Source: Dokdonia sinensis
GTDB taxonomy: Bacteria; Bacteroidota; Bacteroidia; Flavobacteriales; Flavobacteriaceae
NCBI RefSeq assembly: GCF_003688895.1
Contig: NZ_REFV01000018.1
Location: 1 to 64,000 of the forward strand
Length of the DNA: 64,000 nt
Reading direction: 5' to 3'
Position numbers and translations under genes: made by a program. The notes under the pieces are model-generated. The model did not search any database. It was not told the DNA's origin and saw nothing but the letters and a program-made list of their open reading frames with translations. Below, in pieces: positions 1-64,000 of this stretch (position 1 is the first letter of the stretch; each line of letters opens with the position of its first letter).

Positions 1-19
1 GGCGTTCCAAAAGCTCAAC

Positions 20-105
20 GCAGGGCAGCAAACCTCCAAAATAATTAATACCTTACACAAATAATACAAACACCAAAACAAGTGAAAGCCAGCAGAACGC
101 CCTGC
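20..105. repeat. Inverted-repeat structure upstream of the first gene
   Basis: GCAGGGC at 20-26 is matched by GCCCTGC at 99-105, and GGCGTT at 1-6 by AACGCC at 96-101, so the segment can fold into a nested stem. It is followed by GTTGCCCACAA (124-134), and a similar GTTGCCAACAA lies just after the first gene (1642-1652). The arrangement recalls a gene-cassette recombination site, but a clear integron core motif is not visible. Function unknown. Confidence 0.35.
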
Positions 106-159
106 ACGCTTTATACATTGGACGTTGCCCACAATTAAAGAAAAACAATCTCAAATAAA

Positions 160-1638
160 ATGAAAAAATTAATTACCCTTATAGTTTTAATACAACTATC
201 ATACAATGGATTTTCACAAACTTGTGATTGTAAAGCAACACTGGAATGGGCTAAGAAAGTGTTTGAGGAAAATGATGCTGGTTTTTCTACAATTATGAAT
301 ATGCAGGGAAAACCTCAAGCTTATAAAATTCATAATGCTTTATTTAGACAGAAAGTAGAAACTATTTTTGACATTACAAAGTGTGCCTCAACTATTGATG
401 AATGGATGAAATTTTTTCGATCGGGTCATTTACGTTTTGCAGTTTTGCCTTCCATAGTAAATGACACTAATATCGAGAATCAGCCTAATGAAGATAGTAA
501 ATCAGAAAAAAAATGGGAAAAAATTGACTTCAATCTAGAGGAATTCAATTCGTATCTTTTAAAAAAGAATACATCTGATTTTGAAGGAGTATGGGTGAGT
601 GGTCCTTACGAAATTGGAATAAGGAAGATTGGTGAGGAATACATAGGCTTTATTATAGATCCAGGCACTAGCAATTGGCAAAAGGGACAAGTGAAATTGA
701 GAATAAAAAAAGATAGATCTGCTATCTATTTTATGGGTGACTATTCTGAAGAAAGAATGGAGAACACTCAGCTATGGGAAGCTGATTATTTAAGAATAGG
801 ATTTATCACATTACAACGTAAGTCTTCGTTGTTATCACCAAACTCTTTGGTAGCAGAATATTTTAAAGCAATAGAGGCGACTGAACCCTATTTTAAAAAA
901 CTAGATGAAAGTACAGTTTATATTAGAATCCCTAGTTTCAATCCTTCTGAGAAAGTCAAAATTGATAGTCTACTGAAAATACATCATTTGGATATTCTGA
1001 ATGCACAAAATTTTCTAATCGACATAAGAAACAACAGCGGCGGTGGAGACTCAAGCTATGAAGAGCTAATACCTTATTTATATACCAATCCGATTAGAAA
1101 AATAGGTATTGAATATTTAGCTACAGAGTACAATAAAAAGATGTGGTTAGATTTTGCAAACAACAAAGGTTTTATAAAGGAGCTATATGGAGGAAAAGAT
1201 TGGCCTGTTGAAATGCAAAAAGAATGTCAAGGTATATACGAGAAACTTGCTCCCTATGATGGGGAATTTGTTTCATTGGACGACTCTCCAGTTAAAGAGA
1301 ATGTAATTGATAACGTTTATCCATTTCCAAAGAAAATAGGAATACTAATAAATGGGAATGTAGCGAGTACATCAGAACAATTTGTTCTTGCAGCTAGACA
1401 AAGTATGAAGGTGAAACTATTTGGAACAACAACTTATGGGGCGCTAGATATGTCAAATTTGAATTATGTTAAATCACCGTGCGGACAATTTTATATTAAT
1501 TTCGCTTCTTCTAGAAGTAAGCGCTTACCTGAAAATAAAATTGATGATATCGGACTTCAACCTGATTACTATTTTGATAAAACCATTAAACCTTACAAGT
1601 GGATTGATAAGACAATAGAAATACTGAATTACAAGTAG
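160..1638 (+). CDS. S41-family peptidase-like secreted protein
   Basis: A 492-residue protein with an N-terminal signal peptide (about residues 1-19) and a C-terminal tail-specific-protease-type (S41) fold. The fold is recognisable from IDIRNNSGGGD near residue 288 and the GNVASTSEQF segment at residues 399-408, which holds the serine nucleophile region. The GTTTYGALD segment further on lacks the lysine that bacterial CtpA-type enzymes use, so it resembles the IRBP/tricorn-like branch or an inactive homologue. A substrate cannot be inferred. It stands alone, is AT-rich, and is followed by another secreted unknown gene. Class assignment is fairly safe; activity is uncertain. Confidence 0.75.
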   Translation: MKKLITLIVLIQLSYNGFSQTCDCKATLEWAKKVFEENDAGFSTIMNMQGKPQAYKIHNALFRQKVETIFDITKCASTIDEWMKFFRSGHLRFAVLPSIVNDTNIENQPNEDSKSEKKWEKIDFNLEEFNSYLLKKNTSDFEGVWVSGPYEIGIRKIGEEYIGFIIDPGTSNWQKGQVKLRIKKDRSAIYFMGDYSEERMENTQLWEADYLRIGFITLQRKSSLLSPNSLVAEYFKAIEATEPYFKKLDESTVYIRIPSFNPSEKVKIDSLLKIHHLDILNAQNFLIDIRNNSGGGDSSYEELIPYLYTNPIRKIGIEYLATEYNKKMWLDFANNKGFIKELYGGKDWPVEMQKECQGIYEKLAPYDGEFVSLDDSPVKENVIDNVYPFPKKIGILINGNVASTSEQFVLAARQSMKVKLFGTTTYGALDMSNLNYVKSPCGQFYINFASSRSKRLPENKIDDIGLQPDYYFDKTIKPYKWIDKTIEILNYK

Positions 1639-1769
1639 CCAGTTGCCAACAAAGAACTGAGTTAAAAAACAAGTCTTTTACGCTAATCTTGATCTATAAT
1701 TTTCACCTTAGTGTTTTAAAAGCTTCCACTTATAAAAATCTTAAGGATAAATAAAAAGTATATAGATTT

Positions 1770-2318
1770 ATGAGATCACTTATCCTTATCGTAATACTTT
1801 TATCATCTATAACAATAATTGGACAAAACTTTCATACGGAATTTGAGTATGAGCCTACGGGTATAACGATTAAAAATAGTTATCCAAAGGGTGGACAAAA
1901 ACACAAAGCGTTTAACGGCAAAGAATTCATTTACGTGACATTTTGGACTTGTATATCTAACGACACTGCGTCTACGATGGAACTAGAAATAGATTTTCCT
2001 GCTGATTCATTTACATTACCTTCATCGCCTGGTACAAATTTCAATGTATCAATCCCCAATGACGAAATGAAACTCGAAAAGGAGTCATTACCAAATTACG
2101 GTTTAGATATTACTGCATTTTTAGAAGAAAAAATAAATAAAAAATCCAACCTCAGAGCCACAATTGTACCTTTCAGCTCACATCTTTTTTATACGGTCGT
2201 AATCTCAGACAGAGGAGTAAATGGTCCGCTTAGGGCAGGATACGAATTAAAAGATGGAAAAATAATCTATAAAATAAATGACTTCGACTTACAATGCGGA
2301 CGAATTATAAGTAAATAG
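1770..2318 (+). CDS. Secreted protein of unknown function
   Basis: A 182-residue protein that I do not recognise. The first 18 or so residues form a hydrophobic signal peptide ending near IIGQ, and the rest is a soluble, beta-rich sequence with no lipobox and no further membrane segment. It has two cysteines (in the FWTCIS and DLQCGR segments) that could form a disulfide outside the cytoplasm. It lies 131 bases after the S41-like gene, on the same strand and in the same AT-rich accessory stretch. There is no obvious paralogue in the window. Confidence 0.6.
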   Translation: MRSLILIVILLSSITIIGQNFHTEFEYEPTGITIKNSYPKGGQKHKAFNGKEFIYVTFWTCISNDTASTMELEIDFPADSFTLPSSPGTNFNVSIPNDEMKLEKESLPNYGLDITAFLEEKINKKSNLRATIVPFSSHLFYTVVISDRGVNGPLRAGYELKDGKIIYKINDFDLQCGRIISK

Positions 2319-2453
2319 TAATACCGTTTTGAGCAAATGAATACCTATAAACTTTCGTGCAACAATAACTTGAATAAATATAAGTCTTCTCAAACCTTCT
2401 GTTTGGTTTAAAAATAATAATACTTTATCGGTGTATTCCCGTAAATTCACACT

Positions 2454-2678
2454 ATGAAACTCAACCTCCTATCCTGCGACGCCCAAAGACCAGACAAAAG
2501 AGCCATCGCAAGATGTGTCTCAGAAATTGCTATAAATGTGAGTGATTCCCTAGCCAACGAAATCACAGAAATACTCCTAGAAGGAGACGCTGTAGCCATT
2601 GAGATAGCAGACAACAATACTGCCAGCACGCTCAGGGCCTTGCGCAAGCTAGGTATAGATTACGAGATTGTAGAGTAA
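2454..2678 (+). CDS. Small hypothetical protein resembling the L7/L12 C-terminal fold
   Basis: A 74-residue cytoplasmic protein. Its second half (ANEITEILLEGDAVAIEIAD, then LRALRKLGIDYEIVE) has the helix-then-strand pattern and the closing G-x-x-Y/V-E-I-V that resembles the C-terminal domain of ribosomal protein L7/L12 (ClpS-like fold). That comparison is by eye and is inference only. Its base composition is higher in GC than the two genes before it, which favours a resident gene. An overlapping reverse ORF (2447-2647) looks like a shadow. Confidence 0.5.
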   Translation: MKLNLLSCDAQRPDKRAIARCVSEIAINVSDSLANEITEILLEGDAVAIEIADNNTASTLRALRKLGIDYEIVE

Positions 2679-2712
2679 ACTCGATTTTCTGCATACGTAA
2701 AATCATTCTTCA

Positions 2713-2720
2713 TATCTTTG
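2713..2720 (+). promoter_or_regulatory. Bacteroidetes -7 box for the fic gene
   Basis: TATCTTTG matches the TAnnTTTG consensus. It ends 24 bases before the ATG at 2745. The upstream in-frame TTG at 2718 lies inside this box and therefore cannot be the start. No convincing -33 TTG is seen. Confidence 0.6.
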
Positions 2721-2744
2721 ATAATATCAAATGATACTATCACA

Positions 2745-3704
2745 ATGAAACCTCCTTATCAAATAACGCCAAAAATCTTAAATCTCATTAGTAGTATTTC
2801 TGAGAAAATTGGTGTTGTAAATGCTACATTTTTAGATAAACCCTCCCCACAGCTCAGAAAACAGAATAGAATAAAAACCATTCATTCCTCACTTCAAATT
2901 GAGGGAAATACGCTTACACTTGACCAAATAACTGCACTTCTAGAAAACAAGAGAGTCATAGGCCCCAAAAAAGATGTAACTGAGGTCGTAAATGCTATTT
3001 TCATTTATGAGCATTTAGAAAATTACAGCCCAAAAAACGAAAAATCATTTTTAGAGGCTCATCAAGACCTTATGGCTGGTCTTATAACAGATATTGGGAA
3101 ATATAGGAATCAATCTGTAGGAATTGTAAAAGGCTCCAAAGTTGCACACGTTGCTCCGCCCGCTTCTAATGTTCCGTACTTAATGAAAGACCTTTTTAAT
3201 TACTTATCCCATTCTGATGATATTGCTTTAATAAAAAGCTGTGTATTTCATTATGAAATGGAATTTATTCATCCCTTTCTCGACGGGAATGGGAGGATGG
3301 GGAGATTATGGCAAACTCTTTTATTGATGGAGAAATACCCCATCTTTGAATTTATTCCTTTTGAAACGTTAATCAGTAAAAATCAAGATGACTATTATAA
3401 AGCGCTAGCAGCTTCAGATAAATCTGGACAGTCCACCGTGTTCATTGAATTTATGCTTGATATCATTGATAGTTCGTTCAATGATTTGCTTAATTATAAC
3501 AATCGCACGCTTACGCAAAAGGATAGATTGGATTATTTCATTTCATTGAATAAACGGGAATTCACGCGTAAGGATTATATGGATATCTTCAAAGATATTT
3601 CTTCTGCAACAGCTAGTCGCGACTTAAAAAAAGGAATTGAATTACGTCTCTTTGAGAAAAAGGGAACACTCAATAATACAAAATACTACCTTCCTACCTC
3701 CTAG
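2745..3704 (+). CDS. Fic family protein (AMP transferase), class II self-inhibited
   Basis: 319 residues from the ATG at 2745. The Fic core motif HPFLDGNGRMGR begins at about residue 176 and is complete, with catalytic His, phosphate-binding GNGR and second Arg, so the enzyme should transfer AMP (or another phosphate-containing group) to a target hydroxyl. An N-terminal inhibitory helix is visible as SLQIEG near residues 49-54, matching the (S/T)xxxE(G/N) motif that blocks ATP in class II Fic proteins. The C-terminal 60 or so residues look like a winged-helix domain. The extension to a TTG at 2718 overlaps the promoter box and is rejected. It overlaps gltD convergently by 11 bases. The target is unknown. 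Confidence 0.88.
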   Translation: MKPPYQITPKILNLISSISEKIGVVNATFLDKPSPQLRKQNRIKTIHSSLQIEGNTLTLDQITALLENKRVIGPKKDVTEVVNAIFIYEHLENYSPKNEKSFLEAHQDLMAGLITDIGKYRNQSVGIVKGSKVAHVAPPASNVPYLMKDLFNYLSHSDDIALIKSCVFHYEMEFIHPFLDGNGRMGRLWQTLLLMEKYPIFEFIPFETLISKNQDDYYKALAASDKSGQSTVFIEFMLDIIDSSFNDLLNYNNRTLTQKDRLDYFISLNKREFTRKDYMDIFKDISSATASRDLKKGIELRLFEKKGTLNNTKYYLPTS

Positions 3705-5157
3705 GCAAATCACTATCCTCATCCTTTAACGGCAACTGCGAGCTCCCCATTAAAAACGCATCCACGTGGTGCGCGGCCTGACGGCCTTCAGAAATTGCCC
3801 AAACGATTAAAGATTGCCCACGACGCATATCGCCAGCCGTATACACACCTTTCACATTGGTTGCATATTGTGTCGCCTTGATATTACCACGCAAATCGGT
3901 ATTTAGACCTAGTTGATCAATTAGCGTTTTTTCTGGACCTGTAAAACCTAAGGCAAGCAACACTAAATCACAATCCCACTTTTTCTCTGTTCCTGGAACT
4001 TCTTTAAGCGTTTTTCTTCCACTTGGCTCAGTGATCCACTCCACTTCTGAGGTAATGAGTCCTGTCAAATTTCCCTGCGCATCCCCCACAAATTCCTTGG
4101 TGGATATGCTAAACACTCGCTCCACGCCTTCCTTGTGCGATGAACTTGTACGCATACGCATCGGGTAGTACGGCCAGGGCTGTTCCTCTGGGCGTTCAAT
4201 AGTTGGACGATTTAATATCTCAAAGTTTGTTACCGATGTCGCTCCCTGCCTATTTGAAGTTCCTATACAGTCTGAACCTGTATCGCCACCACCTATAACG
4301 ACTACATTTTTATCAGTCGCGAGTACTTCTTCTTCCCATTCTTGAATTCCGTCCTGGCGCTCGTTATTCTGTTTTAGGAAATCCATTGCTTGATACACGC
4401 CTTTAAGATGTGCACCTTTTATAGGGATGTTTCTTCTCATAGTTGCGCCACCGCAAAGCACGATGGCGTCAAAATCATTTTTAAGCGTTTCTACACTTAC
4501 ATTTTGTCCTACGTGAGCATTGGTTTTAAAAGTAATACCCTCGGCCTCGAGTACTTCTAGTCTGCGGTCGATGACCTTCTTTTCCATTTTAAAATCTGGA
4601 ATCCCGTAGCGCAATAAACCGCCTACCTTACTGTCGCGTTCAAAAACTGTTACCAGATGTCCTGCACGATTGAGCTGTTGTGCCGTGGCAAGGCCCGCTG
4701 GCCCCGAACCTATAACAGCTACTGTTTTTCCTGTACGCTCCGCTGTCGGTTTCGCTACAATCCAACCTTCATCAAAAGCGCGCTCCACAATATTCTTTTC
4801 AATATTCTCAATACTCACAGGGTCTTCGTTTATACCAAGCACACAGGCTTCCTCACAAGGCGCAGGACACAAACGGCCCGTAAATTCTGGAAAATTGTTG
4901 GTCGCGTGCAACATTCTAGACGCCTCTTTCCAGCGACCCTTGTACACCGCATCATTAAAATCAGGAATCAAATTCCCCAACGGACACCCCGAATGACAAA
5001 ACGGAATCCCACAATCCATACAGCGCCCACCCTGCTTTTTAAGCTCAGGCTCCGTAAGTGGCACCGTAAATTCCTTATAATTCTTTACCCGCTCTTCTGG
5101 AGCGATATATGATTCGTCCTTACGTTCGTACTCTAAAAATCCAGTTACTTTTCCCAT
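3694..5157 (-). CDS. gltD: Glutamate synthase small subunit (NADPH-GOGAT beta chain)
   Basis: 487 residues, the usual length for GltD. It feeds electrons from NADPH through FAD to the large subunit, which makes two glutamates from glutamine and 2-oxoglutarate. Visible features are the N-terminal Fe-S cysteines (CMDCGIPFCHSGCP, then LCPAPCEEAC), an FAD-binding GSGPAG motif near residue 150, and an NADPH-binding GGGDTGSDC motif near residue 290. It lies downstream of gltB on the same strand, but with a 436-base purine-rich spacer. Convergent overlap with fic suggests no room for a separate terminator. Confidence 0.97.
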   Translation of the reverse strand: MGKVTGFLEYERKDESYIAPEERVKNYKEFTVPLTEPELKKQGGRCMDCGIPFCHSGCPLGNLIPDFNDAVYKGRWKEASRMLHATNNFPEFTGRLCPAPCEEACVLGINEDPVSIENIEKNIVERAFDEGWIVAKPTAERTGKTVAVIGSGPAGLATAQQLNRAGHLVTVFERDSKVGGLLRYGIPDFKMEKKVIDRRLEVLEAEGITFKTNAHVGQNVSVETLKNDFDAIVLCGGATMRRNIPIKGAHLKGVYQAMDFLKQNNERQDGIQEWEEEVLATDKNVVVIGGGDTGSDCIGTSNRQGATSVTNFEILNRPTIERPEEQPWPYYPMRMRTSSSHKEGVERVFSISTKEFVGDAQGNLTGLITSEVEWITEPSGRKTLKEVPGTEKKWDCDLVLLALGFTGPEKTLIDQLGLNTDLRGNIKATQYATNVKGVYTAGDMRRGQSLIVWAISEGRQAAHHVDAFLMGSSQLPLKDEDSDLPRR

Positions 5158-5593
5158 ATTTATTTCCCGTGAAGACGGGAATCTCTTATTAAAAATTCTA
5201 CAATTTTGTATGTTCTAAAATTGACCAAATAAATTCCACACATTACTTCTTTTATCAATCTCCAGCTTCTAAACCCGGTAGTTTCGATACAATTTTAAAT
5301 TTCGCTACCGCTTCATTCAAAATCACTCAACCACCTAAAGCGTCTAACTTGCATCTTCCCACTTCCAACCTCCAACTCCAATACTTCCTAATTCCCTCTT
5401 ACAACTCCCTCCTAAACTTCTAAACACATAAACCCCTAAACATCGAAAATTTATCTTCACCTCATACCTACAAGGTTTTAAAAACCTCGCAGGAGAACTC
5501 TGCTCAACTTCCTACTTCCTACTACCTACTCCCTCCTTCAAACTCCCTACTCTACCTAAACTCCTAAACACATAAACCCCTAAACTCAAAAAC
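5158..5593. other. gltB-gltD spacer: strongly strand-biased low-complexity DNA
   Basis: No gene seen. On the transcribed (minus) strand the stretch is unusually purine-rich, with degenerate GTTTAGG-like units. A 21-bp segment beginning TAAACACATAAACC is directly repeated at 5421-5441 and 5565-5585. A hairpin (arms TTCCCGT 5164-5170 and ACGGGAA 5075+ i.e. 5175-5181) sits 6 bases upstream of the gltD ATG and might affect its translation. Confidence 0.5.
5164..5181 (-). repeat. Hairpin next to the gltD start
   Basis: Perfect 7-bp stem (TTCCCGT/ACGGGAA) with a 4-base loop, 6 bases before the gltD ATG. It resembles the short CCCG...CGGG hairpins scattered through flavobacterial intergenic DNA. 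Whether it regulates translation is inference. Confidence 0.4.
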
Positions 5594-8500
5594 CTACTCC
5601 CCAACTTCACTCTCCTCAGCCTCTAACCTCAACAATGCCTGACGGTATTCCTCAGGATACACTTTCGTGAAATTTTTCACCTCATCTTCCCATTTTTCTA
5701 AAAGGCGTTGTGCCAAAGGTGAGTGCGTTGCATTGTAGTGCTTTTCGATTAAGTCGCGCAGTTCTTGATGGTCTTGCTCTGTTTCTACTTTTAGGAAATT
5801 GAGACCTTCTGCGTTTGCTTTTCGCGAAAGCGTACTTTCCTTATCATACACATAAGCAATCCCACCACTCATTCCTGCGCCGAAGTTTCTACCAACATCG
5901 CCCAAAATCACGGCGATACCGCCCGTCATATACTCACACCCGTGATCACCGATACCCTCTACAACAGCCCGCGCACCCGAGTTGCGGACACAAAAACGTT
6001 CTCCAGCCTTACCATTAATATACGCCTCACCCGAAGTCGCTCCGTAAAATGCCACATTCCCAATAATCACATTATCCTCTGGAATGATGGTTGCTTCGGT
6101 GGGGATTCTTACTATAATTCGGGCGCCAGAAAGTCCTTTCCCGATGTAGTCATTCGTATTTCCAGTCACCGAAAGGGTCAATCCTTTGGTAGCAAAAGCC
6201 CCAAAACTCTGCCCGGCAGAACCAGTAAAGTTCACCTTGAGCGTATTCTCTGGTAAGCCTTGCGCACCATAAATTTTTGAAATCTCATTACTCAGTATGG
6301 CTCCTACGGCTCTGTCTTCATTGGTTATTTTCATATCCAGCACCGTCTTTTCCTTGCGGAATAAAGCGGGATGCGCTTTTGAGATAATTTTAAAGTCCAA
6401 TGCCTTCTCTAGATCGTGGTCCTGATTTTCTACGTGACGTAAAGGCTGGTCTTTTCCAGCAGGAACTTGGTGTAGAATTGGGGATAAATCCAATCCTAAT
6501 GCTTTAAACTGTTTGATGGCGGTATTGCGTTCTAATTTATTTACTTGTCCTACCATTTCATCCATCGTCTTAAACCCGAGTTGTGCCATAATCTCGCGCA
6601 ATTCCTGAGCGACGAAATACATAAAATTCACCACGTGCTCCGGCTTTCCTTTAAACTTCTTGCGCAAGTCTGGATTCTGCGTAGCAATTCCCACGGGACA
6701 GGTATTGAGATGGCAAACGCGCATCATTATACATCCCGAAGCGACCAAAGGTGCCGTGGCAAAACCAAACTCCTCTGCGCCCAGCAGGCAAGCAATGGCA
6801 ACATCGCGCCCTGTTTTGAGTTGGCCGTCACATTCCAGTCGTACTCTGCCTCTCAGATTATTCATTACAAGGGTTTGCTGTGCTTCAGCGAGACCTAGTT
6901 CCCAGGGAAGGCCCGTATGTTTCACCGAAGTTAGTGGCGTTGCACCCGTTCCTCCATCGTGACCAGAGATTAGGATTACATCTGCTTTTGCTTTGGCCAC
7001 ACCTGCGGCCACAGTTCCCACGCCGACTTCGGAAACCAATTTTACATTTATACGAGCTTCCCTGTTTGCAGATTTTAAGTCGTAAATCAATTGCGACAAA
7101 TCCTCTATGGAGTAAATATCGTGATGCGGTGGCGGGGAAATCAATCCTACGTAGGGCGTTGAATTTCGAGTTTTGGCAATTTCTGGATCTACTTTGGGTC
7201 CTGGAAGCTGGCCTCCTTCACCTGGTTTTGCACCTTGTGCCATTTTGATTTGAATCTCCGTAGCGTTGGTAAGATAGTTAGAGGTCACTCCAAAACGTCC
7301 AGATGCCACCTGCTTTATGGAGCTGTTGCGCCAGTCACCATTTACATCTTTATAAAAACGCGTCTGATCCTCACCTCCTTCTCCAGAGTTACTCTTCCCA
7401 TCGATGCGGTTCATCGCAACGGCAAGTGTTTCGTGGGCTTCTTTACTTATGGAACCATAAGACATCGCCCCAGTTTTAAACCGTTTTACAATATCCGTCC
7501 ACGGCTCAACCTCATCAATGTCTATGGGGTCGTGGTTTGTAAACTCAAACATACCACGTAGGGTCATCAGTTGTTTGGCTTGATTGTTTACCCTTTCGGC
7601 GTAATCTTTATAGACTACGGGTTTGTTGCTTCTAACTGCTTCTTGAAGTTTAGCAATCGTCATTGGGTTAAACAAATGCGCTTCCCCATCTCTTCTCCAG
7701 CGGTATTCTCCGCCCATTTCTAAATCTAGGTTTGCTGGAATGTCTGCTTTCGCGTAAGCGGAAGAATGACGTTTTGAAATTTCCTTTTCAATCGCGTGCA
7801 ACCCAATTCCTTGAATCCTAGTCACTGTACGTGGAAAGTACTTTTCTACCGTCTGGGTGTTGATCCCGATGCACTCAAAGAGTTGCGAACTGCGGTACGA
7901 GTTCAAGGTCGAGATGCCTATTTTGTTCATCACCTTGAGCACTCCTTTACCCACCGCCTTGTTAAAATTCTGAATGGCCTCCTCTACCGTGGCGTCAGAC
8001 ATCGCTAGGTCTTCTGGGTGATGTTCGATGATTTCATTTACCATATAGGGATTTATCGCACTCGCTCCATACCCGAATAGGAGTGCAAAATGATGCACCT
8101 CACGAGGCTCAGCAGACTCAATAATGAGGCTCAATTGTGACCTTTTGTTGTGATTTGCCAGGCCGTTATTTACATAAGAACAGGCGAGCAATGCTGGGAT
8201 GGGCGCCAGTGTCGCGCTCGTATTACGATCTGAAAGAATGATAATATTTGCTCCCTCATCCAGCGCAACACTTACATTGTGCAACAGCGATTCCAGCGAT
8301 TCTTCCAGCCCGTTGTGTCCTTTTTCAATAGCATACAGCATCGAGACGGACTCGACCTTAAAGTTTTCATTATTGTAACTTTTAATCTTGTCCAAATCCT
8401 GTTTTGAAATGACTGGGTTTTGAATCTTCAACTTTTTACAATGTTCTGGACTGATGTCAAAAATGTTATAGTCGGCTCCCAGCGTTAAGGAAATATCAGT

Positions 8501-10135
8501 TATCAGTTCCTCCCGAATCCCGTCTAGTGGCGGATTTGTTACCTGCGCAAATAACTGCTTGAAGTAGTTGTAAATCAGTTGTGGTTTTTGCGAAAGCACA
8601 GCTATAGGCGCATCATTTCCCATAGACCCTATAGGTTCTTTAGCATTTACCGCCATCGGTAGGATAATGGTATTGATGTCTTCCTGCGTGTAGCCAAAAG
8701 TCAGCATTCGGTTTTTGAGCGGTGCTTCGTCCAGAAACAAGGGACACTCATTATAAGGTATATCTCTAAGGTGAACCAAATTCTTATCGAGCCACTCTTG
8801 ATAAGGGTGGCGCGAGGCAATTTCTTCTTTGATTTCTTCGTCGTTTACAATGCGCCCCTGCACCATATCCACCAAAAACATTTTTCCGGGTTCTAATCTC
8901 CCGTGAAATTCTAGGTTTTCTGGAGCAATCTCGACCACACCTGTTTCTGAAGACATAATCACATAACCATCCTTAGTCACCGAGTAGCGCGAGGGTCTTA
9001 ATCCATTTCGGTCTAGGACTGCTCCTATGTAATCTCCGTCTGTAAACGGTATGGAAGCCGGACCGTCCCAAGGTTCCATCAGGCAAGAATTGAATTCGTA
9101 AAAGGCGCGTTTTGCAGGCGACATATCGTCGTTTTTCTCCCACGCTTCGGGCACGAGCATCATCATTACTTCGGGAAGTGAGCGCCCTGTCATAAGCAGC
9201 AACTCCACCACCATATCCATAGAAGCACTGTCTGATTTCCCTGGAAGCACGACGGGTAACACGGCTTTGATTTCGTCGCCAAAATATGGGCTCTGCATCA
9301 ATTCTTCCCGCGCGTACATTCTCGTCACGTTCCCGCGCAACGTATTAATTTCCCCATTGTGACACATATATCTAAACGGCTGGGCAAGGTCCCAGGTTGG
9401 GAATGTATTGGTCGAGAATCGTTGGTGCACCAATGCTAGTCGCGTCACCACACTCGGGTCCATCAACTCCTTATAATATATCTTGATATCCTCTGGGATG
9501 AGGAGTCCTTTATATATGATGGTTTTGGTCGAGAAACTGGGCAAATAGAAAAAGGTGCGTTCGGAGAGTTTTGAATTGTATATGGTATGCTCGGTTTTCT
9601 TACGAGCGGTAAATCTTTTTAAGTCAAATGCAAACTGGTAGGAGGTTTCTTTGTTCGCTTTCGCGAAAGCGGACTCATCCCCATCACGGTCATAAGAAAC
9701 AAACACCTGCTTAATAAATGGCTCAGAAACAGAAGCGATCTCTCCCAAAATCGACGCCTCTACAGGCACATCGCGCCAGCCCAAAACGGTAAGCCCTTGC
9801 TCCCGAAGATTATCCTCAAAAAGTTGCACACACCACGCACGCTGGTTCTCCTTACGCGGAAAAAACACATTACTCACCGCATATTGCCCAGCCTCTGGAA
9901 GTTCAAAATCACATTCCTTTACAAAGAAATCGTGGGGAATATCAATAAGAATTCCCGCGCCGTCACCTGTCTTCCCATCTGCACTTACGGCGCCTCTATG
10001 TTCTAGTTTTTCAAGAATCTCGAGGGCCTTATGTATAATGTCATTAGACTTTTCTCCTTTAAGGCTACATATAAATCCTGCACCGCAAGCATCGTGTTCA
10101 AATTCTGGAAGATATAATCCTTGTTTTTTTAGCAT
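5594..10135 (-). CDS. gltB: Glutamate synthase large subunit (GOGAT alpha chain)
   Basis: 1513 residues from the ATG at 10135. I chose this start because the amidotransferase nucleophile Cys (DACGAGF) is then residue 17, giving a normal short propeptide; the longer ORF to 10234 adds 33 unsupported residues. The N-terminal class II glutaminase domain releases ammonia from glutamine. The central and FMN-binding synthase domains follow, with the 3Fe-4S cysteines in CIMMRVCHLNTCPVG, and the C-terminal beta-helix rich in GxxxGxxY repeats closes the protein. The coding sequence contains three copies of the window's palindrome (5820, 7746, 9657), read as LSRK, AYAKA and AFAKA. The porin-glnB-amtB operon runs divergently. 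Confidence 0.97.
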   Translation of the reverse strand: MLKKQGLYLPEFEHDACGAGFICSLKGEKSNDIIHKALEILEKLEHRGAVSADGKTGDGAGILIDIPHDFFVKECDFELPEAGQYAVSNVFFPRKENQRAWCVQLFEDNLREQGLTVLGWRDVPVEASILGEIASVSEPFIKQVFVSYDRDGDESAFAKANKETSYQFAFDLKRFTARKKTEHTIYNSKLSERTFFYLPSFSTKTIIYKGLLIPEDIKIYYKELMDPSVVTRLALVHQRFSTNTFPTWDLAQPFRYMCHNGEINTLRGNVTRMYAREELMQSPYFGDEIKAVLPVVLPGKSDSASMDMVVELLLMTGRSLPEVMMMLVPEAWEKNDDMSPAKRAFYEFNSCLMEPWDGPASIPFTDGDYIGAVLDRNGLRPSRYSVTKDGYVIMSSETGVVEIAPENLEFHGRLEPGKMFLVDMVQGRIVNDEEIKEEIASRHPYQEWLDKNLVHLRDIPYNECPLFLDEAPLKNRMLTFGYTQEDINTIILPMAVNAKEPIGSMGNDAPIAVLSQKPQLIYNYFKQLFAQVTNPPLDGIREELITDISLTLGADYNIFDISPEHCKKLKIQNPVISKQDLDKIKSYNNENFKVESVSMLYAIEKGHNGLEESLESLLHNVSVALDEGANIIILSDRNTSATLAPIPALLACSYVNNGLANHNKRSQLSLIIESAEPREVHHFALLFGYGASAINPYMVNEIIEHHPEDLAMSDATVEEAIQNFNKAVGKGVLKVMNKIGISTLNSYRSSQLFECIGINTQTVEKYFPRTVTRIQGIGLHAIEKEISKRHSSAYAKADIPANLDLEMGGEYRWRRDGEAHLFNPMTIAKLQEAVRSNKPVVYKDYAERVNNQAKQLMTLRGMFEFTNHDPIDIDEVEPWTDIVKRFKTGAMSYGSISKEAHETLAVAMNRIDGKSNSGEGGEDQTRFYKDVNGDWRNSSIKQVASGRFGVTSNYLTNATEIQIKMAQGAKPGEGGQLPGPKVDPEIAKTRNSTPYVGLISPPPHHDIYSIEDLSQLIYDLKSANREARINVKLVSEVGVGTVAAGVAKAKADVILISGHDGGTGATPLTSVKHTGLPWELGLAEAQQTLVMNNLRGRVRLECDGQLKTGRDVAIACLLGAEEFGFATAPLVASGCIMMRVCHLNTCPVGIATQNPDLRKKFKGKPEHVVNFMYFVAQELREIMAQLGFKTMDEMVGQVNKLERNTAIKQFKALGLDLSPILHQVPAGKDQPLRHVENQDHDLEKALDFKIISKAHPALFRKEKTVLDMKITNEDRAVGAILSNEISKIYGAQGLPENTLKVNFTGSAGQSFGAFATKGLTLSVTGNTNDYIGKGLSGARIIVRIPTEATIIPEDNVIIGNVAFYGATSGEAYINGKAGERFCVRNSGARAVVEGIGDHGCEYMTGGIAVILGDVGRNFGAGMSGGIAYVYDKESTLSRKANAEGLNFLKVETEQDHQELRDLIEKHYNATHSPLAQRLLEKWEDEVKNFTKVYPEEYRQALLRLEAEESEVGE
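5820..5832. repeat. Palindrome, near copy inside gltB
   Basis: TTTCGCGAAAGCG, translated LSRK in the gltB frame. Confidence 0.8.
7746..7759. repeat. Palindrome, one-mismatch copy inside gltB
   Basis: GCTTTCGCGTAAGC, translated AYAKA. Confidence 0.75.
9657..9670. repeat. Palindrome GCTTTCGCGAAAGC inside gltB
   Basis: Exact copy, translated AFAKA. Confidence 0.9.
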
Positions 10136-10451
10136 TTTGTGTGGCATTTTTTGAGCGTTTTGAGCCCGTGTCATCACATCAATATAAAGACCAATTTCTG
10201 GCTCACAAAATGTTGCCCTTCTTATTACGAACATCGAAATATTACCCTATTGATATTTCCATATCATCAGTAAGACCCCATTCAAATTACATTATTCTCT
10301 TTGCAAAATTTTTATCTAAAAACACGAAATCGTTATCGTAAAATCAACGATTCGCATATTTCACAATAAATACTTTAATGAAATATTCAATTAGCTGTCA
10401 AAACCTCAATTTTTCAATTATGATATTGTAATAAATATTAGTATAAAATTA

Positions 10452-10465
10452 TACACCCCTATTTT
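10452..10465 (+). promoter_or_regulatory. Candidate operator, first copy of TACACCCCTATTTT
   Basis: Exact 14-bp direct repeat of the segment at 10505-10518. The start-to-start distance of 53 bp is close to five helical turns, so both copies face the same side of the DNA. This copy also runs into an imperfect inverted partner (AAGGGGGTA) at 10468-10476. Confidence 0.45.
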
Positions 10466-10504
10466 TTAAGGGGGTAAAATCAAATAATCCATAAAAATTT
10501 AGAT

Positions 10505-10518
10505 TACACCCCTATTTT
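10505..10518 (+). promoter_or_regulatory. Candidate operator, second copy of TACACCCCTATTTT
   Basis: Ends 25 bases before the -7 box of the porin gene, i.e. around -40 to -52, a typical activator position. The promoter lacks a good -33 TTG, which would fit an activator-dependent promoter. The regulator is unknown. Confidence 0.45.
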
Positions 10519-10543
10519 ATAAGATGCCTATTAACATTTTATT

Positions 10544-10551
10544 TAGATTTG
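10544..10551 (+). promoter_or_regulatory. -7 box of the porin-glnB-amtB operon
   Basis: TAGATTTG matches TAnnTTTG, 30 bases before the ATG at 10582. The in-frame TTG at 10549 is part of the box, so the ORF extension through it is not coding. Confidence 0.6.
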
Positions 10552-10581
10552 ACATCATCAATCATCAAAAATCGAACAGTT

Positions 10582-11625
10582 ATGAATCAAAAATTACTTA
10601 TTATCTGTATCCTAGTAACAACATCCCTTTTTGGACAAGAGGTTGAAACTTCAAAAGAGAAGCAATTTACCTTTAGCGGAAGCGTAGACACTTACTTTAG
10701 ACAAAATCTGGACGGTCCTAATGGTGAGGATGCTATAGCGCCCAACACCTCCTTTGCAAACCTGAACGGATTTGCGCTGGGGATGGCAAATGTGATAGGT
10801 AGCTTTGAAAGCAAGAACGGAAAAGTGGGCGCCGTGGCAGATCTTGTCTTTGGCCCAAGAGGAGAGGAAGCCGTTTTCTTATCAAGCCCTTCCTCTAATA
10901 TTGTAAATCAGCTCTACGTGTATTGGAATGTTTCTGAAAAGGTGAAGTTTACTTTTGGGAACTTCAACACTTTTTTAGGGTATGAGGTGATTTCTCCAGT
11001 AGACAACTTTAATTACTCTACGTCTTATATGTTTAGTTATGGACCATTTTCCCATACAGGCATCAAGGCAGACTTCTCACTAGCAGATGACTGGAGCGCA
11101 ATGGTCGCCATTCTCAACAATACCGATGCTACGGAATTCAACTTTGATAACGATTATACCCTGGGAGCACAGCTAGGCTACAAAGACACCTTTCTAAACT
11201 TCCTATACGGAAAACAAAGTGGCAATACCGAAGCGACCTTCCAAGTAGACCTTACCACAGGGCACAATCTTTCGGATGATTTTTATTTAGGTGTAAATGC
11301 CACGTATGCTGACACTGATGGATCGGCCTTTTATGGGGTTGCGCTATATCCGCAATACGGAATATCAGACAGCTTTACTCTAGGCGCAAGAGCAGAATAT
11401 TTCGCGGAAGCGGAACAAGGAGCAGGCGCCATAGGTGGCTATGATGAAGATGGAGACGCCTCAGTCATTGCACTCACGCTCACAGGAAGTTACTCCATAG
11501 GAGACCTCACCATAAAACCAGAACTGAGACTGGACAGCACCAGCGAACCCACTTTTCTGGACACAGACTTAGAACCTTCTGACTCGCTTACATCATTCCT
11601 GATTGCGGGTATCTATAAATTTTAA
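10582..11625 (+). CDS. Outer-membrane porin, OmpL-like beta-barrel (BBP2 type)
   Basis: 347 residues with a signal peptide (cut near SLFGQ) and an amphipathic beta-strand barrel ending in an aromatic residue (IAGIYKF), as expected for outer-membrane insertion. The segments WNVSEKVKFTFGNFNTFLGYE and NYSTSYMFSYGPFSHTGIKAD are characteristic of the putative beta-barrel porin-2 family. It is the first gene of an operon with glnB (12-base gap) and amtB, so it may be the outer-membrane channel serving ammonium or another small nitrogen source; that role is inference. The start at 10582 is decided by the promoter box upstream. Confidence 0.85.
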   Translation: MNQKLLIICILVTTSLFGQEVETSKEKQFTFSGSVDTYFRQNLDGPNGEDAIAPNTSFANLNGFALGMANVIGSFESKNGKVGAVADLVFGPRGEEAVFLSSPSSNIVNQLYVYWNVSEKVKFTFGNFNTFLGYEVISPVDNFNYSTSYMFSYGPFSHTGIKADFSLADDWSAMVAILNNTDATEFNFDNDYTLGAQLGYKDTFLNFLYGKQSGNTEATFQVDLTTGHNLSDDFYLGVNATYADTDGSAFYGVALYPQYGISDSFTLGARAEYFAEAEQGAGAIGGYDEDGDASVIALTLTGSYSIGDLTIKPELRLDSTSEPTFLDTDLEPSDSLTSFLIAGIYKF

Positions 11626-11637
11626 CCATTAAATACA

Positions 11638-11976
11638 ATGAAAAAAGTAGAAGCAATTATTCGGAAATCAAAATTCTCTGCCGTAAAAAACGCCTTGCAC
11701 GATGTAGGGGTGAATTTCTTTTCCTACTGGGATGTGACAGGACTGGGGAATGAGAAAAAAGGCTCCGTGTATCGGGGCGTATCGTACAGCACGAGTGACA
11801 TCCAGCGCAGGTATCTCTCTATCGTAGTAAATGATGATTTTGAAGAAATCACAGTCCAAACGATTATCCAAGCCGCCAAAACTGGCGAAGTAGGCGACGG
11901 AAAAATTTTTGTGTCCGACATCAAAGATTGTTACCGCATTCGTACAGGCGAAAAAGGAGGGCAGACACTTAAATAA
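11638..11976 (+). CDS. glnK: P-II family nitrogen regulatory protein
   Basis: 112 residues, normal P-II length. P-II trimers bind ATP/ADP and 2-oxoglutarate and dock on AmtB to close the ammonium channel when nitrogen is plentiful. The C-terminal signature GDGKIFV is intact. The T-loop runs KKGSVYRGVSY, with Tyr50 aligning by eye with the Tyr51 uridylylation site of the enteric proteins, although the loop differs from the classical sequence. It sits directly before amtB, the usual glnK-amtB pairing, so glnK is a better name than glnB; the sequence alone does not distinguish them. Confidence 0.93.
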   Translation: MKKVEAIIRKSKFSAVKNALHDVGVNFFSYWDVTGLGNEKKGSVYRGVSYSTSDIQRRYLSIVVNDDFEEITVQTIIQAAKTGEVGDGKIFVSDIKDCYRIRTGEKGGQTLK

Positions 11977-12002
11977 CTCATCAAATCAACGACACGAATA
12001 CT

Positions 12003-13235
12003 ATGGAAATTTTAACAACTAATAATGTGTGGATGATGATCTGCACGGCACTTGTTTTCTTTATGCACCTGGGATTTTCTTTGCTAGAAATCGGACTAAC
12101 GCGTCAAAAGAACACGCTTAATATTTTATTCAAGAATATTTTTATCATCACGGTAGGATTACTTCTCTATGCCTTAATAGGCTTTAATCTGATGTATCCG
12201 GGCGACTTTAATGGTTTCTTAGGATTTGCCGGATTTGGACTGGACGCACCCCTCACCGCAGAAGGAGCTCTCGACCTCACCTATAATGAAGGTTACACGT
12301 ACTATACAGACTTCCTTTTTCAAGGGATGTTTGCAGCGACCGCTGCCACCATCGTTTCTGGTGCCGTAGCAGAGCGCATTAAAATAGGTCCTTTTATGAT
12401 TTTTACTATCATCTATGTAGGTCTGGTCTACCCTATCGCCGGCTCGTGGTTTTGGGGTGGCGGATTCCTAAAAACTATGGATACGCCATTCTATGATTTT
12501 GCTGGGTCTACACTCGTGCATTCTGTAGGAGGTTGGGCCGCTGTGGTTGCCGTCTGGTTACTAGGCGCACGTATTGGAAAATTCAAAAATGGAAAGCCAC
12601 AGCCTATTCCAGGGCACAATATCCCACTGGCGACGGCTGGAGTTTTGATACTTTGGCTGGGATGGTTTGGGTTCAACGGTGGCTCTGTACTTTCGGCAGA
12701 TCCTTCGCTTACTTCACTTACACTAGTCACAACATGCCTTGCGGCTGCCGCAGGGGGTGTGGTTGCAGCGCTTGCAAGTACAATCATGTATAAAAATCTT
12801 GACCTCACAATGTTTCTGAACGGTATTCTGGGAGGTCTCGTAGCCATTACGGCTGGCGCCGACCAAATGAGTGCTATGGACGCTATATTTGTGGGAAGCA
12901 TAGGCGGTCTCCTCATTGTTCTTGCGGTTGCCTTTGTTGATAAGATCAAACTGGATGATCCCGTGGGAGCAATTGCCGTACACCTTATCTGTGGGATATG
13001 GGGAACGCTGGCGGTAGGAATGTTTGGTGCCCTTAAAGGCGTAGACCAGTTTTTGAGTCAGCTTATCGGGATTGCTTCTTATGCAGCTATTTGTATCGTT
13101 ACCAGCTTTTTGATTTTCTTTGTTCTCAAGAAAACAATGGGCATAAGAGTTTCAGAAACTGAGGAACTCGAAGGCCTAGACGCTCACGAGCACGGGATGA
13201 GTGCCTATCCCGACTTTAGACTGAATGAACATTAA
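12003..13235 (+). CDS. amtB: Ammonium transporter AmtB
   Basis: 410 residues, about 11 transmembrane segments, without a cleaved signal. The family features are all present: the DFLFQGMFAATAATIVSGA region, STLVHSVGGWAA with the first pore histidine, and AVHLICGIWG with the second. It moves ammonium/ammonia across the inner membrane as a trimer under P-II control. The gene follows glnK by 26 bases and is followed by a strong terminator. The C-terminal tail (SETEELEGLDAHEHG) is the usual cytoplasmic P-II contact region. Confidence 0.96.
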   Translation: MEILTTNNVWMMICTALVFFMHLGFSLLEIGLTRQKNTLNILFKNIFIITVGLLLYALIGFNLMYPGDFNGFLGFAGFGLDAPLTAEGALDLTYNEGYTYYTDFLFQGMFAATAATIVSGAVAERIKIGPFMIFTIIYVGLVYPIAGSWFWGGGFLKTMDTPFYDFAGSTLVHSVGGWAAVVAVWLLGARIGKFKNGKPQPIPGHNIPLATAGVLILWLGWFGFNGGSVLSADPSLTSLTLVTTCLAAAAGGVVAALASTIMYKNLDLTMFLNGILGGLVAITAGADQMSAMDAIFVGSIGGLLIVLAVAFVDKIKLDDPVGAIAVHLICGIWGTLAVGMFGALKGVDQFLSQLIGIASYAAICIVTSFLIFFVLKKTMGIRVSETEELEGLDAHEHGMSAYPDFRLNEH

Positions 13236-13262
13236 TGCAATAGTGGTTAATACTTTAAGGAG

Positions 13263-13294
13263 CGCTCTAGTCTTTTGACTAGGGCGTTTTTTTT
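13263..13294 (+). terminator. Rho-independent terminator after amtB
   Basis: Stem CGCTCTAGTC (13263-13272) / GACTAGGGCG (13277-13286) with one G-T wobble, TTTT loop, followed by eight Ts. Confidence 0.88.
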
Positions 13295-13300
13295 ATTTTT

Positions 13301-13337
13301 ACGCTCCTGCCTGCCGGCGAGGCAGGTTCGCGAAAGC
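13301..13337. repeat. Palindrome copy split by a 21-bp GC-rich palindrome
   Basis: Bases 13303-13305 (GCT) and 13327-13337 (TTCGCGAAAGC) join exactly into the 14-bp palindrome GCTTTCGCGAAAGC if the 21 bases 13306-13326 are removed. The insert has CCTGCC and GGCAGG arms around a GC-rich centre and is far richer in GC than its surroundings. Confidence 0.75.
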
Positions 13338-13424
13338 ACATTTCTCAATATTTCAAAAAGTTGATTTTAGTAAGTCGTACGATTAATGATTACTTTTAAT
13401 AGCTAACTAAGAGACCACCGGAAT

Positions 13425-14540
13425 ATGAACGCCACTATATTTAAAATAGGAATCTGTACCCAAAAAAGCAACCTACTGCATTTCCTTCTAACGACATTTC
13501 TGTGCCTCATCATAACTTCCTGCGATCAAACGAAATCTACCCAAGACCAGAGCAAACTAACAACAGAAAGTGCTAAGCCGGACAAAGGAATTCAGAAACT
13601 GTACAACGTAGACCTCACCGTCCCTCCTCCGATAAGCGAATTTGTACGGCGCATTTTTGAGGATAGCAATGGGAATTTATGGCTAGGTACAAACGGCGAT
13701 GGTGTCTTGCGGTATGATGGGAAATCACTTTCTCGCTTTTCTTTAGAAGAGGGATTTGACGGTCTTGCTATACGCGCCATTGTTCAGGATGATGATAAAA
13801 ATATATGGTTTGGAACTGAACGAGGATTAGTGAAGTATGACGGGCAAAAATTCACTAGCTATAATCAGGACGATGGTCTGGCCGGAGAAAACATTTGGAG
13901 TCTTAAACTTGACAAAAATGGTGAGCTATGGATTGGGACAATAGGTGGAGTAAGTCGTTATGACGGCACAACATTTACAAATGTCCCGCTACCTGATACA
14001 GAAATCGATACTCAGCGCGGTGTTTCAAGTTCAGAAAATGTGAGTAGTATTTTTCAGGATAGTGAAGGGATACTTTGGTTTGGAAAAAGTGGTGGTGCTT
14101 TTATGTACGACCTAGGAAAAAAGCAAATTACAAAGCATTTTTCCGAAAAAGACGGACTCGCAAATAATGGGGTAAATGATATTCTAGAAGACCGAAATGG
14201 CAATATGTGGTTTGCCACACATCACAGGGGCGTGAGCCGTTATGACGGAGAAAGTTTTACAAATTATACTAAAGATGGTATCATAAAAGGGGACGAGGTA
14301 TGGAGCCTTTTTGAAGATTCCAAAGGAAATATCTGGTTCCCTGCCGAAAATGTAGGTGTTTACAAATATGATGGCAACACATTTACATTGTATAACGAAG
14401 AAAATGGACCGGGGACTAATGCGGTTCAGACCATTTATGAAACTAGAGATGGGCGTATCTGGTTCGGAGGTTACAAAGGCTTGTATCGATTAGAAGGTGA
14501 TCGAATCATTGAGATTTTTGAGACTGGGCCTTGGGATTAA
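13425..14540 (+). CDS. Lipoprotein with two-component-regulator propeller repeats
   Basis: 371 residues. A signal peptide ends in a lipobox (LIITSC, Cys33), so the protein should be a membrane-anchored lipoprotein. The rest consists of about seven Reg_prop repeats of the type EDSNGNLWLGTNGDGVLRYDG, which build a beta-propeller like the sensor part of hybrid two-component systems. Unlike those systems there is no membrane helix, kinase or DNA-binding domain after the propeller, so it is a stand-alone propeller of unknown ligand. It is monocistronic between the amtB terminator and a convergent gene. Confidence 0.82.
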   Translation: MNATIFKIGICTQKSNLLHFLLTTFLCLIITSCDQTKSTQDQSKLTTESAKPDKGIQKLYNVDLTVPPPISEFVRRIFEDSNGNLWLGTNGDGVLRYDGKSLSRFSLEEGFDGLAIRAIVQDDDKNIWFGTERGLVKYDGQKFTSYNQDDGLAGENIWSLKLDKNGELWIGTIGGVSRYDGTTFTNVPLPDTEIDTQRGVSSSENVSSIFQDSEGILWFGKSGGAFMYDLGKKQITKHFSEKDGLANNGVNDILEDRNGNMWFATHHRGVSRYDGESFTNYTKDGIIKGDEVWSLFEDSKGNIWFPAENVGVYKYDGNTFTLYNEENGPGTNAVQTIYETRDGRIWFGGYKGLYRLEGDRIIEIFETGPWD

Positions 14541-14551
14541 TTATAAAATTA

Positions 14552-14575
14552 GTTCTCGACTGCGCTCGAACGGAC
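14552..14575. repeat. Short dispersed GC-rich repeat (REP-like)
   Basis: CTCGACTGCGCTCGA-type sequence between two convergent genes. I recognise it as similar to short repeats common between genes in flavobacteria. It contains near-palindromic CTCGA...TCGA(A)C, so it may act as a weak bidirectional terminator. Confidence 0.35.
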
Positions 14576-14594
14576 ATCACGAGCTAATTACAAA

Positions 14595-15086
14595 TCAGCG
14601 ATCCACCTGAATCACTTCAAGATTATCAATTTTACCTTGATCTACCGTAAATCGTAACATCGTGCGCACTTTATGAAAGCCGTGTTTGCCGATTGCTCCG
14701 GGATTCATATGCAGGAGTCCTAGTTTTTTATCCTGCACCACTTTAAGAATGTGGCTGTGACCACATATAAAAAGTTTGGGTGGATTTGCTCGTATTTCAT
14801 CTCGTATCGCTGGAGAATATCGTCCTGGGTAACCGCCTATATGGGTAATCCAAACGTCTACCCCTTCACACAAAAACCTGTTGTTGAGCGGGAATTCTTG
14901 TCGTGCTTCCGTATCATCTATGTTTCCGTAAACGGCGCGTAGGGGTTTTAGTTTTTTTAGTTCATCGGTTACTTTTAAATCGCCTATATCGCCAGCGTGC
15001 CATACCTCATCTGCCCAATCAGCGTGTGTCAGCATATGCTCATCTATGTAACTGTGGGTATCACTAAGCAGGAGTATCTTTTTCAA
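14595..15086 (-). CDS. YfcE/MJ0936-type metallophosphoesterase
   Basis: 163 residues, the normal size for the small calcineurin-like phosphodiesterases. Metal-binding motifs are in order: SDTH (Asp9, His11), GDIGD, GNIDD, and GHSH near residue 108. The family hydrolyses phosphodiester bonds and prefers Mn2+; the natural substrate is unknown. Its leader contains the window's 14-bp palindrome (15101-15114), and a minus-strand -7 box CAAAAATA (15145-15152) overlaps the truA promoter region, so the two genes are divergent with interleaved promoters. Confidence 0.9.
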   Translation of the reverse strand: MKKILLLSDTHSYIDEHMLTHADWADEVWHAGDIGDLKVTDELKKLKPLRAVYGNIDDTEARQEFPLNNRFLCEGVDVWITHIGGYPGRYSPAIRDEIRANPPKLFICGHSHILKVVQDKKLGLLHMNPGAIGKHGFHKVRTMLRFTVDQGKIDNLEVIQVDR

Positions 15087-15100
15087 AAGTGTGGGTTTAT

Positions 15101-15114
15101 GCTTTCGCGAAAGC
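15101..15114. repeat. Palindrome GCTTTCGCGAAAGC
   Basis: Exact copy between the divergent phosphodiesterase and truA genes. Because it is open in all frames it creates a false N-terminal extension of truA. Confidence 0.9.
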
Positions 15115-15144
15115 GTAAAAACCTCCGCAACAATTATCTTTACC

Positions 15145-15152
15145 CAAAAATA
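15145..15152 (-). promoter_or_regulatory. -7 box for the phosphodiesterase gene
   Basis: CAAAAATA on the plus strand is TATTTTTG on the minus strand (TAnnTTTG), 59 bases upstream of the start. The opposite-strand TATCTTTA at 15135-15142 probably serves truA. Confidence 0.45.
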
Positions 15153-15159
15153 CGACAGT

Positions 15160-15918
15160 TTGCGTTATTTCATTGAGCTTTCTTACTTCGGAAAATCCTA
15201 CCACGGCTGGCAACGACAACCCAATGCTGTTACCGTGCAACAAACCATCGAGGAAGCCTTGTCCACAATTTTAAGGCACGATTTGAAAATTATGGGTGCA
15301 GGTCGCACAGATACGGGGGTGCACGCCACACAAATGTATGCCCACGTAGATTTTGACTTTGAGAATGCTCCCTCTTCTGAAGATGACTTAAATAAACTCA
15401 CTCACAAACTCAACAGATTTCTTCCTCCAGATATTGCCATACGATCCATTTTTAAAGTAAGCAATGAGGCTCATACACGCTTTGACGCTACGGCACGTTC
15501 TTACGTATATCGTGTTGCGCTGGACAAGAATCCATTTACTACGGATGCCGCGTTTTATTGCAAATCTCCACTTGACATTGACAAGATGAACAGTGCCGCT
15601 CAGATTCTAATGAACTACTGTGATTTCGAATGTTTCTCAAAGTCAAAAACAGACGTGAACACGTATCTTTGTAACATTACGGAAGCAAGATGGGAGGAGG
15701 TAGAAAATGAACTTGAATTTCATATCACGGCAGACCGTTTCTTACGTAATATGGTGCGTGCCATCGTAGGAACCCTTATCGAGATAGGCCAGGGAAAACA
15801 ACCGGTGGAATGGATACACGAGGTCATTGCAAGTAAAACAAGAGGAACAGCCGGAACATCAGTGCCCGCGCAAGGATTATATCTAACTAAAATTGAGTAC
15901 CTAAAAACGATTTTTTAA
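15160..15918 (+). CDS. truA: tRNA pseudouridine(38-40) synthase TruA
   Basis: 252 residues from a TTG at 15160, which begins MRYFIELSYFGKSYHGWQRQ as in other TruA proteins. The upstream in-frame GTG at 15091 is rejected because the extension runs through the 14-bp palindrome and a -7-like box (TATCTTTA, 15135-15142). The catalytic aspartate lies in GRTDTGVHA (Asp51). The enzyme isomerises uridines 38-40 of the tRNA anticodon arm. The next gene, an ABC exporter, begins 8 bases downstream, so the two are probably cotranscribed. Confidence 0.95.
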   Translation: MRYFIELSYFGKSYHGWQRQPNAVTVQQTIEEALSTILRHDLKIMGAGRTDTGVHATQMYAHVDFDFENAPSSEDDLNKLTHKLNRFLPPDIAIRSIFKVSNEAHTRFDATARSYVYRVALDKNPFTTDAAFYCKSPLDIDKMNSAAQILMNYCDFECFSKSKTDVNTYLCNITEARWEEVENELEFHITADRFLRNMVRAIVGTLIEIGQGKQPVEWIHEVIASKTRGTAGTSVPAQGLYLTKIEYLKTIF

Positions 15919-15926
15919 CCGCAGCT

Positions 15927-17693
15927 ATGGCAGATACTAAAGGAAAAGCATTTGACACAAAACTGTTTAAACGGCTATTGCAGTTTGCAAGTCCGTACAG
16001 AAAACAGCTTGTGACCGCTGCCTTGGGAGCAATTATCCTCTCCTTGTGCGCCGCGTTGCGTCCTCGTTTTATGAAGCTTGCCATAGATGATGGGATCACC
16101 GCTAAGTCTGAGGATGACCTTATTTACTACATCGCATTAATAGGGGTTGTTTTATTAGGGCAAGTTATTTTTCAGCTCATTTTTATTTATACCTCAAATT
16201 GGGTCGGGCAACAGGTAATCAAGGATATACGGGTCAAGCTTTTTGATCATATGCTCAAGTTTAAGATGCAGTATTACGATAAAAGTGCCGTGGGAAGATT
16301 GGTCACTCGAGCGGTGGGAGATATAGAAACCATCTCAAGTATTTTTAGTCAAGGACTCTTTATGATTATCTCAGACCTACTAATGATGGGTGTGGTGCTG
16401 GGCTTTATGTTTTACGAGAGTTGGAGAACAACCTTAATCGTGCTTGCGGTTTTTCCTATTATTTTATACGCCACCCGAGTCTTCCAAAAAGCGATGAAAG
16501 TAGCCTTTGAAGAAGTACGCACACAGGTTGCAAACCTCAACACCTTTGTACAAGAACGGGTCACAGGAATGAAAATCGTACAGATTTTTACGCGCGAAGC
16601 GATTGAGCATAAAAAATTTAAGGCCATCAACAAAAAACATATGGACGCGTGGAACAAGACGGTATGGTACAACTCCATCTTCTTCCCCATTGCAGAGATG
16701 TGCACATCTGTAACTATAGGCCTAATCGCTTGGTTCATCGGCTCGCGAATTGCTCAGGGTGACCCTGGATATAGCATCGGTATTCTGGTGGCCTTCATTT
16801 CTTATATCCAGATGCTTTTTACGCCACTGCGTCAGATTGCAGATAAATTTAATACCCTCCAGATGGGAATGGTGGCTGCAAATCGTGTATTTGGAATTCT
16901 CGATACCGAGTCACAAATACAAAATACTGGAACCCTAAGACTGGATAAAACCGAGGGGCGTATTTCGTTTGACAATGTTCGTTTTAGTTATGTGGAAGGC
17001 GAGGAAGTTTTAAAAGGGATTTCACTGGATGTAAAAGCTGGACAAACAGTTGCGATCGTGGGTTCTACTGGTGCTGGAAAATCTACAATCATTAATTTGT
17101 TAAGTCGGTTTTATGAGATCGATAGTGGGTTAATTTCCATAGATGATGTATCTATTAAGGAGATTCAGCTGGAAGTGTTGCGCAAGGAGATTGCTGTTGT
17201 GCTCCAAGATGTTTTCCTATTTGCAGATTCCATCTTGAACAACATTACCTTAAATGACACCTCCATTACTGAGGAAGATGTGATTGCAGCTGCAAAAGCT
17301 ATCGGCGTTCATAAGTTCATCTCAAGTTTGCCTGATGGATACCACTACAATGTGAAAGAACGGGGCGCGATGCTCTCTAGCGGACAGCGACAGCTCATTG
17401 CTTTCTTGCGTGCCTATGTGAGCAATCCTGCGATTTTAGTTCTGGACGAAGCCACCTCTTCGGTAGATTCGCATAGTGAACAACTCATACAAAAAGCTAC
17501 AGACAAGATTACACAAGGGCGAACTTCTATCGTTATTGCTCACCGTCTTGCCACCATAAAAAAAGCAGATCTCATTATCGTTATGGAAAAAGGCAAGATC
17601 GTGGAACAAGGGACTCACAAGGAACTCCTTGCTCAAGAAAGCGGATACTACAAGAACTTGTACGAGGTTCAGTTTATGGCAGAAGTGGTTTGA
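15927..17693 (+). CDS. ABC exporter, fused permease and ATPase (MsbA/multidrug type)
   Basis: 588 residues: about six transmembrane helices in residues 25-320, then a nucleotide-binding domain. The ATPase motifs are complete: Walker A GSTGAGKST, signature LSSGQRQ, Walker B ILVLDEATSS and the H-loop AHRL. It functions as a homodimer or heterodimer half that exports lipids or hydrophobic compounds; substrate not predictable. A single half-transporter gene 8 bases after truA is the common flavobacterial arrangement. Its stop is followed at once by a heptamer tandem array. Confidence 0.92.
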   Translation: MADTKGKAFDTKLFKRLLQFASPYRKQLVTAALGAIILSLCAALRPRFMKLAIDDGITAKSEDDLIYYIALIGVVLLGQVIFQLIFIYTSNWVGQQVIKDIRVKLFDHMLKFKMQYYDKSAVGRLVTRAVGDIETISSIFSQGLFMIISDLLMMGVVLGFMFYESWRTTLIVLAVFPIILYATRVFQKAMKVAFEEVRTQVANLNTFVQERVTGMKIVQIFTREAIEHKKFKAINKKHMDAWNKTVWYNSIFFPIAEMCTSVTIGLIAWFIGSRIAQGDPGYSIGILVAFISYIQMLFTPLRQIADKFNTLQMGMVAANRVFGILDTESQIQNTGTLRLDKTEGRISFDNVRFSYVEGEEVLKGISLDVKAGQTVAIVGSTGAGKSTIINLLSRFYEIDSGLISIDDVSIKEIQLEVLRKEIAVVLQDVFLFADSILNNITLNDTSITEEDVIAAAKAIGVHKFISSLPDGYHYNVKERGAMLSSGQRQLIAFLRAYVSNPAILVLDEATSSVDSHSEQLIQKATDKITQGRTSIVIAHRLATIKKADLIIVMEKGKIVEQGTHKELLAQESGYYKNLYEVQFMAEVV

Positions 17694-17694
17694 T

Positions 17695-17729
17695 TTTAGG
17701 CTTTAGGCTTTAGGCTTTAGGCTTTAGGC
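17695..17729. repeat. Heptamer tandem array (TTTAGGC)x5
   Basis: Five perfect units of TTTAGGC beginning 2 bases after the ABC exporter stop codon. It belongs to the same TTTAGxx class as the arrays at 29571 and 61316. Confidence 0.9.
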
Positions 17730-17782
17730 AAAAAAAATGCTGAAGGGTGAATAAAAAATCAAAACGTAATTTTCTCTTTTCC

Positions 17783-17796
17783 GCTTTCGCGAAAGC
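17783..17796. repeat. Palindrome GCTTTCGCGAAAGC
   Basis: Exact intergenic copy between the ABC exporter and uvrB. Confidence 0.9.
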
Positions 17797-17883
17797 GTAC
17801 TCATCTTAAACATATCACAAGAGCAAACTATCTATTTCCGAAGACTGTAGACATTTCGTAAATTCGTGAGAAAAGAAAGCGCC

Positions 17884-19884
17884 TTGAAATTTCAATTAAA
17901 ATCTGAATTTAAACCTACTGGGGATCAGCCTGAAGCAATCAATGCTTTGGTCAAAGGTCTTAATGAAAATGATCCGTACCAAACACTTTTAGGTGTTACA
18001 GGTAGTGGTAAAACATTTACAGTTGCAAACGTTATTGAGCGCACACAAAAACCTACGCTTGTTCTTGCTCATAACAAAACGCTCGCAGCACAATTATACA
18101 GTGAGTTTAAAGCATTCTTCCCTGACAATGCGGTAGAGTATTTTGTTTCCTACTACGACTATTACCAGCCAGAAGCGTTTATCCCTTCTTCTGGAACTTA
18201 TATTGAGAAAGACCTTTCCATAAATGAGGAAATCGAGAAGATGCGTCTAAGCACCACCTCTTCCTTACTATCTGGAAGACGCGATGTGATTGTTGTAGCA
18301 TCTGTTTCCTGTCTTTACGGTATCGGGAATCCAGCCGAATTTCAAAAAAATGTCATTGAGATAAAAAAAGACCAAGTCATCGCGCGTACAATGCTTCTTA
18401 AAAAGCTTGTACAAAGTTTATATTCCAGAACCGAAGGAGAATTTAACCGCGGGAATTTTAGGATTAAAGGAGATATCGTCGAGATTTTTCCTGGGTATGA
18501 TGACATTGCTTATCGTGTGCATTTTTTTGGCGATGAGATAGAAGTCATAGAGGCCTTTGACCCTAAGGACAGCAATGTCCTAGAGAAATACGAGCGTCTG
18601 CGCATTTACCCGGCAAATATGTTTGTGACTTCGCCAGATGTGCTACAAGGAGCGATAAATAATATAGGCGAGGATCTTGTGAAGCAAGTTGATTACTTTA
18701 AAGACATAGGCAAACATCTAGAAGCAAAGCGCCTGGAGGAACGCACCAATTTTGACTTAGAGATGATACGCGAACTGGGATATTGTTCTGGTATTGAGAA
18801 TTACTCGCGTTATCTCGATGGCAGAGAACCGGGAACACGTCCTTTTTGCCTACTCGATTATTTTCCAAATGACTATTTAATGGTTGTGGATGAAAGTCAC
18901 GTGACCGTATCTCAAGTAAGCGCTATGTACGGTGGCGACCGCAGTCGTAAAGAAAACCTTGTAGACTACGGCTTCAGGCTCCCCGCAGCAATGGATAATC
19001 GCCCGCTTAAGTTTGAAGAGTGGGAAGCATTACAAAATCAAGTCATTTATGTTTCTGCTACCCCAGCAGATTATGAATTGCAAAAGTCAGAAGGGATTTA
19101 TGTAGAGCAAATCATACGCCCGACTGGACTGTTAGACCCTGTAGTCGAGGTGCGCCCATCTCTGAATCAAATAGACGACCTTATAGAGGAGATTAATATT
19201 GTAGTTGCTCGTGATGAGCGCATCCTTGTGACCACGCTTACTAAAAGAATGGCAGAGGAACTTACCAAATACTTGATGCGCATCGACATTAGAACGCGCT
19301 ACATTCACTCTGACGTAGATACACTAGAGCGTGTGGAGATTATGCAAGACTTAAGAAAAGGCTTGTATGATGTTCTTGTAGGAGTAAACCTATTGCGTGA
19401 AGGTCTTGACTTGCCAGAGGTATCTCTAGTTGCTATTCTGGATGCAGATAAAGAAGGTTTCTTAAGAAGCAACCGCTCCCTTACGCAAACCATAGGGCGT
19501 GCTGCTCGAAATATCAATGGTAAAGCAATTCTCTATGCAGATAAGATTACACGGAGTATGCAGGAAGCAATGGACGCTTCAGATTACAGAAGAAACAAAC
19601 AGATCGCCCATAACACGGAGCACGGTCTCAGTCCCGTAGCCATCAAAAAATCCTTAGACAGCGCTTTAGTACGCAAGCAAACTTACAAACTGGAAGCAGA
19701 CAACCTCATAAACCTCGCCGCCGAAGATCCAGAAGAGTACCTAACTAAGCCAGAAATAGAAAAGAAAATAAGAGCTACTCGTAAGGCAATGGAAACTGCC
19801 GCAAAGGAATTGGACTTTATGCAGGCCGCTAAGCTTAGGGATAAGATTAAAATGTATCAGGAACAGGTTAAAGAGTTGGCATAA
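17884..19884 (+). CDS. uvrB: Excinuclease ABC subunit B
   Basis: 666 residues from the TTG at 17884 (MKFQLKSEFKPTGDQPEAI), the usual N-terminus. The GTG at 17866 overlaps a -7-like TAAATTCG (17859-17866) and is rejected. UvrB is the central helicase-like subunit of nucleotide excision repair. Visible parts are Walker A GVTGSGKT, the beta-hairpin YYDYYQPEAF that clamps damaged DNA, helicase motif DESH, motif VI QTIGRAARN, and the C-terminal UVR domain (EIEKKIRATRKAMETAAKEL region) that binds UvrC. A strong bidirectional terminator separates it from the convergent hsp20 gene. Confidence 0.97.
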   Translation: MKFQLKSEFKPTGDQPEAINALVKGLNENDPYQTLLGVTGSGKTFTVANVIERTQKPTLVLAHNKTLAAQLYSEFKAFFPDNAVEYFVSYYDYYQPEAFIPSSGTYIEKDLSINEEIEKMRLSTTSSLLSGRRDVIVVASVSCLYGIGNPAEFQKNVIEIKKDQVIARTMLLKKLVQSLYSRTEGEFNRGNFRIKGDIVEIFPGYDDIAYRVHFFGDEIEVIEAFDPKDSNVLEKYERLRIYPANMFVTSPDVLQGAINNIGEDLVKQVDYFKDIGKHLEAKRLEERTNFDLEMIRELGYCSGIENYSRYLDGREPGTRPFCLLDYFPNDYLMVVDESHVTVSQVSAMYGGDRSRKENLVDYGFRLPAAMDNRPLKFEEWEALQNQVIYVSATPADYELQKSEGIYVEQIIRPTGLLDPVVEVRPSLNQIDDLIEEINIVVARDERILVTTLTKRMAEELTKYLMRIDIRTRYIHSDVDTLERVEIMQDLRKGLYDVLVGVNLLREGLDLPEVSLVAILDADKEGFLRSNRSLTQTIGRAARNINGKAILYADKITRSMQEAMDASDYRRNKQIAHNTEHGLSPVAIKKSLDSALVRKQTYKLEADNLINLAAEDPEEYLTKPEIEKKIRATRKAMETAAKELDFMQAAKLRDKIKMYQEQVKELA

Positions 19885-19913
19885 AAAAAGCTCCCGATTT
19901 TTCGGGAGCTTTA
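19885..19913. terminator. Bidirectional terminator between uvrB and hsp20
   Basis: Perfect stem AGCTCCCGA (19889-19897) / TCGGGAGCT (19902-19910), TTTT loop, flanked by A-run and T-rich end, serving two convergent genes. Confidence 0.85.
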
Positions 19914-19944
19914 TCAACGAACTTAAAACCAATCTTATCCTAAT

Positions 19945-20379
19945 TTATGATATCTCTATCAAGCGCTTAGGCTGCGTTTTTGCTTCTTCTCTTTTTGGGA
20001 GCTCAACGTGCAATACCCCATCTACATATTCTGCCTTGATTTCGGCCGTGTTGATCGTATCTGGGAGATTGAAATTCCTCTTAAATGTTGAGAACGAAAA
20101 CTCTCTTCGGGTATACTTCCCCTCTTCTTTTTGATCATTTTCAGTTTTTTGTTCTGCAGAAATGGAAAGCATATCGTTATCTAACTCAATATTAAAATCC
20201 TCTTTCTTCATTCCTGGCGCTGCAACTTGTACGGAGAAGGAATCTTCTCTTTCGATTACGTTAACCGCTGGAGTATTCATCGCAAAACTATTAGACGTTC
20301 CTCCGAACCAATCTGCTTTTAGAAAATCGTCTAAAAGGTTAGGTAATTGTGCTGTTTGATTTCTTTTTACTAGTGTCAT
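19945..20379 (-). CDS. Small heat-shock protein, Hsp20/alpha-crystallin family
   Basis: 144 residues with a central alpha-crystallin domain (about residues 40-135): VIEREDSFSVQVAAPGMKKEDFNIELD near its start and the closing A-x-x-x-N/D-G-V-L region as YVDGVLHVELPKRE. It is a cytoplasmic holdase that keeps unfolding proteins soluble. A -7 box (minus strand TAACTTTG at 20424-20431) lies about 45 bases upstream of the ATG; no CIRCE element was seen. Confidence 0.93.
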   Translation of the reverse strand: MTLVKRNQTAQLPNLLDDFLKADWFGGTSNSFAMNTPAVNVIEREDSFSVQVAAPGMKKEDFNIELDNDMLSISAEQKTENDQKEEGKYTRREFSFSTFKRNFNLPDTINTAEIKAEYVDGVLHVELPKREEAKTQPKRLIEIS

Positions 20380-20711
20380 ATCAATAATTTTTAAAGTTAT
20401 TTTTTATTTTGATATGTCTTAGGCAAAGTTAATTCCAAATGCGATTTAATGTCATTGTGTCTTGTTTTAATGTTAAATATATGCCATTTTGACACCTTGA
20501 GGCGCGTTATTTATTTGTGTTTTTGATTTTACTTGCGGTAATTGTGTTAGATTAACATATAGGTTAGTCCTTAGATGCCTATACATCTTGAGGGCTACCT
20601 ACGGAATATTATTCCATTTGCAAACTGAATATAATTAACTTGCTTTCGCCCATAGGCACTGCTCAGAACAACTTCCATCGCTCTCAGACGGATGTTTCTA
20701 AAAAAAATTTA
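20380..20711. other. Intergenic region upstream of hsp20
   Basis: 332 bases with no gene seen. It contains the hsp20 -7 box CAAAGTTA on the plus strand (20424-20431). The remainder is AT-rich with no clear terminator or repeat. Confidence 0.4.
20424..20431 (-). promoter_or_regulatory. -7 box of hsp20
   Basis: Plus strand CAAAGTTA, i.e. TAACTTTG on the coding strand (TAnnTTTG). It leaves a leader of roughly 35-40 bases. Confidence 0.55.
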
Positions 20712-21458
20712 TCATTTTAACTCATTGAGCTCATCATTAATCAGCTTAACACATTCCAAAATTTCCTTCTCTAACCCCTTATAATTATTAATCATATAAA
20801 CTCTTAGATCTTCATTCATTACTATTGCATTTTTGAATTCTACGTCGTTCTTAAGCTCTTCAAAATTAATAGGTTTTGCTAACTGATCACCTGCTATTGC
20901 ACCTTCCTTTTTCCTGACCTCAACTCTACTTAAAACGGTAGGTATCACTATTTGATACTGCAATGCGTGGTCATCTTGAATTTCAAAATCAATAACATTT
21001 TGATAATAAAATGAATATAGCTTAGTTATGGATTTTCTTAAATTGTCATTTGTAATTATTTCTAATCCTTTTGCCTTGAGTGTTTCATAGGCACTATAGT
21101 TAACTACAGATCTCGTCGTATAAAGCAAACTACCGTAATAGACATCGAGAGAATCGGAGTATGTAGCCTGCTTGTCAAGACTATTTATAACTATTCGACT
21201 TGCATTAAGTCTTGTTTCATTAAAACCTATATTAAATCTAACGTCTTCCAAATCTGTTTTGAGATTATTAGCTATTTCCTTTAGGTACTTAATTTGCACC
21301 TTCTTCGTTTGTTTGTCAGTGTTCCAATTGTTTAACTGCAATGCAATAAAAATCCCAATGACCACAAGTATAATCTCTCCGACAGCATAGAGTAGGTATT
21401 TTGAGAGCCTATTTTCTCTAAGTAGTTTTTTACGAATTTTTCTGAAGAATTTTATCAT
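20712..21458 (-). CDS. DUF6090-type membrane-anchored protein (third of a tandem trio)
   Basis: 248 residues. Residues 1-46 form the family's conserved module: a basic start (MIKFFRKIRKKLL), then a single transmembrane helix (GEIILVVIGIFIALQLNNW). The remainder is predicted mainly helical and periplasmic. Function is unknown. The nucleotide sequence of the first 46 codons is nearly identical to that of the neighbouring copy at 21462-22187, while the C-terminal parts share little, which points to recent gene conversion or strong constraint on the anchor. It is separated from its upstream neighbour by only 3 bases. Confidence 0.8.
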   Translation of the reverse strand: MIKFFRKIRKKLLRENRLSKYLLYAVGEIILVVIGIFIALQLNNWNTDKQTKKVQIKYLKEIANNLKTDLEDVRFNIGFNETRLNASRIVINSLDKQATYSDSLDVYYGSLLYTTRSVVNYSAYETLKAKGLEIITNDNLRKSITKLYSFYYQNVIDFEIQDDHALQYQIVIPTVLSRVEVRKKEGAIAGDQLAKPINFEELKNDVEFKNAIVMNEDLRVYMINNYKGLEKEILECVKLINDELNELK

Positions 21459-21461
21459 AGG

Positions 21462-22187
21462 TTATTTATCATTTTTATAGAATTCTAAATTTTCAATAAG
21501 CCTATCAATGGAGGGAATTGTTTTCTCAAATTTTGATGTAAGGCGAACAACACCACTTTTAAATAGCTCTAATAAAACGATAAAGTCCTCATCCCTATTT
21601 GATACAATTTTCTGGATACTTGATGTGCCTTCATTTAAATTCAACAGATGATTTGGTGCTAAAAAGTTTAATTTTCCATTTAACGCATATTCGCTTTGTT
21701 TTACAAATGCTGACTTGATTGACCCAAACTGCATTCTATACATATTATCAATCTGTCTATTTAAACTATCTGGTAATTCTTTCCATAATTCAGAACCAGC
21801 AATAGTCGCATAAACAGGTGAATTTTCATTAAAGAACCACTCATCTTCAGCCAAATATTTAAGTAAGAATTTTAAGTTTAGTGTGTCAATTTTGTTGTTT
21901 CTGTTCCAATAATTAATTGATATATCAGAATTTCGAATTATTGATTTTCCAATAGCTAAATCTGATTTAAATTCCGCTTTTTTTGCCTTTAAATCTGTTA
22001 TTAAAACATCAATTAATTGATTTTCCCTTATATTTTCTTTTCTATTTTCATTCCAGTTATTAAGCTGTAATGCAATTAGGATTCCGATGACCACAAGTAT
22101 AATCTCTCCGATAGCGTAGAGTAGGTATTTTGAGAGCCTATTTTCTCTAAGTAGTTTTCGTCTGATTTTTCTGAAGAATTTTATCAT
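21462..22187 (-). CDS. DUF6090-type membrane-anchored protein (second of trio)
   Basis: 241 residues with the same N-terminal module (MIKFFRKIRRKLLRENRLSK followed by the transmembrane helix). The C-terminal region (about residues 50-241) is helical and differs from both neighbours. The gap to the first gene of the trio is 2 bases, so the three genes are one transcription unit read leftward. Function unknown. Confidence 0.8.
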   Translation of the reverse strand: MIKFFRKIRRKLLRENRLSKYLLYAIGEIILVVIGILIALQLNNWNENRKENIRENQLIDVLITDLKAKKAEFKSDLAIGKSIIRNSDISINYWNRNNKIDTLNLKFLLKYLAEDEWFFNENSPVYATIAGSELWKELPDSLNRQIDNMYRMQFGSIKSAFVKQSEYALNGKLNFLAPNHLLNLNEGTSSIQKIVSNRDEDFIVLLELFKSGVVRLTSKFEKTIPSIDRLIENLEFYKNDK

Positions 22188-22189
22188 CT

Positions 22190-22951
22190 CTAGGGTTCTA
22201 ATCGATTAATTTCTTTATCCAAAAGTCCTATGAGATTTTCGACCTGAGGTATCATGTTCGTATTGTAGTGGAACTTTGAGAAAATGTCTAACCTATTTCT
22301 GTACGACTTTAAAAAATATCTAAATTCTTGATCCTGCTTTAGCCTCTCAAAGTCTAAAGGAATTAGTCTGGGTTCAAAACCTTGCTTGTCAAAATTAAAT
22401 ACGTAGGATTCTTCAAAATGCTCAGGAAACACCTCAACAAGACCACGCTCAGCTTCATCTAGGGTTATGGCTTTTTCAGTTTCAATAAAAAAATCATAAC
22501 CTGAGTCATACACTCCTACAATGGCATCTCTTAACTGTATGTTTGACAATAAATCAATCCCTTTTGCCTTCAAAGTTTCAAATGCAGTTGTTGAATAGAC
22601 AAATTTTACAGGAAACATAGCAATACCAATTTGGTCCGGAATAGAGTCGTGGTATGCATCATCTTTCTCAATACTCATAATCACTTTATCCGCAAATCCA
22701 ATGCTCTTCCGGATGCTATTTGCATTATATCTTAAATCTTCCAGATCTGTTTCAAGTCCTGTTTTTAGGCTTTTAAGTATGCTCAGTTCTTCTTTTGATC
22801 GAATGCGACTTTCATTCCAATTGTTAATCTGCAAGGCAATAAGAATCCCAATCACTACGAGAACGATCTCCCCTATGGCATAAAGAAGATACTTACTGAA
22901 TTTATTTTCAGACAGCAGTTGTTGCCGGATTCGGCGGAAGAATTTGATCAT
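22190..22951 (-). CDS. DUF6090-type membrane-anchored protein (first of trio)
   Basis: 253 residues; the N-terminal module is recognisable but more diverged (SENKFSKYLLYAIGEIVLVV). Its C-terminal part contains STTAFETLKAKGIDLLSN, echoed as NYSAYETLKAKGLEIITN in the third copy. This shows that those two are closer in the periplasmic part, whereas the second and third copies are closer in the anchor, a mosaic pattern. It is the promoter-proximal gene. Function unknown. Confidence 0.8.
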   Translation of the reverse strand: MIKFFRRIRQQLLSENKFSKYLLYAIGEIVLVVIGILIALQINNWNESRIRSKEELSILKSLKTGLETDLEDLRYNANSIRKSIGFADKVIMSIEKDDAYHDSIPDQIGIAMFPVKFVYSTTAFETLKAKGIDLLSNIQLRDAIVGVYDSGYDFFIETEKAITLDEAERGLVEVFPEHFEESYVFNFDKQGFEPRLIPLDFERLKQDQEFRYFLKSYRNRLDIFSKFHYNTNMIPQVENLIGLLDKEINRLEP

Positions 22952-23145
22952 AAGGACGATGGTTGAATCGCCAGAGGAGGGAATTGCGAACTTAAATATA
23001 TAAAAATAAGTAGGTTATTTGTGCATTTTGTTACAAGGAATGTATAAACTTCTTAGTCATTATCTCATCTAACAAAATGAAAATTCTTAGGCACGTCATC
23101 CTAAAGAACACACCTACCCTTTACAAAATCAAAAAAAACAAATTT

Positions 23146-23541
23146 CTAATTATAAAATCTCTTAAAGATAGAAGTAAGCTTTTCTGTAGGAATCATCTTG
23201 TTCTCATAGTGCCACATTTCGCGTAGAATTTGCTCCACCGCCTCAGGGCGAATCCCCATTTTTAGTCCAAAATTTCTGATAGCATCTATTTCGATAACGT
23301 GAGTTTCATCATCTACGTTCATTAATAATATGAGTCTGTAAAAATGTGAAATACGGTCTACTTCGGTCTTAAGCGGGGTTGTTTTTTCTGGGTTTTCAAC
23401 AAGAGCGTCCACCGTGTTTTTATCAAAGCCAAAACTTTCGGCTACGGTGACTATAAAGTGATACTCTCGGTCGTCTATCTTATGATCTGCTTGAGCCAGA
23501 GCAATCAACTCTGACAGCATACAACGTTTTTCTTTGCTCAT
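23146..23541 (-). CDS. TerB-like small helical protein
   Basis: 131 residues, all-helical, with the acidic, evenly spaced pattern of TerB-like domains (ALAQADHKIDDREYHFI, then a second repeat NVDDETHVIEIDAIRNFGLKMG). TerB-like proteins bind metal through such acidic residues and are linked to stress responses. I see no sign of a tellurite operon around it. Names mentioning excinuclease for relatives of this protein are not supported by the sequence. The exact palindrome at 23582-23595 lies just upstream of its start. Confidence 0.65.
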   Translation of the reverse strand: MSKEKRCMLSELIALAQADHKIDDREYHFIVTVAESFGFDKNTVDALVENPEKTTPLKTEVDRISHFYRLILLMNVDDETHVIEIDAIRNFGLKMGIRPEAVEQILREMWHYENKMIPTEKLTSIFKRFYN

Positions 23542-23581
23542 TAATGTCTGATGTGGTTTGAGCGAAAATAGGTTTTATTAC

Positions 23582-23595
23582 GCTTTCGCGAAAGC
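23582..23595. repeat. Palindrome GCTTTCGCGAAAGC
   Basis: Exact copy; here the symmetry extends to 24 bases (ATTAC... to ...GTAAT, 23577-23600). Confidence 0.9.
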
Positions 23596-23628
23596 GTAAT
23601 AAAAACAAAAAACCTCACAACAACGCAC

Positions 23629-23686
23629 AAAAAAAAGCGCAACTGGCGCTACGCTGTATGAAGATTGTTATCGGTCGCTTTTTAAA
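23629..23686. repeat. Duplicated 57-bp element, copy 1
   Basis: Matches 23879-23935 at all but three positions. It is bounded by AAAAAGCG and CGCTTTTT. Read leftward it contains GCGTAG-loop-TTGCGC followed by eight Ts, the form of a Rho-independent terminator. Confidence 0.7.
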
Positions 23687-23798
23687 CAGAGTCGCGGTTG
23701 GAATTTCATTGCACATCAGGACATTCCACAAAAATCGTTTTGGAACTGTAAATTCCTAATGTAAGCAAAAATCGAAGTAAACGAGAAGCTTATAAAAG

Positions 23799-23819
23799 AT
23801 CCCGCTGAAAAAGCGGGAT
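23799..23819. terminator. Hairpin, possible leftward terminator
   Basis: Stem ATCCCGCT/AGCGGGAT, 5-base loop. On the minus strand it is followed by CTTTTAT, a weak T-tract. No gene immediately upstream on that strand is known. Confidence 0.4.
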
Positions 23820-23878
23820 TAGTTCAACTAGCTTATTTGAATGCGCTGTTACACAGCTTTTCAAAAAAGCGTTTCACT

Positions 23879-23935
23879 AAAAAAAGCGCAACTGGTGCTA
23901 CGCTATATAAAGATTGTTATCGGTCGCTTTTTAAA
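23879..23935. repeat. Duplicated 57-bp element, copy 2
   Basis: Second copy, 250 bases from the first in the same orientation. The three differences all lie in the middle, and both end regions and the predicted leftward terminator hairpin with seven Ts are kept. Confidence 0.7.
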
Positions 23936-24130
23936 TCCTACTAAAAAAATTAAACCTTTACGATTCAACCCTGAATGCTATTGCTTAGGTTGCTCCAAGT
24001 GTGAAAACTACAAACACACTTAGAATTCAATACTTCATATACTCACACCAGTACGCTTATCTCAATAAGTTGATTGTTATTTACGAATATAGATAATTCT
24101 CTACGTAAATACTAGACTAGTACATCAATT

Positions 24131-24541
24131 TTAAGAAATCACATCTGCGAGCGTCCTGTTGTCTAGGACATCTAAAGTCCTATCTCGCACCTCTAACATT
24201 AAGGTATGAAGGCTACAGACATCCTCATCAGGACAATCGTCACAGCGCTCATAAAAGTTTAAACTAACACATGGTAGTAATGCTATGGGACCTTCTAGTA
24301 CTCGTATCACCCCAGACATTTTGATACTCTCTGGCTCTCTTATCAGGTAATAACCGCCACCTTTTCCTTTTTTGCTTCCTAAAAAACCTGCCTTGCGCAG
24401 TTGCAATAGGATACTCTCCAAAAATTTCTTTGAAATATTTTCTGCATCTGCAACTTGCTGGATGAGGACCGGACCTTCTCCTTTATGTTTTGCAATGTAG
24501 GCTAGGGCTTTGAGACCGTATTTTGTTTTTCGCGAAAGCAT
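24131..24541 (-). CDS. Rrf2-family transcriptional regulator with four C-terminal cysteines
   Basis: 136 residues. The N-terminal winged helix-turn-helix is typical of Rrf2 proteins (TKYGLKALAYIAKH; ISKKFLESILLQLRKAGFL; KGKGGGYYL). The C-terminal half carries Cys91, Cys100, Cys103 and Cys109, suitable for an Fe-S cluster or thiol sensing. The first codons are built from the dispersed palindrome (ATGCTTTCGCGAAA gives MLSRK). It follows ctlX by 15 bases, at the end of a leftward cluster with a bacillithiol-type reductase, so redox or iron sensing is a reasonable inference. A -7 box at 24546-24553 would make its own transcript leaderless. Confidence 0.88.
   Translation of the reverse strand: MLSRKTKYGLKALAYIAKHKGEGPVLIQQVADAENISKKFLESILLQLRKAGFLGSKKGKGGGYYLIREPESIKMSGVIRVLEGPIALLPCVSLNFYERCDDCPDEDVCSLHTLMLEVRDRTLDVLDNRTLADVIS
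24528..24539. repeat. Palindrome, 12-bp match forming the start of rrf2
   Basis: TTTCGCGAAAGC on the plus strand; on the minus strand it overlaps the ATG and codons 2-5 of the Rrf2 gene. Confidence 0.8.
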
Positions 24542-24556
24542 AACCCAAACATACTG

Positions 24557-25495
24557 TTATTTTTTGGGAAGAAAAACTTCGGCCATCATACATCGTGCGC
24601 TTCCGCCACCACAGGTCTCTATGGTTTCTAGATTGCTACTCACAATCTCACAGTGTTTTTCTATTCTGTCTATTTGGCTCTTATTTAAGCTCTTGTGTGC
24701 CGCAGCGCTCATCACAAGAAGACGTGTATTATTACTTCCTAACACCTGCAACATATTACCAGCAAATTGGTGCATTTGCGCCTCGCTTATTTCTATGATT
24801 TCTTTGCCCGTCGCCTTAAGGTGCTTAGCCACATTCTTGCGCTCTTTTAAATCATCAATGCTCTCCAGACAGATCACGCAGAAATTCTCTGCCAGACACA
24901 TCATCACATTTGTATGATATATGGGCATACGCTTACCCTCTACTGTTTGATTTGCCGTAAAGATTACTGGAGTATATTCAAAATCTTCACAAAATTCTAT
25001 AAACAATTCTTCATCTGCTCTGGGAGACAAAGCACAATACGCGCGCTCGTTCACACGATCCATAAGGACGCTACCTGTTCCTTCTAGAAAAAAGCCCTCA
25101 TTTTCTGCACTTGTGTAGTCTATGATATTTTCTATATAAAAACCCTCACTTTCTAGACGCATAAAAATCTCCTCGCGACGTTCTTTTCTTCTATTCTCTG
25201 CAAACATTGGGTATATAGCAACATTTCCACTCTCGTGAAAGCTAACCCAATTATTAGGAAACACAGAGTCTGGCGTATCTCCTTTCTCATCATCATTCTC
25301 TACAATGACATTAACACCTTTTTCTCTCAATTTTTCGACAAAACTATCAAACTCCTTTTGAGCCCTTTCATTAATGGCCGCATTCCTGAGGTTAATGTCT
25401 TCTTGAAAATAATTGTTTACCGCCGTTTGCTCGTTCATACGGAACTGCACAGGGCGAATCATAAGGATATTATTTGTGATTTGTCTGTCTGCCAT
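24557..25495 (-). CDS. ctlX: Arginine deiminase-like hydrolase (CtlX type)
   Basis: 312 residues of the guanidino-group-modifying superfamily, related to dimethylarginine and citrulline hydrolases. Visible features are the PDSVFPNNWVSFH segment (active-site Asp and substrate loop), the LEGTGSVLMDR segment, the H-containing YHTNVMM segment and the C-terminal catalytic Cys in GGGSARCMMAE. The family name CtlX refers to citrulline use; the substrate here is not proven. A -7 box (25515-25522) lies 20 bases upstream although ypdA ends only 24 bases away, so it may have its own promoter inside the cluster. Confidence 0.82.
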   Translation of the reverse strand: MADRQITNNILMIRPVQFRMNEQTAVNNYFQEDINLRNAAINERAQKEFDSFVEKLREKGVNVIVENDDEKGDTPDSVFPNNWVSFHESGNVAIYPMFAENRRKERREEIFMRLESEGFYIENIIDYTSAENEGFFLEGTGSVLMDRVNERAYCALSPRADEELFIEFCEDFEYTPVIFTANQTVEGKRMPIYHTNVMMCLAENFCVICLESIDDLKERKNVAKHLKATGKEIIEISEAQMHQFAGNMLQVLGSNNTRLLVMSAAAHKSLNKSQIDRIEKHCEIVSSNLETIETCGGGSARCMMAEVFLPKK

Positions 25496-25514
25496 TGCAC
25501 TAAGTTTAGGGCGA

Positions 25515-25522
25515 CAAAATTA
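25515..25522 (-). promoter_or_regulatory. Internal -7 box before ctlX
   Basis: Plus strand CAAAATTA, i.e. TAATTTTG on the coding strand. It overlaps the last codon of ypdA. No -33 TTG at the usual distance. Confidence 0.4.
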
Positions 25523-26491
25523 CAACTTACTTACTACATCTCGTAGGATAATAGTGGCGTGCTCACGAGTATTTTCTATAAAAAGTTTACTGGTCTGGAG
25601 ACCAGCATTTATCACTCCGGCAACGTAGACCTTAGACAGCGGTGTTTCAAGTGTTTCCGGGTTGTGAATTGGGATCTTATCATCATCATCACTTATGGGA
25701 AGCCCCAGCTTTTCAAACAAGGCGTAATCGGGTTTATACCCAATCATTGCCAGGACAAAATCATTTTCCAGCGTCACCTCTCCGTCTGGTGTTTGAAGTA
25801 GCACCGTATTTGCAGTGATTTGAGACACTGTAGTATTGAAATATGCCTTTATGGAACCTTCCTTGATTCTGTTCTCGATGTTAGGTTTTATCCAATACTT
25901 TGTTTTGGAATATATCTCGGAATCTCGTATGGCCATTGTGACCTCGGCACCTTTATAAAAAGTTTCCAGCGCCACATCGCAGGCAGAGTTTGCTGCTCCT
26001 ACGACCAGTATTTTTTGACCCACGTATGGATGTGGGCTGTCATAAAAGTGTTTGACCTTAGGCAAGTCCTCACCAGGCACGCCCAGCATCCTGGGAGTAT
26101 CGTAAAAACCGGTGCAGATGATGACCGCTTTCGCGAAAGCGGCACCCTTATCAGTCACCACATCATAACCTCCATCACGAGGCTTCATTGCCTCCACCCT
26201 CGTATACAACTTGACATTTAAATCCCAAGCTTCCTGCACCCGGCGAAAGTACTCCAAGGACTCGTTGCGCGTAGGCTTATCTGTATGGGATATGAAAGGC
26301 ACATCTCCTATTTCCAAAAGATTAGACGTGGAGAAAAAGGTCATCTGTTCTGGAAAATTATATAGTGAATTAACCAAAACTCCTTTCTCCACAATAAGAT
26401 AATTGAGATTTTCCTTTTCGGCAGCGATACCGCAAGCAAGACCGATGGGGCCTGCTCCGATAATAATTAAATCAAATTGCTTTCCGTCCAT
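25520..26491 (-). CDS. ypdA: YpdA-family putative bacillithiol disulfide reductase
   Basis: 323 residues, a flavoprotein of the thioredoxin-reductase superfamily. It has the N-terminal FAD motif GAGPIGLACG (near residue 12) and a second NADPH motif GAANSACDVAL near residue 172. It lacks the redox CxxC of thioredoxin reductase, as expected for YpdA. The family reduces oxidised bacillithiol, the low-molecular-weight thiol of many Bacteroidetes. An exact palindrome copy at 26127-26140 is read as AFAKA. It starts 2 bases after the end of trkH, so it is in the trk transcription unit. Confidence 0.88.
   Translation of the reverse strand: MDGKQFDLIIIGAGPIGLACGIAAEKENLNYLIVEKGVLVNSLYNFPEQMTFFSTSNLLEIGDVPFISHTDKPTRNESLEYFRRVQEAWDLNVKLYTRVEAMKPRDGGYDVVTDKGAAFAKAVIICTGFYDTPRMLGVPGEDLPKVKHFYDSPHPYVGQKILVVGAANSACDVALETFYKGAEVTMAIRDSEIYSKTKYWIKPNIENRIKEGSIKAYFNTTVSQITANTVLLQTPDGEVTLENDFVLAMIGYKPDYALFEKLGLPISDDDDKIPIHNPETLETPLSKVYVAGVINAGLQTSKLFIENTREHATIILRDVVSKL
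26127..26140. repeat. Palindrome GCTTTCGCGAAAGC inside ypdA
   Basis: Exact copy, translated AFAKA. Confidence 0.9.
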
Positions 26492-26493
26492 AT

Positions 26494-27990
26494 TTATCGA
26501 TTACGCCAAAAGAATGGAGTGAATAAAATAAGCACCGTAAACAATTCTAAACGACCGATGAGCATCAAGAAACCGCACCACCATTTAGCTCCCGAAGGAA
26601 GCCCTCCAAAATTATCAACTGGACTCAAGCTTCCAAAAGCGGGTCCCACATTTCCTAAAGAAGATGCCGCGCCTCCCAGCGCCGTTTGAAAATCAAGCCC
26701 AAAAGCAGCAAGCACTGATGCGCCGATGATCCAAGAGAGCATATAAAGTATAAAGAAAGCAAGGATATTAAATATAATCCCTCGATCTACAGATTTTGAA
26801 TTGTAACGTACAGGTAATATTGCTCGAGGATGTAATGTCTTTTTAAATTCTACTATTGCATTGCGTATCGTTAATAAGTGACGTACCACCTTAATTCCTC
26901 CCGAAGTTGATCCCGCAGATCCTCCCAAAAACATCAAGCCAAAAAATATTACCGTAAGAAAAGGCGTCCACGCCGTAAAATCTGCCGTTACAAATCCTGT
27001 AGTCGTTATAACTGCGAGCACTTGAAAAAGAGCATGTCTTATAGCACTTTCCCCAGCTCCTAGAACCATAGGATGCTCTATGGACGAAGCACTAACGTCT
27101 GCCTTAAAATAAATTACCAGCGCTGTTAAAATGGAGAATCCTATGACAAAACTCATATACAAACGAAACTCTTCATCTTTTAAAATCTTCTGAATGCGCC
27201 CCTTAAAAGCGAAGTAACTCAGCACAAAATTCATCCCGGCGAGTGCCATAAAGAAAATAATAATATACTGAATGGCAGGATTGTCGTTCCAGTATGCAAC
27301 ACTTGCATTTTTTGTTGAGAATCCACCTGTCGAAAGTGTACTCAAAGCGTGATTTGCTGCGTCAAACAATGACATTCCAGCAATTTTAAGTGCGATAGTC
27401 TCTGCAACCGTAAAGCCAAAGTAGATTAACCAAAGTCGCTTTGCGGTATCTGTAATCCTGGGGTGTAACTTATCTGCGCTTGGCCCAGGAGCTTCTGCGG
27501 TAAACAATTGCATACCTCCTATCCCAAGCAAGGGAAGTATTGCTATAGCAAGTACAATAATTCCCATTCCTCCTATCCAGTGCGTTGTGCTTCGCCAGAA
27601 TAAGATTCCGTTGGGAAGCGCTTCGATATCGCTTAAAATAGAGGCGCCTGTGGTGGTGTAGCCACTTATAGTTTCAAAGAAAGCATTTGTAATGGATGGA
27701 ATTGTTCCTGTAATGAGATACGGTAGCATCCCACTTAAGGACATAAAAAGCCAGCCAAAAGTAACAACGATGTACCCTTCCCGTTTGTTAATTTCCTTGC
27801 GGTGCCCGCGAGTTGCAAACATTAAAATCACCCCTGCAAAAATTGTAAGCAACCCAGCAGACGAGATATGCAAAGCAAATCCATCCTTAGAAAGAAAACT
27901 TACGAGCGCCGAAATGATCATAAACCCACCGTTGCACAACAACAGCAGTCCCATGAGATGAAAAATGATTTTGTAATTTAACTTTGGCAT
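26494..27990 (-). CDS. trkH: TrkH/KtrB-type K+ channel-like transporter subunit
   Basis: 498 residues from the ATG at 27990 (MPKLNYKIIF); the TTG at 28002 would overlap trkA by 8 bases and is less likely. The four pore-loop repeats are visible: TTTGAS near residue 111, STGGFST, TTTGFVTADF and GGSAGSTSGGIK. It forms the K+ pathway in the inner membrane and is gated by the cytoplasmic TrkA protein encoded just upstream. Gene order trkA-trkH on one strand supports a complete two-part system. Confidence 0.95.
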   Translation of the reverse strand: MPKLNYKIIFHLMGLLLLCNGGFMIISALVSFLSKDGFALHISSAGLLTIFAGVILMFATRGHRKEINKREGYIVVTFGWLFMSLSGMLPYLITGTIPSITNAFFETISGYTTTGASILSDIEALPNGILFWRSTTHWIGGMGIIVLAIAILPLLGIGGMQLFTAEAPGPSADKLHPRITDTAKRLWLIYFGFTVAETIALKIAGMSLFDAANHALSTLSTGGFSTKNASVAYWNDNPAIQYIIIFFMALAGMNFVLSYFAFKGRIQKILKDEEFRLYMSFVIGFSILTALVIYFKADVSASSIEHPMVLGAGESAIRHALFQVLAVITTTGFVTADFTAWTPFLTVIFFGLMFLGGSAGSTSGGIKVVRHLLTIRNAIVEFKKTLHPRAILPVRYNSKSVDRGIIFNILAFFILYMLSWIIGASVLAAFGLDFQTALGGAASSLGNVGPAFGSLSPVDNFGGLPSGAKWWCGFLMLIGRLELFTVLILFTPFFWRNR

Positions 27991-27994
27991 CGCG

Positions 27995-29344
27995 CTAGAC
28001 AAACATTTTTTCTACCTTTTTAATAGAACGTGGAAGGCTACATACTACCACCCGATCTCCAGCGACGATTTTAAAATCACCCAGAGCAATGATACCTTCA
28101 CCTGCTCGAACGACCCCAGCAATAGTAGCAGAACGAGGAAAATCTATATCCCTTAATCTTTTACCTTCTACTTCTGAAGTTGGTTTTACAATAAACTCCA
28201 ATAGCTCGGCATTCATATTATTGAGTTTTGTCATTGCAACAACCTCACCTCTACGTATGTATCTAAAGATATTGTTTGCGGCCAGTAGTTTTTTATTAAT
28301 AAGGGTATCAATACCGATACTGTGAGAAAGCTGGAAATAATCCATATTCTCTACAAGCGCGATAGTTTTCTTTACACTTTTGGATTTTGCGACGAGACAC
28401 GACATAATATTAGTCTCACTATCCCCCGTGACTGCTATAAAAGCATCCATATCGTGTATATTCTCCTCTTCCAGCAACTCTACGTTACGACCATCTCCAT
28501 TGAGAACGAGTGCTTTAGGCAAAATATCTGCAAGGTCTGTGGCTTTGTCTCTGTTCTTTTCGATAAGTTTTACGTTAAACTTACTTGAGCAGAGATCGCG
28601 AGCCGTTTTATAGCCTATCTTACTTCCGCCCAGAATCATAACATTCTTAATGTCCTGTTTTGCTTTTCCTGTAAGCTTGTACAACTCTTCTACCCCTCCC
28701 TTTATAGTCATAAAGTAGACCTGATCTCCTTCTTTAAAAATTGTATCTCCACGCGGTATAAGAGTATACTGTGTACCAAATCGCTGTATCGCAATAGGCA
28801 TAAAATGGAGCTCTGGAAATATATTTGCAGCTTCCTTTACACTCTTTCCCACAAAAGATGCTGTACGAGATAAGGTCGTACCTACCATCGTAAGTGCGCC
28901 GTCCTCAAACTCAAAACTATCTGAAAAGGCACTCTGGTTAAGCAATAACTCAATCTCTGCTGCAGCCAGACTTTCTGGTGATATCAACTCATCAATTCCG
29001 AATTTCTGAAAACCTGCAAGTTCCTTATGCTCAATAAATTCTGTGTTTGAAATACGAGCAATTGTCCTTCCTGCTCCCAGTTGTTTTGCCAGTACGCACA
29101 CGGTAATATTTGTCGTTTCACTAGCGGTTACTGCAATGACAAGGTCCACATTTTCTACTCGTGAATCCTGTAAAATCGCAATAGACGTAGCGTCGCCTTT
29201 TATAGTTCTAATATCAAGATGCGTATCTGCATAAGCCAGACTCTCCTTGTCTGTATCGATAAGCGTGATATCTTGAGACTCGTATGATAGCAGTTTAGCT
29301 AGGTGGAAACCCACTTCTCCAGCGCCTGCAATAATAATCTTCAT
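27995..29344 (-). CDS. trkA: Trk K+ uptake regulatory subunit TrkA
   Basis: 449 residues with two tandem RCK units. Each has a Rossmann nucleotide-binding N-domain (GAGEVGFHLAKLL at residue 7, GGSKIGYKTARDL near residue 235) followed by a TrkA-C ligand domain. The full-length two-unit form is the classical TrkA. It binds NAD(H) or ATP/ADP and gates TrkH. It is the first gene of a tight leftward cluster and has a good -7 box 24 bases upstream. Confidence 0.96.
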   Translation of the reverse strand: MKIIIAGAGEVGFHLAKLLSYESQDITLIDTDKESLAYADTHLDIRTIKGDATSIAILQDSRVENVDLVIAVTASETTNITVCVLAKQLGAGRTIARISNTEFIEHKELAGFQKFGIDELISPESLAAAEIELLLNQSAFSDSFEFEDGALTMVGTTLSRTASFVGKSVKEAANIFPELHFMPIAIQRFGTQYTLIPRGDTIFKEGDQVYFMTIKGGVEELYKLTGKAKQDIKNVMILGGSKIGYKTARDLCSSKFNVKLIEKNRDKATDLADILPKALVLNGDGRNVELLEEENIHDMDAFIAVTGDSETNIMSCLVAKSKSVKKTIALVENMDYFQLSHSIGIDTLINKKLLAANNIFRYIRRGEVVAMTKLNNMNAELLEFIVKPTSEVEGKRLRDIDFPRSATIAGVVRAGEGIIALGDFKIVAGDRVVVCSLPRSIKKVEKMFV

Positions 29345-29367
29345 ATAGTATATCCTGAAAAGTGATG

Positions 29368-29375
29368 CAAAGATA
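29368..29375 (-). promoter_or_regulatory. -7 box of the trkA-trkH-ypdA cluster
   Basis: Plus strand CAAAGATA, i.e. TATCTTTG on the coding strand, the best form of the consensus; leader about 20 bases. Confidence 0.65.
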
Positions 29376-29424
29376 TGGGTTTGGTCAAAAAGGAGAATGG
29401 ATGTTATGATTTTGTTGAGATTAC

Positions 29425-29438
29425 GCTTTCGCGAAAGC
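29425..29438. repeat. Palindrome GCTTTCGCGAAAGC
   Basis: Exact intergenic copy between trkA and ubiE. Confidence 0.9.
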
Positions 29439-29570
29439 GGACTTTGAATTTAGGAGGAAGAGAAGGAGTTGGAAACTTTAGGAGGTTGCCCCGCTAGTCA
29501 TCGGGAGTAAATAGTGATTTTGAATGAAATGGAATAGAAATTAATATTTTACGTCACGATCGTTTTAGGA

Positions 29571-29619
29571 GTTTAGTGTTTAGTGTTTAGTGTTTAGTGT
29601 TCAGTGTTCAGTGTTTAGG
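29571..29619. repeat. Heptamer tandem array (GTTTAGT)x7
   Basis: Seven units, four perfect, two GTTCAGT and one GTTTAGG, intergenic. Confidence 0.88.
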
Positions 29620-29772
29620 ATATTCAAATTTTTCCAACTCATAATCCTAAGGAGTCGCCGGAAGACGCTCCCGAAAACAAATACAAGCGACAGCGACGTA
29701 CTCAACACTTTAAACTAATCTCTAGATAAGTCTTAAGTCAATGAAGCAAATCTACACGAGTCCTAAATCATT

Positions 29773-29796
29773 TTCAAGTTCAAGTTCAAGTTCAAG
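29773..29796. repeat. Hexamer tandem array (TTCAAG)x4
   Basis: Four perfect units, followed after 18 bases by TTCGAT/TTTCG-type degenerate units. Related in sequence to the CTCGAA array at 49895. Confidence 0.8.
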
Positions 29797-29860
29797 TTTA
29801 ATTTCCTATTCAAATTCGATTTCGTTTTCGATTTCGATTTCTCAGAGATTTGGGAAGCCG

Positions 29861-29868
29861 TATATTTG
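29861..29868 (+). promoter_or_regulatory. -7 box of ubiE
   Basis: TATATTTG (TAnnTTTG), 15 bases before the ATG at 29884. The TTG used by the longer ORF is part of this box. Confidence 0.6.
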
Positions 29869-29883
29869 CACAAAAATTGCGCA

Positions 29884-30612
29884 ATGTCTAAAAAGGTAAC
29901 GCCTTACAACTCCTCAGACCAGTCTAAAAAACAACAAGTTGAACAGATGTTTGATACCATTTCTGGTGAATACGACGGACTTAATCGAGTCATTTCTTTT
30001 GGGATTGACGTAAAGTGGCGCAAAAAAGTAGTTGCTCATGTCGCTTCAAAAAAACCAGAAAGTATTCTCGACATTGCAACAGGTACAGGAGACCTCATCA
30101 TTAATATGGCGAGTACAGGAGCAACAAGGCTCGTAGGACTAGATATTTCTGAAGGTATGCTCTCCGTAGGTCGAAAAAAAATAAAGGCAAAAGAACTGGA
30201 CAGTCGTATCGAGATGATACAGGCAGATAGTGAGGCGATGCCGTTTGAGGATAATAGTTTTGATGCGATTACTGTGGCCTTCGGCGTACGTAACTTTGAA
30301 AACCTAGAAAAAGGCCTCGCCGAAATCTTGAGAGTATTAAAACCTGGCGGCATCTTTGTCATTCTAGAAACCTCAGTTCCTACAAAGACTCCATTTAAAC
30401 AAGGGTATAATCTCTACAGTAAATATATCTTACCAGGAATAGGCCGAGCATTCTCAAAAGATAAGGTGGCTTACAAATATCTGAGCGAGAGTGCGAGTGT
30501 TTTCCCTTTTGGCGAAGTGCTCAACAATATTTTGCGTAAAATTGGGTTTAAGGACGTGGATGATAAACCACAAACCTTTGGCGTTGCAACCATTTATACC
30601 GCTTCAAAATAA
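29884..30612 (+). CDS. ubiE: Demethylmenaquinone methyltransferase
   Basis: 242 residues from the ATG at 29884 (MSKKVTPYNSS). A class I SAM-dependent methyltransferase of the UbiE/MenG group: MFDTISGEYDGLNRVISFGID at the start, SAM motif I LDIATGTGDL, then NSFDAITVAFGVRNFEN and LKPGGIFVILE. It performs the C-methylation that finishes menaquinone, the quinone that NQR (57339 onward) would reduce. It is followed after 4 bases by porT, the arrangement usual in flavobacteria. Confidence 0.95.
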   Translation: MSKKVTPYNSSDQSKKQQVEQMFDTISGEYDGLNRVISFGIDVKWRKKVVAHVASKKPESILDIATGTGDLIINMASTGATRLVGLDISEGMLSVGRKKIKAKELDSRIEMIQADSEAMPFEDNSFDAITVAFGVRNFENLEKGLAEILRVLKPGGIFVILETSVPTKTPFKQGYNLYSKYILPGIGRAFSKDKVAYKYLSESASVFPFGEVLNNILRKIGFKDVDDKPQTFGVATIYTASK

Positions 30613-30616
30613 CTGT

Positions 30617-31330
30617 ATGAGATTACTTTTTGCTGCTGTTTTTACCCTCTTTTTTGCGTTCCCAACATTTGCCCAACGTGGCGGATGGCTTACGAGACCG
30701 CGTGTGGAAAAACTTCAGAACTTTGACAAACCTACGCTTTCTTGGGGATACTATTTCGGGATGAATAGCTTTGATTTCAACTTTGATTATCAAGAAGACA
30801 GACCAGACATTCAGGTAGAAAAGGAAATAGGTTTTACGGTAGGAATGGTAGGAGACTTAAGAGTTTCAGACCATATTAATATAAGGCTAGAACCTGGATT
30901 AGTATATGCTCAGCGCAATTTAATGTATCCAGACGACCCACAATTTGATACTGACGAAGACCAAATACGAGAGGTAGGTTCCACCTATATTTATGTGCCC
31001 TTACTACTGAGATTTTCTACAAAAAGACTCAATAATGTGAAGCCATTTGTAACTTTTGGGATTGCAACAGCTTATAATCTTTCTAGTAACGAGAAGAATC
31101 CAGATGATAATGGCGATGGGCAGTTTAGAATGAAAACACGACCTTTCTTTTATGATATAGGATTTGGGATTGATATGTATTTAGATCGATTTAAATTTAC
31201 TCCAAGCATACGTGGCGTCTTTGCCGTATCTGACGAACTAGTGCCAGATAATGACCCTAACAGTCCCTGGACAAGCAATATTACAAAAATGTCAACGCGA
31301 GGGATTTTCTTGAACTTTACGTTTCAGTAA
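30617..31330 (+). CDS. porT: PorT-family outer-membrane protein of type IX secretion/gliding
   Basis: 237 residues from the ATG at 30617, with a signal peptide (cut near PTFAQ). The longer ORF from 30491 runs inside ubiE and is rejected. Amphipathic strands and the context (directly after ubiE, with trmH convergent) identify the PorT/SprT type beta-barrel, which is required for type IX secretion in several Bacteroidetes. It overlaps the convergent trmH gene by 7 bases. Confidence 0.82.
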   Translation: MRLLFAAVFTLFFAFPTFAQRGGWLTRPRVEKLQNFDKPTLSWGYYFGMNSFDFNFDYQEDRPDIQVEKEIGFTVGMVGDLRVSDHINIRLEPGLVYAQRNLMYPDDPQFDTDEDQIREVGSTYIYVPLLLRFSTKRLNNVKPFVTFGIATAYNLSSNEKNPDDNGDGQFRMKTRPFFYDIGFGIDMYLDRFKFTPSIRGVFAVSDELVPDNDPNSPWTSNITKMSTRGIFLNFTFQ

Positions 31331-32073
31331 ACAAGTGACGAGCGCCTAAACTCACTCAAACAAATCGCCGTAGCTGTGGCAACATTTAAACTTTCGGTGG
31401 CTTGCTGTGGTCCAAATCTTGGGATTCCTAAACGGTTTGTGACTAAGCTCTCAATTTCTGCCGAAATTCCATTTGCCTCGTTCCCCATCACGAGGATTGC
31501 CTCCTTGGGCAAGACGCTTTTATAGATGTCCTCCCCATCCATAAACGTTCCGTATACAGGGCGTTTCTCACTTGCTAGATATGCGTTCAAATCTTCATAG
31601 GATATTTGCACTCTTGTAAGAGAACCCATTGTGGCCTGAACTACTTTTGGGTTGTAACAGTCTACCGTTTGTTTTGAGCACACAAGCTCCGTAATCCCAA
31701 ACCAGTCGCACAGTCTTATGATGGTACCCAGATTTCCAGGATCACGCACATCGTCTAACACTAAAGTGAGCCCTTCTCGCTTTTTGCTTTCAGCCGCGGG
31801 GATTTTAAAAATGGCGAGTGCGGTTTGAGAAGTGCTTAAAAAGGTTACTTTCTTAAGTTCTTGAGCTGTTACTGTTTCAAAAGTGATGTTTTGGGCTGAT
31901 AACGCTTTCGCGAAAGCGGCCTCCTCCTCCACCCACAATCCATCCAGCTTAAAAGTGGAATCCAGAAGTTCCTGAATGACCTTCACACCTTCGGCAACAA
32001 AGGCTTGTTCCTTAATGCGGTACTTTTTTTGACCGAGGCTCGTTATTCGTTTGGATTGACTTTTGCTTAACAC
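31324..32073 (-). CDS. TrmH-family (SpoU) RNA 2'-O-methyltransferase
   Basis: 249 residues from the GTG at 32073 (MLSKSQSKRITSLGQKKYR), which is the usual flavobacterial N-terminus; the GTG at 32121 overlaps the divergent tamL start. The SpoU motifs are visible: DDVRDPGNLGTIIRLCDWFG, VMGNEANGIS and QATESLNVATATAI, which form the knotted SAM site. The N-terminal substrate-binding domain is present. The target is probably a 23S rRNA or tRNA ribose. It contains an exact palindrome copy (31904) read as AFAKA. Confidence 0.9.
   Translation of the reverse strand: MLSKSQSKRITSLGQKKYRIKEQAFVAEGVKVIQELLDSTFKLDGLWVEEEAAFAKALSAQNITFETVTAQELKKVTFLSTSQTALAIFKIPAAESKKREGLTLVLDDVRDPGNLGTIIRLCDWFGITELVCSKQTVDCYNPKVVQATMGSLTRVQISYEDLNAYLASEKRPVYGTFMDGEDIYKSVLPKEAILVMGNEANGISAEIESLVTNRLGIPRFGPQQATESLNVATATAICLSEFRRSSLVY
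31904..31917. repeat. Palindrome GCTTTCGCGAAAGC inside the trmH-family gene
   Basis: Exact copy, translated AFAKA. Confidence 0.9.
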
Positions 32074-32112
32074 TATATAAGACGTATTTTTGACTCTAAA
32101 TAAAGGCCTCGC

Positions 32113-34683
32113 TTGAAGCACGCTCTTGCAAAAATATCATTAATTCTTCTACTACCACTTCTAATCTCAGGATGCGATGCTACACGCCGCCTTGCCGAAG
32201 ATGAGCACTTACTCGAAGAAAATATTATCATTAAAAATGGCGAGGAGCTTAAAGATGGACGTATCAAGAATCTACTTTACCAGCAGCCCAATGCCAAGAT
32301 AGCAGGCATACCATTACGCCTCTTTATTTATAATGCGGCACGCCCTGATATAGATTCTATTATGGCCGAGCAACGTGCTCGTAATGATGGAAGGAGGACG
32401 TTTTGGAACAGTCTGCTTTCGCGAAAACAAGTAGAAGCCGTACGCCAGTTTAAAATAAACTTTAATAAAGGTCTCAAAAAAACAGGCGAAGCCCCGGCTA
32501 TTGTAACTAAGAATATTACTGAAAAATCTGTTAAACGACTTACTACCTATTATGCAAACACAGGATACTTTAATACTAAAATTGATTACCAGATAAAAAA
32601 AGACAGTAATCAGCGAGCTGTAGTAGTGTATAAGGTGGAAACTGGAAGACCTTATAATATTGGAAAAATTACCCCAATCATAGCTTCTCCAGCGGCAGAC
32701 TCGATTTATGCTGCACACCGCGATGAGAGTTTTATTAAAAAAGGGAAACAATATGCCACGCTAGATGTAAATGCAGAGCGCGCTCGTCTGACCACGCTTT
32801 TTAGAAACAATGGCCTGTTTCATTACGAGCCAGACCGATTTAGCGTCACAGCAGACAGTGTGAAAACAGATTACAAAGTAGATTTAGATCTTGTTATTGA
32901 AAATAGAAAAATTACGGAGGAAGACAGTATAATAGACTTACCTTATAAAGTACATAGGTTGTCTCGTGTAAATATCCTTACAGATTATAGTTATGACAAT
33001 AGGAACAAAACATTCCAGGATACTATAATCGCGAGAGGTTTTAATTTTCTGGCTTATGATAAAATAAATTATCGCACAAAAGCCCTTACAGATATTATCC
33101 CTCTAGAACCTGGCGATATTTATAGAGACAGAGATAGAACGGCTACGCTGAGCAGGTTGAGTAGCCTGCGAACCTTTAAATATCCTAGCATACAATATAT
33201 CGCAGATCCTGCAGACAGTACAGGCACAGATCTTATAGCTACCATACGCCTTACACCGCTCGAAAAATATAAGTTCAGGGCTGACTTTGACGTTTCTACA
33301 TCTAATATTCAGGATATAGGTCTTGCTGGTTTTGGGTCGCTACTCATTCGGAATTTATTTCGCGGGGCAGAGACCCTCGAGATTTCTGGTAGAGGAAGCA
33401 TAGGAGCTTCGGATGATGCAGCAAATGAGGGTAACGGGTTTTTTAACATCACAGAAATAGGCGCCGACTTAAAACTTACCTTCCCCCGCATATTTTTTCC
33501 TATAAACACAAACAAACTTATCCCTGCAGACTGGCAACCTACAACAAATCTGAATGTAGGTTTAAGCACACAACAGAATATAGGTCTAGATAAGCAAAAT
33601 GTGGCTGGAGCGTTGAGCTATAATTGGTATCCTCGTAAGACACGTAGTTTCCGTTTTGACCTATTAGACATCCAGTACGTGCGCAACTTGAATGTTGGAA
33701 ATTATTTTAACATCTACACAAACTCCTTTAACGATCTAAATACTATTGCAGTAAATAATTTTGATGCAGCCGATCCTAGTTTTTTTAACCTAAGTGATAC
33801 GAGCGGAAATCCTAGACTTAATATAGGAGATGGTGGAGCAAATAGATTTATAAATGCAGTACAAAATGGAGAGGTCTCGAGCGTCACGGCAGAAGAAAGA
33901 AATGACGTAAACGCCATTGAAGAGCGTCGGGAGCGCCTTACTGAAGATAACCTTATTCTGGCCACAAACTTCTCATATATTTATAATAATAGGCAAAACC
34001 TTTTTGACAATACGTTTACACGTTTACGATTACGTTTAGAACTTGCAGGAAACGCGCTTTCTCTAGCATCATCTCTTGCTGGGGTAGAAGCTAATGAAAG
34101 TGGTGGCGAGGAGATATTTGGCGTTGTGTACTCACAATACGCAAAAACCGAGATAGACTACAGTCGTCATTGGAGTCTAGGTGGAGAAAAGATTTTAGCC
34201 TTACGTGCATTTACTGGAATTGCTGTCCCATATGGAAACTCAAGAAACATACCTTTTACGCGCAGTTTTTTTGGCGGTGGTTCTAATGATAACAGAGCTT
34301 GGCAGGCCTACCAGTTGGGACCTGGAAGAAGTGGAGGTCCAAATGAGTTTAATGAGGCAAATATGAAACTTGCACTCAACCTCGAGCAGCGTTTTAAACT
34401 GCTCGGCCCGATAAAAGGAGCGCTTTTTATTGACGCTGGAAATATCTGGAATGTGTTTGATAATGTGGAGGATGAAGGGGCTAAATTTAACGGAATTAAC
34501 AGTCTTGTAGACACGGCGATAGGGACTGGATTTGGATTGAGATATGATTTTGATTTCTTTGTTTTCCGTTTTGATATTGGATTTAAAACATACAACCCAG
34601 CATTACCAGAAGGTGATAGATGGTTTAAGCAATATAACTTCTCAAATGCTGTCTATAATATTGGGATCAATTATCCTTTCTAA
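32113..34683 (+). CDS. tamL: BamA/TamA-family outer-membrane lipoprotein (TamL type)
   Basis: 856 residues from a TTG. The signal peptide ends in a lipobox (LLISGC, Cys21), a feature of the Bacteroidetes TamL variant. Several POTRA domains occupy roughly residues 30-400, and a C-terminal 16-strand barrel with an Omp85-type FGGGSNDNRAW motif follows, ending in NIGINYPF. It should take part in assembly of outer-membrane or surface proteins; a cognate TamB is not in the window. The divergent trmH start is only 39 bases away, so the two promoters must overlap. A palindrome-like GCTTTCGCGAAAA (32415) is read as LSRK. Confidence 0.88.
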   Translation: MKHALAKISLILLLPLLISGCDATRRLAEDEHLLEENIIIKNGEELKDGRIKNLLYQQPNAKIAGIPLRLFIYNAARPDIDSIMAEQRARNDGRRTFWNSLLSRKQVEAVRQFKINFNKGLKKTGEAPAIVTKNITEKSVKRLTTYYANTGYFNTKIDYQIKKDSNQRAVVVYKVETGRPYNIGKITPIIASPAADSIYAAHRDESFIKKGKQYATLDVNAERARLTTLFRNNGLFHYEPDRFSVTADSVKTDYKVDLDLVIENRKITEEDSIIDLPYKVHRLSRVNILTDYSYDNRNKTFQDTIIARGFNFLAYDKINYRTKALTDIIPLEPGDIYRDRDRTATLSRLSSLRTFKYPSIQYIADPADSTGTDLIATIRLTPLEKYKFRADFDVSTSNIQDIGLAGFGSLLIRNLFRGAETLEISGRGSIGASDDAANEGNGFFNITEIGADLKLTFPRIFFPINTNKLIPADWQPTTNLNVGLSTQQNIGLDKQNVAGALSYNWYPRKTRSFRFDLLDIQYVRNLNVGNYFNIYTNSFNDLNTIAVNNFDAADPSFFNLSDTSGNPRLNIGDGGANRFINAVQNGEVSSVTAEERNDVNAIEERRERLTEDNLILATNFSYIYNNRQNLFDNTFTRLRLRLELAGNALSLASSLAGVEANESGGEEIFGVVYSQYAKTEIDYSRHWSLGGEKILALRAFTGIAVPYGNSRNIPFTRSFFGGGSNDNRAWQAYQLGPGRSGGPNEFNEANMKLALNLEQRFKLLGPIKGALFIDAGNIWNVFDNVEDEGAKFNGINSLVDTAIGTGFGLRYDFDFFVFRFDIGFKTYNPALPEGDRWFKQYNFSNAVYNIGINYPF
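32415..32427. repeat. Palindrome, near copy inside tamL
   Basis: GCTTTCGCGAAAA, translated LSRK. Confidence 0.7.
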
Positions 34684-34702
34684 GATGTCGTTTTAGAAGA
34701 AC

Positions 34703-34716
34703 GCTTTCGCGAAAGC
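34703..34716. repeat. Palindrome GCTTTCGCGAAAGC
   Basis: Exact intergenic copy between tamL and the histidine kinase gene. Confidence 0.9.
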
Positions 34717-34786
34717 GTACAAAAAACAATCTAAGTGTCACGGTGATGACCAGCTGTTATTTACAAGTAATTTAAATTTCTTAAAT

Positions 34787-34794
34787 TACATTTG
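34787..34794 (+). promoter_or_regulatory. -7 box of the hybrid kinase gene
   Basis: TACATTTG (TAnnTTTG), 16 bases before the TTG at 34811. An AT-rich imperfect match to the 23-bp dyad of the iron region lies just upstream (34757-34779), but with several mismatches. Confidence 0.55.
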
Positions 34795-34810
34795 CCAAAT
34801 TGCTTTGATA

Positions 34811-37000
34811 TTGAAAATTGATAGTTTTTTTAAAGTAATACTCTTTTTGCTCATTATTGGAGCCCCTCAGTATTTTTGGGGTCAATCTTTAGAAACTCCC
34901 TCTGATGAGAATGCACGTCTAGATAGCTTAAGTAACAATCTTAATAAAGCCTTTTATAGTGGAGATTATGTCTTCGTAATAGATAAATCTAATGAAGCTT
35001 TAGAACTCGCATTAAGACTCAAAAGAACTCGAGACGAAAATAAGATAAGAAGCCTTGTAGGTAATACGTTTTTAAAGCTTGAAGACACCCTACAGGCGCG
35101 AGCTATATTTAATGATATGCTTGTCACAGCAAAAGAGCAAAGTGATGAGAGCATCATTATATCTGTTCAGATTGATTTAGGTAATACCTATGTGATTAAT
35201 GAGCCTCAAAAAGCAGTTGCTTATTTTGAAGATGTGGTCAAGCTTGCGACTAAAACTGGAGATGTTTCCAGAATTTTTATCGCTCATTACAATATGGCCG
35301 AACTTTATGCTAACGAAAAACAACCTGAAAAACTAAAATTCCATCTAGACAAAGCTTTTCAATTTGCACAGGAAATAAATGAACCTATTTATACCTCGAG
35401 TTGCTATCTACTTGCCGGAAGGTATTATTTACTCACAAATAATGCTGATACAGCTATTGAAAATTTCAAAAAATCAATGGCGCAAGCAGAAAAAATAAAC
35501 TTTAAAGAACTCATCTTAGATAATTACAAATACCATCTAGTTGCCTTAGAGCAGCAAGAAGCGTACAAGGAAATATACGAGCTTCGAAAAAAATATGAGC
35601 CACTAAGAGAAGAGAAATACAAAGCAGATAAGATATCCGAACTTCAAGTTGCTACTTCAAAATTTAAGACAAAACAATTTCAACAATCTGTTAAGGCTGC
35701 AGACTTGGAGCGAGAACTTGCAGAACAAAAGGCATCTAAAAGTAAATCCCTTACGTATTATGCAGCCGCGATAATTGTACTACTACTTGCCATTCTCGTC
35801 ACTTTATTTTTATCTTCAAAAAAGCGTAAAAAACTGCTTATAGACCTTAAAGATAAAAATCATAAATATCTCATTGCAAAAGAAAAGTCAGAACAACTCA
35901 CAAGAGCAAAAAGCAACTTTTTCTCTACTGTATCTCACGAGTTGAGAACACCACTCTACGGTATCATTGGGCTTTCTAATAGTTTAATAGAAGAAAATAA
36001 AGTTCCTAAACTAGAAGAAGATATACGCTCTCTTAAATTTTCTGCAGATTATCTTCTTGCACTAGTAAATGACGTGCTACAACTCAACAAATTGGATGAT
36101 GACAAAGGAAAGGAGTTAGATAAAAAGCCATTTGACATACGCGCATTAATGGCAAACATAACTAAGTCTTTTGAGTTTATGCGCTCCCAAAACAATAATA
36201 TAATTAATATTAAGATCGCGCCTCAAATACCACAGTACGTAAGCGGTGACGTGGTTAAGTTATCGCAAATCTTAATGAACCTCATAGGCAACGCGTGCAA
36301 GTTTACAGAAAATGGAAAAATAAATATATCTATAAGCACTTCAGAATCTAAAGACGGCAATATCCGATTACATTTTACCATTGAAGACACTGGCATTGGT
36401 ATTCCTGAGGATAAGCAACGGCAGATTTTTGATGAATTTACGCAGGTTAATGCAAACACCCCTTATGAAGGAACAGGACTGGGACTGGCGATAGTAAAAA
36501 AATTACTCGATCTACACGAATCAAAGCTTTATATAACTAGCGCATTAGGAAAGGGAACATCACTTTCCTTCTCCGTGACCTATGATAAAGCATCACAGGA
36601 AAAACTTGTAAATAAAACCACACCACCACTTACCATTTTAAAAGATAAATTAGTGCTTATTGTAGATGACAATAGAATTAACCAGATTGTTACTCAAAAA
36701 ATTACTGAAAAACTTGAAATGAGATCCATAGTTGCAAACAATGGTGCTATAGCTGTTGAACTTACGAGTAAAAATGATTTTGATATCATTCTTATGGATC
36801 TTAATATGCCAGTTATGGATGGTTTTGAGGCAACACGATACATACGAAAGCGCGGGAATACCGTTCCCATCATCGCCCTTACTGCGGTAGAAATGGAAGA
36901 AGCTAAAGAGCAAATTTATAATTGCGGTATGAACGACATAGTCGTAAAACCTTATGACCAAGACACCTTTCAGAATACTATTGCGCGAAACTTAACATAG
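34811..37000 (+). CDS. TPR-containing hybrid histidine kinase/response regulator
   Basis: 729 residues from the TTG at 34811. A signal peptide is followed by a periplasmic TPR-like helical sensor (about residues 35-290), a coiled coil, and one transmembrane helix (about 316-334). The kinase part has the phospho-acceptor His in STVSHELRTPL (about 376), an N-box NLIGNACKF, DTGIGIP and TGLGLAIV. A C-terminal receiver domain has DD near 619, the phospho-acceptor Asp in LMDLNMPVMDG (about 663) and Lys near 713. There is no DNA-binding output, so the signal must pass to another protein. It is monocistronic and the stimulus is unknown. Confidence 0.92.
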   Translation: MKIDSFFKVILFLLIIGAPQYFWGQSLETPSDENARLDSLSNNLNKAFYSGDYVFVIDKSNEALELALRLKRTRDENKIRSLVGNTFLKLEDTLQARAIFNDMLVTAKEQSDESIIISVQIDLGNTYVINEPQKAVAYFEDVVKLATKTGDVSRIFIAHYNMAELYANEKQPEKLKFHLDKAFQFAQEINEPIYTSSCYLLAGRYYLLTNNADTAIENFKKSMAQAEKINFKELILDNYKYHLVALEQQEAYKEIYELRKKYEPLREEKYKADKISELQVATSKFKTKQFQQSVKAADLERELAEQKASKSKSLTYYAAAIIVLLLAILVTLFLSSKKRKKLLIDLKDKNHKYLIAKEKSEQLTRAKSNFFSTVSHELRTPLYGIIGLSNSLIEENKVPKLEEDIRSLKFSADYLLALVNDVLQLNKLDDDKGKELDKKPFDIRALMANITKSFEFMRSQNNNIINIKIAPQIPQYVSGDVVKLSQILMNLIGNACKFTENGKINISISTSESKDGNIRLHFTIEDTGIGIPEDKQRQIFDEFTQVNANTPYEGTGLGLAIVKKLLDLHESKLYITSALGKGTSLSFSVTYDKASQEKLVNKTTPPLTILKDKLVLIVDDNRINQIVTQKITEKLEMRSIVANNGAIAVELTSKNDFDIILMDLNMPVMDGFEATRYIRKRGNTVPIIALTAVEMEEAKEQIYNCGMNDIVVKPYDQDTFQNTIARNLT

Positions 37001-37084
37001 AGAGAACGCCAAAAGAGTTTCACAAAAGACACAATTGTAAATTCCCCTTTTTTCGTATCTTAAACCACACAAAATTTAATTATT

Positions 37085-37861
37085 ATGCGTGGCGGAAGAG
37101 GTTTAAAAATAAGATTGTTAATAGGGGTCTGTATCGTTGCATTCGGTTATTTCAAGTATTGCAGCAGTAAAGAGGTAAATCCATACACGGGACGCACCCA
37201 AGCCATAAATATGACTCCCGAGCAAGAGATTGCAATTGGGCTACAGCACGCACCTGCAATGGCAGAGCAACACGGTGGGCTACATCCAGATAGAGAGCTC
37301 CAAGCCTCAATAGACAGGATCGGGAACAGACTCGTACAAGCCAGTATTGCATCAGAAACACCATATCAATACGATTTTCACTTATTAAGAGACGACCAGA
37401 CGGTAAATGCTTTTGCCTTACCTGGAGGTCAGATTTTTATAACCTACGCACTATTGAGTCAGCTTGAAAATGAGGACCAAGTGGCGGGCGTTCTGGGTCA
37501 CGAGATAGGTCATGTTTTAGGAAAACATAGTGCAGAGCGTGTTGCAAGCAGTGACTTATGGCAAACCATCTCTATGGGTGCCGAAGTAGGTGGAGGTCTG
37601 GGACAACAGGCTGGAGCCATAGGTCAGAACGTCCTTTTAGGAAACGGTCGCGATGACGAGCTAGAAAGCGATGACCTAGGCGTTAAATTTATGATGCGCG
37701 CAGGATATGACCCTAATGAAATGATGGGCGTAATGAGAATCCTGAAAGCAGCCTCTGGTGGCAGTCGTGTACCAGAATTTCAAAGTACGCACCCAGATCC
37801 CGAAAATAGAATAGAACACATTAAAGAAAGTATTGAAAAATATAGAAATGAAGGGTACTAA
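37085..37861 (+). CDS. M48-family zinc metalloprotease
   Basis: 258 residues with an N-terminal hydrophobic segment (about 8-24). It has the zinc motif HEIGH (His139, Glu140, His143) and a third ligand in DELESDD (Glu194). The arrangement matches the periplasmic BepA/LoiP type of M48 proteases that degrade misfolded outer-membrane proteins. The SGGSRVPEFQSTHPDPENRI segment is the usual C-terminal signature. A cysteine at residue 26 is not in a clear lipobox. It is followed by a good terminator. Confidence 0.9.
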   Translation: MRGGRGLKIRLLIGVCIVAFGYFKYCSSKEVNPYTGRTQAINMTPEQEIAIGLQHAPAMAEQHGGLHPDRELQASIDRIGNRLVQASIASETPYQYDFHLLRDDQTVNAFALPGGQIFITYALLSQLENEDQVAGVLGHEIGHVLGKHSAERVASSDLWQTISMGAEVGGGLGQQAGAIGQNVLLGNGRDDELESDDLGVKFMMRAGYDPNEMMGVMRILKAASGGSRVPEFQSTHPDPENRIEHIKESIEKYRNEGY

Positions 37862-37894
37862 TCTATTACATCGTTTTCGTTAAAAGCATTTTAA

Positions 37895-37921
37895 AACCTC
37901 GCCTTCGCGGGGTTTGTTTTT
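37895..37921 (+). terminator. Rho-independent terminator after the M48 gene
   Basis: Stem AACCTCGC (37895-37902) / GCGGGGTT (37907-37914) with one wobble pair, loop CTTC, T-tract TGTTTTTT. Confidence 0.75.
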
Positions 37922-37951
37922 TATCTTTACCTGAAATCCAAAAGAAAAATT

Positions 37952-39466
37952 TTGCACAAAAAAACCATCCTTATGATACTTGACGGCTGGGGTATGGCCC
38001 CAGACAAAAAGGTATCTGCCGTAGACAAAGCTCACACTCCATTTATAGATAGCTTGTACAATAAATATGCCCACAGCACCTTACTTACACACGGCGGTAA
38101 TGTAGGGCTTCCTGATGGACAGATGGGCAATAGCGAAGTAGGACATATGAATCTGGGCGCTGGTCGCATTGTCTACCAAGACCTTGCAAAAATCAATCTT
38201 GCTATAAAAGATAATACCCTTAAAGACGAGCAAGCACTCAAGGATGCATTTACTTATGCAAGAGAAAATAATAAGTCCGTTCACTTATTGGGACTCGTTT
38301 CTGACGGGGGTGTGCACTCCCACATAGACCATCTTAAAGGTCTGATCACAGCTTCGGAAGCAGCGGGCGTGCAACGCACGTTTATACACGCATTTACAGA
38401 CGGTCGTGATGTAGACCCAAAGTCAGGCAAAGAGTTTATAGAGGATGTAAACGCTTTCGCGAAAGCGCACAAAGCACAACTCGCCTCCGTCATAGGCAGA
38501 TACTATGCAATGGATAGAGATAAGCGCTGGGAGCGCGTAAAACTCGCATATGATCTTATTGTAAAAGGCGCAGGAACACCTTCAAAAAATATAGGACAAT
38601 CACTTCAAGACAGCTACGATAAGGGCATTACAGATGAGTTCATAGAACCTATTTTCCTTACCGAAGATGACCAATCCATCTCAACAGTAAAGGAAGGCGA
38701 TGTCGTTATCTTTTTTAACTTCAGGACAGATCGGGGTCGCGAGCTTACAGAAATGCTTTCGCAAAAGGATTTCAAAGACCAAGAAACCACAAAACTTGAT
38801 TTATACTACGTCACAATGACTAACTACGACGAGACATTTAAAAACGTGCACGTCGTTTACGATAAAGATAATCTTACAGACACTCTAGGAGAAACCCTCG
38901 CTAAAGCTGGTAAAAAACAAATACGCATCGCCGAAACTGAGAAATATCCTCACGTAACCTTCTTCTTTAATGGGGGTCAAGAAACACCGTTTGAGGGAGA
39001 AAGCAGGTTACTTTGTCCTTCACCTAAGGTTGCGACATATGACTTACAGCCCGAAATGAGCGCGTTTGAAATAAGAAACAAAATCATTCCCGAAATCAAA
39101 AAAGGTGAAGTTGATTTTGTATGTCTCAACTTTGCAAATCCAGATATGGTGGGTCACACTGGAGTTATGGAAGCCGCCATAAAGGCCTGTGAAACTGTAG
39201 ATCAATGCACAAAAGACATCGTAAACGTTGCTCAAGAAAATGACTATACCGTCATCATTATTGCAGACCACGGTAATGCCGAGACAATGATTAATCCAGA
39301 TGGTAGTCCTAATACGGCACATACGACTAATCCTGTTCCCATCATTTTAGTAGATAAGGATATTAAAAACATTAAAAATGGAATCTTAGCAGATGTCGCC
39401 CCAACTATTCTACACTTATTAGGCGTCCCGCAACCAAGTGCTATGGACAGAAAATCATTAGTATAA
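37952..39466 (+). CDS. gpmI: 2,3-bisphosphoglycerate-independent phosphoglycerate mutase
   Basis: 504 residues from a TTG (MHKKTILMILDGWG). A Mn2+-dependent glycolytic enzyme of the alkaline phosphatase superfamily that interconverts 3- and 2-phosphoglycerate. The first metal ligand is Asp11, and the phosphoserine nucleophile is Ser61 in MGNSEVGH. The C-terminal metal site is visible in NFANPDMVGHTG and DHGNAE. A -7-like TATCTTTA (37922-37929) precedes the start. An exact palindrome copy (38453) is read as AFAKA. Confidence 0.96.
   Translation: MHKKTILMILDGWGMAPDKKVSAVDKAHTPFIDSLYNKYAHSTLLTHGGNVGLPDGQMGNSEVGHMNLGAGRIVYQDLAKINLAIKDNTLKDEQALKDAFTYARENNKSVHLLGLVSDGGVHSHIDHLKGLITASEAAGVQRTFIHAFTDGRDVDPKSGKEFIEDVNAFAKAHKAQLASVIGRYYAMDRDKRWERVKLAYDLIVKGAGTPSKNIGQSLQDSYDKGITDEFIEPIFLTEDDQSISTVKEGDVVIFFNFRTDRGRELTEMLSQKDFKDQETTKLDLYYVTMTNYDETFKNVHVVYDKDNLTDTLGETLAKAGKKQIRIAETEKYPHVTFFFNGGQETPFEGESRLLCPSPKVATYDLQPEMSAFEIRNKIIPEIKKGEVDFVCLNFANPDMVGHTGVMEAAIKACETVDQCTKDIVNVAQENDYTVIIIADHGNAETMINPDGSPNTAHTTNPVPIILVDKDIKNIKNGILADVAPTILHLLGVPQPSAMDRKSLV
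38453..38466. repeat. Palindrome GCTTTCGCGAAAGC inside gpmI
   Basis: Exact copy, translated AFAKA. Confidence 0.9.
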
Positions 39467-39490
39467 TTAATTTACGCTTAAAAAAACATT

Positions 39491-40090
39491 ATGAGAACCA
39501 CATCAATATTAATATTTATCATTGCGCTTAGCACATTTTCACTAAGCTGTAAGGAAAAAGTAGCAGACCAAGAAAGTACAATAACCGAGACGAAAACTGA
39601 AACTACCGATGAAGAAGCAACCGGACTAGATGAAAATGGAGACCCTATTCTCACCGGAAAAACTGAACCCAGCGCTATAAAGCAAGAACCCTATACAAGA
39701 TGGTTTACTCCGACTTATTCTGACTACAAAGTAGATACAGAGAGTCTCGATCCAGTAATGGACGAATTGAAAAACGCAAAAATTACAGTTTTTATGGGTA
39801 CGTGGTGTGAGGACAGCCAGCGAGAAGTTCCATCGTTATTTAAAATACTCGATAAGTTAGACTATGATTATAGCAATCTGACGTTAATCACAATGACGGA
39901 GGACAAAGAAACTCCTGAAGGATTTGAGGAAGGCAAAAACATCACAAATGTTCCGACCATTATCATTAACCAAAACGGAAAAGAGACCAATCGTATCGTG
40001 GAGTACCCTCTAGAAAGTTTGGAAAAAGATTTAGTAAAGATTTTAAGCGGGGCAGATTATAGTCACGCCTATGCTGAGGACGAAGAATAA
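39491..40090 (+). CDS. Thioredoxin-fold lipoprotein with a CxxS active site
   Basis: 199 residues. The signal peptide ends in a lipobox (SLSC, Cys20), followed by an acidic Thr/Glu-rich linker (about 25-60). The C-terminal half is a thioredoxin-like fold: KITVFMGTWCEDSQREVP, with Cys106 and Ser109 in the place of CxxC, and the cis-proline region NVPTIIIN. A monothiol site suggests a reductase or isomerase acting through mixed disulfides, or a non-redox role. It starts 24 bases after gpmI. Confidence 0.78.
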   Translation: MRTTSILIFIIALSTFSLSCKEKVADQESTITETKTETTDEEATGLDENGDPILTGKTEPSAIKQEPYTRWFTPTYSDYKVDTESLDPVMDELKNAKITVFMGTWCEDSQREVPSLFKILDKLDYDYSNLTLITMTEDKETPEGFEEGKNITNVPTIIINQNGKETNRIVEYPLESLEKDLVKILSGADYSHAYAEDEE

Positions 40091-40100
40091 TATTTTATAT

Positions 40101-40113
40101 GCTTTCGCGAAAG
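40101..40113. repeat. Palindrome, near copy (GCTTTCGCGAAAG)
   Basis: Intergenic; the flanks TATGC...GTGTAA are the same as in the copy at 61405. Confidence 0.8.
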
Positions 40114-40133
40114 TGTAATTCTAATAACATACT

Positions 40134-40168
40134 ACATCCGAATCGTACTGATTCGGATGTTTATTTTA
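40134..40168 (+). terminator. Rho-independent terminator
   Basis: Perfect 11-bp stem ACATCCGAATC (40134-40144) / GATTCGGATGT (40150-40160), 5-base loop, followed by TTATTTTA. Confidence 0.82.
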
Positions 40169-40215
40169 TAGGATTTGCATCTTTAACCTGAAATACGACA
40201 ACCTACCGAAATATG

Positions 40216-40223
40216 TATCTTTG
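40216..40223 (+). promoter_or_regulatory. -7 box of the HAD-map-methyltransferase operon
   Basis: TATCTTTG, perfect TAnnTTTG, 17 bases before the TTG start at 40241. Confidence 0.62.
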
Positions 40224-40240
40224 CCGAAAATTAAATCCTT

Positions 40241-40696
40241 TTGGAAACGAAGATCATAGCGGTAGATTTTGACGGAACCATTGTAGAAAATGCTTACCCA
40301 AGTATAGGTAAGCCTTTAATTTTTGCCTTTGACACGCTTAAAAAACTACAATCCGAAGGACATCAGCTTATATTATGGACATATAGAACGGGAAAACCTT
40401 TGGAGGATGCCGTTGCCTTTTGTGCAGCTAATGGACTTCATTTTTACGCCGTAAATAAAAGTTATCCGGAAGAGGTGTATACAGAAAACATAAGCCGAAA
40501 AATAAATGCAGATGTTTTTATAGACGACCGTGATGTAACGGGTATGAAGGGTTGGGGCGAGATATACCATATTTTAAGCAACAAAAAAACAGCGCAACCT
40601 GCACTCAAAAAGAAGGGAAGTTCGGTGCGTAGAAAGAAAGATAAAAAGGGGTTTTTCTCAAGAATAGAAGAACTTTTTAAAGAAGAAAACGATTAG
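40241..40696 (+). CDS. HAD-superfamily hydrolase (BT0820-like small phosphatase)
   Basis: 151 residues from a TTG. The catalytic motif DFDGT (Asp9, Asp11) is at the N-terminus, the Ser/Thr motif is LWTYRTG, and the closing Asp motif is VFIDDRD near residue 98. No cap domain is present, which gives the minimal HAD fold. The C-terminal 25 residues are highly basic (KKKGSSVRRKKDKKG), an unusual tail that could bind nucleic acid or the ribosome. The next gene, map, starts one base after the stop. Confidence 0.82.
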   Translation: METKIIAVDFDGTIVENAYPSIGKPLIFAFDTLKKLQSEGHQLILWTYRTGKPLEDAVAFCAANGLHFYAVNKSYPEEVYTENISRKINADVFIDDRDVTGMKGWGEIYHILSNKKTAQPALKKKGSSVRRKKDKKGFFSRIEELFKEEND

Positions 40697-40697
40697 T

Positions 40698-41516
40698 ATG
40701 ATTATTGCCAAAACAAGAGAAGAGATAGAGTTAATGCGCGAGAGCGCTCTTGTGGTTTCCAGAACCTTAGGAATGATAGCTAGCGAGGTAAAACCTGGCG
40801 TGACCACCCTACAGCTGGACAAACTCGCCGAAGATTATATACGTAGTCAGGATGCAGTTCCCGGTTTTCTGGGTCTTTATGATTTCCCAAACACACTTTG
40901 TATGAGTCCTAATGAGCAAGTGGTACACGGTATTCCTAATGACAAACCGCTTGTAGAAGGCGATATTATTTCCATAGACTGTGGCGCTGTTAAGAACGGA
41001 TTTTATGGAGATCACGCTTACACATTTGCTGTGGGTGAAGTATCGCAAGAGGTGCAAAAACTTCTAGATGTGACAAAACAATCGCTTTATGTAGGTATCG
41101 AGCAGTTCAGAGTTGGGAAGCGTGTGGGTGACGTAGGCTATGCCATCCAGAAGTTTACTGAAGATCACGGTTATGGAGTCGTACGCGAGCTGGTAGGACA
41201 CGGATTGGGTCGCACAATGCACGAAGACCCAGAAATGCCCAACTACGGAAAACGCGGGCGTGGCAAAAAATTTATCGAAGGTATGGTAGTCGCCATTGAG
41301 CCTATGACGAATATGGGAACGAAATCGATCAAACAACACAGCGACGGCTGGACCATTACTACACGAGATAAGAAACCGAGTGCACACTTTGAGCACGACG
41401 TCGCGATTGTAGACGGAAAGCCAGAATTGCTTTCTACTTTCGCATATATCTATAAGGCTTTAGGAATAGAAAGCGACGAGGAAGTTCCCTTTCGCAGCCA
41501 GGCTTTAGCACTCTAA
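40698..41516 (+). CDS. map: Methionine aminopeptidase, type I
   Basis: 272 residues. It removes the initiator methionine from new proteins. The metal ligands are recognisable: Asp in SIDCGAVKNGFYGDHAY, His in GHGLGRTMHEDPE, Glu in VVAIEPMT and Glu in HFEHDVAI. It is in an operon with the HAD gene (1-base gap) and a methyltransferase (2-base gap). Confidence 0.96.
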   Translation: MIIAKTREEIELMRESALVVSRTLGMIASEVKPGVTTLQLDKLAEDYIRSQDAVPGFLGLYDFPNTLCMSPNEQVVHGIPNDKPLVEGDIISIDCGAVKNGFYGDHAYTFAVGEVSQEVQKLLDVTKQSLYVGIEQFRVGKRVGDVGYAIQKFTEDHGYGVVRELVGHGLGRTMHEDPEMPNYGKRGRGKKFIEGMVVAIEPMTNMGTKSIKQHSDGWTITTRDKKPSAHFEHDVAIVDGKPELLSTFAYIYKALGIESDEEVPFRSQALAL

Positions 41517-41518
41517 TT

Positions 41519-42283
41519 GTGAAAAGAATATTCAAGTTTTTTCTCAATGCGATACCGCGCCCACTTCTCATACGGTTGAGTTACGTGGCACGCCCCTTAC
41601 TTGCGTTTTTCTTAAAAGGTAATCGTTATGAAGATCCCATAGACGGAAGAACATTTCGTAAATTCTTGCCTTACGGTTATGGTACGCCGCGAGAGAATGT
41701 GCTCTCCCCTTCTACCCTTTCGCTAGAAAGGCACCGCCTTTTGTGGCTATGGTTGCAACGTGAGACGGATTTTTTTTCAAAACCTGCTAGCCTGTTACAT
41801 TTTGCTCCAGAGCAAGCTTTTTTTAAACGCTTTCGCAAAATGGGCCACCTCAACTACACCACCACAGACCTCAACTCCCCACTTGCAGATGTAAAGGCAG
41901 ATATATGTGACCTTCCATTTGAAAGTGATAGCTACGATATCATTTTTTGTAATCACGTTTTAGAACATATCCCAGACGATACAAAAGCGATGCAAGAGCT
42001 ATATCGCGTCCTCAAATCTGGCGGAATGGCAATTCTCCAAATTCCACAAGACCTCTCCAGAACCGAAACCTTTGAAGATGACGCTATAATAGATCGTGAG
42101 GAGCGCGCTAAAATTTTTGGACAGTACGACCACGTTCGTGTGTATGGAAGAGATTATTTTGATAAACTGAGAGCGGTTGGTTTTAAAGTAGATGAGGTAG
42201 ATTATACCACTTCTATTTCGCCAGACGAAGTAAATCGTTATCGACTTGCTCAAGGTGAGGTTTTACCAGTGTGCTATAAGTGA
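41519..42283 (+). CDS. SAM-dependent methyltransferase (class I)
   Basis: 254 residues from a GTG two bases after map. The N-terminal 80 residues are basic and may bind the substrate. The methyltransferase domain is visible as LLHFAPEQAFFKRFRKMG, DVKADICDLPFESDSYDIIFCNHVLEHIPDD and YRVLKSGGMAILQIP (methyltransferase-11 type). The substrate is unknown. Cotranscription with map is common in this family of organisms and suggests a housekeeping role. Confidence 0.85.
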   Translation: MKRIFKFFLNAIPRPLLIRLSYVARPLLAFFLKGNRYEDPIDGRTFRKFLPYGYGTPRENVLSPSTLSLERHRLLWLWLQRETDFFSKPASLLHFAPEQAFFKRFRKMGHLNYTTTDLNSPLADVKADICDLPFESDSYDIIFCNHVLEHIPDDTKAMQELYRVLKSGGMAILQIPQDLSRTETFEDDAIIDREERAKIFGQYDHVRVYGRDYFDKLRAVGFKVDEVDYTTSISPDEVNRYRLAQGEVLPVCYK

Positions 42284-42476
42284 TTTTCCGAGATTTAAAT
42301 TTTAATGATTTTACCACCGAGCTTTTATATAGCTATTCCTCCTGAAATACTTTATAAAAAAATGATTCTCTATCGTTATCGAGTTTTTAAAGAAAAAATC
42401 TAACATTTAATTTAAAGCAATTTATAAGCGTTGATATAAAGTTATCTTTCAAGTTCGGCATCGAATTATATTAGAA

Positions 42477-42484
42477 TATCTTTG
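42477..42484 (+). promoter_or_regulatory. -7 box
   Basis: TATCTTTG, 16 bases before the ATG at 42501. Confidence 0.58.
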
Positions 42485-42500
42485 AGAAAAACATATAAAA

Positions 42501-43232
42501 ATGACTTATCCAGATAACTTTAAAGATTTAGTTAAACTTGAAACATATATAGGTACAGGGAACCCTAACAGCCAAATCCTTATAGTTGGGAAGGAAGTGG
42601 CGACTGACATAGAAGATGGAAAACATAAAGAACTAGAGGTTAAAAATTTGGAATCATTCAATAAAAACAATATTGACTGGCTACAAAATATCAATAACAA
42701 CGTAAGCCAAATCGATATTCCTGTTTGGAGGATGGAAAACGATGATAATAATCCCTTATATGCATTCAAGGGAGCGTCCATAACTAAAGAAGGACATACT
42801 TGGAGAAAATATCAAAAACTCAACGATTACATTTTTGATAAAATAAGCAATGAGGTGATAAATTTTCAAGAAAATATTTTTATTACTGAAATGAGCACTT
42901 TGCCGGCTAAGACAACAGGAAAAGCTCAAAAGAGAGCAGAATTTAAGCAGAAACTCCAAGAACGAAAGGAAACTTTTTTTAAGTCTAGTTTTATTCAAGA
43001 TTTTTCAATCGTAGTATTAGCTTGTAGCAATTACATTTCAGGAAGTGAAATTACAGATATTTTTAACGTAGATTTTATTGAAGAAAAAGGCCGCGGGACT
43101 CAAAAATATTGGATACATTGGAATAAAGACAAAACTAAAATTGTACTTCACACTAGACAATTGAGTGCAAATGTTTCAAATGATCTTTTGAAAGGAATCG
43201 CTAGAGAAGTACAGCATTTTTTAAAGAATTAA
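42501..43232 (+). CDS. Hypothetical protein, possibly uracil-DNA-glycosylase-like
   Basis: 243 residues, cytoplasmic, AT-rich. The opening YIGTGNPNSQILIVGKEVA resembles the first motif of the UDG fold (GxxPxxxILxVGExP), and a late VVLACSNYI strand and HTRQLS loop could match later UDG motifs, but key residues differ. I give this only as a possible distant relation. It is monocistronic with its own -7 box and may be an accessory gene. No membrane segment. Confidence 0.55.
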   Translation: MTYPDNFKDLVKLETYIGTGNPNSQILIVGKEVATDIEDGKHKELEVKNLESFNKNNIDWLQNINNNVSQIDIPVWRMENDDNNPLYAFKGASITKEGHTWRKYQKLNDYIFDKISNEVINFQENIFITEMSTLPAKTTGKAQKRAEFKQKLQERKETFFKSSFIQDFSIVVLACSNYISGSEITDIFNVDFIEEKGRGTQKYWIHWNKDKTKIVLHTRQLSANVSNDLLKGIAREVQHFLKN

Positions 43233-43330
43233 ATCGCTTCATAAACATTTAAATTTGTCTACAAAGACTAAGATTGAGAACACTTGGAGTCTAGTCAGAA
43301 TGAGCAGATTTTCTTTCGTTTTGGAAGTAG

Positions 43331-44344
43331 TTAATCTACAATCAACTTCTCAAATCCTGCAGTAGCGTACGTTCCTTTAGTATTCCCTTCTCCAGCAAAA
43401 ACAAGATATGCTTCGATTCCATCAAGGGCTGCTAATAATGATTTAGAACGCTCTAAGCCCATTGCCATAAAAGCGGTTGCATAAGCATCTGCCGTGGCAC
43501 AGTCCTTTGCGATTACGGTAGCGCTTAGTACATCACTCTTTTCGGCGGAGCCTGTTAGTGGGTTTATGGTGTGAACGTATTCTTTTCCTGTGAGCTCATC
43601 TACTCTATTTTTTCGGTAGTTTCCTGAGCTGGCCATCGAGACATCTGAGAGTCCTACTAAAATAGAGGATGATCTGTCCGTAAGTTTTGAGTCAATGCTC
43701 TCTACTCCTACTGACCACGGTTTTCCCGAAGTTTGGTTCTTCCCTCGAGCTCGTATTTCGCCCCCGAGTTCAATAAGATAGTCGGCTTTGTTTTTAGCTT
43801 CTAAATAGATTGCGATGCGGTCTATACCATAGCCTTTGGCAACTGCATTAAAGTCAAAATAAATTTCTGGATATTGCTTACTTATGGTGCCGTCAGCTTT
43901 TAATTCGACTTTATCAAATCCTACATATTGCATCATAGAATCTAATCTTGTGCTATCAATTTCGGCAAGGGGTTTTGTATCTCCAAAGCCGTAAGCATTG
44001 CGCAGGGTTCCTACGGTTGGGTCAAAATAGTGGGAAGTGGTCTGGTACAGCTTTCGCGAAAGCGTAAAAACGTCCCTAAACATTTCATCCACCACAATAG
44101 TGCTATCGCCACGATTTATTTTTGAGATATCGCTGTCTTCTATATAGGTGCTCATAGACTGGTTTACAACTGTGACTACAGAGTCTATACTTTTCTGGAT
44201 GATTGGAGCATCGTCCACATTTCCATAATATTTTACGGCGTAGGTTGTCCCAAAGGCTTCCCCGCGAATGGTGATCTCATCGGATGTTTTCTCTTTATTA
44301 CAACTAAAAAGCGTTAGTACGAGAAGGTATAGAAAATAGCGCAT
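43331..44344 (-). CDS. apbE: FAD:protein FMN transferase ApbE (lipoprotein)
   Basis: 337 residues with a lipobox at Cys15 (LTLFSC). ApbE attaches FMN covalently to threonines of NqrB and NqrC, so it matures the Na+-NQR encoded at 57339-63893. Family features are GEAFGTTYAVKYYG at the start, FDFNAVAKGYGIDRIA and the metal-binding C-terminal segment DCATADAYATAFMAMG. An exact palindrome copy (44050) is read as LSRK. It is translationally linked to the upstream small gene by a TAATG overlap. Confidence 0.94.
   Translation of the reverse strand: MRYFLYLLVLTLFSCNKEKTSDEITIRGEAFGTTYAVKYYGNVDDAPIIQKSIDSVVTVVNQSMSTYIEDSDISKINRGDSTIVVDEMFRDVFTLSRKLYQTTSHYFDPTVGTLRNAYGFGDTKPLAEIDSTRLDSMMQYVGFDKVELKADGTISKQYPEIYFDFNAVAKGYGIDRIAIYLEAKNKADYLIELGGEIRARGKNQTSGKPWSVGVESIDSKLTDRSSSILVGLSDVSMASSGNYRKNRVDELTGKEYVHTINPLTGSAEKSDVLSATVIAKDCATADAYATAFMAMGLERSKSLLAALDGIEAYLVFAGEGNTKGTYATAGFEKLIVD
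44050..44063. repeat. Palindrome GCTTTCGCGAAAGC inside apbE
   Basis: Exact copy, translated LSRK. Confidence 0.9.
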
Positions 44345-44706
44345 TACAATATTTCTTGAAGGCCGTTATAAATCATTCTGTATGGCTGATCTTTCTCTAC
44401 GGGGTTCTGATAATTATCACCGTGACCAAGCCCCACGCCAGCGTAAAATGTGCGTGCTTCAAACTTTATAGCGTTGTCGCGCATTTTAATCATAAAGGCC
44501 TCATCATAAACATTTGCATCGTCTGGAAACGACCGTGCTCGAACGATAACAAAATGTAACTTTTTGTCTTTGAGCGCCACAAATTGCGGGTCTTTTTTGA
44601 GTTTTGAGTTAACAGCGAGAAATTCAAAACCATCTGCTGTTAATTCTTCCCCTACGATATTCATCGCAAGGTTATGTAATTCCTGTTCTGTGAGAAAAAC
44701 TGCCAT
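44344..44706 (-). CDS. Small conserved protein linked to apbE/NQR
   Basis: 120 residues, soluble (MAVFLTEQELHNLAMNIVG...). I recognise it as a flavobacterial family often labelled as a subunit F of NQR, a label that the sequence does not support: it has no Fe-S cysteines and no FAD or NADH motifs. It overlaps apbE by one base (TAATG), so the two are made together. That coupling suggests a role in NQR maturation or flavin handling; this is inference. A -7 box at 44711-44718 is so close to the ATG that the transcript may be leaderless. Confidence 0.75.
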   Translation of the reverse strand: MAVFLTEQELHNLAMNIVGEELTADGFEFLAVNSKLKKDPQFVALKDKKLHFVIVRARSFPDDANVYDEAFMIKMRDNAIKFEARTFYAGVGLGHGDNYQNPVEKDQPYRMIYNGLQEIL

Positions 44707-44710
44707 AGCG

Positions 44711-44718
44711 CAAAGATA
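44711..44718 (-). promoter_or_regulatory. -7 box, possibly giving a leaderless transcript
   Basis: Plus strand CAAAGATA, i.e. TATCTTTG, ending 5 bases before the ATG of the small gene upstream of apbE. Confidence 0.5.
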
Positions 44719-44818
44719 CGAAGGGCAATAGATGTTTCATAGTGTAGTCACGTTTCTAAACAATCATAAACCCGTAGTTTTTTCGTAAGTTGCAAACTTT
44801 ATTTTCGACATTTTCAAT

Positions 44819-45535
44819 ATGTGTACGGTTACTTATATCCCCTTATCCAATGCTAACTTTATCCTCACTTCTAATCGCGATGAAGCATCGGGACGCACAA
44901 CGCTTGCTCCCAGCTTTTACGATATAGATGGCGTTAAGATGCTGTTTCCTAAAGACGCCGTAGCTGGTGGATCCTGGATTGGACTGTCTGAAAAAAGTAG
45001 ACTGATATGCTTACTCAACGGCGGTTTTGAAAATCACGTGCGTGTTGAGCATTATAGGATGAGTAGAGGAATTGTTGTAAAAGAGTTGCTCAAGGCAGAC
45101 GATCTTGCTATCGAGATTAGAAACTTTGATTATAGTGGTATTGAACCTTTTACGATCATAGCTGTAGATTGGCAAGACAAGTTAGTTGCAACAGAACTGG
45201 TTTGGGATGGCCACAAAGCCCATATTACGGTACTCGATGATACTCCAAGAATATGGTCTTCTTCTACGCTATATGACGCCAATATGAAAGAAAAACGACG
45301 TAACTGGTTTTCTGTTTTTAGTGCAACTACAGATTGGTCTTCAAAGGCACTTTTAAATTTTCACACCACCGCTGGTGAAGGTGACGCGCACATAGACTTG
45401 AGAATGAACCGAGGCTTACTAAAAACAGTAAGTATCACACAAGTTGAGAAGACTGATGAAAAATGTACAATGACGTATCACGATTTTCAAAAAGATGAAG
45501 TACACGCAACCACTTTTGATATGATTCCCGTTTGA
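44819..45535 (+). CDS. NRDE (TANGO2-like) family protein
   Basis: 238 residues beginning MCTVTYIP, with Cys2 as the probable Ntn-type nucleophile and the NRDE motif at residues 19-22. The family is widespread, and the human homologue is linked to haem/lipid handling; the bacterial function is unsettled. A TATTTTCG -7-like box (44800-44807) gives a short leader. The stop overlaps the TTG start of the next gene by 4 bases, so the two are coupled. Confidence 0.85.
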   Translation: MCTVTYIPLSNANFILTSNRDEASGRTTLAPSFYDIDGVKMLFPKDAVAGGSWIGLSEKSRLICLLNGGFENHVRVEHYRMSRGIVVKELLKADDLAIEIRNFDYSGIEPFTIIAVDWQDKLVATELVWDGHKAHITVLDDTPRIWSSSTLYDANMKEKRRNWFSVFSATTDWSSKALLNFHTTAGEGDAHIDLRMNRGLLKTVSITQVEKTDEKCTMTYHDFQKDEVHATTFDMIPV

Positions 45536-46542
45536 ATCATACAGGTAAAATAATTGTCCTTGCTTTTCCAGACACCTTTGTAAAGATGTCTGATGAGTTG
45601 ATGTGTAAGATTTTGCCGCTCGTGGGATTGGGCACGCGGACACATATAAAAGCTGGTCACGCTGCTCTTGTATTAATAGAAAATGAGACCGGAAACGCAC
45701 AATATTTTGATTTTGGTAGATATATCACACCTCCAGGTAAGGGCAGGGTAAGAGGAGCGATTACAGACGTAGAGCTGGAGATTCCGTTTAAGGCTAAAAT
45801 TAAAAATAAAAAGCTCGAAAATCTTGATGATTTTTTGATTTGGCTTGATGCACATCCAGAAAAAACACACGGCTCAGGAAGACTGGTGGCTTCACTTTGT
45901 GAATCCATAAATTATGAAAAAGCCATAAAATACATCCTCGATTTACAGTCGCAAGGCAGCATTCCGTATCGTGCCTTTGGTAAAGAAGGCAGTAATTGCT
46001 CACGGCTGGTTACAGAGACCATTCTTGCATCTACAGATGAAAAAGCTATAATAAAACGTCTTAAGTGGAACAAAAAGTTTACTCCAAGCACCGTAGGCAA
46101 TGTGGAGAAGAGTGCAAGTGATGTTGTATTTGAGGTTTTAAATGGAAAAGTTAGCATCTTTAATTCTACCGCTTTACGCGAAAATTTAACCAACTACTTT
46201 GACAAAAAAGTAAATATGCCTAGGCATAATGACTCCCATCTTAAAAGCCTACCTAAGGAAGCACAATTACTTACCGGTATAGGAAGTAGTGCTTATTTCT
46301 ACTTAGAACCACTCTCGGAAACTTCTGCCGCAATAAGAAGGTATACTGAAGAGGGGCTGTTAGATTTTGAGGGTATAACTACTATTCCCAAAGGATTTGA
46401 ACTTAGTAAAACATACACCTTTGTTTACGACTCAAATTGCGCATTTTGCACTATTGAACAAGGTGGAAAAAATTTTTGTTTTAAACTTGAACGGAAAGAG
46501 GATAAAAAGTCTAGTTCATCGCAAATGTCGCACTCAGCTTAA
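45532..46542 (+). CDS. Hypothetical protein (DUF6695-like), possible cysteine-peptidase fold
   Basis: 336 residues from a TTG that overlaps the end of the NRDE gene. I believe it matches the flavobacterial DUF6695 family, but with moderate certainty. Two segments suggest a permuted NlpC/P60-type thiol fold: GHAALVLIE followed by YFDFGRYITPPGKGRVRGA, and SNCSRLVTETIL near residue 160. The C-terminal 100 residues are of another kind. There is no signal peptide. It ends by overlapping convergent apaG by 32 bases. Confidence 0.65.
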   Translation: MNHTGKIIVLAFPDTFVKMSDELMCKILPLVGLGTRTHIKAGHAALVLIENETGNAQYFDFGRYITPPGKGRVRGAITDVELEIPFKAKIKNKKLENLDDFLIWLDAHPEKTHGSGRLVASLCESINYEKAIKYILDLQSQGSIPYRAFGKEGSNCSRLVTETILASTDEKAIIKRLKWNKKFTPSTVGNVEKSASDVVFEVLNGKVSIFNSTALRENLTNYFDKKVNMPRHNDSHLKSLPKEAQLLTGIGSSAYFYLEPLSETSAAIRRYTEEGLLDFEGITTIPKGFELSKTYTFVYDSNCAFCTIEQGGKNFCFKLERKEDKKSSSSQMSHSA

Positions 46543-46897
46543 ATGTTGGGATTTTTACTCTAAATTTTCTTGTGGTTGTAAAGTTTACCATCTGATAAAA
46601 ACCCTCCATCGCTCCAAAGGGAGAAGTAAGCAAGCAACCAGAACTGTAGGTATGTTTCTCACCAGGTCTGAGTACAGGCTTCTTCCCTATCACTCCTTCA
46701 CCATCTACTGTTTCAGGAACATTTAGAGCATCATATATTTTCCAATGGCGCGCCATTAATTGTACGGCATCTTTAGACTGATTGTCTATAGTTACTTTGT
46801 AACCAAAGGCGAAGTGCATTTTATAATTTTTATAAAATGTCCCCTCAAAAGTTGTTTCTACCGAAATCTTTATACCTCTTGTGACCTGTTGAACCAT
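46511..46897 (-). CDS. apaG: ApaG family protein
   Basis: 128 residues, the full length of the fibronectin-like ApaG fold. Family sequence is clear: GIKISVETTFEG, FAFGYKVTIDNQS, QLMARHWKIYDA, GEGVIGKKPVLRPGE, YSSGCLLTSPFGAMEGFY. ApaG proteins bind small anions or pyrophosphates and are associated with Co2+/Mg2+ tolerance in enterics. It follows the DUF3667 gene by 3 bases and is probably cotranscribed. Confidence 0.93.
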   Translation of the reverse strand: MVQQVTRGIKISVETTFEGTFYKNYKMHFAFGYKVTIDNQSKDAVQLMARHWKIYDALNVPETVDGEGVIGKKPVLRPGEKHTYSSGCLLTSPFGAMEGFYQMVNFTTTRKFRVKIPTFKLSATFAMN

Positions 46898-46900
46898 TAT

Positions 46901-48082
46901 CTAAAAAAATACTGCGGTTACTGCAAAGAATATCAACGCAAAAAGGGTTGTGCCTATTAAAAAAACCCAGTTTAAAAATACAAATTTTATAATTGTTATG
47001 AATCTCCCCTGCTTATAAAAATTGCGCAAGGCTTTGTAAAAATAAAACGGTCCCACTAATAAAAGTAGTATCGCAGCGACAACGTTTTTCTCAAAAAACA
47101 AGTAATCTGGAATCAAAGCAATTAATAATACGACAAAAACCCAACTAAAAATATGGAAGATAAGCACCAGATGCTCCATATAATTAAATCGCTTTTTAGA
47201 GTAGATCAGCCAGAAAAACAATGCAAAAATGGGAGAAAAGAAAAAGATAAAAAACGGGGTTTTAGAAGCGAGATAATAGAGAAAACGAGCGGGATTATCT
47301 TCTATACGTTTTAAATCATTATTTTTTTGATACAACCACACATTAGTTTTTGTTTTCTCATACTTAAGACTGTCGAGAGCTTTTGATGCACTTCTAATCT
47401 CTGTACTCTTATAAAAGTCTGTAAATAAGTCTATTTTCTGTATATTCCTATTTAACCAGCTCAGGTCTTTCAGACTGTCTTCAGAAATATAATCATAGAC
47501 TTTCTCATTTTTAAGTCGCGTGGAGTCTAGCTTTGCCTCCTTTATTCTTGCCATAGATTGCTCTATAGATTTGTTTATTTTTTCTTCAATTTCATCAGGA
47601 TCGTTGTAATTTTTTATCTCGCCCAAGTCTGTGGTAAGGTCGTTTACAAACTCATCTGCATCGATCTCATTACCATTATCATCCCTAACCTCCAAAGCAG
47701 AACCATCTAAATTCATAGTCTGATCACTATCAAAAAGACCCAACAATCCTAAAAGAATAAAGTAAAGTATAGAAGCACTCAAGAAAAACCGAAAAGGGTT
47801 TGCATAATGTAATCGCTTACCCTCCACATAGTTTTTTGTGATAGTTCCTGGTTTAAAAAGTAAATCTTTAAGTGTGTGTCTGAAACGGGAATCGTATGTA
47901 AAAACACTTAGTACAAATTCCTTAAAGAAATCTGACAATGTAAGTCGTTTTGTAGTATTAATTTGTCCACAGTATGAACAAAACCGGTCGGTCAGATCTA
48001 ACGGATGTCCACAGTTGAGACACTCTACCCCGCGATATTGCATCGCGAGTCTACTATTAGACTTTACCGGGGTTTCCTTCAT
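46901..48082 (-). CDS. DUF3667 membrane protein with N-terminal zinc ribbon
   Basis: 393 residues. An N-terminal zinc ribbon (CLNC at Cys21/24 and CSYC at Cys35/38) is followed by the DUF3667 segment (DFFKEFVLSVFTYDSRFRHTLKDLLFKPG) and a transmembrane helix near residues 97-115. A long charged coiled-coil-like region (about 125-255) follows, then four to five C-terminal transmembrane helices. Function unknown. The family is nearly restricted to Bacteroidetes. Confidence 0.85.
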   Translation of the reverse strand: MKETPVKSNSRLAMQYRGVECLNCGHPLDLTDRFCSYCGQINTTKRLTLSDFFKEFVLSVFTYDSRFRHTLKDLLFKPGTITKNYVEGKRLHYANPFRFFLSASILYFILLGLLGLFDSDQTMNLDGSALEVRDDNGNEIDADEFVNDLTTDLGEIKNYNDPDEIEEKINKSIEQSMARIKEAKLDSTRLKNEKVYDYISEDSLKDLSWLNRNIQKIDLFTDFYKSTEIRSASKALDSLKYEKTKTNVWLYQKNNDLKRIEDNPARFLYYLASKTPFFIFFFSPIFALFFWLIYSKKRFNYMEHLVLIFHIFSWVFVVLLIALIPDYLFFEKNVVAAILLLLVGPFYFYKALRNFYKQGRFITIIKFVFLNWVFLIGTTLFALIFFAVTAVFF

Positions 48083-48106
48083 CCGATAAATATAGAATTA
48101 TTCTGC

Positions 48107-49375
48107 TTAATTTGTGATGTCTGTGGAGTTTGTCTGCCCGTAACCTATCAATTCATCAAAACGTCCTCCGGGCCTGCGATAGTACACCAGAATTTGATAC
48201 TCATTTTCTGTTTGCCAAAAATTACCGCCAGGTTGGATCTGAGGGTCTATCTCTCCATTTTTGTCTACAATAACATACTTGTAATTGTAAAAACCTTGCT
48301 TCAATAAATACGGGAGCTCATAAATCTGTTGTTTCTCATTCCACTCCATGGTTGTTGTTTTCTCAATCTCATAATTATTGAAGTTTCCATAAACATGCAT
48401 TTCCTGATCATCTTCTAGTTTGGGATGCTGGAGTGAAAAATGGATCCACACGTACTCTGCCTCGCTCTCAGGATTTATCCCTTGAAGCGTTGTTACCAGA
48501 AAATTACCGTTTATATCTGGGTTGTATGTGTATATTTGATCGCGTCGTGTTGGGTTTGTAAAAAGAAAGTTATGGTATAAATCGCGTACCTCAATGTATT
48601 GAATTGCAGCTGTGGCGGCTCTAAAATCCCTGTTTTCGAACCCAAAAAATTCATTCCCTGCCCAAAAAGCAGTTTCCTCATCATAACGATACTCTAATTT
48701 TGTACCAATAGTATATTGAGGCTCTATATCTGTAATAGCAGTTTTTAGGTTATTATTTTGTAGCAACACGACTTTTACGTTACGCCTTGGATTTATAAGT
48801 TGGTCATCACCTCCATCCACAAAAAAGCGTAATGTTTGTTTCTCATCTACAAACTCCAGATCTCTCGGTCGTTTAACTTGCGCTCCTACGGCAAGTGCTG
48901 GCGTATATATCATAAATTTTCTAGAGAAAATAAGCTCGTGGTTATCATTATATATACTGAGCATATAATTCCCTGTTTTTGTAAGCCTCTTTACATTCCT
49001 GTTAGGGATTTTTAACCTATAATGAGTATATAACTGAAGGACAGCTACGGAGTTTTCATAATCAAGAATTCTCACATCATCCATCCCATCCATAAATTCT
49101 GAACGCATTAAGTTACTCTCTGTCCAGTCTGCATTATGGTGGGTAATCTTATAAAAGTAATTTGCCTCGTCACCTATAATATCGTCAAAGCTTAACTCTA
49201 GACCCGATCCTAACCTAATGATAGGAAGTTGTGCTTGGGCGTTGAGAAGGCTTCCGCTTTCGCGAAACTGGACCGTACGAATAAATGGCGGAGCAGGCAT
49301 TTCTTCGGCCGCTTGTGCAAGTAAATTTCCGGTTGAAAGTAAAATAAGTGAAAGAAAAAAGTATATGCTTTTCAT
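48107..49375 (-). CDS. Type IX secretion plug protein (DUF5103)
   Basis: 422 residues from the ATG at 49375 with a signal peptide (cut near NLLAQ). The ATG at 49396 lies in the -7 box and is rejected. The sequence matches the DUF5103 family, beta-sandwich proteins of which one member plugs the SprA translocon of the type IX system: RTVQFRESGSLLNAQAQLPIIRLGSGLELSFDD and DLEFVDEKQTLRFFVDGGDDQLINPRRNVKV. A near palindrome (49256) is read as FRES. Confidence 0.85.
   Translation of the reverse strand: MKSIYFFLSLILLSTGNLLAQAAEEMPAPPFIRTVQFRESGSLLNAQAQLPIIRLGSGLELSFDDIIGDEANYFYKITHHNADWTESNLMRSEFMDGMDDVRILDYENSVAVLQLYTHYRLKIPNRNVKRLTKTGNYMLSIYNDNHELIFSRKFMIYTPALAVGAQVKRPRDLEFVDEKQTLRFFVDGGDDQLINPRRNVKVVLLQNNNLKTAITDIEPQYTIGTKLEYRYDEETAFWAGNEFFGFENRDFRAATAAIQYIEVRDLYHNFLFTNPTRRDQIYTYNPDINGNFLVTTLQGINPESEAEYVWIHFSLQHPKLEDDQEMHVYGNFNNYEIEKTTTMEWNEKQQIYELPYLLKQGFYNYKYVIVDKNGEIDPQIQPGGNFWQTENEYQILVYYRRPGGRFDELIGYGQTNSTDITN
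49256..49267. repeat. Palindrome, near copy inside the plug-protein gene
   Basis: GCTTTCGCGAAA, translated in the third possible phase as FRES. Confidence 0.7.
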
Positions 49376-49393
49376 AAAAATTGCTTGATACAT

Positions 49394-49401
49394 CAAATAT
49401 A
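49394..49401 (-). promoter_or_regulatory. -7 box of the plug-protein gene
   Basis: Plus strand CAAATATA, i.e. TATATTTG on the coding strand, 19 bases upstream of the ATG at 49375. Confidence 0.58.
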
Positions 49402-49478
49402 AACAAATTCCTTGCCGAGATATTTTGTTGAGATGGAAGTTCCTTTAATCAGGTTTTAAAAGTAATGATGAGTTATAT

Positions 49479-49492
49479 GCTTTCGCGAAAGC
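49479..49492. repeat. Palindrome GCTTTCGCGAAAGC
   Basis: Exact intergenic copy between the plug-protein gene and the small Cys-rich gene. Confidence 0.9.
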
Positions 49493-49626
49493 AAACAAAC
49501 CCCAATATCGCATTCAAACATTCTTTATTTTAAGTCAATCTAAATACAAACTATTTGATTAACAATACATTCTGAAAAAAGGGAGTTAAATTTCCCTAAC
49601 TTTAAATAAATCAAAAAGAAAAAGAT

Positions 49627-49872
49627 ATGGCTATTACCCTCGCACATAATTGTAGCAATTGCAACCAACTAAAAGATGGGAACTTCTGTAAAAAACACCA
49701 AGTACATGTAAGTGCAAAATATACTTGTGATAGTTTTGATATGAGAGCTTCACTTAAAGATGACAGAAACTGCGTGACCTGTTCTCGCTATGAAGAAAGC
49801 GACTGCGCAAACCCTACAAAAGCCGCTCCTGGAATGTTATGCGCATCCTGGGCGCCACAAGGAGAAGCGTAA
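49627..49872 (+). CDS. Small cysteine-rich protein, probable metal binder
   Basis: 81 residues with eight cysteines (9, 12, 21, 34, 49, 52, 60, 72), including two CxxC pairs and a CASW near the end, and two histidines between them. There is no signal peptide, so a zinc- or Fe-S-binding cytoplasmic protein is likely. Short relatives of this kind occur in flavobacteria; no function is known to me. A weak match to the 23-bp AT-rich dyad of the iron region lies at 49525-49547 upstream. It is followed by a hexamer array and a terminator. Confidence 0.72.
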   Translation: MAITLAHNCSNCNQLKDGNFCKKHQVHVSAKYTCDSFDMRASLKDDRNCVTCSRYEESDCANPTKAAPGMLCASWAPQGEA

Positions 49873-49894
49873 GGAAATCGAACTAGAACTAAAA

Positions 49895-49942
49895 CTCGAA
49901 CTCGAACTCGAACTCGAACTCGAACTCGAACTCGAACTCGAA
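49895..49942. repeat. Hexamer tandem array (CTCGAA)x8
   Basis: Eight perfect units, preceded by degenerate ones from about 49877. It is open in one frame (alternating Glu-Leu), but this is not a plausible gene. Confidence 0.9.
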
Positions 49943-49948
49943 AATAAT

Positions 49949-49986
49949 AATGCTTTTTGGATCATCATTCCGGAAAGCATTTTTTA
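49949..49986 (+). terminator. Terminator after the Cys-rich gene
   Basis: Stem AATGCTTT (49949-49956) / AAAGCATT (49974-49981), long loop, followed by TTTTT. Confidence 0.6.
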
Positions 49987-50002
49987 ACCTTTTTCCAGAA
50001 AA

Positions 50003-52441
50003 CTATAACCTCACTTGTAACGTTGTGTAAAACGTAAGCGGTTCACTTGGGATGATTCCTGGGCCGGGATAACCTGTTGCACGTCTGGTAAAGTACACCT
50101 CATCTAACGCGTTATTTATTCCAGCTTCAAGTTTGAACCGTCTCCAAGTATATGCTGCCGAAATATCAAGAATTCCGTAAGAAGGAATCGTCCCCTCGAT
50201 ACCTCGCTGATTATCATTTACATCCTGTGGCGCATTAGTAGCATCCGTAAATTGTTCAGTTAGATGGGTGTATTGAATGCTACCTGTAACATTCTTGTAC
50301 CCGAAGTTCACTCCCGTTTTAAAATTAACCTCTGGAATGAACTCCACTTTATTTCCTTCCACTCCTACGGCGTCAGAACTTACGTATTCAGAATCTGTAA
50401 GGGCAAGATTTACAAAAATGTTGAGTTTAGTATTTTCGCTTTCGCGGAAAAAAGTATTGCGCACATTCCAATCTCCAAAAAATTCCAGACCATAAATAAA
50501 AGCATCACCTATATTCCCACGACGACGCTTTATACTGTTATCAGTATCTACAAAAAGTACTTCGCCTAGTCGTTCATTGTAGCGCACGGCAAAAAAACTT
50601 GCATCATAAGAAACTATATCATCAACACGCCCTCGCACTCCTACATCTGTAGTGAAGCCTTCTTCATCTGTAATATTTTCATCTACTACAAAAGAAGGAT
50701 TAACCACTCGGATATCATTAAATGTTACAGAACGATAGTTCTGACTAAAATTCCCATATAACTCTACTGAAGAACTCAAATCATAAGTCAGTCCCGCACC
50801 TAATAATAGAAAGTTTCGTTCAAAATCTCTATTGTCAGGCACCTCTTCATTTACTAAAGGATTTCCAGCAAGATCTAGCACAATGTTTTTAAAGAACCCT
50901 TCACTAGCAGTCTTGATATATTCAAAACGAAAGCCTGGAGTTACCGTAAACCTATCTGTAATATTGAAAATATTTTCTCCAAAAATAGCAAGATTCCTGT
51001 TAGGGAATTCAAAAGCTGCTTGGCGTTCGTAATTCGGAAACTGATCAGTTGCAAAAGAAAAATCTGCGTCACCTGCAATGGTTCCAGGTCCCTGCTTCTG
51101 ACTGTTTGCCGCATCATAATATTTACTCCCTATCAAAAAGACAGCATCTGTACCTTCTATTTGATACCTACTAAGCAACCTTGCCTCTGCTCCCCAATTA
51201 GAAAAATCATCTATTAGTAACTCTCGTGGCTCTTCTAAATCATCGGGCTGAGAAACTCGATTTGTCCTGAAACCTACAGCACTTCTCCTTGCATCCAGTC
51301 CAAAAAGGTTGAGGCTAAAATCTGTTTTATCACTAAAGGAGTGATCCAGTCGCAAAGAATATACCTTCCAATCTACATCAAACCAGTTGCGGTTGCGATT
51401 ACTAAAATCTGGACTCTCCAGAAACTGAGTATCCGTGAGCCCTCCAGCTTGTTTGGCAAGATAATTAAAAAGCGTCAGCTCTCCCGTGAGCTTCGTTTTT
51501 TCAGAAAGTTGGTACCCTAGATGTACAAAGTAATTCCTACTATTAAATTGCGAATTAGGTCTCCAGCCATCTCCCTCCTTATAATTAAAAAAGGTGTAAT
51601 AGCTCAATTTTCCCACCGTACCACTCAGACTGTTAAACGAAGTAAGCAATCCATAGGACCCAGCTGTCTGCCTAGATACGAGTTCGATTTTTTCAGTAGG
51701 ATTTGGTTTTTTGAACTTGAAGTTTATGAGGCCGCCGAACTGCGTTCCGTACTGCAATGAAGCAGCCCCACGTACGACTTGTATTTCACTTAATGCCTCA
51801 GCAGGTGGGGTGTAGTAACTCTCTGGATATCCCAGCACATCTGCACTAATATCATAATTGTTCTGTCTAATATTAAAGTTGGCCGAGCGGTTCGGGTCTA
51901 AACCTCGCCCACCTATATTAAGTTGTAATCCTGCATCTCCGTTTTCATAAATATTCAATCCTACTACTTGGCTATAAATTTGTCTCGGTGCGTTCGCCGC
52001 AAGGTTTGCGGTGAGTTGATCCAGAATGACAACCTCACTCTTTTTCCCTGCATAAATAGCTGTACCTTCTACTTTTTTGAGCGAGCGCAGGGCAAAAATT
52101 TTCTCTCTCCTGTTGGTCAGCACTACTTCAGAAAGTGACTCCCCTAGCGGACTCAAACTATAATTCTTTACAATGTCCTGAGTTATTTCAAGTCGTTCCT
52201 CCACTAACTCAAATGCAAATCCAAAAACAACAATGGAATACGTATCAGTAGCGATATTGTCAATATTAAATTTACCCGACCTATCAGTAGTGGCAGACTT
52301 GCTGGCTTCCCGCACATACACCTCAACATCAGGAATGGGGTTTCCACTCTCGTCTGTCACGACACCCGAGAACGAATACTGCGCCATTACCGAAAAGGTA
52401 GCAAGAAGGAAAAATAATATACTACAAGCCTTTAATTTCAT
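50003..52441 (-). CDS. TonB-dependent receptor, iron-siderophore type
   Basis: 812 residues with a signal peptide, then a CarboxypepD_reg-like beta-sandwich (YSFSGVVTDESGNPIPDVEVYVREA, residues 22-100). The plug follows (IQVVRGAASLQYGTQFGGLINFKFK) and then a 22-strand barrel ending in FYTTLQVRL. Sequence character and context suggest the FecA-like branch that imports ferric complexes. It overlaps the HTTM gene by 20 bases, which implies coupled translation, and it is the last gene of the DUF4856-imelysin-HTTM operon. A palindrome-like sequence at 50438 is read as FRES. Confidence 0.9.
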   Translation of the reverse strand: MKLKACSILFFLLATFSVMAQYSFSGVVTDESGNPIPDVEVYVREASKSATTDRSGKFNIDNIATDTYSIVVFGFAFELVEERLEITQDIVKNYSLSPLGESLSEVVLTNRREKIFALRSLKKVEGTAIYAGKKSEVVILDQLTANLAANAPRQIYSQVVGLNIYENGDAGLQLNIGGRGLDPNRSANFNIRQNNYDISADVLGYPESYYTPPAEALSEIQVVRGAASLQYGTQFGGLINFKFKKPNPTEKIELVSRQTAGSYGLLTSFNSLSGTVGKLSYYTFFNYKEGDGWRPNSQFNSRNYFVHLGYQLSEKTKLTGELTLFNYLAKQAGGLTDTQFLESPDFSNRNRNWFDVDWKVYSLRLDHSFSDKTDFSLNLFGLDARRSAVGFRTNRVSQPDDLEEPRELLIDDFSNWGAEARLLSRYQIEGTDAVFLIGSKYYDAANSQKQGPGTIAGDADFSFATDQFPNYERQAAFEFPNRNLAIFGENIFNITDRFTVTPGFRFEYIKTASEGFFKNIVLDLAGNPLVNEEVPDNRDFERNFLLLGAGLTYDLSSSVELYGNFSQNYRSVTFNDIRVVNPSFVVDENITDEEGFTTDVGVRGRVDDIVSYDASFFAVRYNERLGEVLFVDTDNSIKRRRGNIGDAFIYGLEFFGDWNVRNTFFRESENTKLNIFVNLALTDSEYVSSDAVGVEGNKVEFIPEVNFKTGVNFGYKNVTGSIQYTHLTEQFTDATNAPQDVNDNQRGIEGTIPSYGILDISAAYTWRRFKLEAGINNALDEVYFTRRATGYPGPGIIPSEPLTFYTTLQVRL

Positions 52442-53825
52442 CTGTAAATGGTTTTATCCAATTTTTATGGGCAAAGGATTCTTCAACTTTGGCGAGGTTC
52501 ACTTCTGGATCGATATAGGTCTCACTCAGCCTCCCGTTAAGCGCTACGAAGGATTCTACGTAAACTCCGACATCTTGATGTCCTTGCGATTCAAAATGGT
52601 CGCGAAGATAATGTGCATATTCCAGAATAAAGTCTGGCTGGAAGCTCATTTGCTTTTCTTGAAGTGGCGTAAGAAAATCTGTATTATCCACGTAAAAACG
52701 TCTCCCTGTTACGCCGTCTACAATCTTAAATTGTGCATATCCGGATTTCTCCATAAGCATCACCCGCCAAGAAAAGCGATACCCCTCTTCGGTCCAGAAC
52801 AACTCGCCTGGATATGCAAGGTAACGCCAAGGCAAGAGGATTTGTACTATAAAGAAAATAGCAACGACGGTAAGCGAAACTCTAGCAACTTTCGGATGCT
52901 TCGGTTTATAGTATAGGTTAGATTCTAGGAGTTGCTTTGGGTATTTTACCGCTCCACGAGACAAGCTCGGGATAAATTTCGCGAAAGCGTAAACAATCTT
53001 CTTATGAAACCCTGCATCAAAGAAAATGAGCGCACTCACAATCATCACATACGGGAACATCCCAATGGGAAAAAGCACACGGGTGAGTAAGTGAAATATG
53101 ATGACCATCACAAAGGCAAAAATCCGGGTGCGCTTCCAAAGCAATAAAAACGGAATGAAAAGATCGTAACTAGCCCCAAACCAACTAAAAACATAAGACA
53201 CCCACTCTTCTCCCAGTACATTCCCGATAAGCGGAATGTCAAACTTAGACGGCAACCAGATTTTAAGGGGCATCGCATTTAGGAGCCAGTCGCTATTAAG
53301 TTTTGCCAGTCCCGCATAAATGTAAACTATGGCGATTAATAGCTTAATGCTGTCTATCGTCCACCGAGGGATGTATTGAATGGGTTCTATATTACGCTTT
53401 CGCGAAAGCGTAAACGCATCTACAGAAAAATATTTTCCTGCAGGAAGAAAAATCATTAAGAAACTAAGTATGGATATGAAATAGTAATGATTGAGGTACA
53501 TCGTTTTATCCATTAACTCGATGTAGGTAAAACTCAAAAAGAAGGTTATGATAGCCCATCGATACTTCCAGCCCAATGTGATCATTAAGGAGCTAACAGC
53601 ACAAATACAAAACAACAGATACGTGTAATCTCCAAAAGGTCGAACCCATTCAAAACCATAGAAGGTAAAGTGAAACTTAGGCGCGATGTAAAATTTCTCA
53701 ATCCACCCATAACTCCAAAACCGAACGATACTCACAAACATCAAGATCCCAAAAAACACACGAAAGACCGCTAGTGGAGCGGCCTCTGTGTGGCTATTCA
53801 AATATTGGGTAATCTTGTCTTTCAT
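52422..53825 (-). CDS. HTTM-domain membrane protein (vitamin-K carboxylase-like)
   Basis: 467 residues with a horizontally transferred transmembrane (HTTM) domain of about eight helices, related to vitamin-K-dependent gamma-carboxylase, then a C-terminal soluble region (about 350-467) containing PWRYLAYPGELFWTEEGYRFSWR. The biochemical role in bacteria is unsettled. Its position between an imelysin-like gene and a TonB receptor is a recurrent setting that suggests iron uptake. It holds one exact (53396, LSRK) and one near (52977, AFAK) palindrome copy. Confidence 0.87.
   Translation of the reverse strand: MKDKITQYLNSHTEAAPLAVFRVFFGILMFVSIVRFWSYGWIEKFYIAPKFHFTFYGFEWVRPFGDYTYLLFCICAVSSLMITLGWKYRWAIITFFLSFTYIELMDKTMYLNHYYFISILSFLMIFLPAGKYFSVDAFTLSRKRNIEPIQYIPRWTIDSIKLLIAIVYIYAGLAKLNSDWLLNAMPLKIWLPSKFDIPLIGNVLGEEWVSYVFSWFGASYDLFIPFLLLWKRTRIFAFVMVIIFHLLTRVLFPIGMFPYVMIVSALIFFDAGFHKKIVYAFAKFIPSLSRGAVKYPKQLLESNLYYKPKHPKVARVSLTVVAIFFIVQILLPWRYLAYPGELFWTEEGYRFSWRVMLMEKSGYAQFKIVDGVTGRRFYVDNTDFLTPLQEKQMSFQPDFILEYAHYLRDHFESQGHQDVGVYVESFVALNGRLSETYIDPEVNLAKVEESFAHKNWIKPFTDEIKGL
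52977..52988. repeat. Palindrome, 12-bp match inside the HTTM gene
   Basis: TTTCGCGAAAGC, translated AFAKF. Confidence 0.75.
53396..53409. repeat. Palindrome GCTTTCGCGAAAGC inside the HTTM gene
   Basis: Exact copy, translated LSRK; flanks extend the symmetry (TTACGC...GCGTAA). Confidence 0.9.
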
Positions 53826-53872
53826 TTAGAGTTTTTTGGACTCTGTTTTTTTTAATTTCAGCTTTGACTTTG

Positions 53873-55015
53873 TTAATCGCCATCCGCATCTGCGAAGTCT
53901 ATACTGATGCTCATTGCACTTACCATATCTACTTTGAGTAATGGTACTACTCGCTGCACTTGGTTGTAAGCTTCTAGAAAATCACTTGGTGGATTTACGG
54001 CTAGTTCTTCTTCAAAACTTCTCAGATTTGAAACCGCCGTTCTGGCCGTGTTAAACTGGTTGTTTATAATGTCATTAAGAGCAACTCCATCTGATACCGT
54101 ATTTAGTTCTTCTAGATAGCTGTTCAAACTTTCGCCAGTGCTGTTTGTATTATATGCCTTCCCATTAAAGAAGTCCTGCGTTGCGTTAAGCCCTTCTAAA
54201 AAGAATTGTTTAGAAAGATTACCCGCATATAAGGCTTCTATATTTTCTGACTCAACAGTACCAGAGAAGACACCACCTGGTATCCCCATTTTTCCCGCAC
54301 GTAAAAATTTCTCGTAATAGAAGATGTAATCATTAACCAAGCGGTCTGTAGACGCGGTAGCAGAAGCACCATCATTGTTTACAAAAATGTCTCTATAATC
54401 CCCTTGCCATTGTTCAAGCACATCCGTGCTAAGTAACCGGATGTCCCCTACGACGGCACTTAAATAATTCTGGTGTCTAAGGGCGTCCGCCTCAGATCCC
54501 TCATATTTAGAAATAATAGCTTCATCTGTTGGGGCTATTCCGTAAAGTAGATAATCTATAGCAGGAAAACCTTTTGCCACACGATTGGATGATAGAGATA
54601 GGTTGTAGTTCTCATTTTGAATATTATCCTGAATTAATGTCGTGTTTGTAGGATAAATATTTACGTTAAGACGCAGGTTTACAGTTTCTGCAGGGCCGAT
54701 TTCAAACATAGATACGCGCTGCCAAGTCGAGTATGCTGTAAGCCACTCTGATCGTACTAATTCTAAATTTGCTGTGGTTGCATCTGCACTAAAAGCCGCT
54801 ACAGCTGTTTCAAGAGCTGCAATTTTTGTGTCAAAATCGACATAACTAGGAATAATTATATTATCTGCCCAGTTTGATAGCATTGCGCTGCGATCAAAAG
54901 TTCCTACGGGAGGATTTACCCCTCCTTCATCGTCTGTCATTATTCCTGTATCATCACTTTCAGAACAAGCAAACATGATTAGTGTTACTACTAATAAACC
55001 AAAAACCTTTTTCAT
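53873..55015 (-). CDS. Imelysin-like (M75) lipoprotein
   Basis: 380 residues from the ATG at 55015 with a lipobox (MFACSES). The imelysin-like fold is recognised from WLTAYSTWQRVSMFEIGP and GFPAIDYLLYG, the variant of the family motif region found in iron-regulated Bacteroidetes proteins. Its C-terminal half is helical. Imelysins are iron-regulated surface or periplasmic proteins thought to bind iron or haem. It lies between DUF4856 and HTTM genes in one operon. Confidence 0.88.
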   Translation of the reverse strand: MKKVFGLLVVTLIMFACSESDDTGIMTDDEGGVNPPVGTFDRSAMLSNWADNIIIPSYVDFDTKIAALETAVAAFSADATTANLELVRSEWLTAYSTWQRVSMFEIGPAETVNLRLNVNIYPTNTTLIQDNIQNENYNLSLSSNRVAKGFPAIDYLLYGIAPTDEAIISKYEGSEADALRHQNYLSAVVGDIRLLSTDVLEQWQGDYRDIFVNNDGASATASTDRLVNDYIFYYEKFLRAGKMGIPGGVFSGTVESENIEALYAGNLSKQFFLEGLNATQDFFNGKAYNTNSTGESLNSYLEELNTVSDGVALNDIINNQFNTARTAVSNLRSFEEELAVNPPSDFLEAYNQVQRVVPLLKVDMVSAMSISIDFADADGD

Positions 55016-55079
55016 AATCTCAAACATTTTTTATTACCGAAGGAAACCTAAAGTCCCACTTTTAAACAAATTATTATGC

Positions 55080-56294
55080 CTAACTCCCTGCTTGTGCTAC
55101 TGTGAAGTCAAAGCGGTCTGCAATCGTATTTGAAATCAAGTCAAGCGTACCTGAATCTACATCCCATAAACCATTACCTTGATTTAAGAGTGTTATAAAA
55201 CCTTGCACTTCTTGCCCCGATAGATACGGTGCATCTGTGTCAGGATTACGTGTAAACTGCAAGCTGTATATAAATCCAAATCCTTCAGATAAATCGTGAA
55301 AGGCTGCCCCCATATCTCCAGCTTCAATAGCAATCTTACCTTGTTGTAAATAATATACTGCCCTCACACCTATTACTTCAGATAATTTCTCTCTTAAAAT
55401 GGCTGCTTGCGCATCACGCACTTCATAATTCTTAGCAACAATTGCTGCGCGGCCCAGTTTAAAAGCGTCAAAAATTACTTGCGAAATCCCAGCGAAGTCT
55501 TCATCACCTTCTACCCTACCCACATACTTATTAAGGAAATCATCGTCATTACCTATTGTTACATTTGCGTTTGCAGCATCTGGAGCATTACCATATAAGT
55601 ACCCGAAGGCCTCATCCCATTTATGCTCCATGTCTGTGTAGACAGTCCCATCTACCACAACGTTGTTGTCATTATCTTGACGGTTTGTACCAGCGTCTAA
55701 AACAGCTGTTCCTAAATAATTATTTAGAGTTTGGTCCAACATAAGCCCACCGATGAGTGACTTTCCGAAAATTTGATTGTATTCAAAGCCTTTTCCATTT
55801 ACATAACGAGTGCTTGTCCCGTCTGCAATTTGGCCTGCAACACCGCTTTCTGCCTGTGTCATTTGGGCTGGGAATACTTCATTTATTTGAGCTGCAAGTT
55901 GTGCATCAAAAAACGCTCTAATTTGAGCAGAACCTGCAGCATCTCCAGAAAAGTAATCCTGAGACGCAGCAACTTTACTCTTTACACTTTTATCTGAAGC
56001 ATTTAAATCTTCGTTTTCAAAAGGGCTATTTTCATTTGCAAACATAGCTGACAAGCTCTGGACAGTTGCGTTGTCAAAATCGCTCATTGCGCTCACAAGT
56101 TCTTGAGCCATTAAAATGCGTGTCGTTTGTCCTGAAAAGCTTACGGTACTTTCTCCGTCGCGTTCAAAAGAGTACGTAGCTGGAGCCGTTACTACATTTT
56201 CCTCCGATATTGTTATTGTATTATCGTCATCATTCTCACAAGAAGTGAATGCGATTGTTGTAATTGCTAAGGCTGTATATAAGAGTTTCTTCAT
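55080..56294 (-). CDS. DUF4856 lipoprotein
   Basis: 404 residues with a lipobox at Cys19 (AFTSCEND). The YSFERDGESTVSFSGQTTRILMAQEL segment marks the start of the DUF4856 domain, which covers the rest. It is the promoter-proximal gene of the iron-type operon. The promoter has a consensus -7 and -33 with 20-base spacing and is flanked by two copies of a 23-bp dyad, one upstream of -33 and one in the leader. The biochemical function is unknown; association with imelysins suggests extracytoplasmic iron binding. Confidence 0.85.
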   Translation of the reverse strand: MKKLLYTALAITTIAFTSCENDDDNTITISEENVVTAPATYSFERDGESTVSFSGQTTRILMAQELVSAMSDFDNATVQSLSAMFANENSPFENEDLNASDKSVKSKVAASQDYFSGDAAGSAQIRAFFDAQLAAQINEVFPAQMTQAESGVAGQIADGTSTRYVNGKGFEYNQIFGKSLIGGLMLDQTLNNYLGTAVLDAGTNRQDNDNNVVVDGTVYTDMEHKWDEAFGYLYGNAPDAANANVTIGNDDDFLNKYVGRVEGDEDFAGISQVIFDAFKLGRAAIVAKNYEVRDAQAAILREKLSEVIGVRAVYYLQQGKIAIEAGDMGAAFHDLSEGFGFIYSLQFTRNPDTDAPYLSGQEVQGFITLLNQGNGLWDVDSGTLDLISNTIADRFDFTVAQAGS

Positions 56295-56295
56295 T

Positions 56296-56318
56296 TTATT
56301 TAGACTTAATATAAATAG
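56296..56318. promoter_or_regulatory. 23-bp AT-rich dyad, leader copy (candidate iron operator)
   Basis: Arms TTATTTA and TAAATAG around GACTTAATA; matches the copy at 56368-56390 at 19 of 23 positions and the one at 57218-57240 at 21 of 23. It lies between the -7 box and the start codon of the DUF4856 gene, a typical repressor position. Confidence 0.6.
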
Positions 56319-56334
56319 TAATTGATTTTGGGAG

Positions 56335-56365
56335 CAAAAATAATACAGACTTTTAATTCTCCCAA
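56335..56365 (-). promoter_or_regulatory. Promoter of the DUF4856-imelysin-HTTM-TonB operon
   Basis: Coding-strand TATTTTTG (-7, 56335-56342) and TTG (-33, 56363-56365) with 20 bases between them, matching the Bacteroidetes consensus. Confidence 0.68.
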
Positions 56366-56367
56366 GT

Positions 56368-56390
56368 TTATTTAGATTAAATTTAAATAA
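56368..56390. promoter_or_regulatory. 23-bp AT-rich dyad, upstream copy (candidate iron operator)
   Basis: Palindrome with TTATTTA/TAAATAA arms and only one mismatched pair out of eleven. It begins 2 bases upstream of the -33 element. Confidence 0.62.
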
Positions 56391-56417
56391 GGATATGTTA
56401 AATTTGATTTAAGCAAT

Positions 56418-56885
56418 TTATTCTGAAGCCATTTGAAGCTGTAGCTGTGCTCTCACTCCTTTTGCCCAATTCTCCAGAACCTCTTTTTCCTCTGAAGTCA
56501 TATTGCCGTGAAGCCAGGTATATGCATCTAGGGGCATCTCACCCTCTTCAACCTCCTCGATAAGTTCGTCAAGCTTGTGGTCTTTCTTCTTAAGAGAATA
56601 GCTGTCCCAAGCCGCCACGTTAAAATGTTTTTTACCGTCTTCTACGTGCTCGTCTACCCAAAAAGAAATAGGAGCAACCTCGGCATACCAAGGATATTCG
56701 GTAACACCACTATGGCAATCGTAGCAATTTGTCTTTAAAATCGCTTTTACTTCAGCCGTTGCATTTGTTTCAGCTTCAAAAGCGGTAATTGTTGCATAAT
56801 CTCCCGTATTTTTTTCTGGACGGAAAAACTGGATGACACCAAGAGCTATCAAGCCAATGATGAGAAAATAACGTAAGAATTTCAC
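56418..56885 (-). CDS. Haem-binding domain protein (c-type, CxxCH)
   Basis: 155 residues with an N-terminal membrane anchor (about residues 5-21) and a c-type haem motif CYDCH (Cys54, Cys57, His58) followed by PWYAEVAPIS. This matches the haem-binding domain family (Haem_bd) that resembles a small cytochrome c. It probably faces the periplasm. Its promoter has the same architecture as that of the DUF4856 operon (20-base -33/-7 spacing, dyad 2 bases upstream of -33), so the two units are probably co-regulated. Confidence 0.87.
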   Translation of the reverse strand: MKFLRYFLIIGLIALGVIQFFRPEKNTGDYATITAFEAETNATAEVKAILKTNCYDCHSGVTEYPWYAEVAPISFWVDEHVEDGKKHFNVAAWDSYSLKKKDHKLDELIEEVEEGEMPLDAYTWLHGNMTSEEKEVLENWAKGVRAQLQLQMASE

Positions 56886-56910
56886 GATGTCTAGTGTTTT
56901 AAATGAGGTG

Positions 56911-56941
56911 CAAAAATAAAAACCATCGGTATAAAAAACAA
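56911..56941 (-). promoter_or_regulatory. Promoter of the haem-binding gene
   Basis: Coding-strand TATTTTTG (-7, 56911-56918) and TTG (-33, 56939-56941), spacing 20 bases. Confidence 0.66.
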
Positions 56942-56943
56942 TC

Positions 56944-56966
56944 TTATTTTTAATTATTCTAAATAA
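56944..56966. promoter_or_regulatory. 23-bp AT-rich dyad upstream of the haem-binding gene
   Basis: Coding-strand TTATTTAGA then an AT-rich centre and AAATAA; begins 2 bases upstream of -33, exactly as in the DUF4856 promoter. Confidence 0.55.
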
Positions 56967-57015
56967 AAGTATTTGTCTTCTTCAAAGGTTTAAGATTGTG
57001 TTCGTGGGTGCTTCC

Positions 57016-57029
57016 GCTTTCGCGAAAGC
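57016..57029. repeat. Palindrome GCTTTCGCGAAAGC
   Basis: Exact intergenic copy; symmetry extends to TTCCGC...GCGGAA. Confidence 0.9.
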
Positions 57030-57217
57030 GGAATAAAAAACCTCTTTCGACAAGAAAGATTCTAAAAATTGATATGAGAGAAAATCTCAAAACTTTTGAA
57101 AGCAGAAGCCTATTGTTGAAAAGCTAGACAAAACCACACTTATTTACCATAAAATAACGGTAAACCTATGTTTTTAAGACTACATATTGCATTTTGTTGA
57201 AGAAATCTCAAAACACC

Positions 57218-57240
57218 TTATTTAGAATTAATATAAATAA
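57218..57240. promoter_or_regulatory. 23-bp AT-rich dyad upstream of nqrA
   Basis: Arms TTATTTA and TAAATAA; 21 of 23 positions match the copy at 56296-56318. It lies 44 bases upstream of the nqrA -7 box. Confidence 0.55.
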
Positions 57241-57284
57241 TATGATAGCGAATTGTCTGTTATGAAAATACGTCTTGAAATTCG

Positions 57285-57292
57285 TAAATTTG
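57285..57292 (+). promoter_or_regulatory. -7 box of the nqr operon
   Basis: TAAATTTG (TAnnTTTG), 46 bases before the nqrA ATG. No TTG at the normal -33 distance. Confidence 0.6.
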
Positions 57293-57338
57293 CGCACCCA
57301 AAAATTTGGGATTTTAGATAACATAAATCTACTGACAT

Positions 57339-58685
57339 ATGTCAAAAGACATCAAAATCAAAAAAGGTCTTGATATCCGATTAGTAGGCGAAGCAGAAAA
57401 GACTATTTCTGAGGGGCCTAAGTCGCGTACCATTACAATAAGACCTTCAGATTTTCATCTCGTTACTCCTAAATTGGTTCTTAAAGAAGGTGCCAAACTT
57501 GCCAAAGGTGACGTGATATTTTACTCAAAATCAAGAGAAGAAATTAAATTTGTATCTCCTGTTGCTGGAACAATCACCGAAATAAAACGCGGTGCTCGTC
57601 GAGTAATTACAGACATCATTATCGAAGCCGATCACAATGGCGAAGAAGTTGATTTTGGGATATTGCCTGCAAATGCAAATGCCGAAGCGGTAAAAGAAAA
57701 ATTACTTTCTTGCGGATTATGGTGGTTTATAAAACAACGTCCTTATGATGTTGTGGCAAATCCGGAAGTTGAACCTAAAGCGATTTTCATCTCTGGACTA
57801 AACACTGCTCCACTTTCTCCAGATCTAGACTTTGTTCTTGCTGGAAAAGAAAAAGAATTGCAAGCAGCTATAGATGGCCTCAATATGTTAACAGCTGGGG
57901 GAATTCATATTTCTGTTGGCTCAAACGCATCGCCTTTTGCTAGCTTAAACAATGTGACTACATATCATATGAATGGACCGCACCCAGCTGGGAATGTGGG
58001 AACACTCATTAATAAAATAAATCCTATAAATAAGGGGGAAACAGCTTGGACTATAGGAGCTCAGGACCTTGTGATTGTAGGGGAGCTTTTCCTTACTGGA
58101 AAATTTAATCCTGCTCGTATCATTTCGGTTTCTGGCAGTTCGGTTAAAAAACCTAAATATTACAGAACGATTATAGGCTCGGAGGTTTCGACGTTTGCTT
58201 ATGATGCTGGAATAGAAGGTGATAATAATCGTTTTATCTCTGGAAATGTGCTTACTGGAAAGCAAATAAAGCCGGACGGAGCTTTAGGTTTTTATGCTAC
58301 AGAATTTGTTGCAATACCTGAAGGTGATGATTACGAATTCTTCGGATGGAATAAGCCTGTATTTGATAAAATTTCTCCGTCACGAGCGCTTACATTCTCT
58401 TGGTTAAACCCAAAGAAGAAGTACGACCTCGATACAAATACAAATGGAGAGCACCGCGCATTTGTAGTGACTGGTAATTACGAGGAGGTTTTCCCTCTGG
58501 ACATCTACCCGATGCAAATCCTTAAAGCGTGTATGGTAGAGGATTTAGATGAAATGGAAGCTCTTGGAATGTATGAAGTGGCTCCAGAAGATTTTGCTCT
58601 TACGGAGTTTATGTGTGTATCTAAACAACCACACCAAGAAATTATCCGTAAAGGACTTGACGTTATGTATAAAGAAATAGGATAA
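57339..58685 (+). CDS. nqrA: Na+-translocating NADH:quinone reductase subunit A
   Basis: 448 residues, the normal length. NqrA is a cytoplasmic-side subunit that helps form the quinone site. The start KKGLDIRLVGEAEKTI, the INPINKGETAWTIGAQDLVIVGELFLTGKF segment and the C-terminal GMYEVAPEDFALTEFMCVSKQPHQEIIRKGLD are typical. First gene of a six-gene operon; nqrB follows after 3 bases. A candidate iron-type operator lies upstream. Confidence 0.97.
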   Translation: MSKDIKIKKGLDIRLVGEAEKTISEGPKSRTITIRPSDFHLVTPKLVLKEGAKLAKGDVIFYSKSREEIKFVSPVAGTITEIKRGARRVITDIIIEADHNGEEVDFGILPANANAEAVKEKLLSCGLWWFIKQRPYDVVANPEVEPKAIFISGLNTAPLSPDLDFVLAGKEKELQAAIDGLNMLTAGGIHISVGSNASPFASLNNVTTYHMNGPHPAGNVGTLINKINPINKGETAWTIGAQDLVIVGELFLTGKFNPARIISVSGSSVKKPKYYRTIIGSEVSTFAYDAGIEGDNNRFISGNVLTGKQIKPDGALGFYATEFVAIPEGDDYEFFGWNKPVFDKISPSRALTFSWLNPKKKYDLDTNTNGEHRAFVVTGNYEEVFPLDIYPMQILKACMVEDLDEMEALGMYEVAPEDFALTEFMCVSKQPHQEIIRKGLDVMYKEIG

Positions 58686-58688
58686 GTT

Positions 58689-59915
58689 ATGGGATTAAAA
58701 CAAAACTTGCATAAGCTTAAATTGAAGTATGAGGGCAAGAAAATGGCCCCTGCATTTAATGCATTACATACTTTCTTGTATAGCCCCAATGAAACCACAC
58801 ATAGTGGTGCTCACATACGTGCTGTAGATGATCTTAAGCGTACGATGAATACAGTAATCATAGCATTATTGCCTTGTTTACTTTTTGGGATTTTTAATGC
58901 TGGATACCAGCACTACTACGCCATTGCTGAAGCGGCTGGAACTGCAGCTCAATATAGAGCAGACGGTTTCTTTAGTACTAACTTCTGGAACTGGGACAAC
59001 TTTGCTATCGGAGCTTGGACAGTACTTCCTTTAGTAATTGTTTCTTACGGTGTCGGACTTCTTGTGGAATTTATTTTTGCAGTTATTAAAGGACACGAAG
59101 TAGAGGAAGGATACCTAGTAACAGGTATGCTAGTACCGCTTATCGTTCCTATTGACATTCCATTATGGATGCTTGCTGTTGCAGTAGTGTTCGGAGTTGT
59201 AATTGGGAAAGAAGTATTTGGAGGAACAGGAATGAATATCCTGAATCCTGCACTTACCATACGTGCTTTCTTATTCTTTGCCTACCCTACGTGGATGTCT
59301 GGAGATAAAGTTTGGGTACACGAAGCTGTAGAAAGAGCAGGAGGACCTGATGCGATCTCTGGAGAAACCATACTTGGTAGCTATGCTCAAAATGCAACTA
59401 CTATACCTTATGATTACTCTGATATGTTCCTCGGATTCATACCAGGATCTGTAGGAGAAACCTCAAAAATCCTCATTATCGTAGGTGCTCTTTTCTTGAT
59501 ATTTACAAAAATCGGAAGCTGGAGAATTATTTTCTCTACCCTTGTAGGTGCGCTTGTTATGGGACTTATCTTTAACGGCGTTGTGGATGCTGGATGGATA
59601 GACGATACGAGTAAATTTCACGGTCTGATGAGTGTTCCTTTCTGGCAACACCTTATTATAGGAAGTATCTTGTTTGGAGCCGTTTATATGGCCACCGATC
59701 CAGTAACGGCCTCACAAACTAATAAAGGGAAATGGATTTATGGGTTTTTGATAGGTTTCATATCTATAATGATACGTGTATTTAACCCTGCATATCCAGA
59801 AGGAGTTTTCCTCGCGATATTATTAATGAATGTGTTTGCTCCTACTATTGATCACTACGTGGTTCAAGGAAATGTGAAGAAAAGATTGAAACGTTTAAAA
59901 GTTAAAACAGCATAA
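58689..59915 (+). CDS. nqrB: Na+-translocating NADH:quinone reductase subunit B
   Basis: 408 residues, about ten transmembrane helices. It carries a covalent FMN on a threonine; the site is most likely Thr227 in DAISGETILG, which aligns by eye with the SGAT motif of the Vibrio protein although the third residue differs. It also binds riboflavin and forms most of the Na+ path. The segment GKEVFGGTGMNILNPALTIRAFLFFAYP is typical of NqrB. nqrC follows after 3 bases. Confidence 0.97.
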   Translation: MGLKQNLHKLKLKYEGKKMAPAFNALHTFLYSPNETTHSGAHIRAVDDLKRTMNTVIIALLPCLLFGIFNAGYQHYYAIAEAAGTAAQYRADGFFSTNFWNWDNFAIGAWTVLPLVIVSYGVGLLVEFIFAVIKGHEVEEGYLVTGMLVPLIVPIDIPLWMLAVAVVFGVVIGKEVFGGTGMNILNPALTIRAFLFFAYPTWMSGDKVWVHEAVERAGGPDAISGETILGSYAQNATTIPYDYSDMFLGFIPGSVGETSKILIIVGALFLIFTKIGSWRIIFSTLVGALVMGLIFNGVVDAGWIDDTSKFHGLMSVPFWQHLIIGSILFGAVYMATDPVTASQTNKGKWIYGFLIGFISIMIRVFNPAYPEGVFLAILLMNVFAPTIDHYVVQGNVKKRLKRLKVKTA

Positions 59916-59918
59916 GTT

Positions 59919-60671
59919 ATGGCTAAAACAGACGGAAACGTATATACAGTAATATTTGCAACGATAATGGTTATCGCTGTAGGTGGAATTCTTTCTGCGC
60001 TTGCTGTAGGTTTAAAGCCTGCAATTAGCGAGAATGAGCGCTTTGAAAAGCAACAGAATATCCTGTATGCTATGGGCGTAAACGAGAATGTAGAGGGAGA
60101 TAACGCTGTAAATTTTATCCCAACAGATAAAGTTGAAGCAGAATTCAAAAATTACATTAAAGAAAGCTATATCATCCAAAACGGAAAACTTGATAATGTT
60201 GCCGATTCTATCGCTTTTAAAATCGATATGAAGAAGCAGAGCAAGCTTTCTAAATCAGAACGTAAACTTCCTCTTTTTATAGGAGAGCGTGATGGCGGAA
60301 AGTATTATGTTATCCCTATGTATGGGAAAGGACTTTGGGATGCTATCTGGGGTTATGTTGCTTTAGATAAAGATCTTGTGGTTCAAGGAGTTTACTTTGA
60401 TCACAAAGGAGAAACTCCTGGTCTGGGTGCTAATATTAAAGAGCGTTACTTTATGGACGACTTTACTGGCGAGCAGATAATGTCAAAAACTCAATATGCT
60501 GGAATAAGCGTGGCAAAAGGGAACAACGACCCAAAAAACGACGACAAAACAGATAATGAGGTAGATGCCCTCGCAGGAGCTACAATTACAGGAGATGGTG
60601 TATCTGCAATGATAAAGAGCACTCTTAAGTTGTACATCCCTCATATTAAAGAACTAAATAAGAAATCATAA
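59919..60671 (+). CDS. nqrC: Na+-translocating NADH:quinone reductase subunit C
   Basis: 250 residues with one N-terminal membrane helix (about 8-28) and a periplasmic FMN domain. The covalent FMN site is Thr222 in DALAGATIT, matching the ApbE target motif [S/A]GAT. ApbE (43331-44344) should attach the flavin. It overlaps nqrD by one base. Confidence 0.97.
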   Translation: MAKTDGNVYTVIFATIMVIAVGGILSALAVGLKPAISENERFEKQQNILYAMGVNENVEGDNAVNFIPTDKVEAEFKNYIKESYIIQNGKLDNVADSIAFKIDMKKQSKLSKSERKLPLFIGERDGGKYYVIPMYGKGLWDAIWGYVALDKDLVVQGVYFDHKGETPGLGANIKERYFMDDFTGEQIMSKTQYAGISVAKGNNDPKNDDKTDNEVDALAGATITGDGVSAMIKSTLKLYIPHIKELNKKS

Positions 60672-61318
60672 TGGCGATACTATCTAAAAAAGATCAGCGA
60701 TTAATTCTAGATCCGCTAGCAGACGACAACCCGATTACGATTCAAGTACTCGGTATCTGTTCTGCACTTGCAATTACTGCGCAACTTAAAGCCTCTATAG
60801 TAATGGCAATCGCCGTATTATTTGTAATGGGCGTGGGTAATGTAGTGATTTCACTTATGCGTAATATCATCCCATCTAAAATCCGAATCATTGTACAACT
60901 TATCGTTGTTGCGACGCTCGTAATTATAGTGGATCAAGTACTTAAGGCTTATGCATATAGCTTGAGTAAGGAACTTTCAGTTTTCGTAGGACTTATCATT
61001 ACAAACTGTATCATTATGGGACGTTTTGAGGCATTTGCCCTTGCAAACGGTCCTGCAAGATCATTCCTGGATGGTATAGGAAACGCATTAGGCTATGGAG
61101 TTATCCTTATTATCATAGGTTTCTTTAGAGAGCTTTTAGGTTCGGGTACGTTACTTGGGTTCAAAGTTTTAGGAGATCCTATTGAGAAAACAGGATTATA
61201 TAGCATTGGTTACGAGAACAACGGATTTATGTTGTTATCACCTATGGCGCTCATCGTGGTTGGCTTAATTATTTGGGTACAACGTAGTCGTAATAAAGCC
61301 TTAATCGAAGAGAATTAG
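60671..61318 (+). CDS. nqrD: Na+-translocating NADH:quinone reductase subunit D
   Basis: 215 residues, six transmembrane helices, with the conserved cysteines in ITVQVLGICSALA-type (here TIQVLGICSALA) and LIITNCIIMGRFEAFA segments that bind the intramembrane Fe-S centre shared with NqrE. Its TAG stop codon is the first three bases of a heptamer array. Normally nqrE follows within a few bases; here about 530 bases intervene. Confidence 0.97.
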   Translation: MAILSKKDQRLILDPLADDNPITIQVLGICSALAITAQLKASIVMAIAVLFVMGVGNVVISLMRNIIPSKIRIIVQLIVVATLVIIVDQVLKAYAYSLSKELSVFVGLIITNCIIMGRFEAFALANGPARSFLDGIGNALGYGVILIIIGFFRELLGSGTLLGFKVLGDPIEKTGLYSIGYENNGFMLLSPMALIVVGLIIWVQRSRNKALIEEN

Positions 61319-61390
61319 TGTCTAGTGTCTAGTGTCTAGTGTCTAGTGTCTAGTGTCTAGTGTCTAGTGTCTAGTGTCTAGTGTCTAGTG
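61316..61390. repeat. Heptamer tandem array (TAGTGTC)x10.7
   Basis: Uninterrupted perfect array starting at the nqrD stop codon and continuing to 61390. Confidence 0.92.
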
Positions 61391-61404
61391 AAAATAATAT
61401 TTAT

Positions 61405-61417
61405 GCTTTCGCGAAAG
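61405..61417. repeat. Palindrome, near copy (GCTTTCGCGAAAG)
   Basis: Lies between the heptamer array and the four-helix-bundle gene; same TATGC...GTGTAA flanks as at 40101. Confidence 0.8.
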
Positions 61418-61436
61418 TGTAAAATTTTAAAAATAA

Positions 61437-61805
61437 ATGAAGAAGGTTCAAGATTTACTCGCTTACTCAAAATCCTTTGATAATGCGATGGAAATCTTTG
61501 AATTAACAAAAAAGTTTCCGAGAGAAGAAATTTACTCACTCACAGACCAAATAAGAAGGTCGTCGAGAAGTGTAACAGCAAACATCTCAGAAGCTTATAG
61601 AAAAAGACGTTATCCCAAACACTTTGTAAGCAAACTTACTGACAGTGATGGAGAAAATGGAGAAACACAAACTTGGCTAGAATACGCCTTAGCTTGTGGC
61701 TATATAGAAAAAGAAAATTTTAAAGAATTAAATAACAATTGTGATGAAATAGGAAAGTTGTTAAATTATATGATTTTGAATCCAGAAAAATTTGGATCCA
61801 AGTAG
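61437..61805 (+). CDS. Four-helix-bundle protein (23S rRNA-intervening-sequence family)
   Basis: 122 residues. The sequence matches the small four-helix-bundle proteins encoded in 23S rRNA intervening sequences and scattered in many Bacteroidetes: FELTKKFPREEIYSLTDQIRRSSRSVTANISEAY in the first half and the LEYALACGYI helix in the second. Function unknown; they form pentamers and may bind nucleic acid. Here the gene is lodged between nqrD and nqrE in the same orientation, with a heptamer array on each side, so it would be transcribed as part of the nqr message. Confidence 0.88.
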   Translation: MKKVQDLLAYSKSFDNAMEIFELTKKFPREEIYSLTDQIRRSSRSVTANISEAYRKRRYPKHFVSKLTDSDGENGETQTWLEYALACGYIEKENFKELNNNCDEIGKLLNYMILNPEKFGSK

Positions 61806-61806
61806 T

Positions 61807-61839
61807 ACTTTACACTTTACACTTTACACTTTACACTTT
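61807..61839. repeat. Heptamer tandem array (ACTTTAC)x4.7
   Basis: Begins 2 bases after the stop of the four-helix-bundle gene and ends 9 bases before the nqrE ATG. Confidence 0.9.
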
Positions 61840-61847
61840 TTAATGTT

Positions 61848-62582
61848 ATGTTAGAACACATCGAACTATTTTTTAAATCCATCTTTATAGACAATATGGT
61901 ATTTGCCACCTTCTTAGGAATGTGTTCTTACCTCGCAGTTTCTAAAAAGGTAACAACAGCCGTAGGTCTGGGGGCTGCAGTAATATTTGTACTTGCAGTG
62001 ACCGTGCCACTTAACTGGTACCTGGATCAGTACATTCTTCGTGATGGAGCATTAGCTTGGTTAGGACCAGAGTATGCAGATTATGACTTGAGTTTCCTAT
62101 CATTCATCCTCTTCATTGCAACCATTGCAACGATGGTGCAGCTTGTAGAGATTGTGGTAGAGAAATTCTCTCCTTCGCTTTATAATTCGCTAGGTATCTT
62201 TTTACCGCTTATCGCTGTGAACTGCGCAATTTTAGGAGGATCATTATTTATGCAATCTAGAGATATACAATCTGCTGGACTCGCCCTCAATTATGGAATT
62301 TCTTCTGGAATCGGTTGGTTCCTTGCAATTCTTGCGATTGCAGCGATACGTGAGAAAATACGTTACTCTAATGTTCCTGCCCCACTTCGCGGTTTAGGAA
62401 TCACATTCATCATCACAGGATTAATGGCGATTGGGTTTATGAGTTTTGGAGGAATGCTTACTGGAGGTGATGAAGATGAAGGAGTAGCTTCTCCTACAAC
62501 AGAATCTGCAGTTATAAAGGAGGATGCAAAAGAAGAGAAGACACTTGAAGTTGCTTCAATTACTAACGAAAAAGAAAACTAG
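61848..62582 (+). CDS. nqrE: Na+-translocating NADH:quinone reductase subunit E
   Basis: 244 residues: six transmembrane helices (residues 1-205) with the Fe-S-centre cysteines in FLGMCSYLAVSKK and VNCAILGGSLFMQ, then an acidic, Thr/Ser/Glu-rich tail of about 40 residues (GGDEDEGVASP onward) that the roughly 200-residue proteobacterial NqrE lacks. It lies after the inserted four-helix-bundle gene; nqrF follows after 3 bases. Confidence 0.96.
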   Translation: MLEHIELFFKSIFIDNMVFATFLGMCSYLAVSKKVTTAVGLGAAVIFVLAVTVPLNWYLDQYILRDGALAWLGPEYADYDLSFLSFILFIATIATMVQLVEIVVEKFSPSLYNSLGIFLPLIAVNCAILGGSLFMQSRDIQSAGLALNYGISSGIGWFLAILAIAAIREKIRYSNVPAPLRGLGITFIITGLMAIGFMSFGGMLTGGDEDEGVASPTTESAVIKEDAKEEKTLEVASITNEKEN

Positions 62583-62585
62583 TAT

Positions 62586-63893
62586 ATGATTTTAGCCGCA
62601 ACAATGACTGGAGTTGTCCTTGCCACAATTATAGCATTTTTAGTGCTTGTATTATTCTTGGTAGGTATACTCTTGTTTACAAAACAAAAACTTTCTCCAT
62701 CGGGTCCTGTAAAGATCACGATAAACGGAGAGAAAGAGGTAGAAGTTGAATCTGGAGGAACGCTCCTTTCTACTTTAGGAAATAATAAAATCTTCTTACC
62801 ATCTGCCTGTGGTGGTGGTGGAACGTGTATTCAATGCGAATGTCACGTGCTTGAAGGTGGAGGAGAAGCTCTTCCTACGGAGACACCACACTTTAGCCGA
62901 AAAGAACTTGCTCATGGAGCACGTCTTGCTTGTCAGGTTAAGGTTAAGCAGAATATGAACATTACCATTCCAGAAGAAGTTTTTGGGATTAAGAAGTGGG
63001 ACGCAACGGTTGTTCGTAATTATAACGTAGCATCTTTTATTAAAGAATTTGTAGTTGAAATTCCTGAAGATATGGGATATAAAGCTGGAGGATATATCCA
63101 GATTGAAATCCCGCCTTGTGAGATCAAATATGAAGATATAGATATTACAGCGCACCCAGAAGAGCACGATACTCCAGACAAGTTTCAAGCAGAGTGGGAT
63201 AAGTTTGGTCTATGGCCACTCACGATGAAAAATAATGAAACCGTTGAGCGTGCATACTCTATGGCTTCCTTCCCAGCCGAAGGTCGCGAGATTATGCTCA
63301 ACGTACGTATTGCTACGCCACCTTGGGACCGTTCTAAAAACCAATGGATGGATGTTAATCCTGGGGTTGCTTCCTCATACATTTTTGCTCAGAAACCTGG
63401 TGATAAAGTAGTCATTTCAGGACCTTATGGAGAATTCTTCATAAACGAGTCTGAGTCTGAAATGCTTTATGTAGGTGGTGGAGCTGGAATGGCACCTATG
63501 CGTTCTCACTTGTATCACCTTTTCAAAACCCTTAAAACTGGACGTACAGTTACTTACTGGTACGGTGGACGTTCTAAGCGTGAGTTATTTTACATAGATC
63601 ACTTTAAGGAACTAGAAAGAGACTTCCCTAACTTTAAATTCTATATGGCACTTTCTGAGCCTATGGAAGAAGACAACTGGAAAGTAAAAGAAGACACAGA
63701 TGCCGAAGGTGATGGTTTTGTAGGTTTTATACACCAAGTGGTAATAGACCAATACTTAAGCAAGCACGAAGCTCCAGAAGATATTGAACTTTATTTCTGC
63801 GGTCCTCCACTTATGAACAATGCAGTTCAAAAAATGGGAGAAGACTTCGGAATTCCTGATGAGCACATACGCTTTGATGACTTTGGAGGATAA
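62586..63893 (+). CDS. nqrF: Na+-translocating NADH:quinone reductase subunit F
   Basis: 435 residues. An N-terminal membrane helix (about 8-31) is followed by a 2Fe-2S ferredoxin domain with Cys75, Cys81, Cys84 and Cys116. A ferredoxin-reductase module follows, with FAD motif RAYSMAS and NADH motif GGGAGMAPMRSH, and the C-terminus is typical (FCGPPLMNNAVQKMGEDFG...IRFDDFGG). NqrF takes electrons from NADH into the complex. It is the last gene of the operon and a terminator follows. Confidence 0.97.
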   Translation: MILAATMTGVVLATIIAFLVLVLFLVGILLFTKQKLSPSGPVKITINGEKEVEVESGGTLLSTLGNNKIFLPSACGGGGTCIQCECHVLEGGGEALPTETPHFSRKELAHGARLACQVKVKQNMNITIPEEVFGIKKWDATVVRNYNVASFIKEFVVEIPEDMGYKAGGYIQIEIPPCEIKYEDIDITAHPEEHDTPDKFQAEWDKFGLWPLTMKNNETVERAYSMASFPAEGREIMLNVRIATPPWDRSKNQWMDVNPGVASSYIFAQKPGDKVVISGPYGEFFINESESEMLYVGGGAGMAPMRSHLYHLFKTLKTGRTVTYWYGGRSKRELFYIDHFKELERDFPNFKFYMALSEPMEEDNWKVKEDTDAEGDGFVGFIHQVVIDQYLSKHEAPEDIELYFCGPPLMNNAVQKMGEDFGIPDEHIRFDDFGG

Positions 63894-63928
63894 TATACTC
63901 CCCTCGTAAACGAGGATCTCATATACAG

Positions 63929-63963
63929 AAAACCCGATGCAGTTATGTATCGGGTTTTCTATT
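63929..63963 (+). terminator. Rho-independent terminator of the nqr operon
   Basis: Perfect 10-bp stem AAAACCCGAT (63929-63938) / ATCGGGTTTT (63949-63958), 10-base loop, pyrimidine-rich end. A smaller CCTCG/CGAGG hairpin (63902-63915) precedes it. Confidence 0.78.
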
Positions 63964-64000
63964 TGTCACGAATAATTACATTTTTCTTTAATTAAGACTT

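Follow-up and report, generated by a model that had tools for sequence, protein, structure and literature searches.

To our knowledge, few iterated genome signals have been described, namely Chi, the uptake sequences USS and DUS, and HIP1, and how such signals arise and disappear has long been asked. Chi motifs are 5-8 nt long and are polarised on the leading strand. The parS and Noc-binding sites are palindromes of 14-16 bp with TTTC...GAAA half sites and occur in tens of copies. In a passage of PMC8022716, known Chi motifs are given as 8 nt and the density of Chi in Escherichia coli as one per 5 kb, and a section of PMC3763553 describes the DNA surrounding Chi as TG-rich. According to part of PMC3784561, Chi occurs at about host density in lambdoid phages that leave RecBCD uninhibited.

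The window analysed here is a stretch of 64,000 nucleotides from Dokdonia sinensis, in which an initial annotation had pointed out a highly iterated palindrome, GCTTTCGCGAAAGC. Our motif search reproduced all 13 exact starts of this 14-mer and returned 23 matches with at most two mismatches (13 exact, 4 with one mismatch and 6 with two), amounting to one exact copy per 4.9 kb. The annotation had expected far less than one copy by chance in 64 kb, and dinucleotide-preserving shuffles of the window agree, with a mean of 0.18 matches for exact and near copies together; none of 100 shuffles reached 23. The core TTTCGCGAAA occurs 20 times, once per 3.2 kb, with GC on both sides in 13 cases (full sites) and on one side only in 7 (one-sided sites).

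As the annotation had stated, copies lie both within and between genes. Full sites within genes are those at 9657..9670, in the glutamate synthase large-subunit gene, 26127..26140 (ORF 25520-26491), 31904..31917 (ORF 31324-32121), 38453..38466 (ORF 37952-39466), 44050..44063 (ORF 43331-44344) and 53396..53409 (ORF 52422-53825), and the site at 15101..15114 is at the predicted 5' end of ORF 15091-15918. Outside genes, the full site at 17783..17796 separates an MsbA-like ABC transporter gene from uvrB, that at 34703..34716 lies between tamL and a hybrid histidine kinase gene, those at 29425..29438 and 57016..57029 are upstream of trkA and nqrA, respectively, and those at 23582..23595 and 49479..49492 are intergenic according to an ORF heuristic. 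One-sided sites, which carry TTTCGCGAAAGC, are found on the plus strand at 5820..5831, 24528..24539 and 52977..52988 and on the minus strand at 49256..49267, each two letters off a full site. Three further one-sided sites on the minus strand, at 32415..32426, 40101..40112 and 61405..61416, are one letter off a full site and may be decayed full sites. Degenerate copies occupy 7746..7759 (one mismatch, within the core), 8584..8597 and 38755..38768 (two mismatches each).

Across the whole genome (3,647,482 bases in 43 contigs), we counted 857 exact copies of GCTTTCGCGAAAGC, or one per 4.3 kb, and no copy of the reversed control. A sample of 464 kb, composed of 400 kb of contig C1 and the window, contained 103 exact copies compared to fewer than 0.005 expected under Markov models of orders 1-4; the order 5 expectation is 0.48, a value that the motif itself inflates. 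Runner-up palindromes in the same sample reached 10 copies (10 letters), 3 copies (12 letters) and 3 copies (14 letters). The annotation had proposed a genome-wide signal as opposed to a count near the Markov expectation or copies confined to the window, and the counts speak against both of the latter. Its placement of the motif beside HIP1 and uptake sequences, as a comparable signal of different sequence, was right given this genome-wide iteration.

Exact sites far outnumber one-mismatch sites, by 103:23 in this genome, 57:4 elsewhere in its genus (g1) and 32:4 in a related genus (g11), and 52 of the 64 altered letters in two-mismatch variants of the own genome fall at the two outer positions. 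These ratios, the palindrome and its CG-rich centre are what would be expected of a HIP1-like system, in which methylation and biased mismatch repair create and maintain the sites, and deviations from HIP1 are likewise concentrated at outer positions in the data of one section of PMC4390886. We nevertheless regard such an origin as very improbable. Near-sites arising by chance are too rare to act as a seed, the controls averaging no more than 0.1 one-mismatch sites per 464 kb, and flanks of 20 nt are left unexplained. PF00145 was found in 8 of the 18 g1 genomes, PF02086 in 12 (two of them weak) and PF01555 above the cut-off in 1, and the genomes G005, G006, G009 and G010 have none of these three families above the cut-off. 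Control by a methyltransferase of these families is unsupported, since none is universal in g1, and the role as a methylation target suggested in the annotation is to that extent unsupported. HIP1-rich genomes that lack a CGATCG enzyme do exist, as noted by Elhai in a passage of PMC4390886.

About 88% of half sites extend the 14-mer to CGCTTTCGCGAAAGCG, and both strands are G/T-rich and C-poor over approximately 20-24 nt running into the core. On the strand running into the core, C is mostly at 1-7% at positions 3-13 and at 7-15% at positions 14-24, and reaches about 15-20% farther out; the mean G+T of flank positions 2-20 is 0.65 compared to 0.49 at random places. We observed the same pattern in other g1 species and in g11, and a weaker one in G254 (11 sites, in a genome of richer GC). 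Intergenic sites have TTACGCTTTCGCGAAAGCGTAA in common, and their flanks are enriched in GGG (5.4 fold), in GTG, GGT and TGG (1.8-2.0 fold) and in TTT and GAG (1.8 fold). A weak 3-nt phase is present in 176 intergenic flanks (chi-square p 3e-10 for positions 5-22 and 4e-4 for positions 8-22; profile permutation p 0.02; control positions 23-40, p 0.64), much of the signal coming from positions 5-7. In coding flanks the control for this phase is also significant (p 4.5e-5), as codon phase confounds the test.

Of 238 TTTCGCGAAA cores, 191 are flanked by GC on both sides and the other 47 on a single side, and no core lacks it altogether, so that the 12-mer TTTCGCGAAAGC, with GC on at least one side, is retained at all 238. 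Seventeen of the 47 one-sided sites are one letter off a full site, have a G+T of 0.58 and 0.64 on their two sides, and behave like decayed full sites. The other 30 are two letters off: their complete side has C at 0.10 and G+T at 0.59, compared to 0.20 and 0.52 on the lacking side, a signal that, drawn from 30 sites, falls short of the one seen at full sites. Because these 30 sites show the flank bias on their complete side, the unit is probably directional and the palindrome is probably composed of two overlapping units. This suggests a directional unit consisting of TTTCGCGAAAGCG and the biased flank, usually doubled; written on one strand it would be a G/T-rich run followed by CGCTTTCGCGAAA, and most sites would be two such units sharing TTTCGCGAAA. 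One-sided sites show no preference for replication direction (14 vs 21; 35 sites in 40 windows of the genome G016, p 0.31), and the lengths of the gaps on their two sides are alike (p 0.39). Gaps between full sites are longer than those on the complete side (p 0.018, uncorrected).

Placement relative to genes was assessed with the ORF heuristic: of 322 full sites, 150 fall in the 11.1% of the bases that are intergenic and 171 fall inside genes, 94 of the latter in frame 0 (Ala-Phe-Ala-Lys). The intergenic enrichment, together with a core that could fold with a 6-bp stem (by reading rather than computation), would fit a hairpin in single-stranded DNA or RNA that serves as a terminator, a processing site or a primosome site. 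This reading is extremely unlikely. More than half of the full sites are within genes, covariation between left and right flanks is absent (largest |z| 1.9 over 25 positions in 160 sites), and one-sided sites, which are incapable of forming the outer stem, retain the flank on their complete side.

Sites are spaced more evenly than chance in all three sequences in which we ran the spacing test that the annotation had proposed. In C1 of the own genome (90 sites), the coefficient of variation of the gaps is 0.65 compared to 0.99 for random placement, and 2 gaps are below 1 kb where 18 are expected; the corresponding values in g11 (104 sites in 460 kb) are 0.44 compared to 0.98, and 0 gaps compared to 20.8. 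In G016, 40 windows of 20 kb contain 220 full sites with a mean of 5.50 and a variance of 3.59, and 13 of 180 gaps are below 1 kb compared to 49 expected. The annotation had also suggested a look at the replication origin and terminus. Density is slightly lower near the apparent, skew-inferred terminus of G016 (41 sites in 10 windows vs 179 in 30, p 0.03), but these windows were picked after viewing the data.

Even spacing, two-fold symmetry, strong positional conservation (see below), the intergenic excess and, to the extent that post hoc windows permit, the lower density at the terminus could all be accommodated by a chromosome-organising site, at which a dimeric nucleoid, loop-anchor or nucleoid-occlusion-like protein binds the palindrome about every 4 kb. 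We consider this improbable. In a survey of 36 hand-chosen genomes, the ParB family (PF02195) was present in all 36 and extra copies do not track the motif, and by eye the helix-turn-helix stretch of ParB is unchanged in G208, a genome that nearly lacks the motif; on these two grounds a ParB or Noc paralogue was rejected as the reader. One-sided sites and strand-asymmetric flanks would be unexpected for such a site, and phage-like contigs, some of which carry the motif, have no obvious need for it.

Comparison of orthologues indicates that sites arise through substitution in place. The comparison took in 74 sites, 41 of them without a counterpart to compare, and 31 of the 37 rows that lack the site are ungapped around its position. 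A gap on the side lacking the site was seen in 3 of the 37 rows, 2 of the 3 in comparison with a genome whose own site at that place is in a different frame. Copying by REP-like or transposable insertion is thus unsupported. At the end of uvrB, a site is present in G254 and G017, and near-sites are present in seven other g1 genomes.

Once present, sites are retained. Among aligned g1 site pairs, 42 of 42 are fully conserved where the surrounding identity is at least 90% (background 0.585), 22 of 24 at 80-90% (background 0.244) and 158 of 177 below 80% (background 0.052); these counts cover aligned site pairs only, which favours conserved sites, and the pairs are non-independent. Natural selection thus seems to maintain the sites, as judged from these alignments. 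Between g1 and g11, exact sites occupy identical codons for 3 of the 13 g11 coding sites that could be aligned; the proteins concerned are 32, 37 and 65% identical, and at 32 and 37% the site itself may have aided the alignment. The coding sites aligned in this comparison were 13 from g11 and 22 from g1, with 7 and 3, respectively, gapped or unaligned.

Origin by substitution in place is also a property of DNA uptake sequences. Under this explanation, a surface or periplasmic receptor would prefer motif-bearing DNA during natural transformation, and uptake followed by recombination would accumulate sites, as for USS in Haemophilus and DUS in Neisseria. Parts of PMC7811141 describe USS as evolving by point mutation and as comprising a core with flanking segments, and call their abundance 'relatively even' in one passage and their distribution uneven in another. 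Restriction of the motif to a clade is consistent with uptake, and relatives can be competent: two Riemerella species are naturally competent and F. johnsoniae was not, according to a passage of PMC7965970. We consider an uptake sequence unlikely overall, while taking it seriously. Among hand-chosen genomes, PF00482, the T2SSF/PilC-type family, was found in 8 of the 22 that are rich in the motif, comprising 7 of 18 in g1 and 1 of 3 in g11, and in 5 of the remaining 33; it is absent from the own genome and from G254. A type IV pilus or type II secretion system is therefore uncorrelated with the motif by this family, and another machine would be possible. Moreover, the flank is strand-asymmetric and G/T-rich, not an AT tract, and some phage-like contigs carry and conserve the sites.

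The annotation had called for a count in related genera, and among the genomes sampled g1, g11 and a further related genus, g219, are motif-rich, with no other genome close. In a search of 118 relatives, all 18 g1 genomes contained 369-905 exact copies (757 and 808 in the single-contig genomes G006 and G009), and the 100 non-g1 genomes comprised G027 with 578 copies, 8 with 1-17 and 91 with none. The 12-mer CTTTCGCGAAAG was counted in 397 genomes of the family and reached 445-933 copies in 6 of them, two from g1, three from g11 and one from g219 (445-685 in the sampled g11 and g219 genomes); the remaining 391 had at most 21. Among 395 genomes of the phylum, 22 had any exact copy and only the own genome had more than 6.

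The 12-mer occurs 13 and 8 times in the two sampled genomes of another related genus, g173. In a UvrB tree that includes other families, g11 groups with (g1,(g219,g173)) with support of 97/79; this is a single-gene tree with a midpoint root and long-branch warnings on some distant rows. The own genome is placed inside Flavobacteriaceae by the tree. Because g173 is placed within the motif clade and yet has only 13 and 8 copies, a single origin in one clade and one loss in g173 is apparently the simplest history of the motif, at moderate tree support. Horizontal gain by g11, which we had first inferred from a UvrB identity of only 78%, was rejected in favour of a single origin because of the tree support and the three exact positions common to g11 and g1.

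The motif also occurs outside bacterial chromosomes. The exact 16-mer was found in 41 stretches from 30 viral contigs, several of which have portal, terminase, head, tail-sheath or tape-measure genes; some may be proviruses. A single 16-mer is present in 19 of the 30, and the other 11 hold 2-6 copies each, which sums to 30 copies over 249 kb, or 0.12 per kb. The richest contig carries 6 copies over 37.4 kb and reaches 0.16 per kb, compared to 0.18 in stretches of the own genome and 0.20 in G016. In most contigs the density is below that of the host, and these viral densities are biased upward because contigs without any copy fall outside the sample. In phage-like stretches of less than 80% identity, conservation extends to 28 of the 43 sites that aligned, compared to a background of 2.1%; these stem from a few related groups. 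Flank bias is weaker in viral sites (C 0.12, T 0.40). Loci with a GC of at least 0.5 were excluded from the 44 listed viral sites, some of which are listed on both strands, and from the conservation count. Named phage and plasmid records gave 2 and 1 matches, respectively, at chance level and from unrelated hosts, with a sensitivity of about 17 identical letters. Sites are also carried by a spreading island of metal-resistance type, which partly explains the low counts in other genera; 40 of its 88 aligned sites at less than 80% identity are conserved compared to a background of 4.4%. Strand-asymmetric flanks, one-sided sites, regular spacing and conservation at orthologous positions and in phage-like contigs were all beyond the reach of the initial annotation.

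Conserved sites in phage-like contigs, and the apparent single-clade origin with loss in one genus, would suit a different kind of reader confined to the clade, such as a defence or self-recognition system by which site-bearing DNA is spared. No candidate gene accompanies this proposal, and we consider it doubtful at best.

Overall, the motif probably marks DNA for a recombination or other DNA-handling machine. Our preferred reading, tentative and at less than even confidence, is that it acts as a two-way, Chi-like signal in the processing of DNA ends and the formation of RecA filaments. A DNA-end-processing machine, either an AddAB-type enzyme or another factor of the clade, would meet the core from either side and there switch to recombination. 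It would leave behind a 3' single strand ending in the G/T-rich run and the core, on which a RecA filament would be stable. With even spacing, no break would be more than a few kb from a site, and site-carrying phage DNA would be processed as self and not degraded. A G/T run that ends at the core on both strands fits a single-strand step and is difficult to reconcile with recognition through the groove.

This Chi-like role is favoured because the flank suits RecA, whose filaments are described in a passage of PMC3763553 as most stable on TGG repeats, with 3 nt covered per monomer and nucleation in groups of more than five, because the density is near that of E. coli Chi, and because the richest viral contig approaches host density. 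Even spacing, the conservation of sites in some phage-like contigs and the enzyme survey lend further support: in hand-chosen genomes, a PF12705 protein of AddB-like size was found in 17 of 17, of which 14 have another PF12705 match at a distance of about 4-6 kb, and RecC was found in 0 of 55. We read the PF12705 proteins as putative AddAB; RecBCD was rejected as the reader in the absence of RecC.

Other observations weaken the Chi-like role. The unit of 12-13 nt is long and the one-sided sites are unpolarised, so that two testable features of Chi, length and polarity, are lacking. None of the AddB columns (about 760 of 900 residues in 17 genomes) separates motif-bearing from motif-lacking genera, a comparison of low power because a whole-clade control also gave 0. 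AddB of the motif-poor G208 is 46% identical to that of the own genome, compared to 38-39% for g11, and the AddB tree gives no sign that AddAB was transferred along with the motif. In a passage of PMC3763553, Chi was found not to serve RecA as a site of nucleation. The flank signal at the 30 one-sided sites is weaker than at full sites, the 3-nt phase is weak, and most motif-bearing viral contigs have a single 16-mer. The recombination target named in the annotation is thus retained as a putative two-way Chi-like role on the strength of G/T-rich flanks, density and phage-like contigs, while length, polarity and the AddB comparison count against it.

In conclusion, we describe an unusually sharp signal that seems to have originated within a single clade and to have been lost from one genus; it is present in both host and phage-like DNA, and its one-sided forms give a clue to the unit. 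It could conceivably be a composite recombination or self-recognition code, previously undescribed, although we hold this with reservation: a directional core of 12-13 nt and a RecA-favouring run of 20-24 nt, mostly doubled to work two-way, placed about every 4 kb in the chromosomes of one clade and in some phages, with a putative reader protein that would have arisen in the ancestor of the clade and been lost or changed in one genus. We found no report of the motif among the papers listed from the literature searched, whose coverage excludes most subscription journals, and the papers containing TTTCGCGAAA appeared unrelated by title, one of them concerning human absent words. A comparison of gene content between sister genera could find the reader, and the evolution of such signals becomes directly testable.

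Like parS and Noc-binding sites as commonly described, the motif is a palindrome of 14-16 bp with TTTC...GAAA half sites, but it occurs in hundreds of copies rather than tens, and neither a ParB paralogue nor a visible helix-turn-helix change tracks it. It shares with USS and DUS of the Pasteurellaceae and Neisseriaceae its hundreds of copies, origin by in-place substitution, core-and-flank structure and clade specificity, and differs in its palindromic core, G/T-rich flanks in place of AT tracts, conservation in phage-like contigs, and the failure of the tested pilus-type family to follow it. Like HIP1 and the alternate HIPs of cyanobacteria, it is a highly iterated palindrome with a CG-rich core whose outer positions vary most; it is, however, longer, about fourfold sparser than HIP1, which a passage of PMC4390886 places at once per 1000 nt, equipped with long strand-asymmetric flanks and one-sided forms, and without a universal methyltransferase among the three families. 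With Chi of RecBCD and AddAB, it has in common a density of about one per 4-5 kb, an apparently directional unit, a G/T-rich context, and presence in some phages and both in and between genes. Unlike Chi, it is 12-13 nt long, mostly arranged as two-way palindromes, free of leading-strand bias in its one-sided sites, strongly conserved in position and confined to three genera among those sampled. It is thus fairly filed as a signal that resembles the known iterated signals and yet matches none of HIP, Chi and USS/DUS in all tested features.

A copper/heavy-metal resistance-type island carrying copies of the palindrome is present repeatedly across several genera (loci L206-L217), an example being the copy at L208:1019-19207. 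According to family assignment, carried out on L208 only, its genes encode an RND pump, a multicopper oxidase, P-type ATPases and an outer-membrane efflux protein. Pieces of the island sequence are approximately 67-97% identical between copies by blastn, and two of the palindromes within it are often spaced 933 bases apart. The island was found in the genomes G278, G142, G151, G165, G400 and G029 of relatives, and G224 was counted among them by the 933-base spacing of its palindromes. The island looks like a tracer of transfer out of palindrome-rich hosts.

On the contig of another relative, G016, site density between 1.64 and 2.38 Mb, around the terminus inferred from skew, is about one-third lower than elsewhere, with 41 sites in 10 windows near the terminus versus 179 in 30 others, these windows having been picked after the fact.

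Within stretches of the D. sinensis genome, C to T is the change seen most often among single mismatches in the core, giving GCTTTTGCGAAAGC in 7 of the 23 copies with one mismatch; this could reflect either tolerance or cytosine deamination. A further 14-letter palindrome, GCCTGCCGGCAGGC, occurs three times in 464 kb (contig C1 and the window).

Sites with GC on one side only can be arranged back to back: one pair, at C1:386159 and 386206 (in L026), makes up a split palindrome with a spacing of 47 bases, and a second such pair, 210 bases apart, lies at L304:7680. On their lacking side, several one-sided sites of D. sinensis and its genus directly adjoin a sequence that resembles ACTTCGCTCAG or CCCGAAATAAATTCGG and turns up repeatedly, and these neighbors are perhaps terminators or a REP-like repeat.
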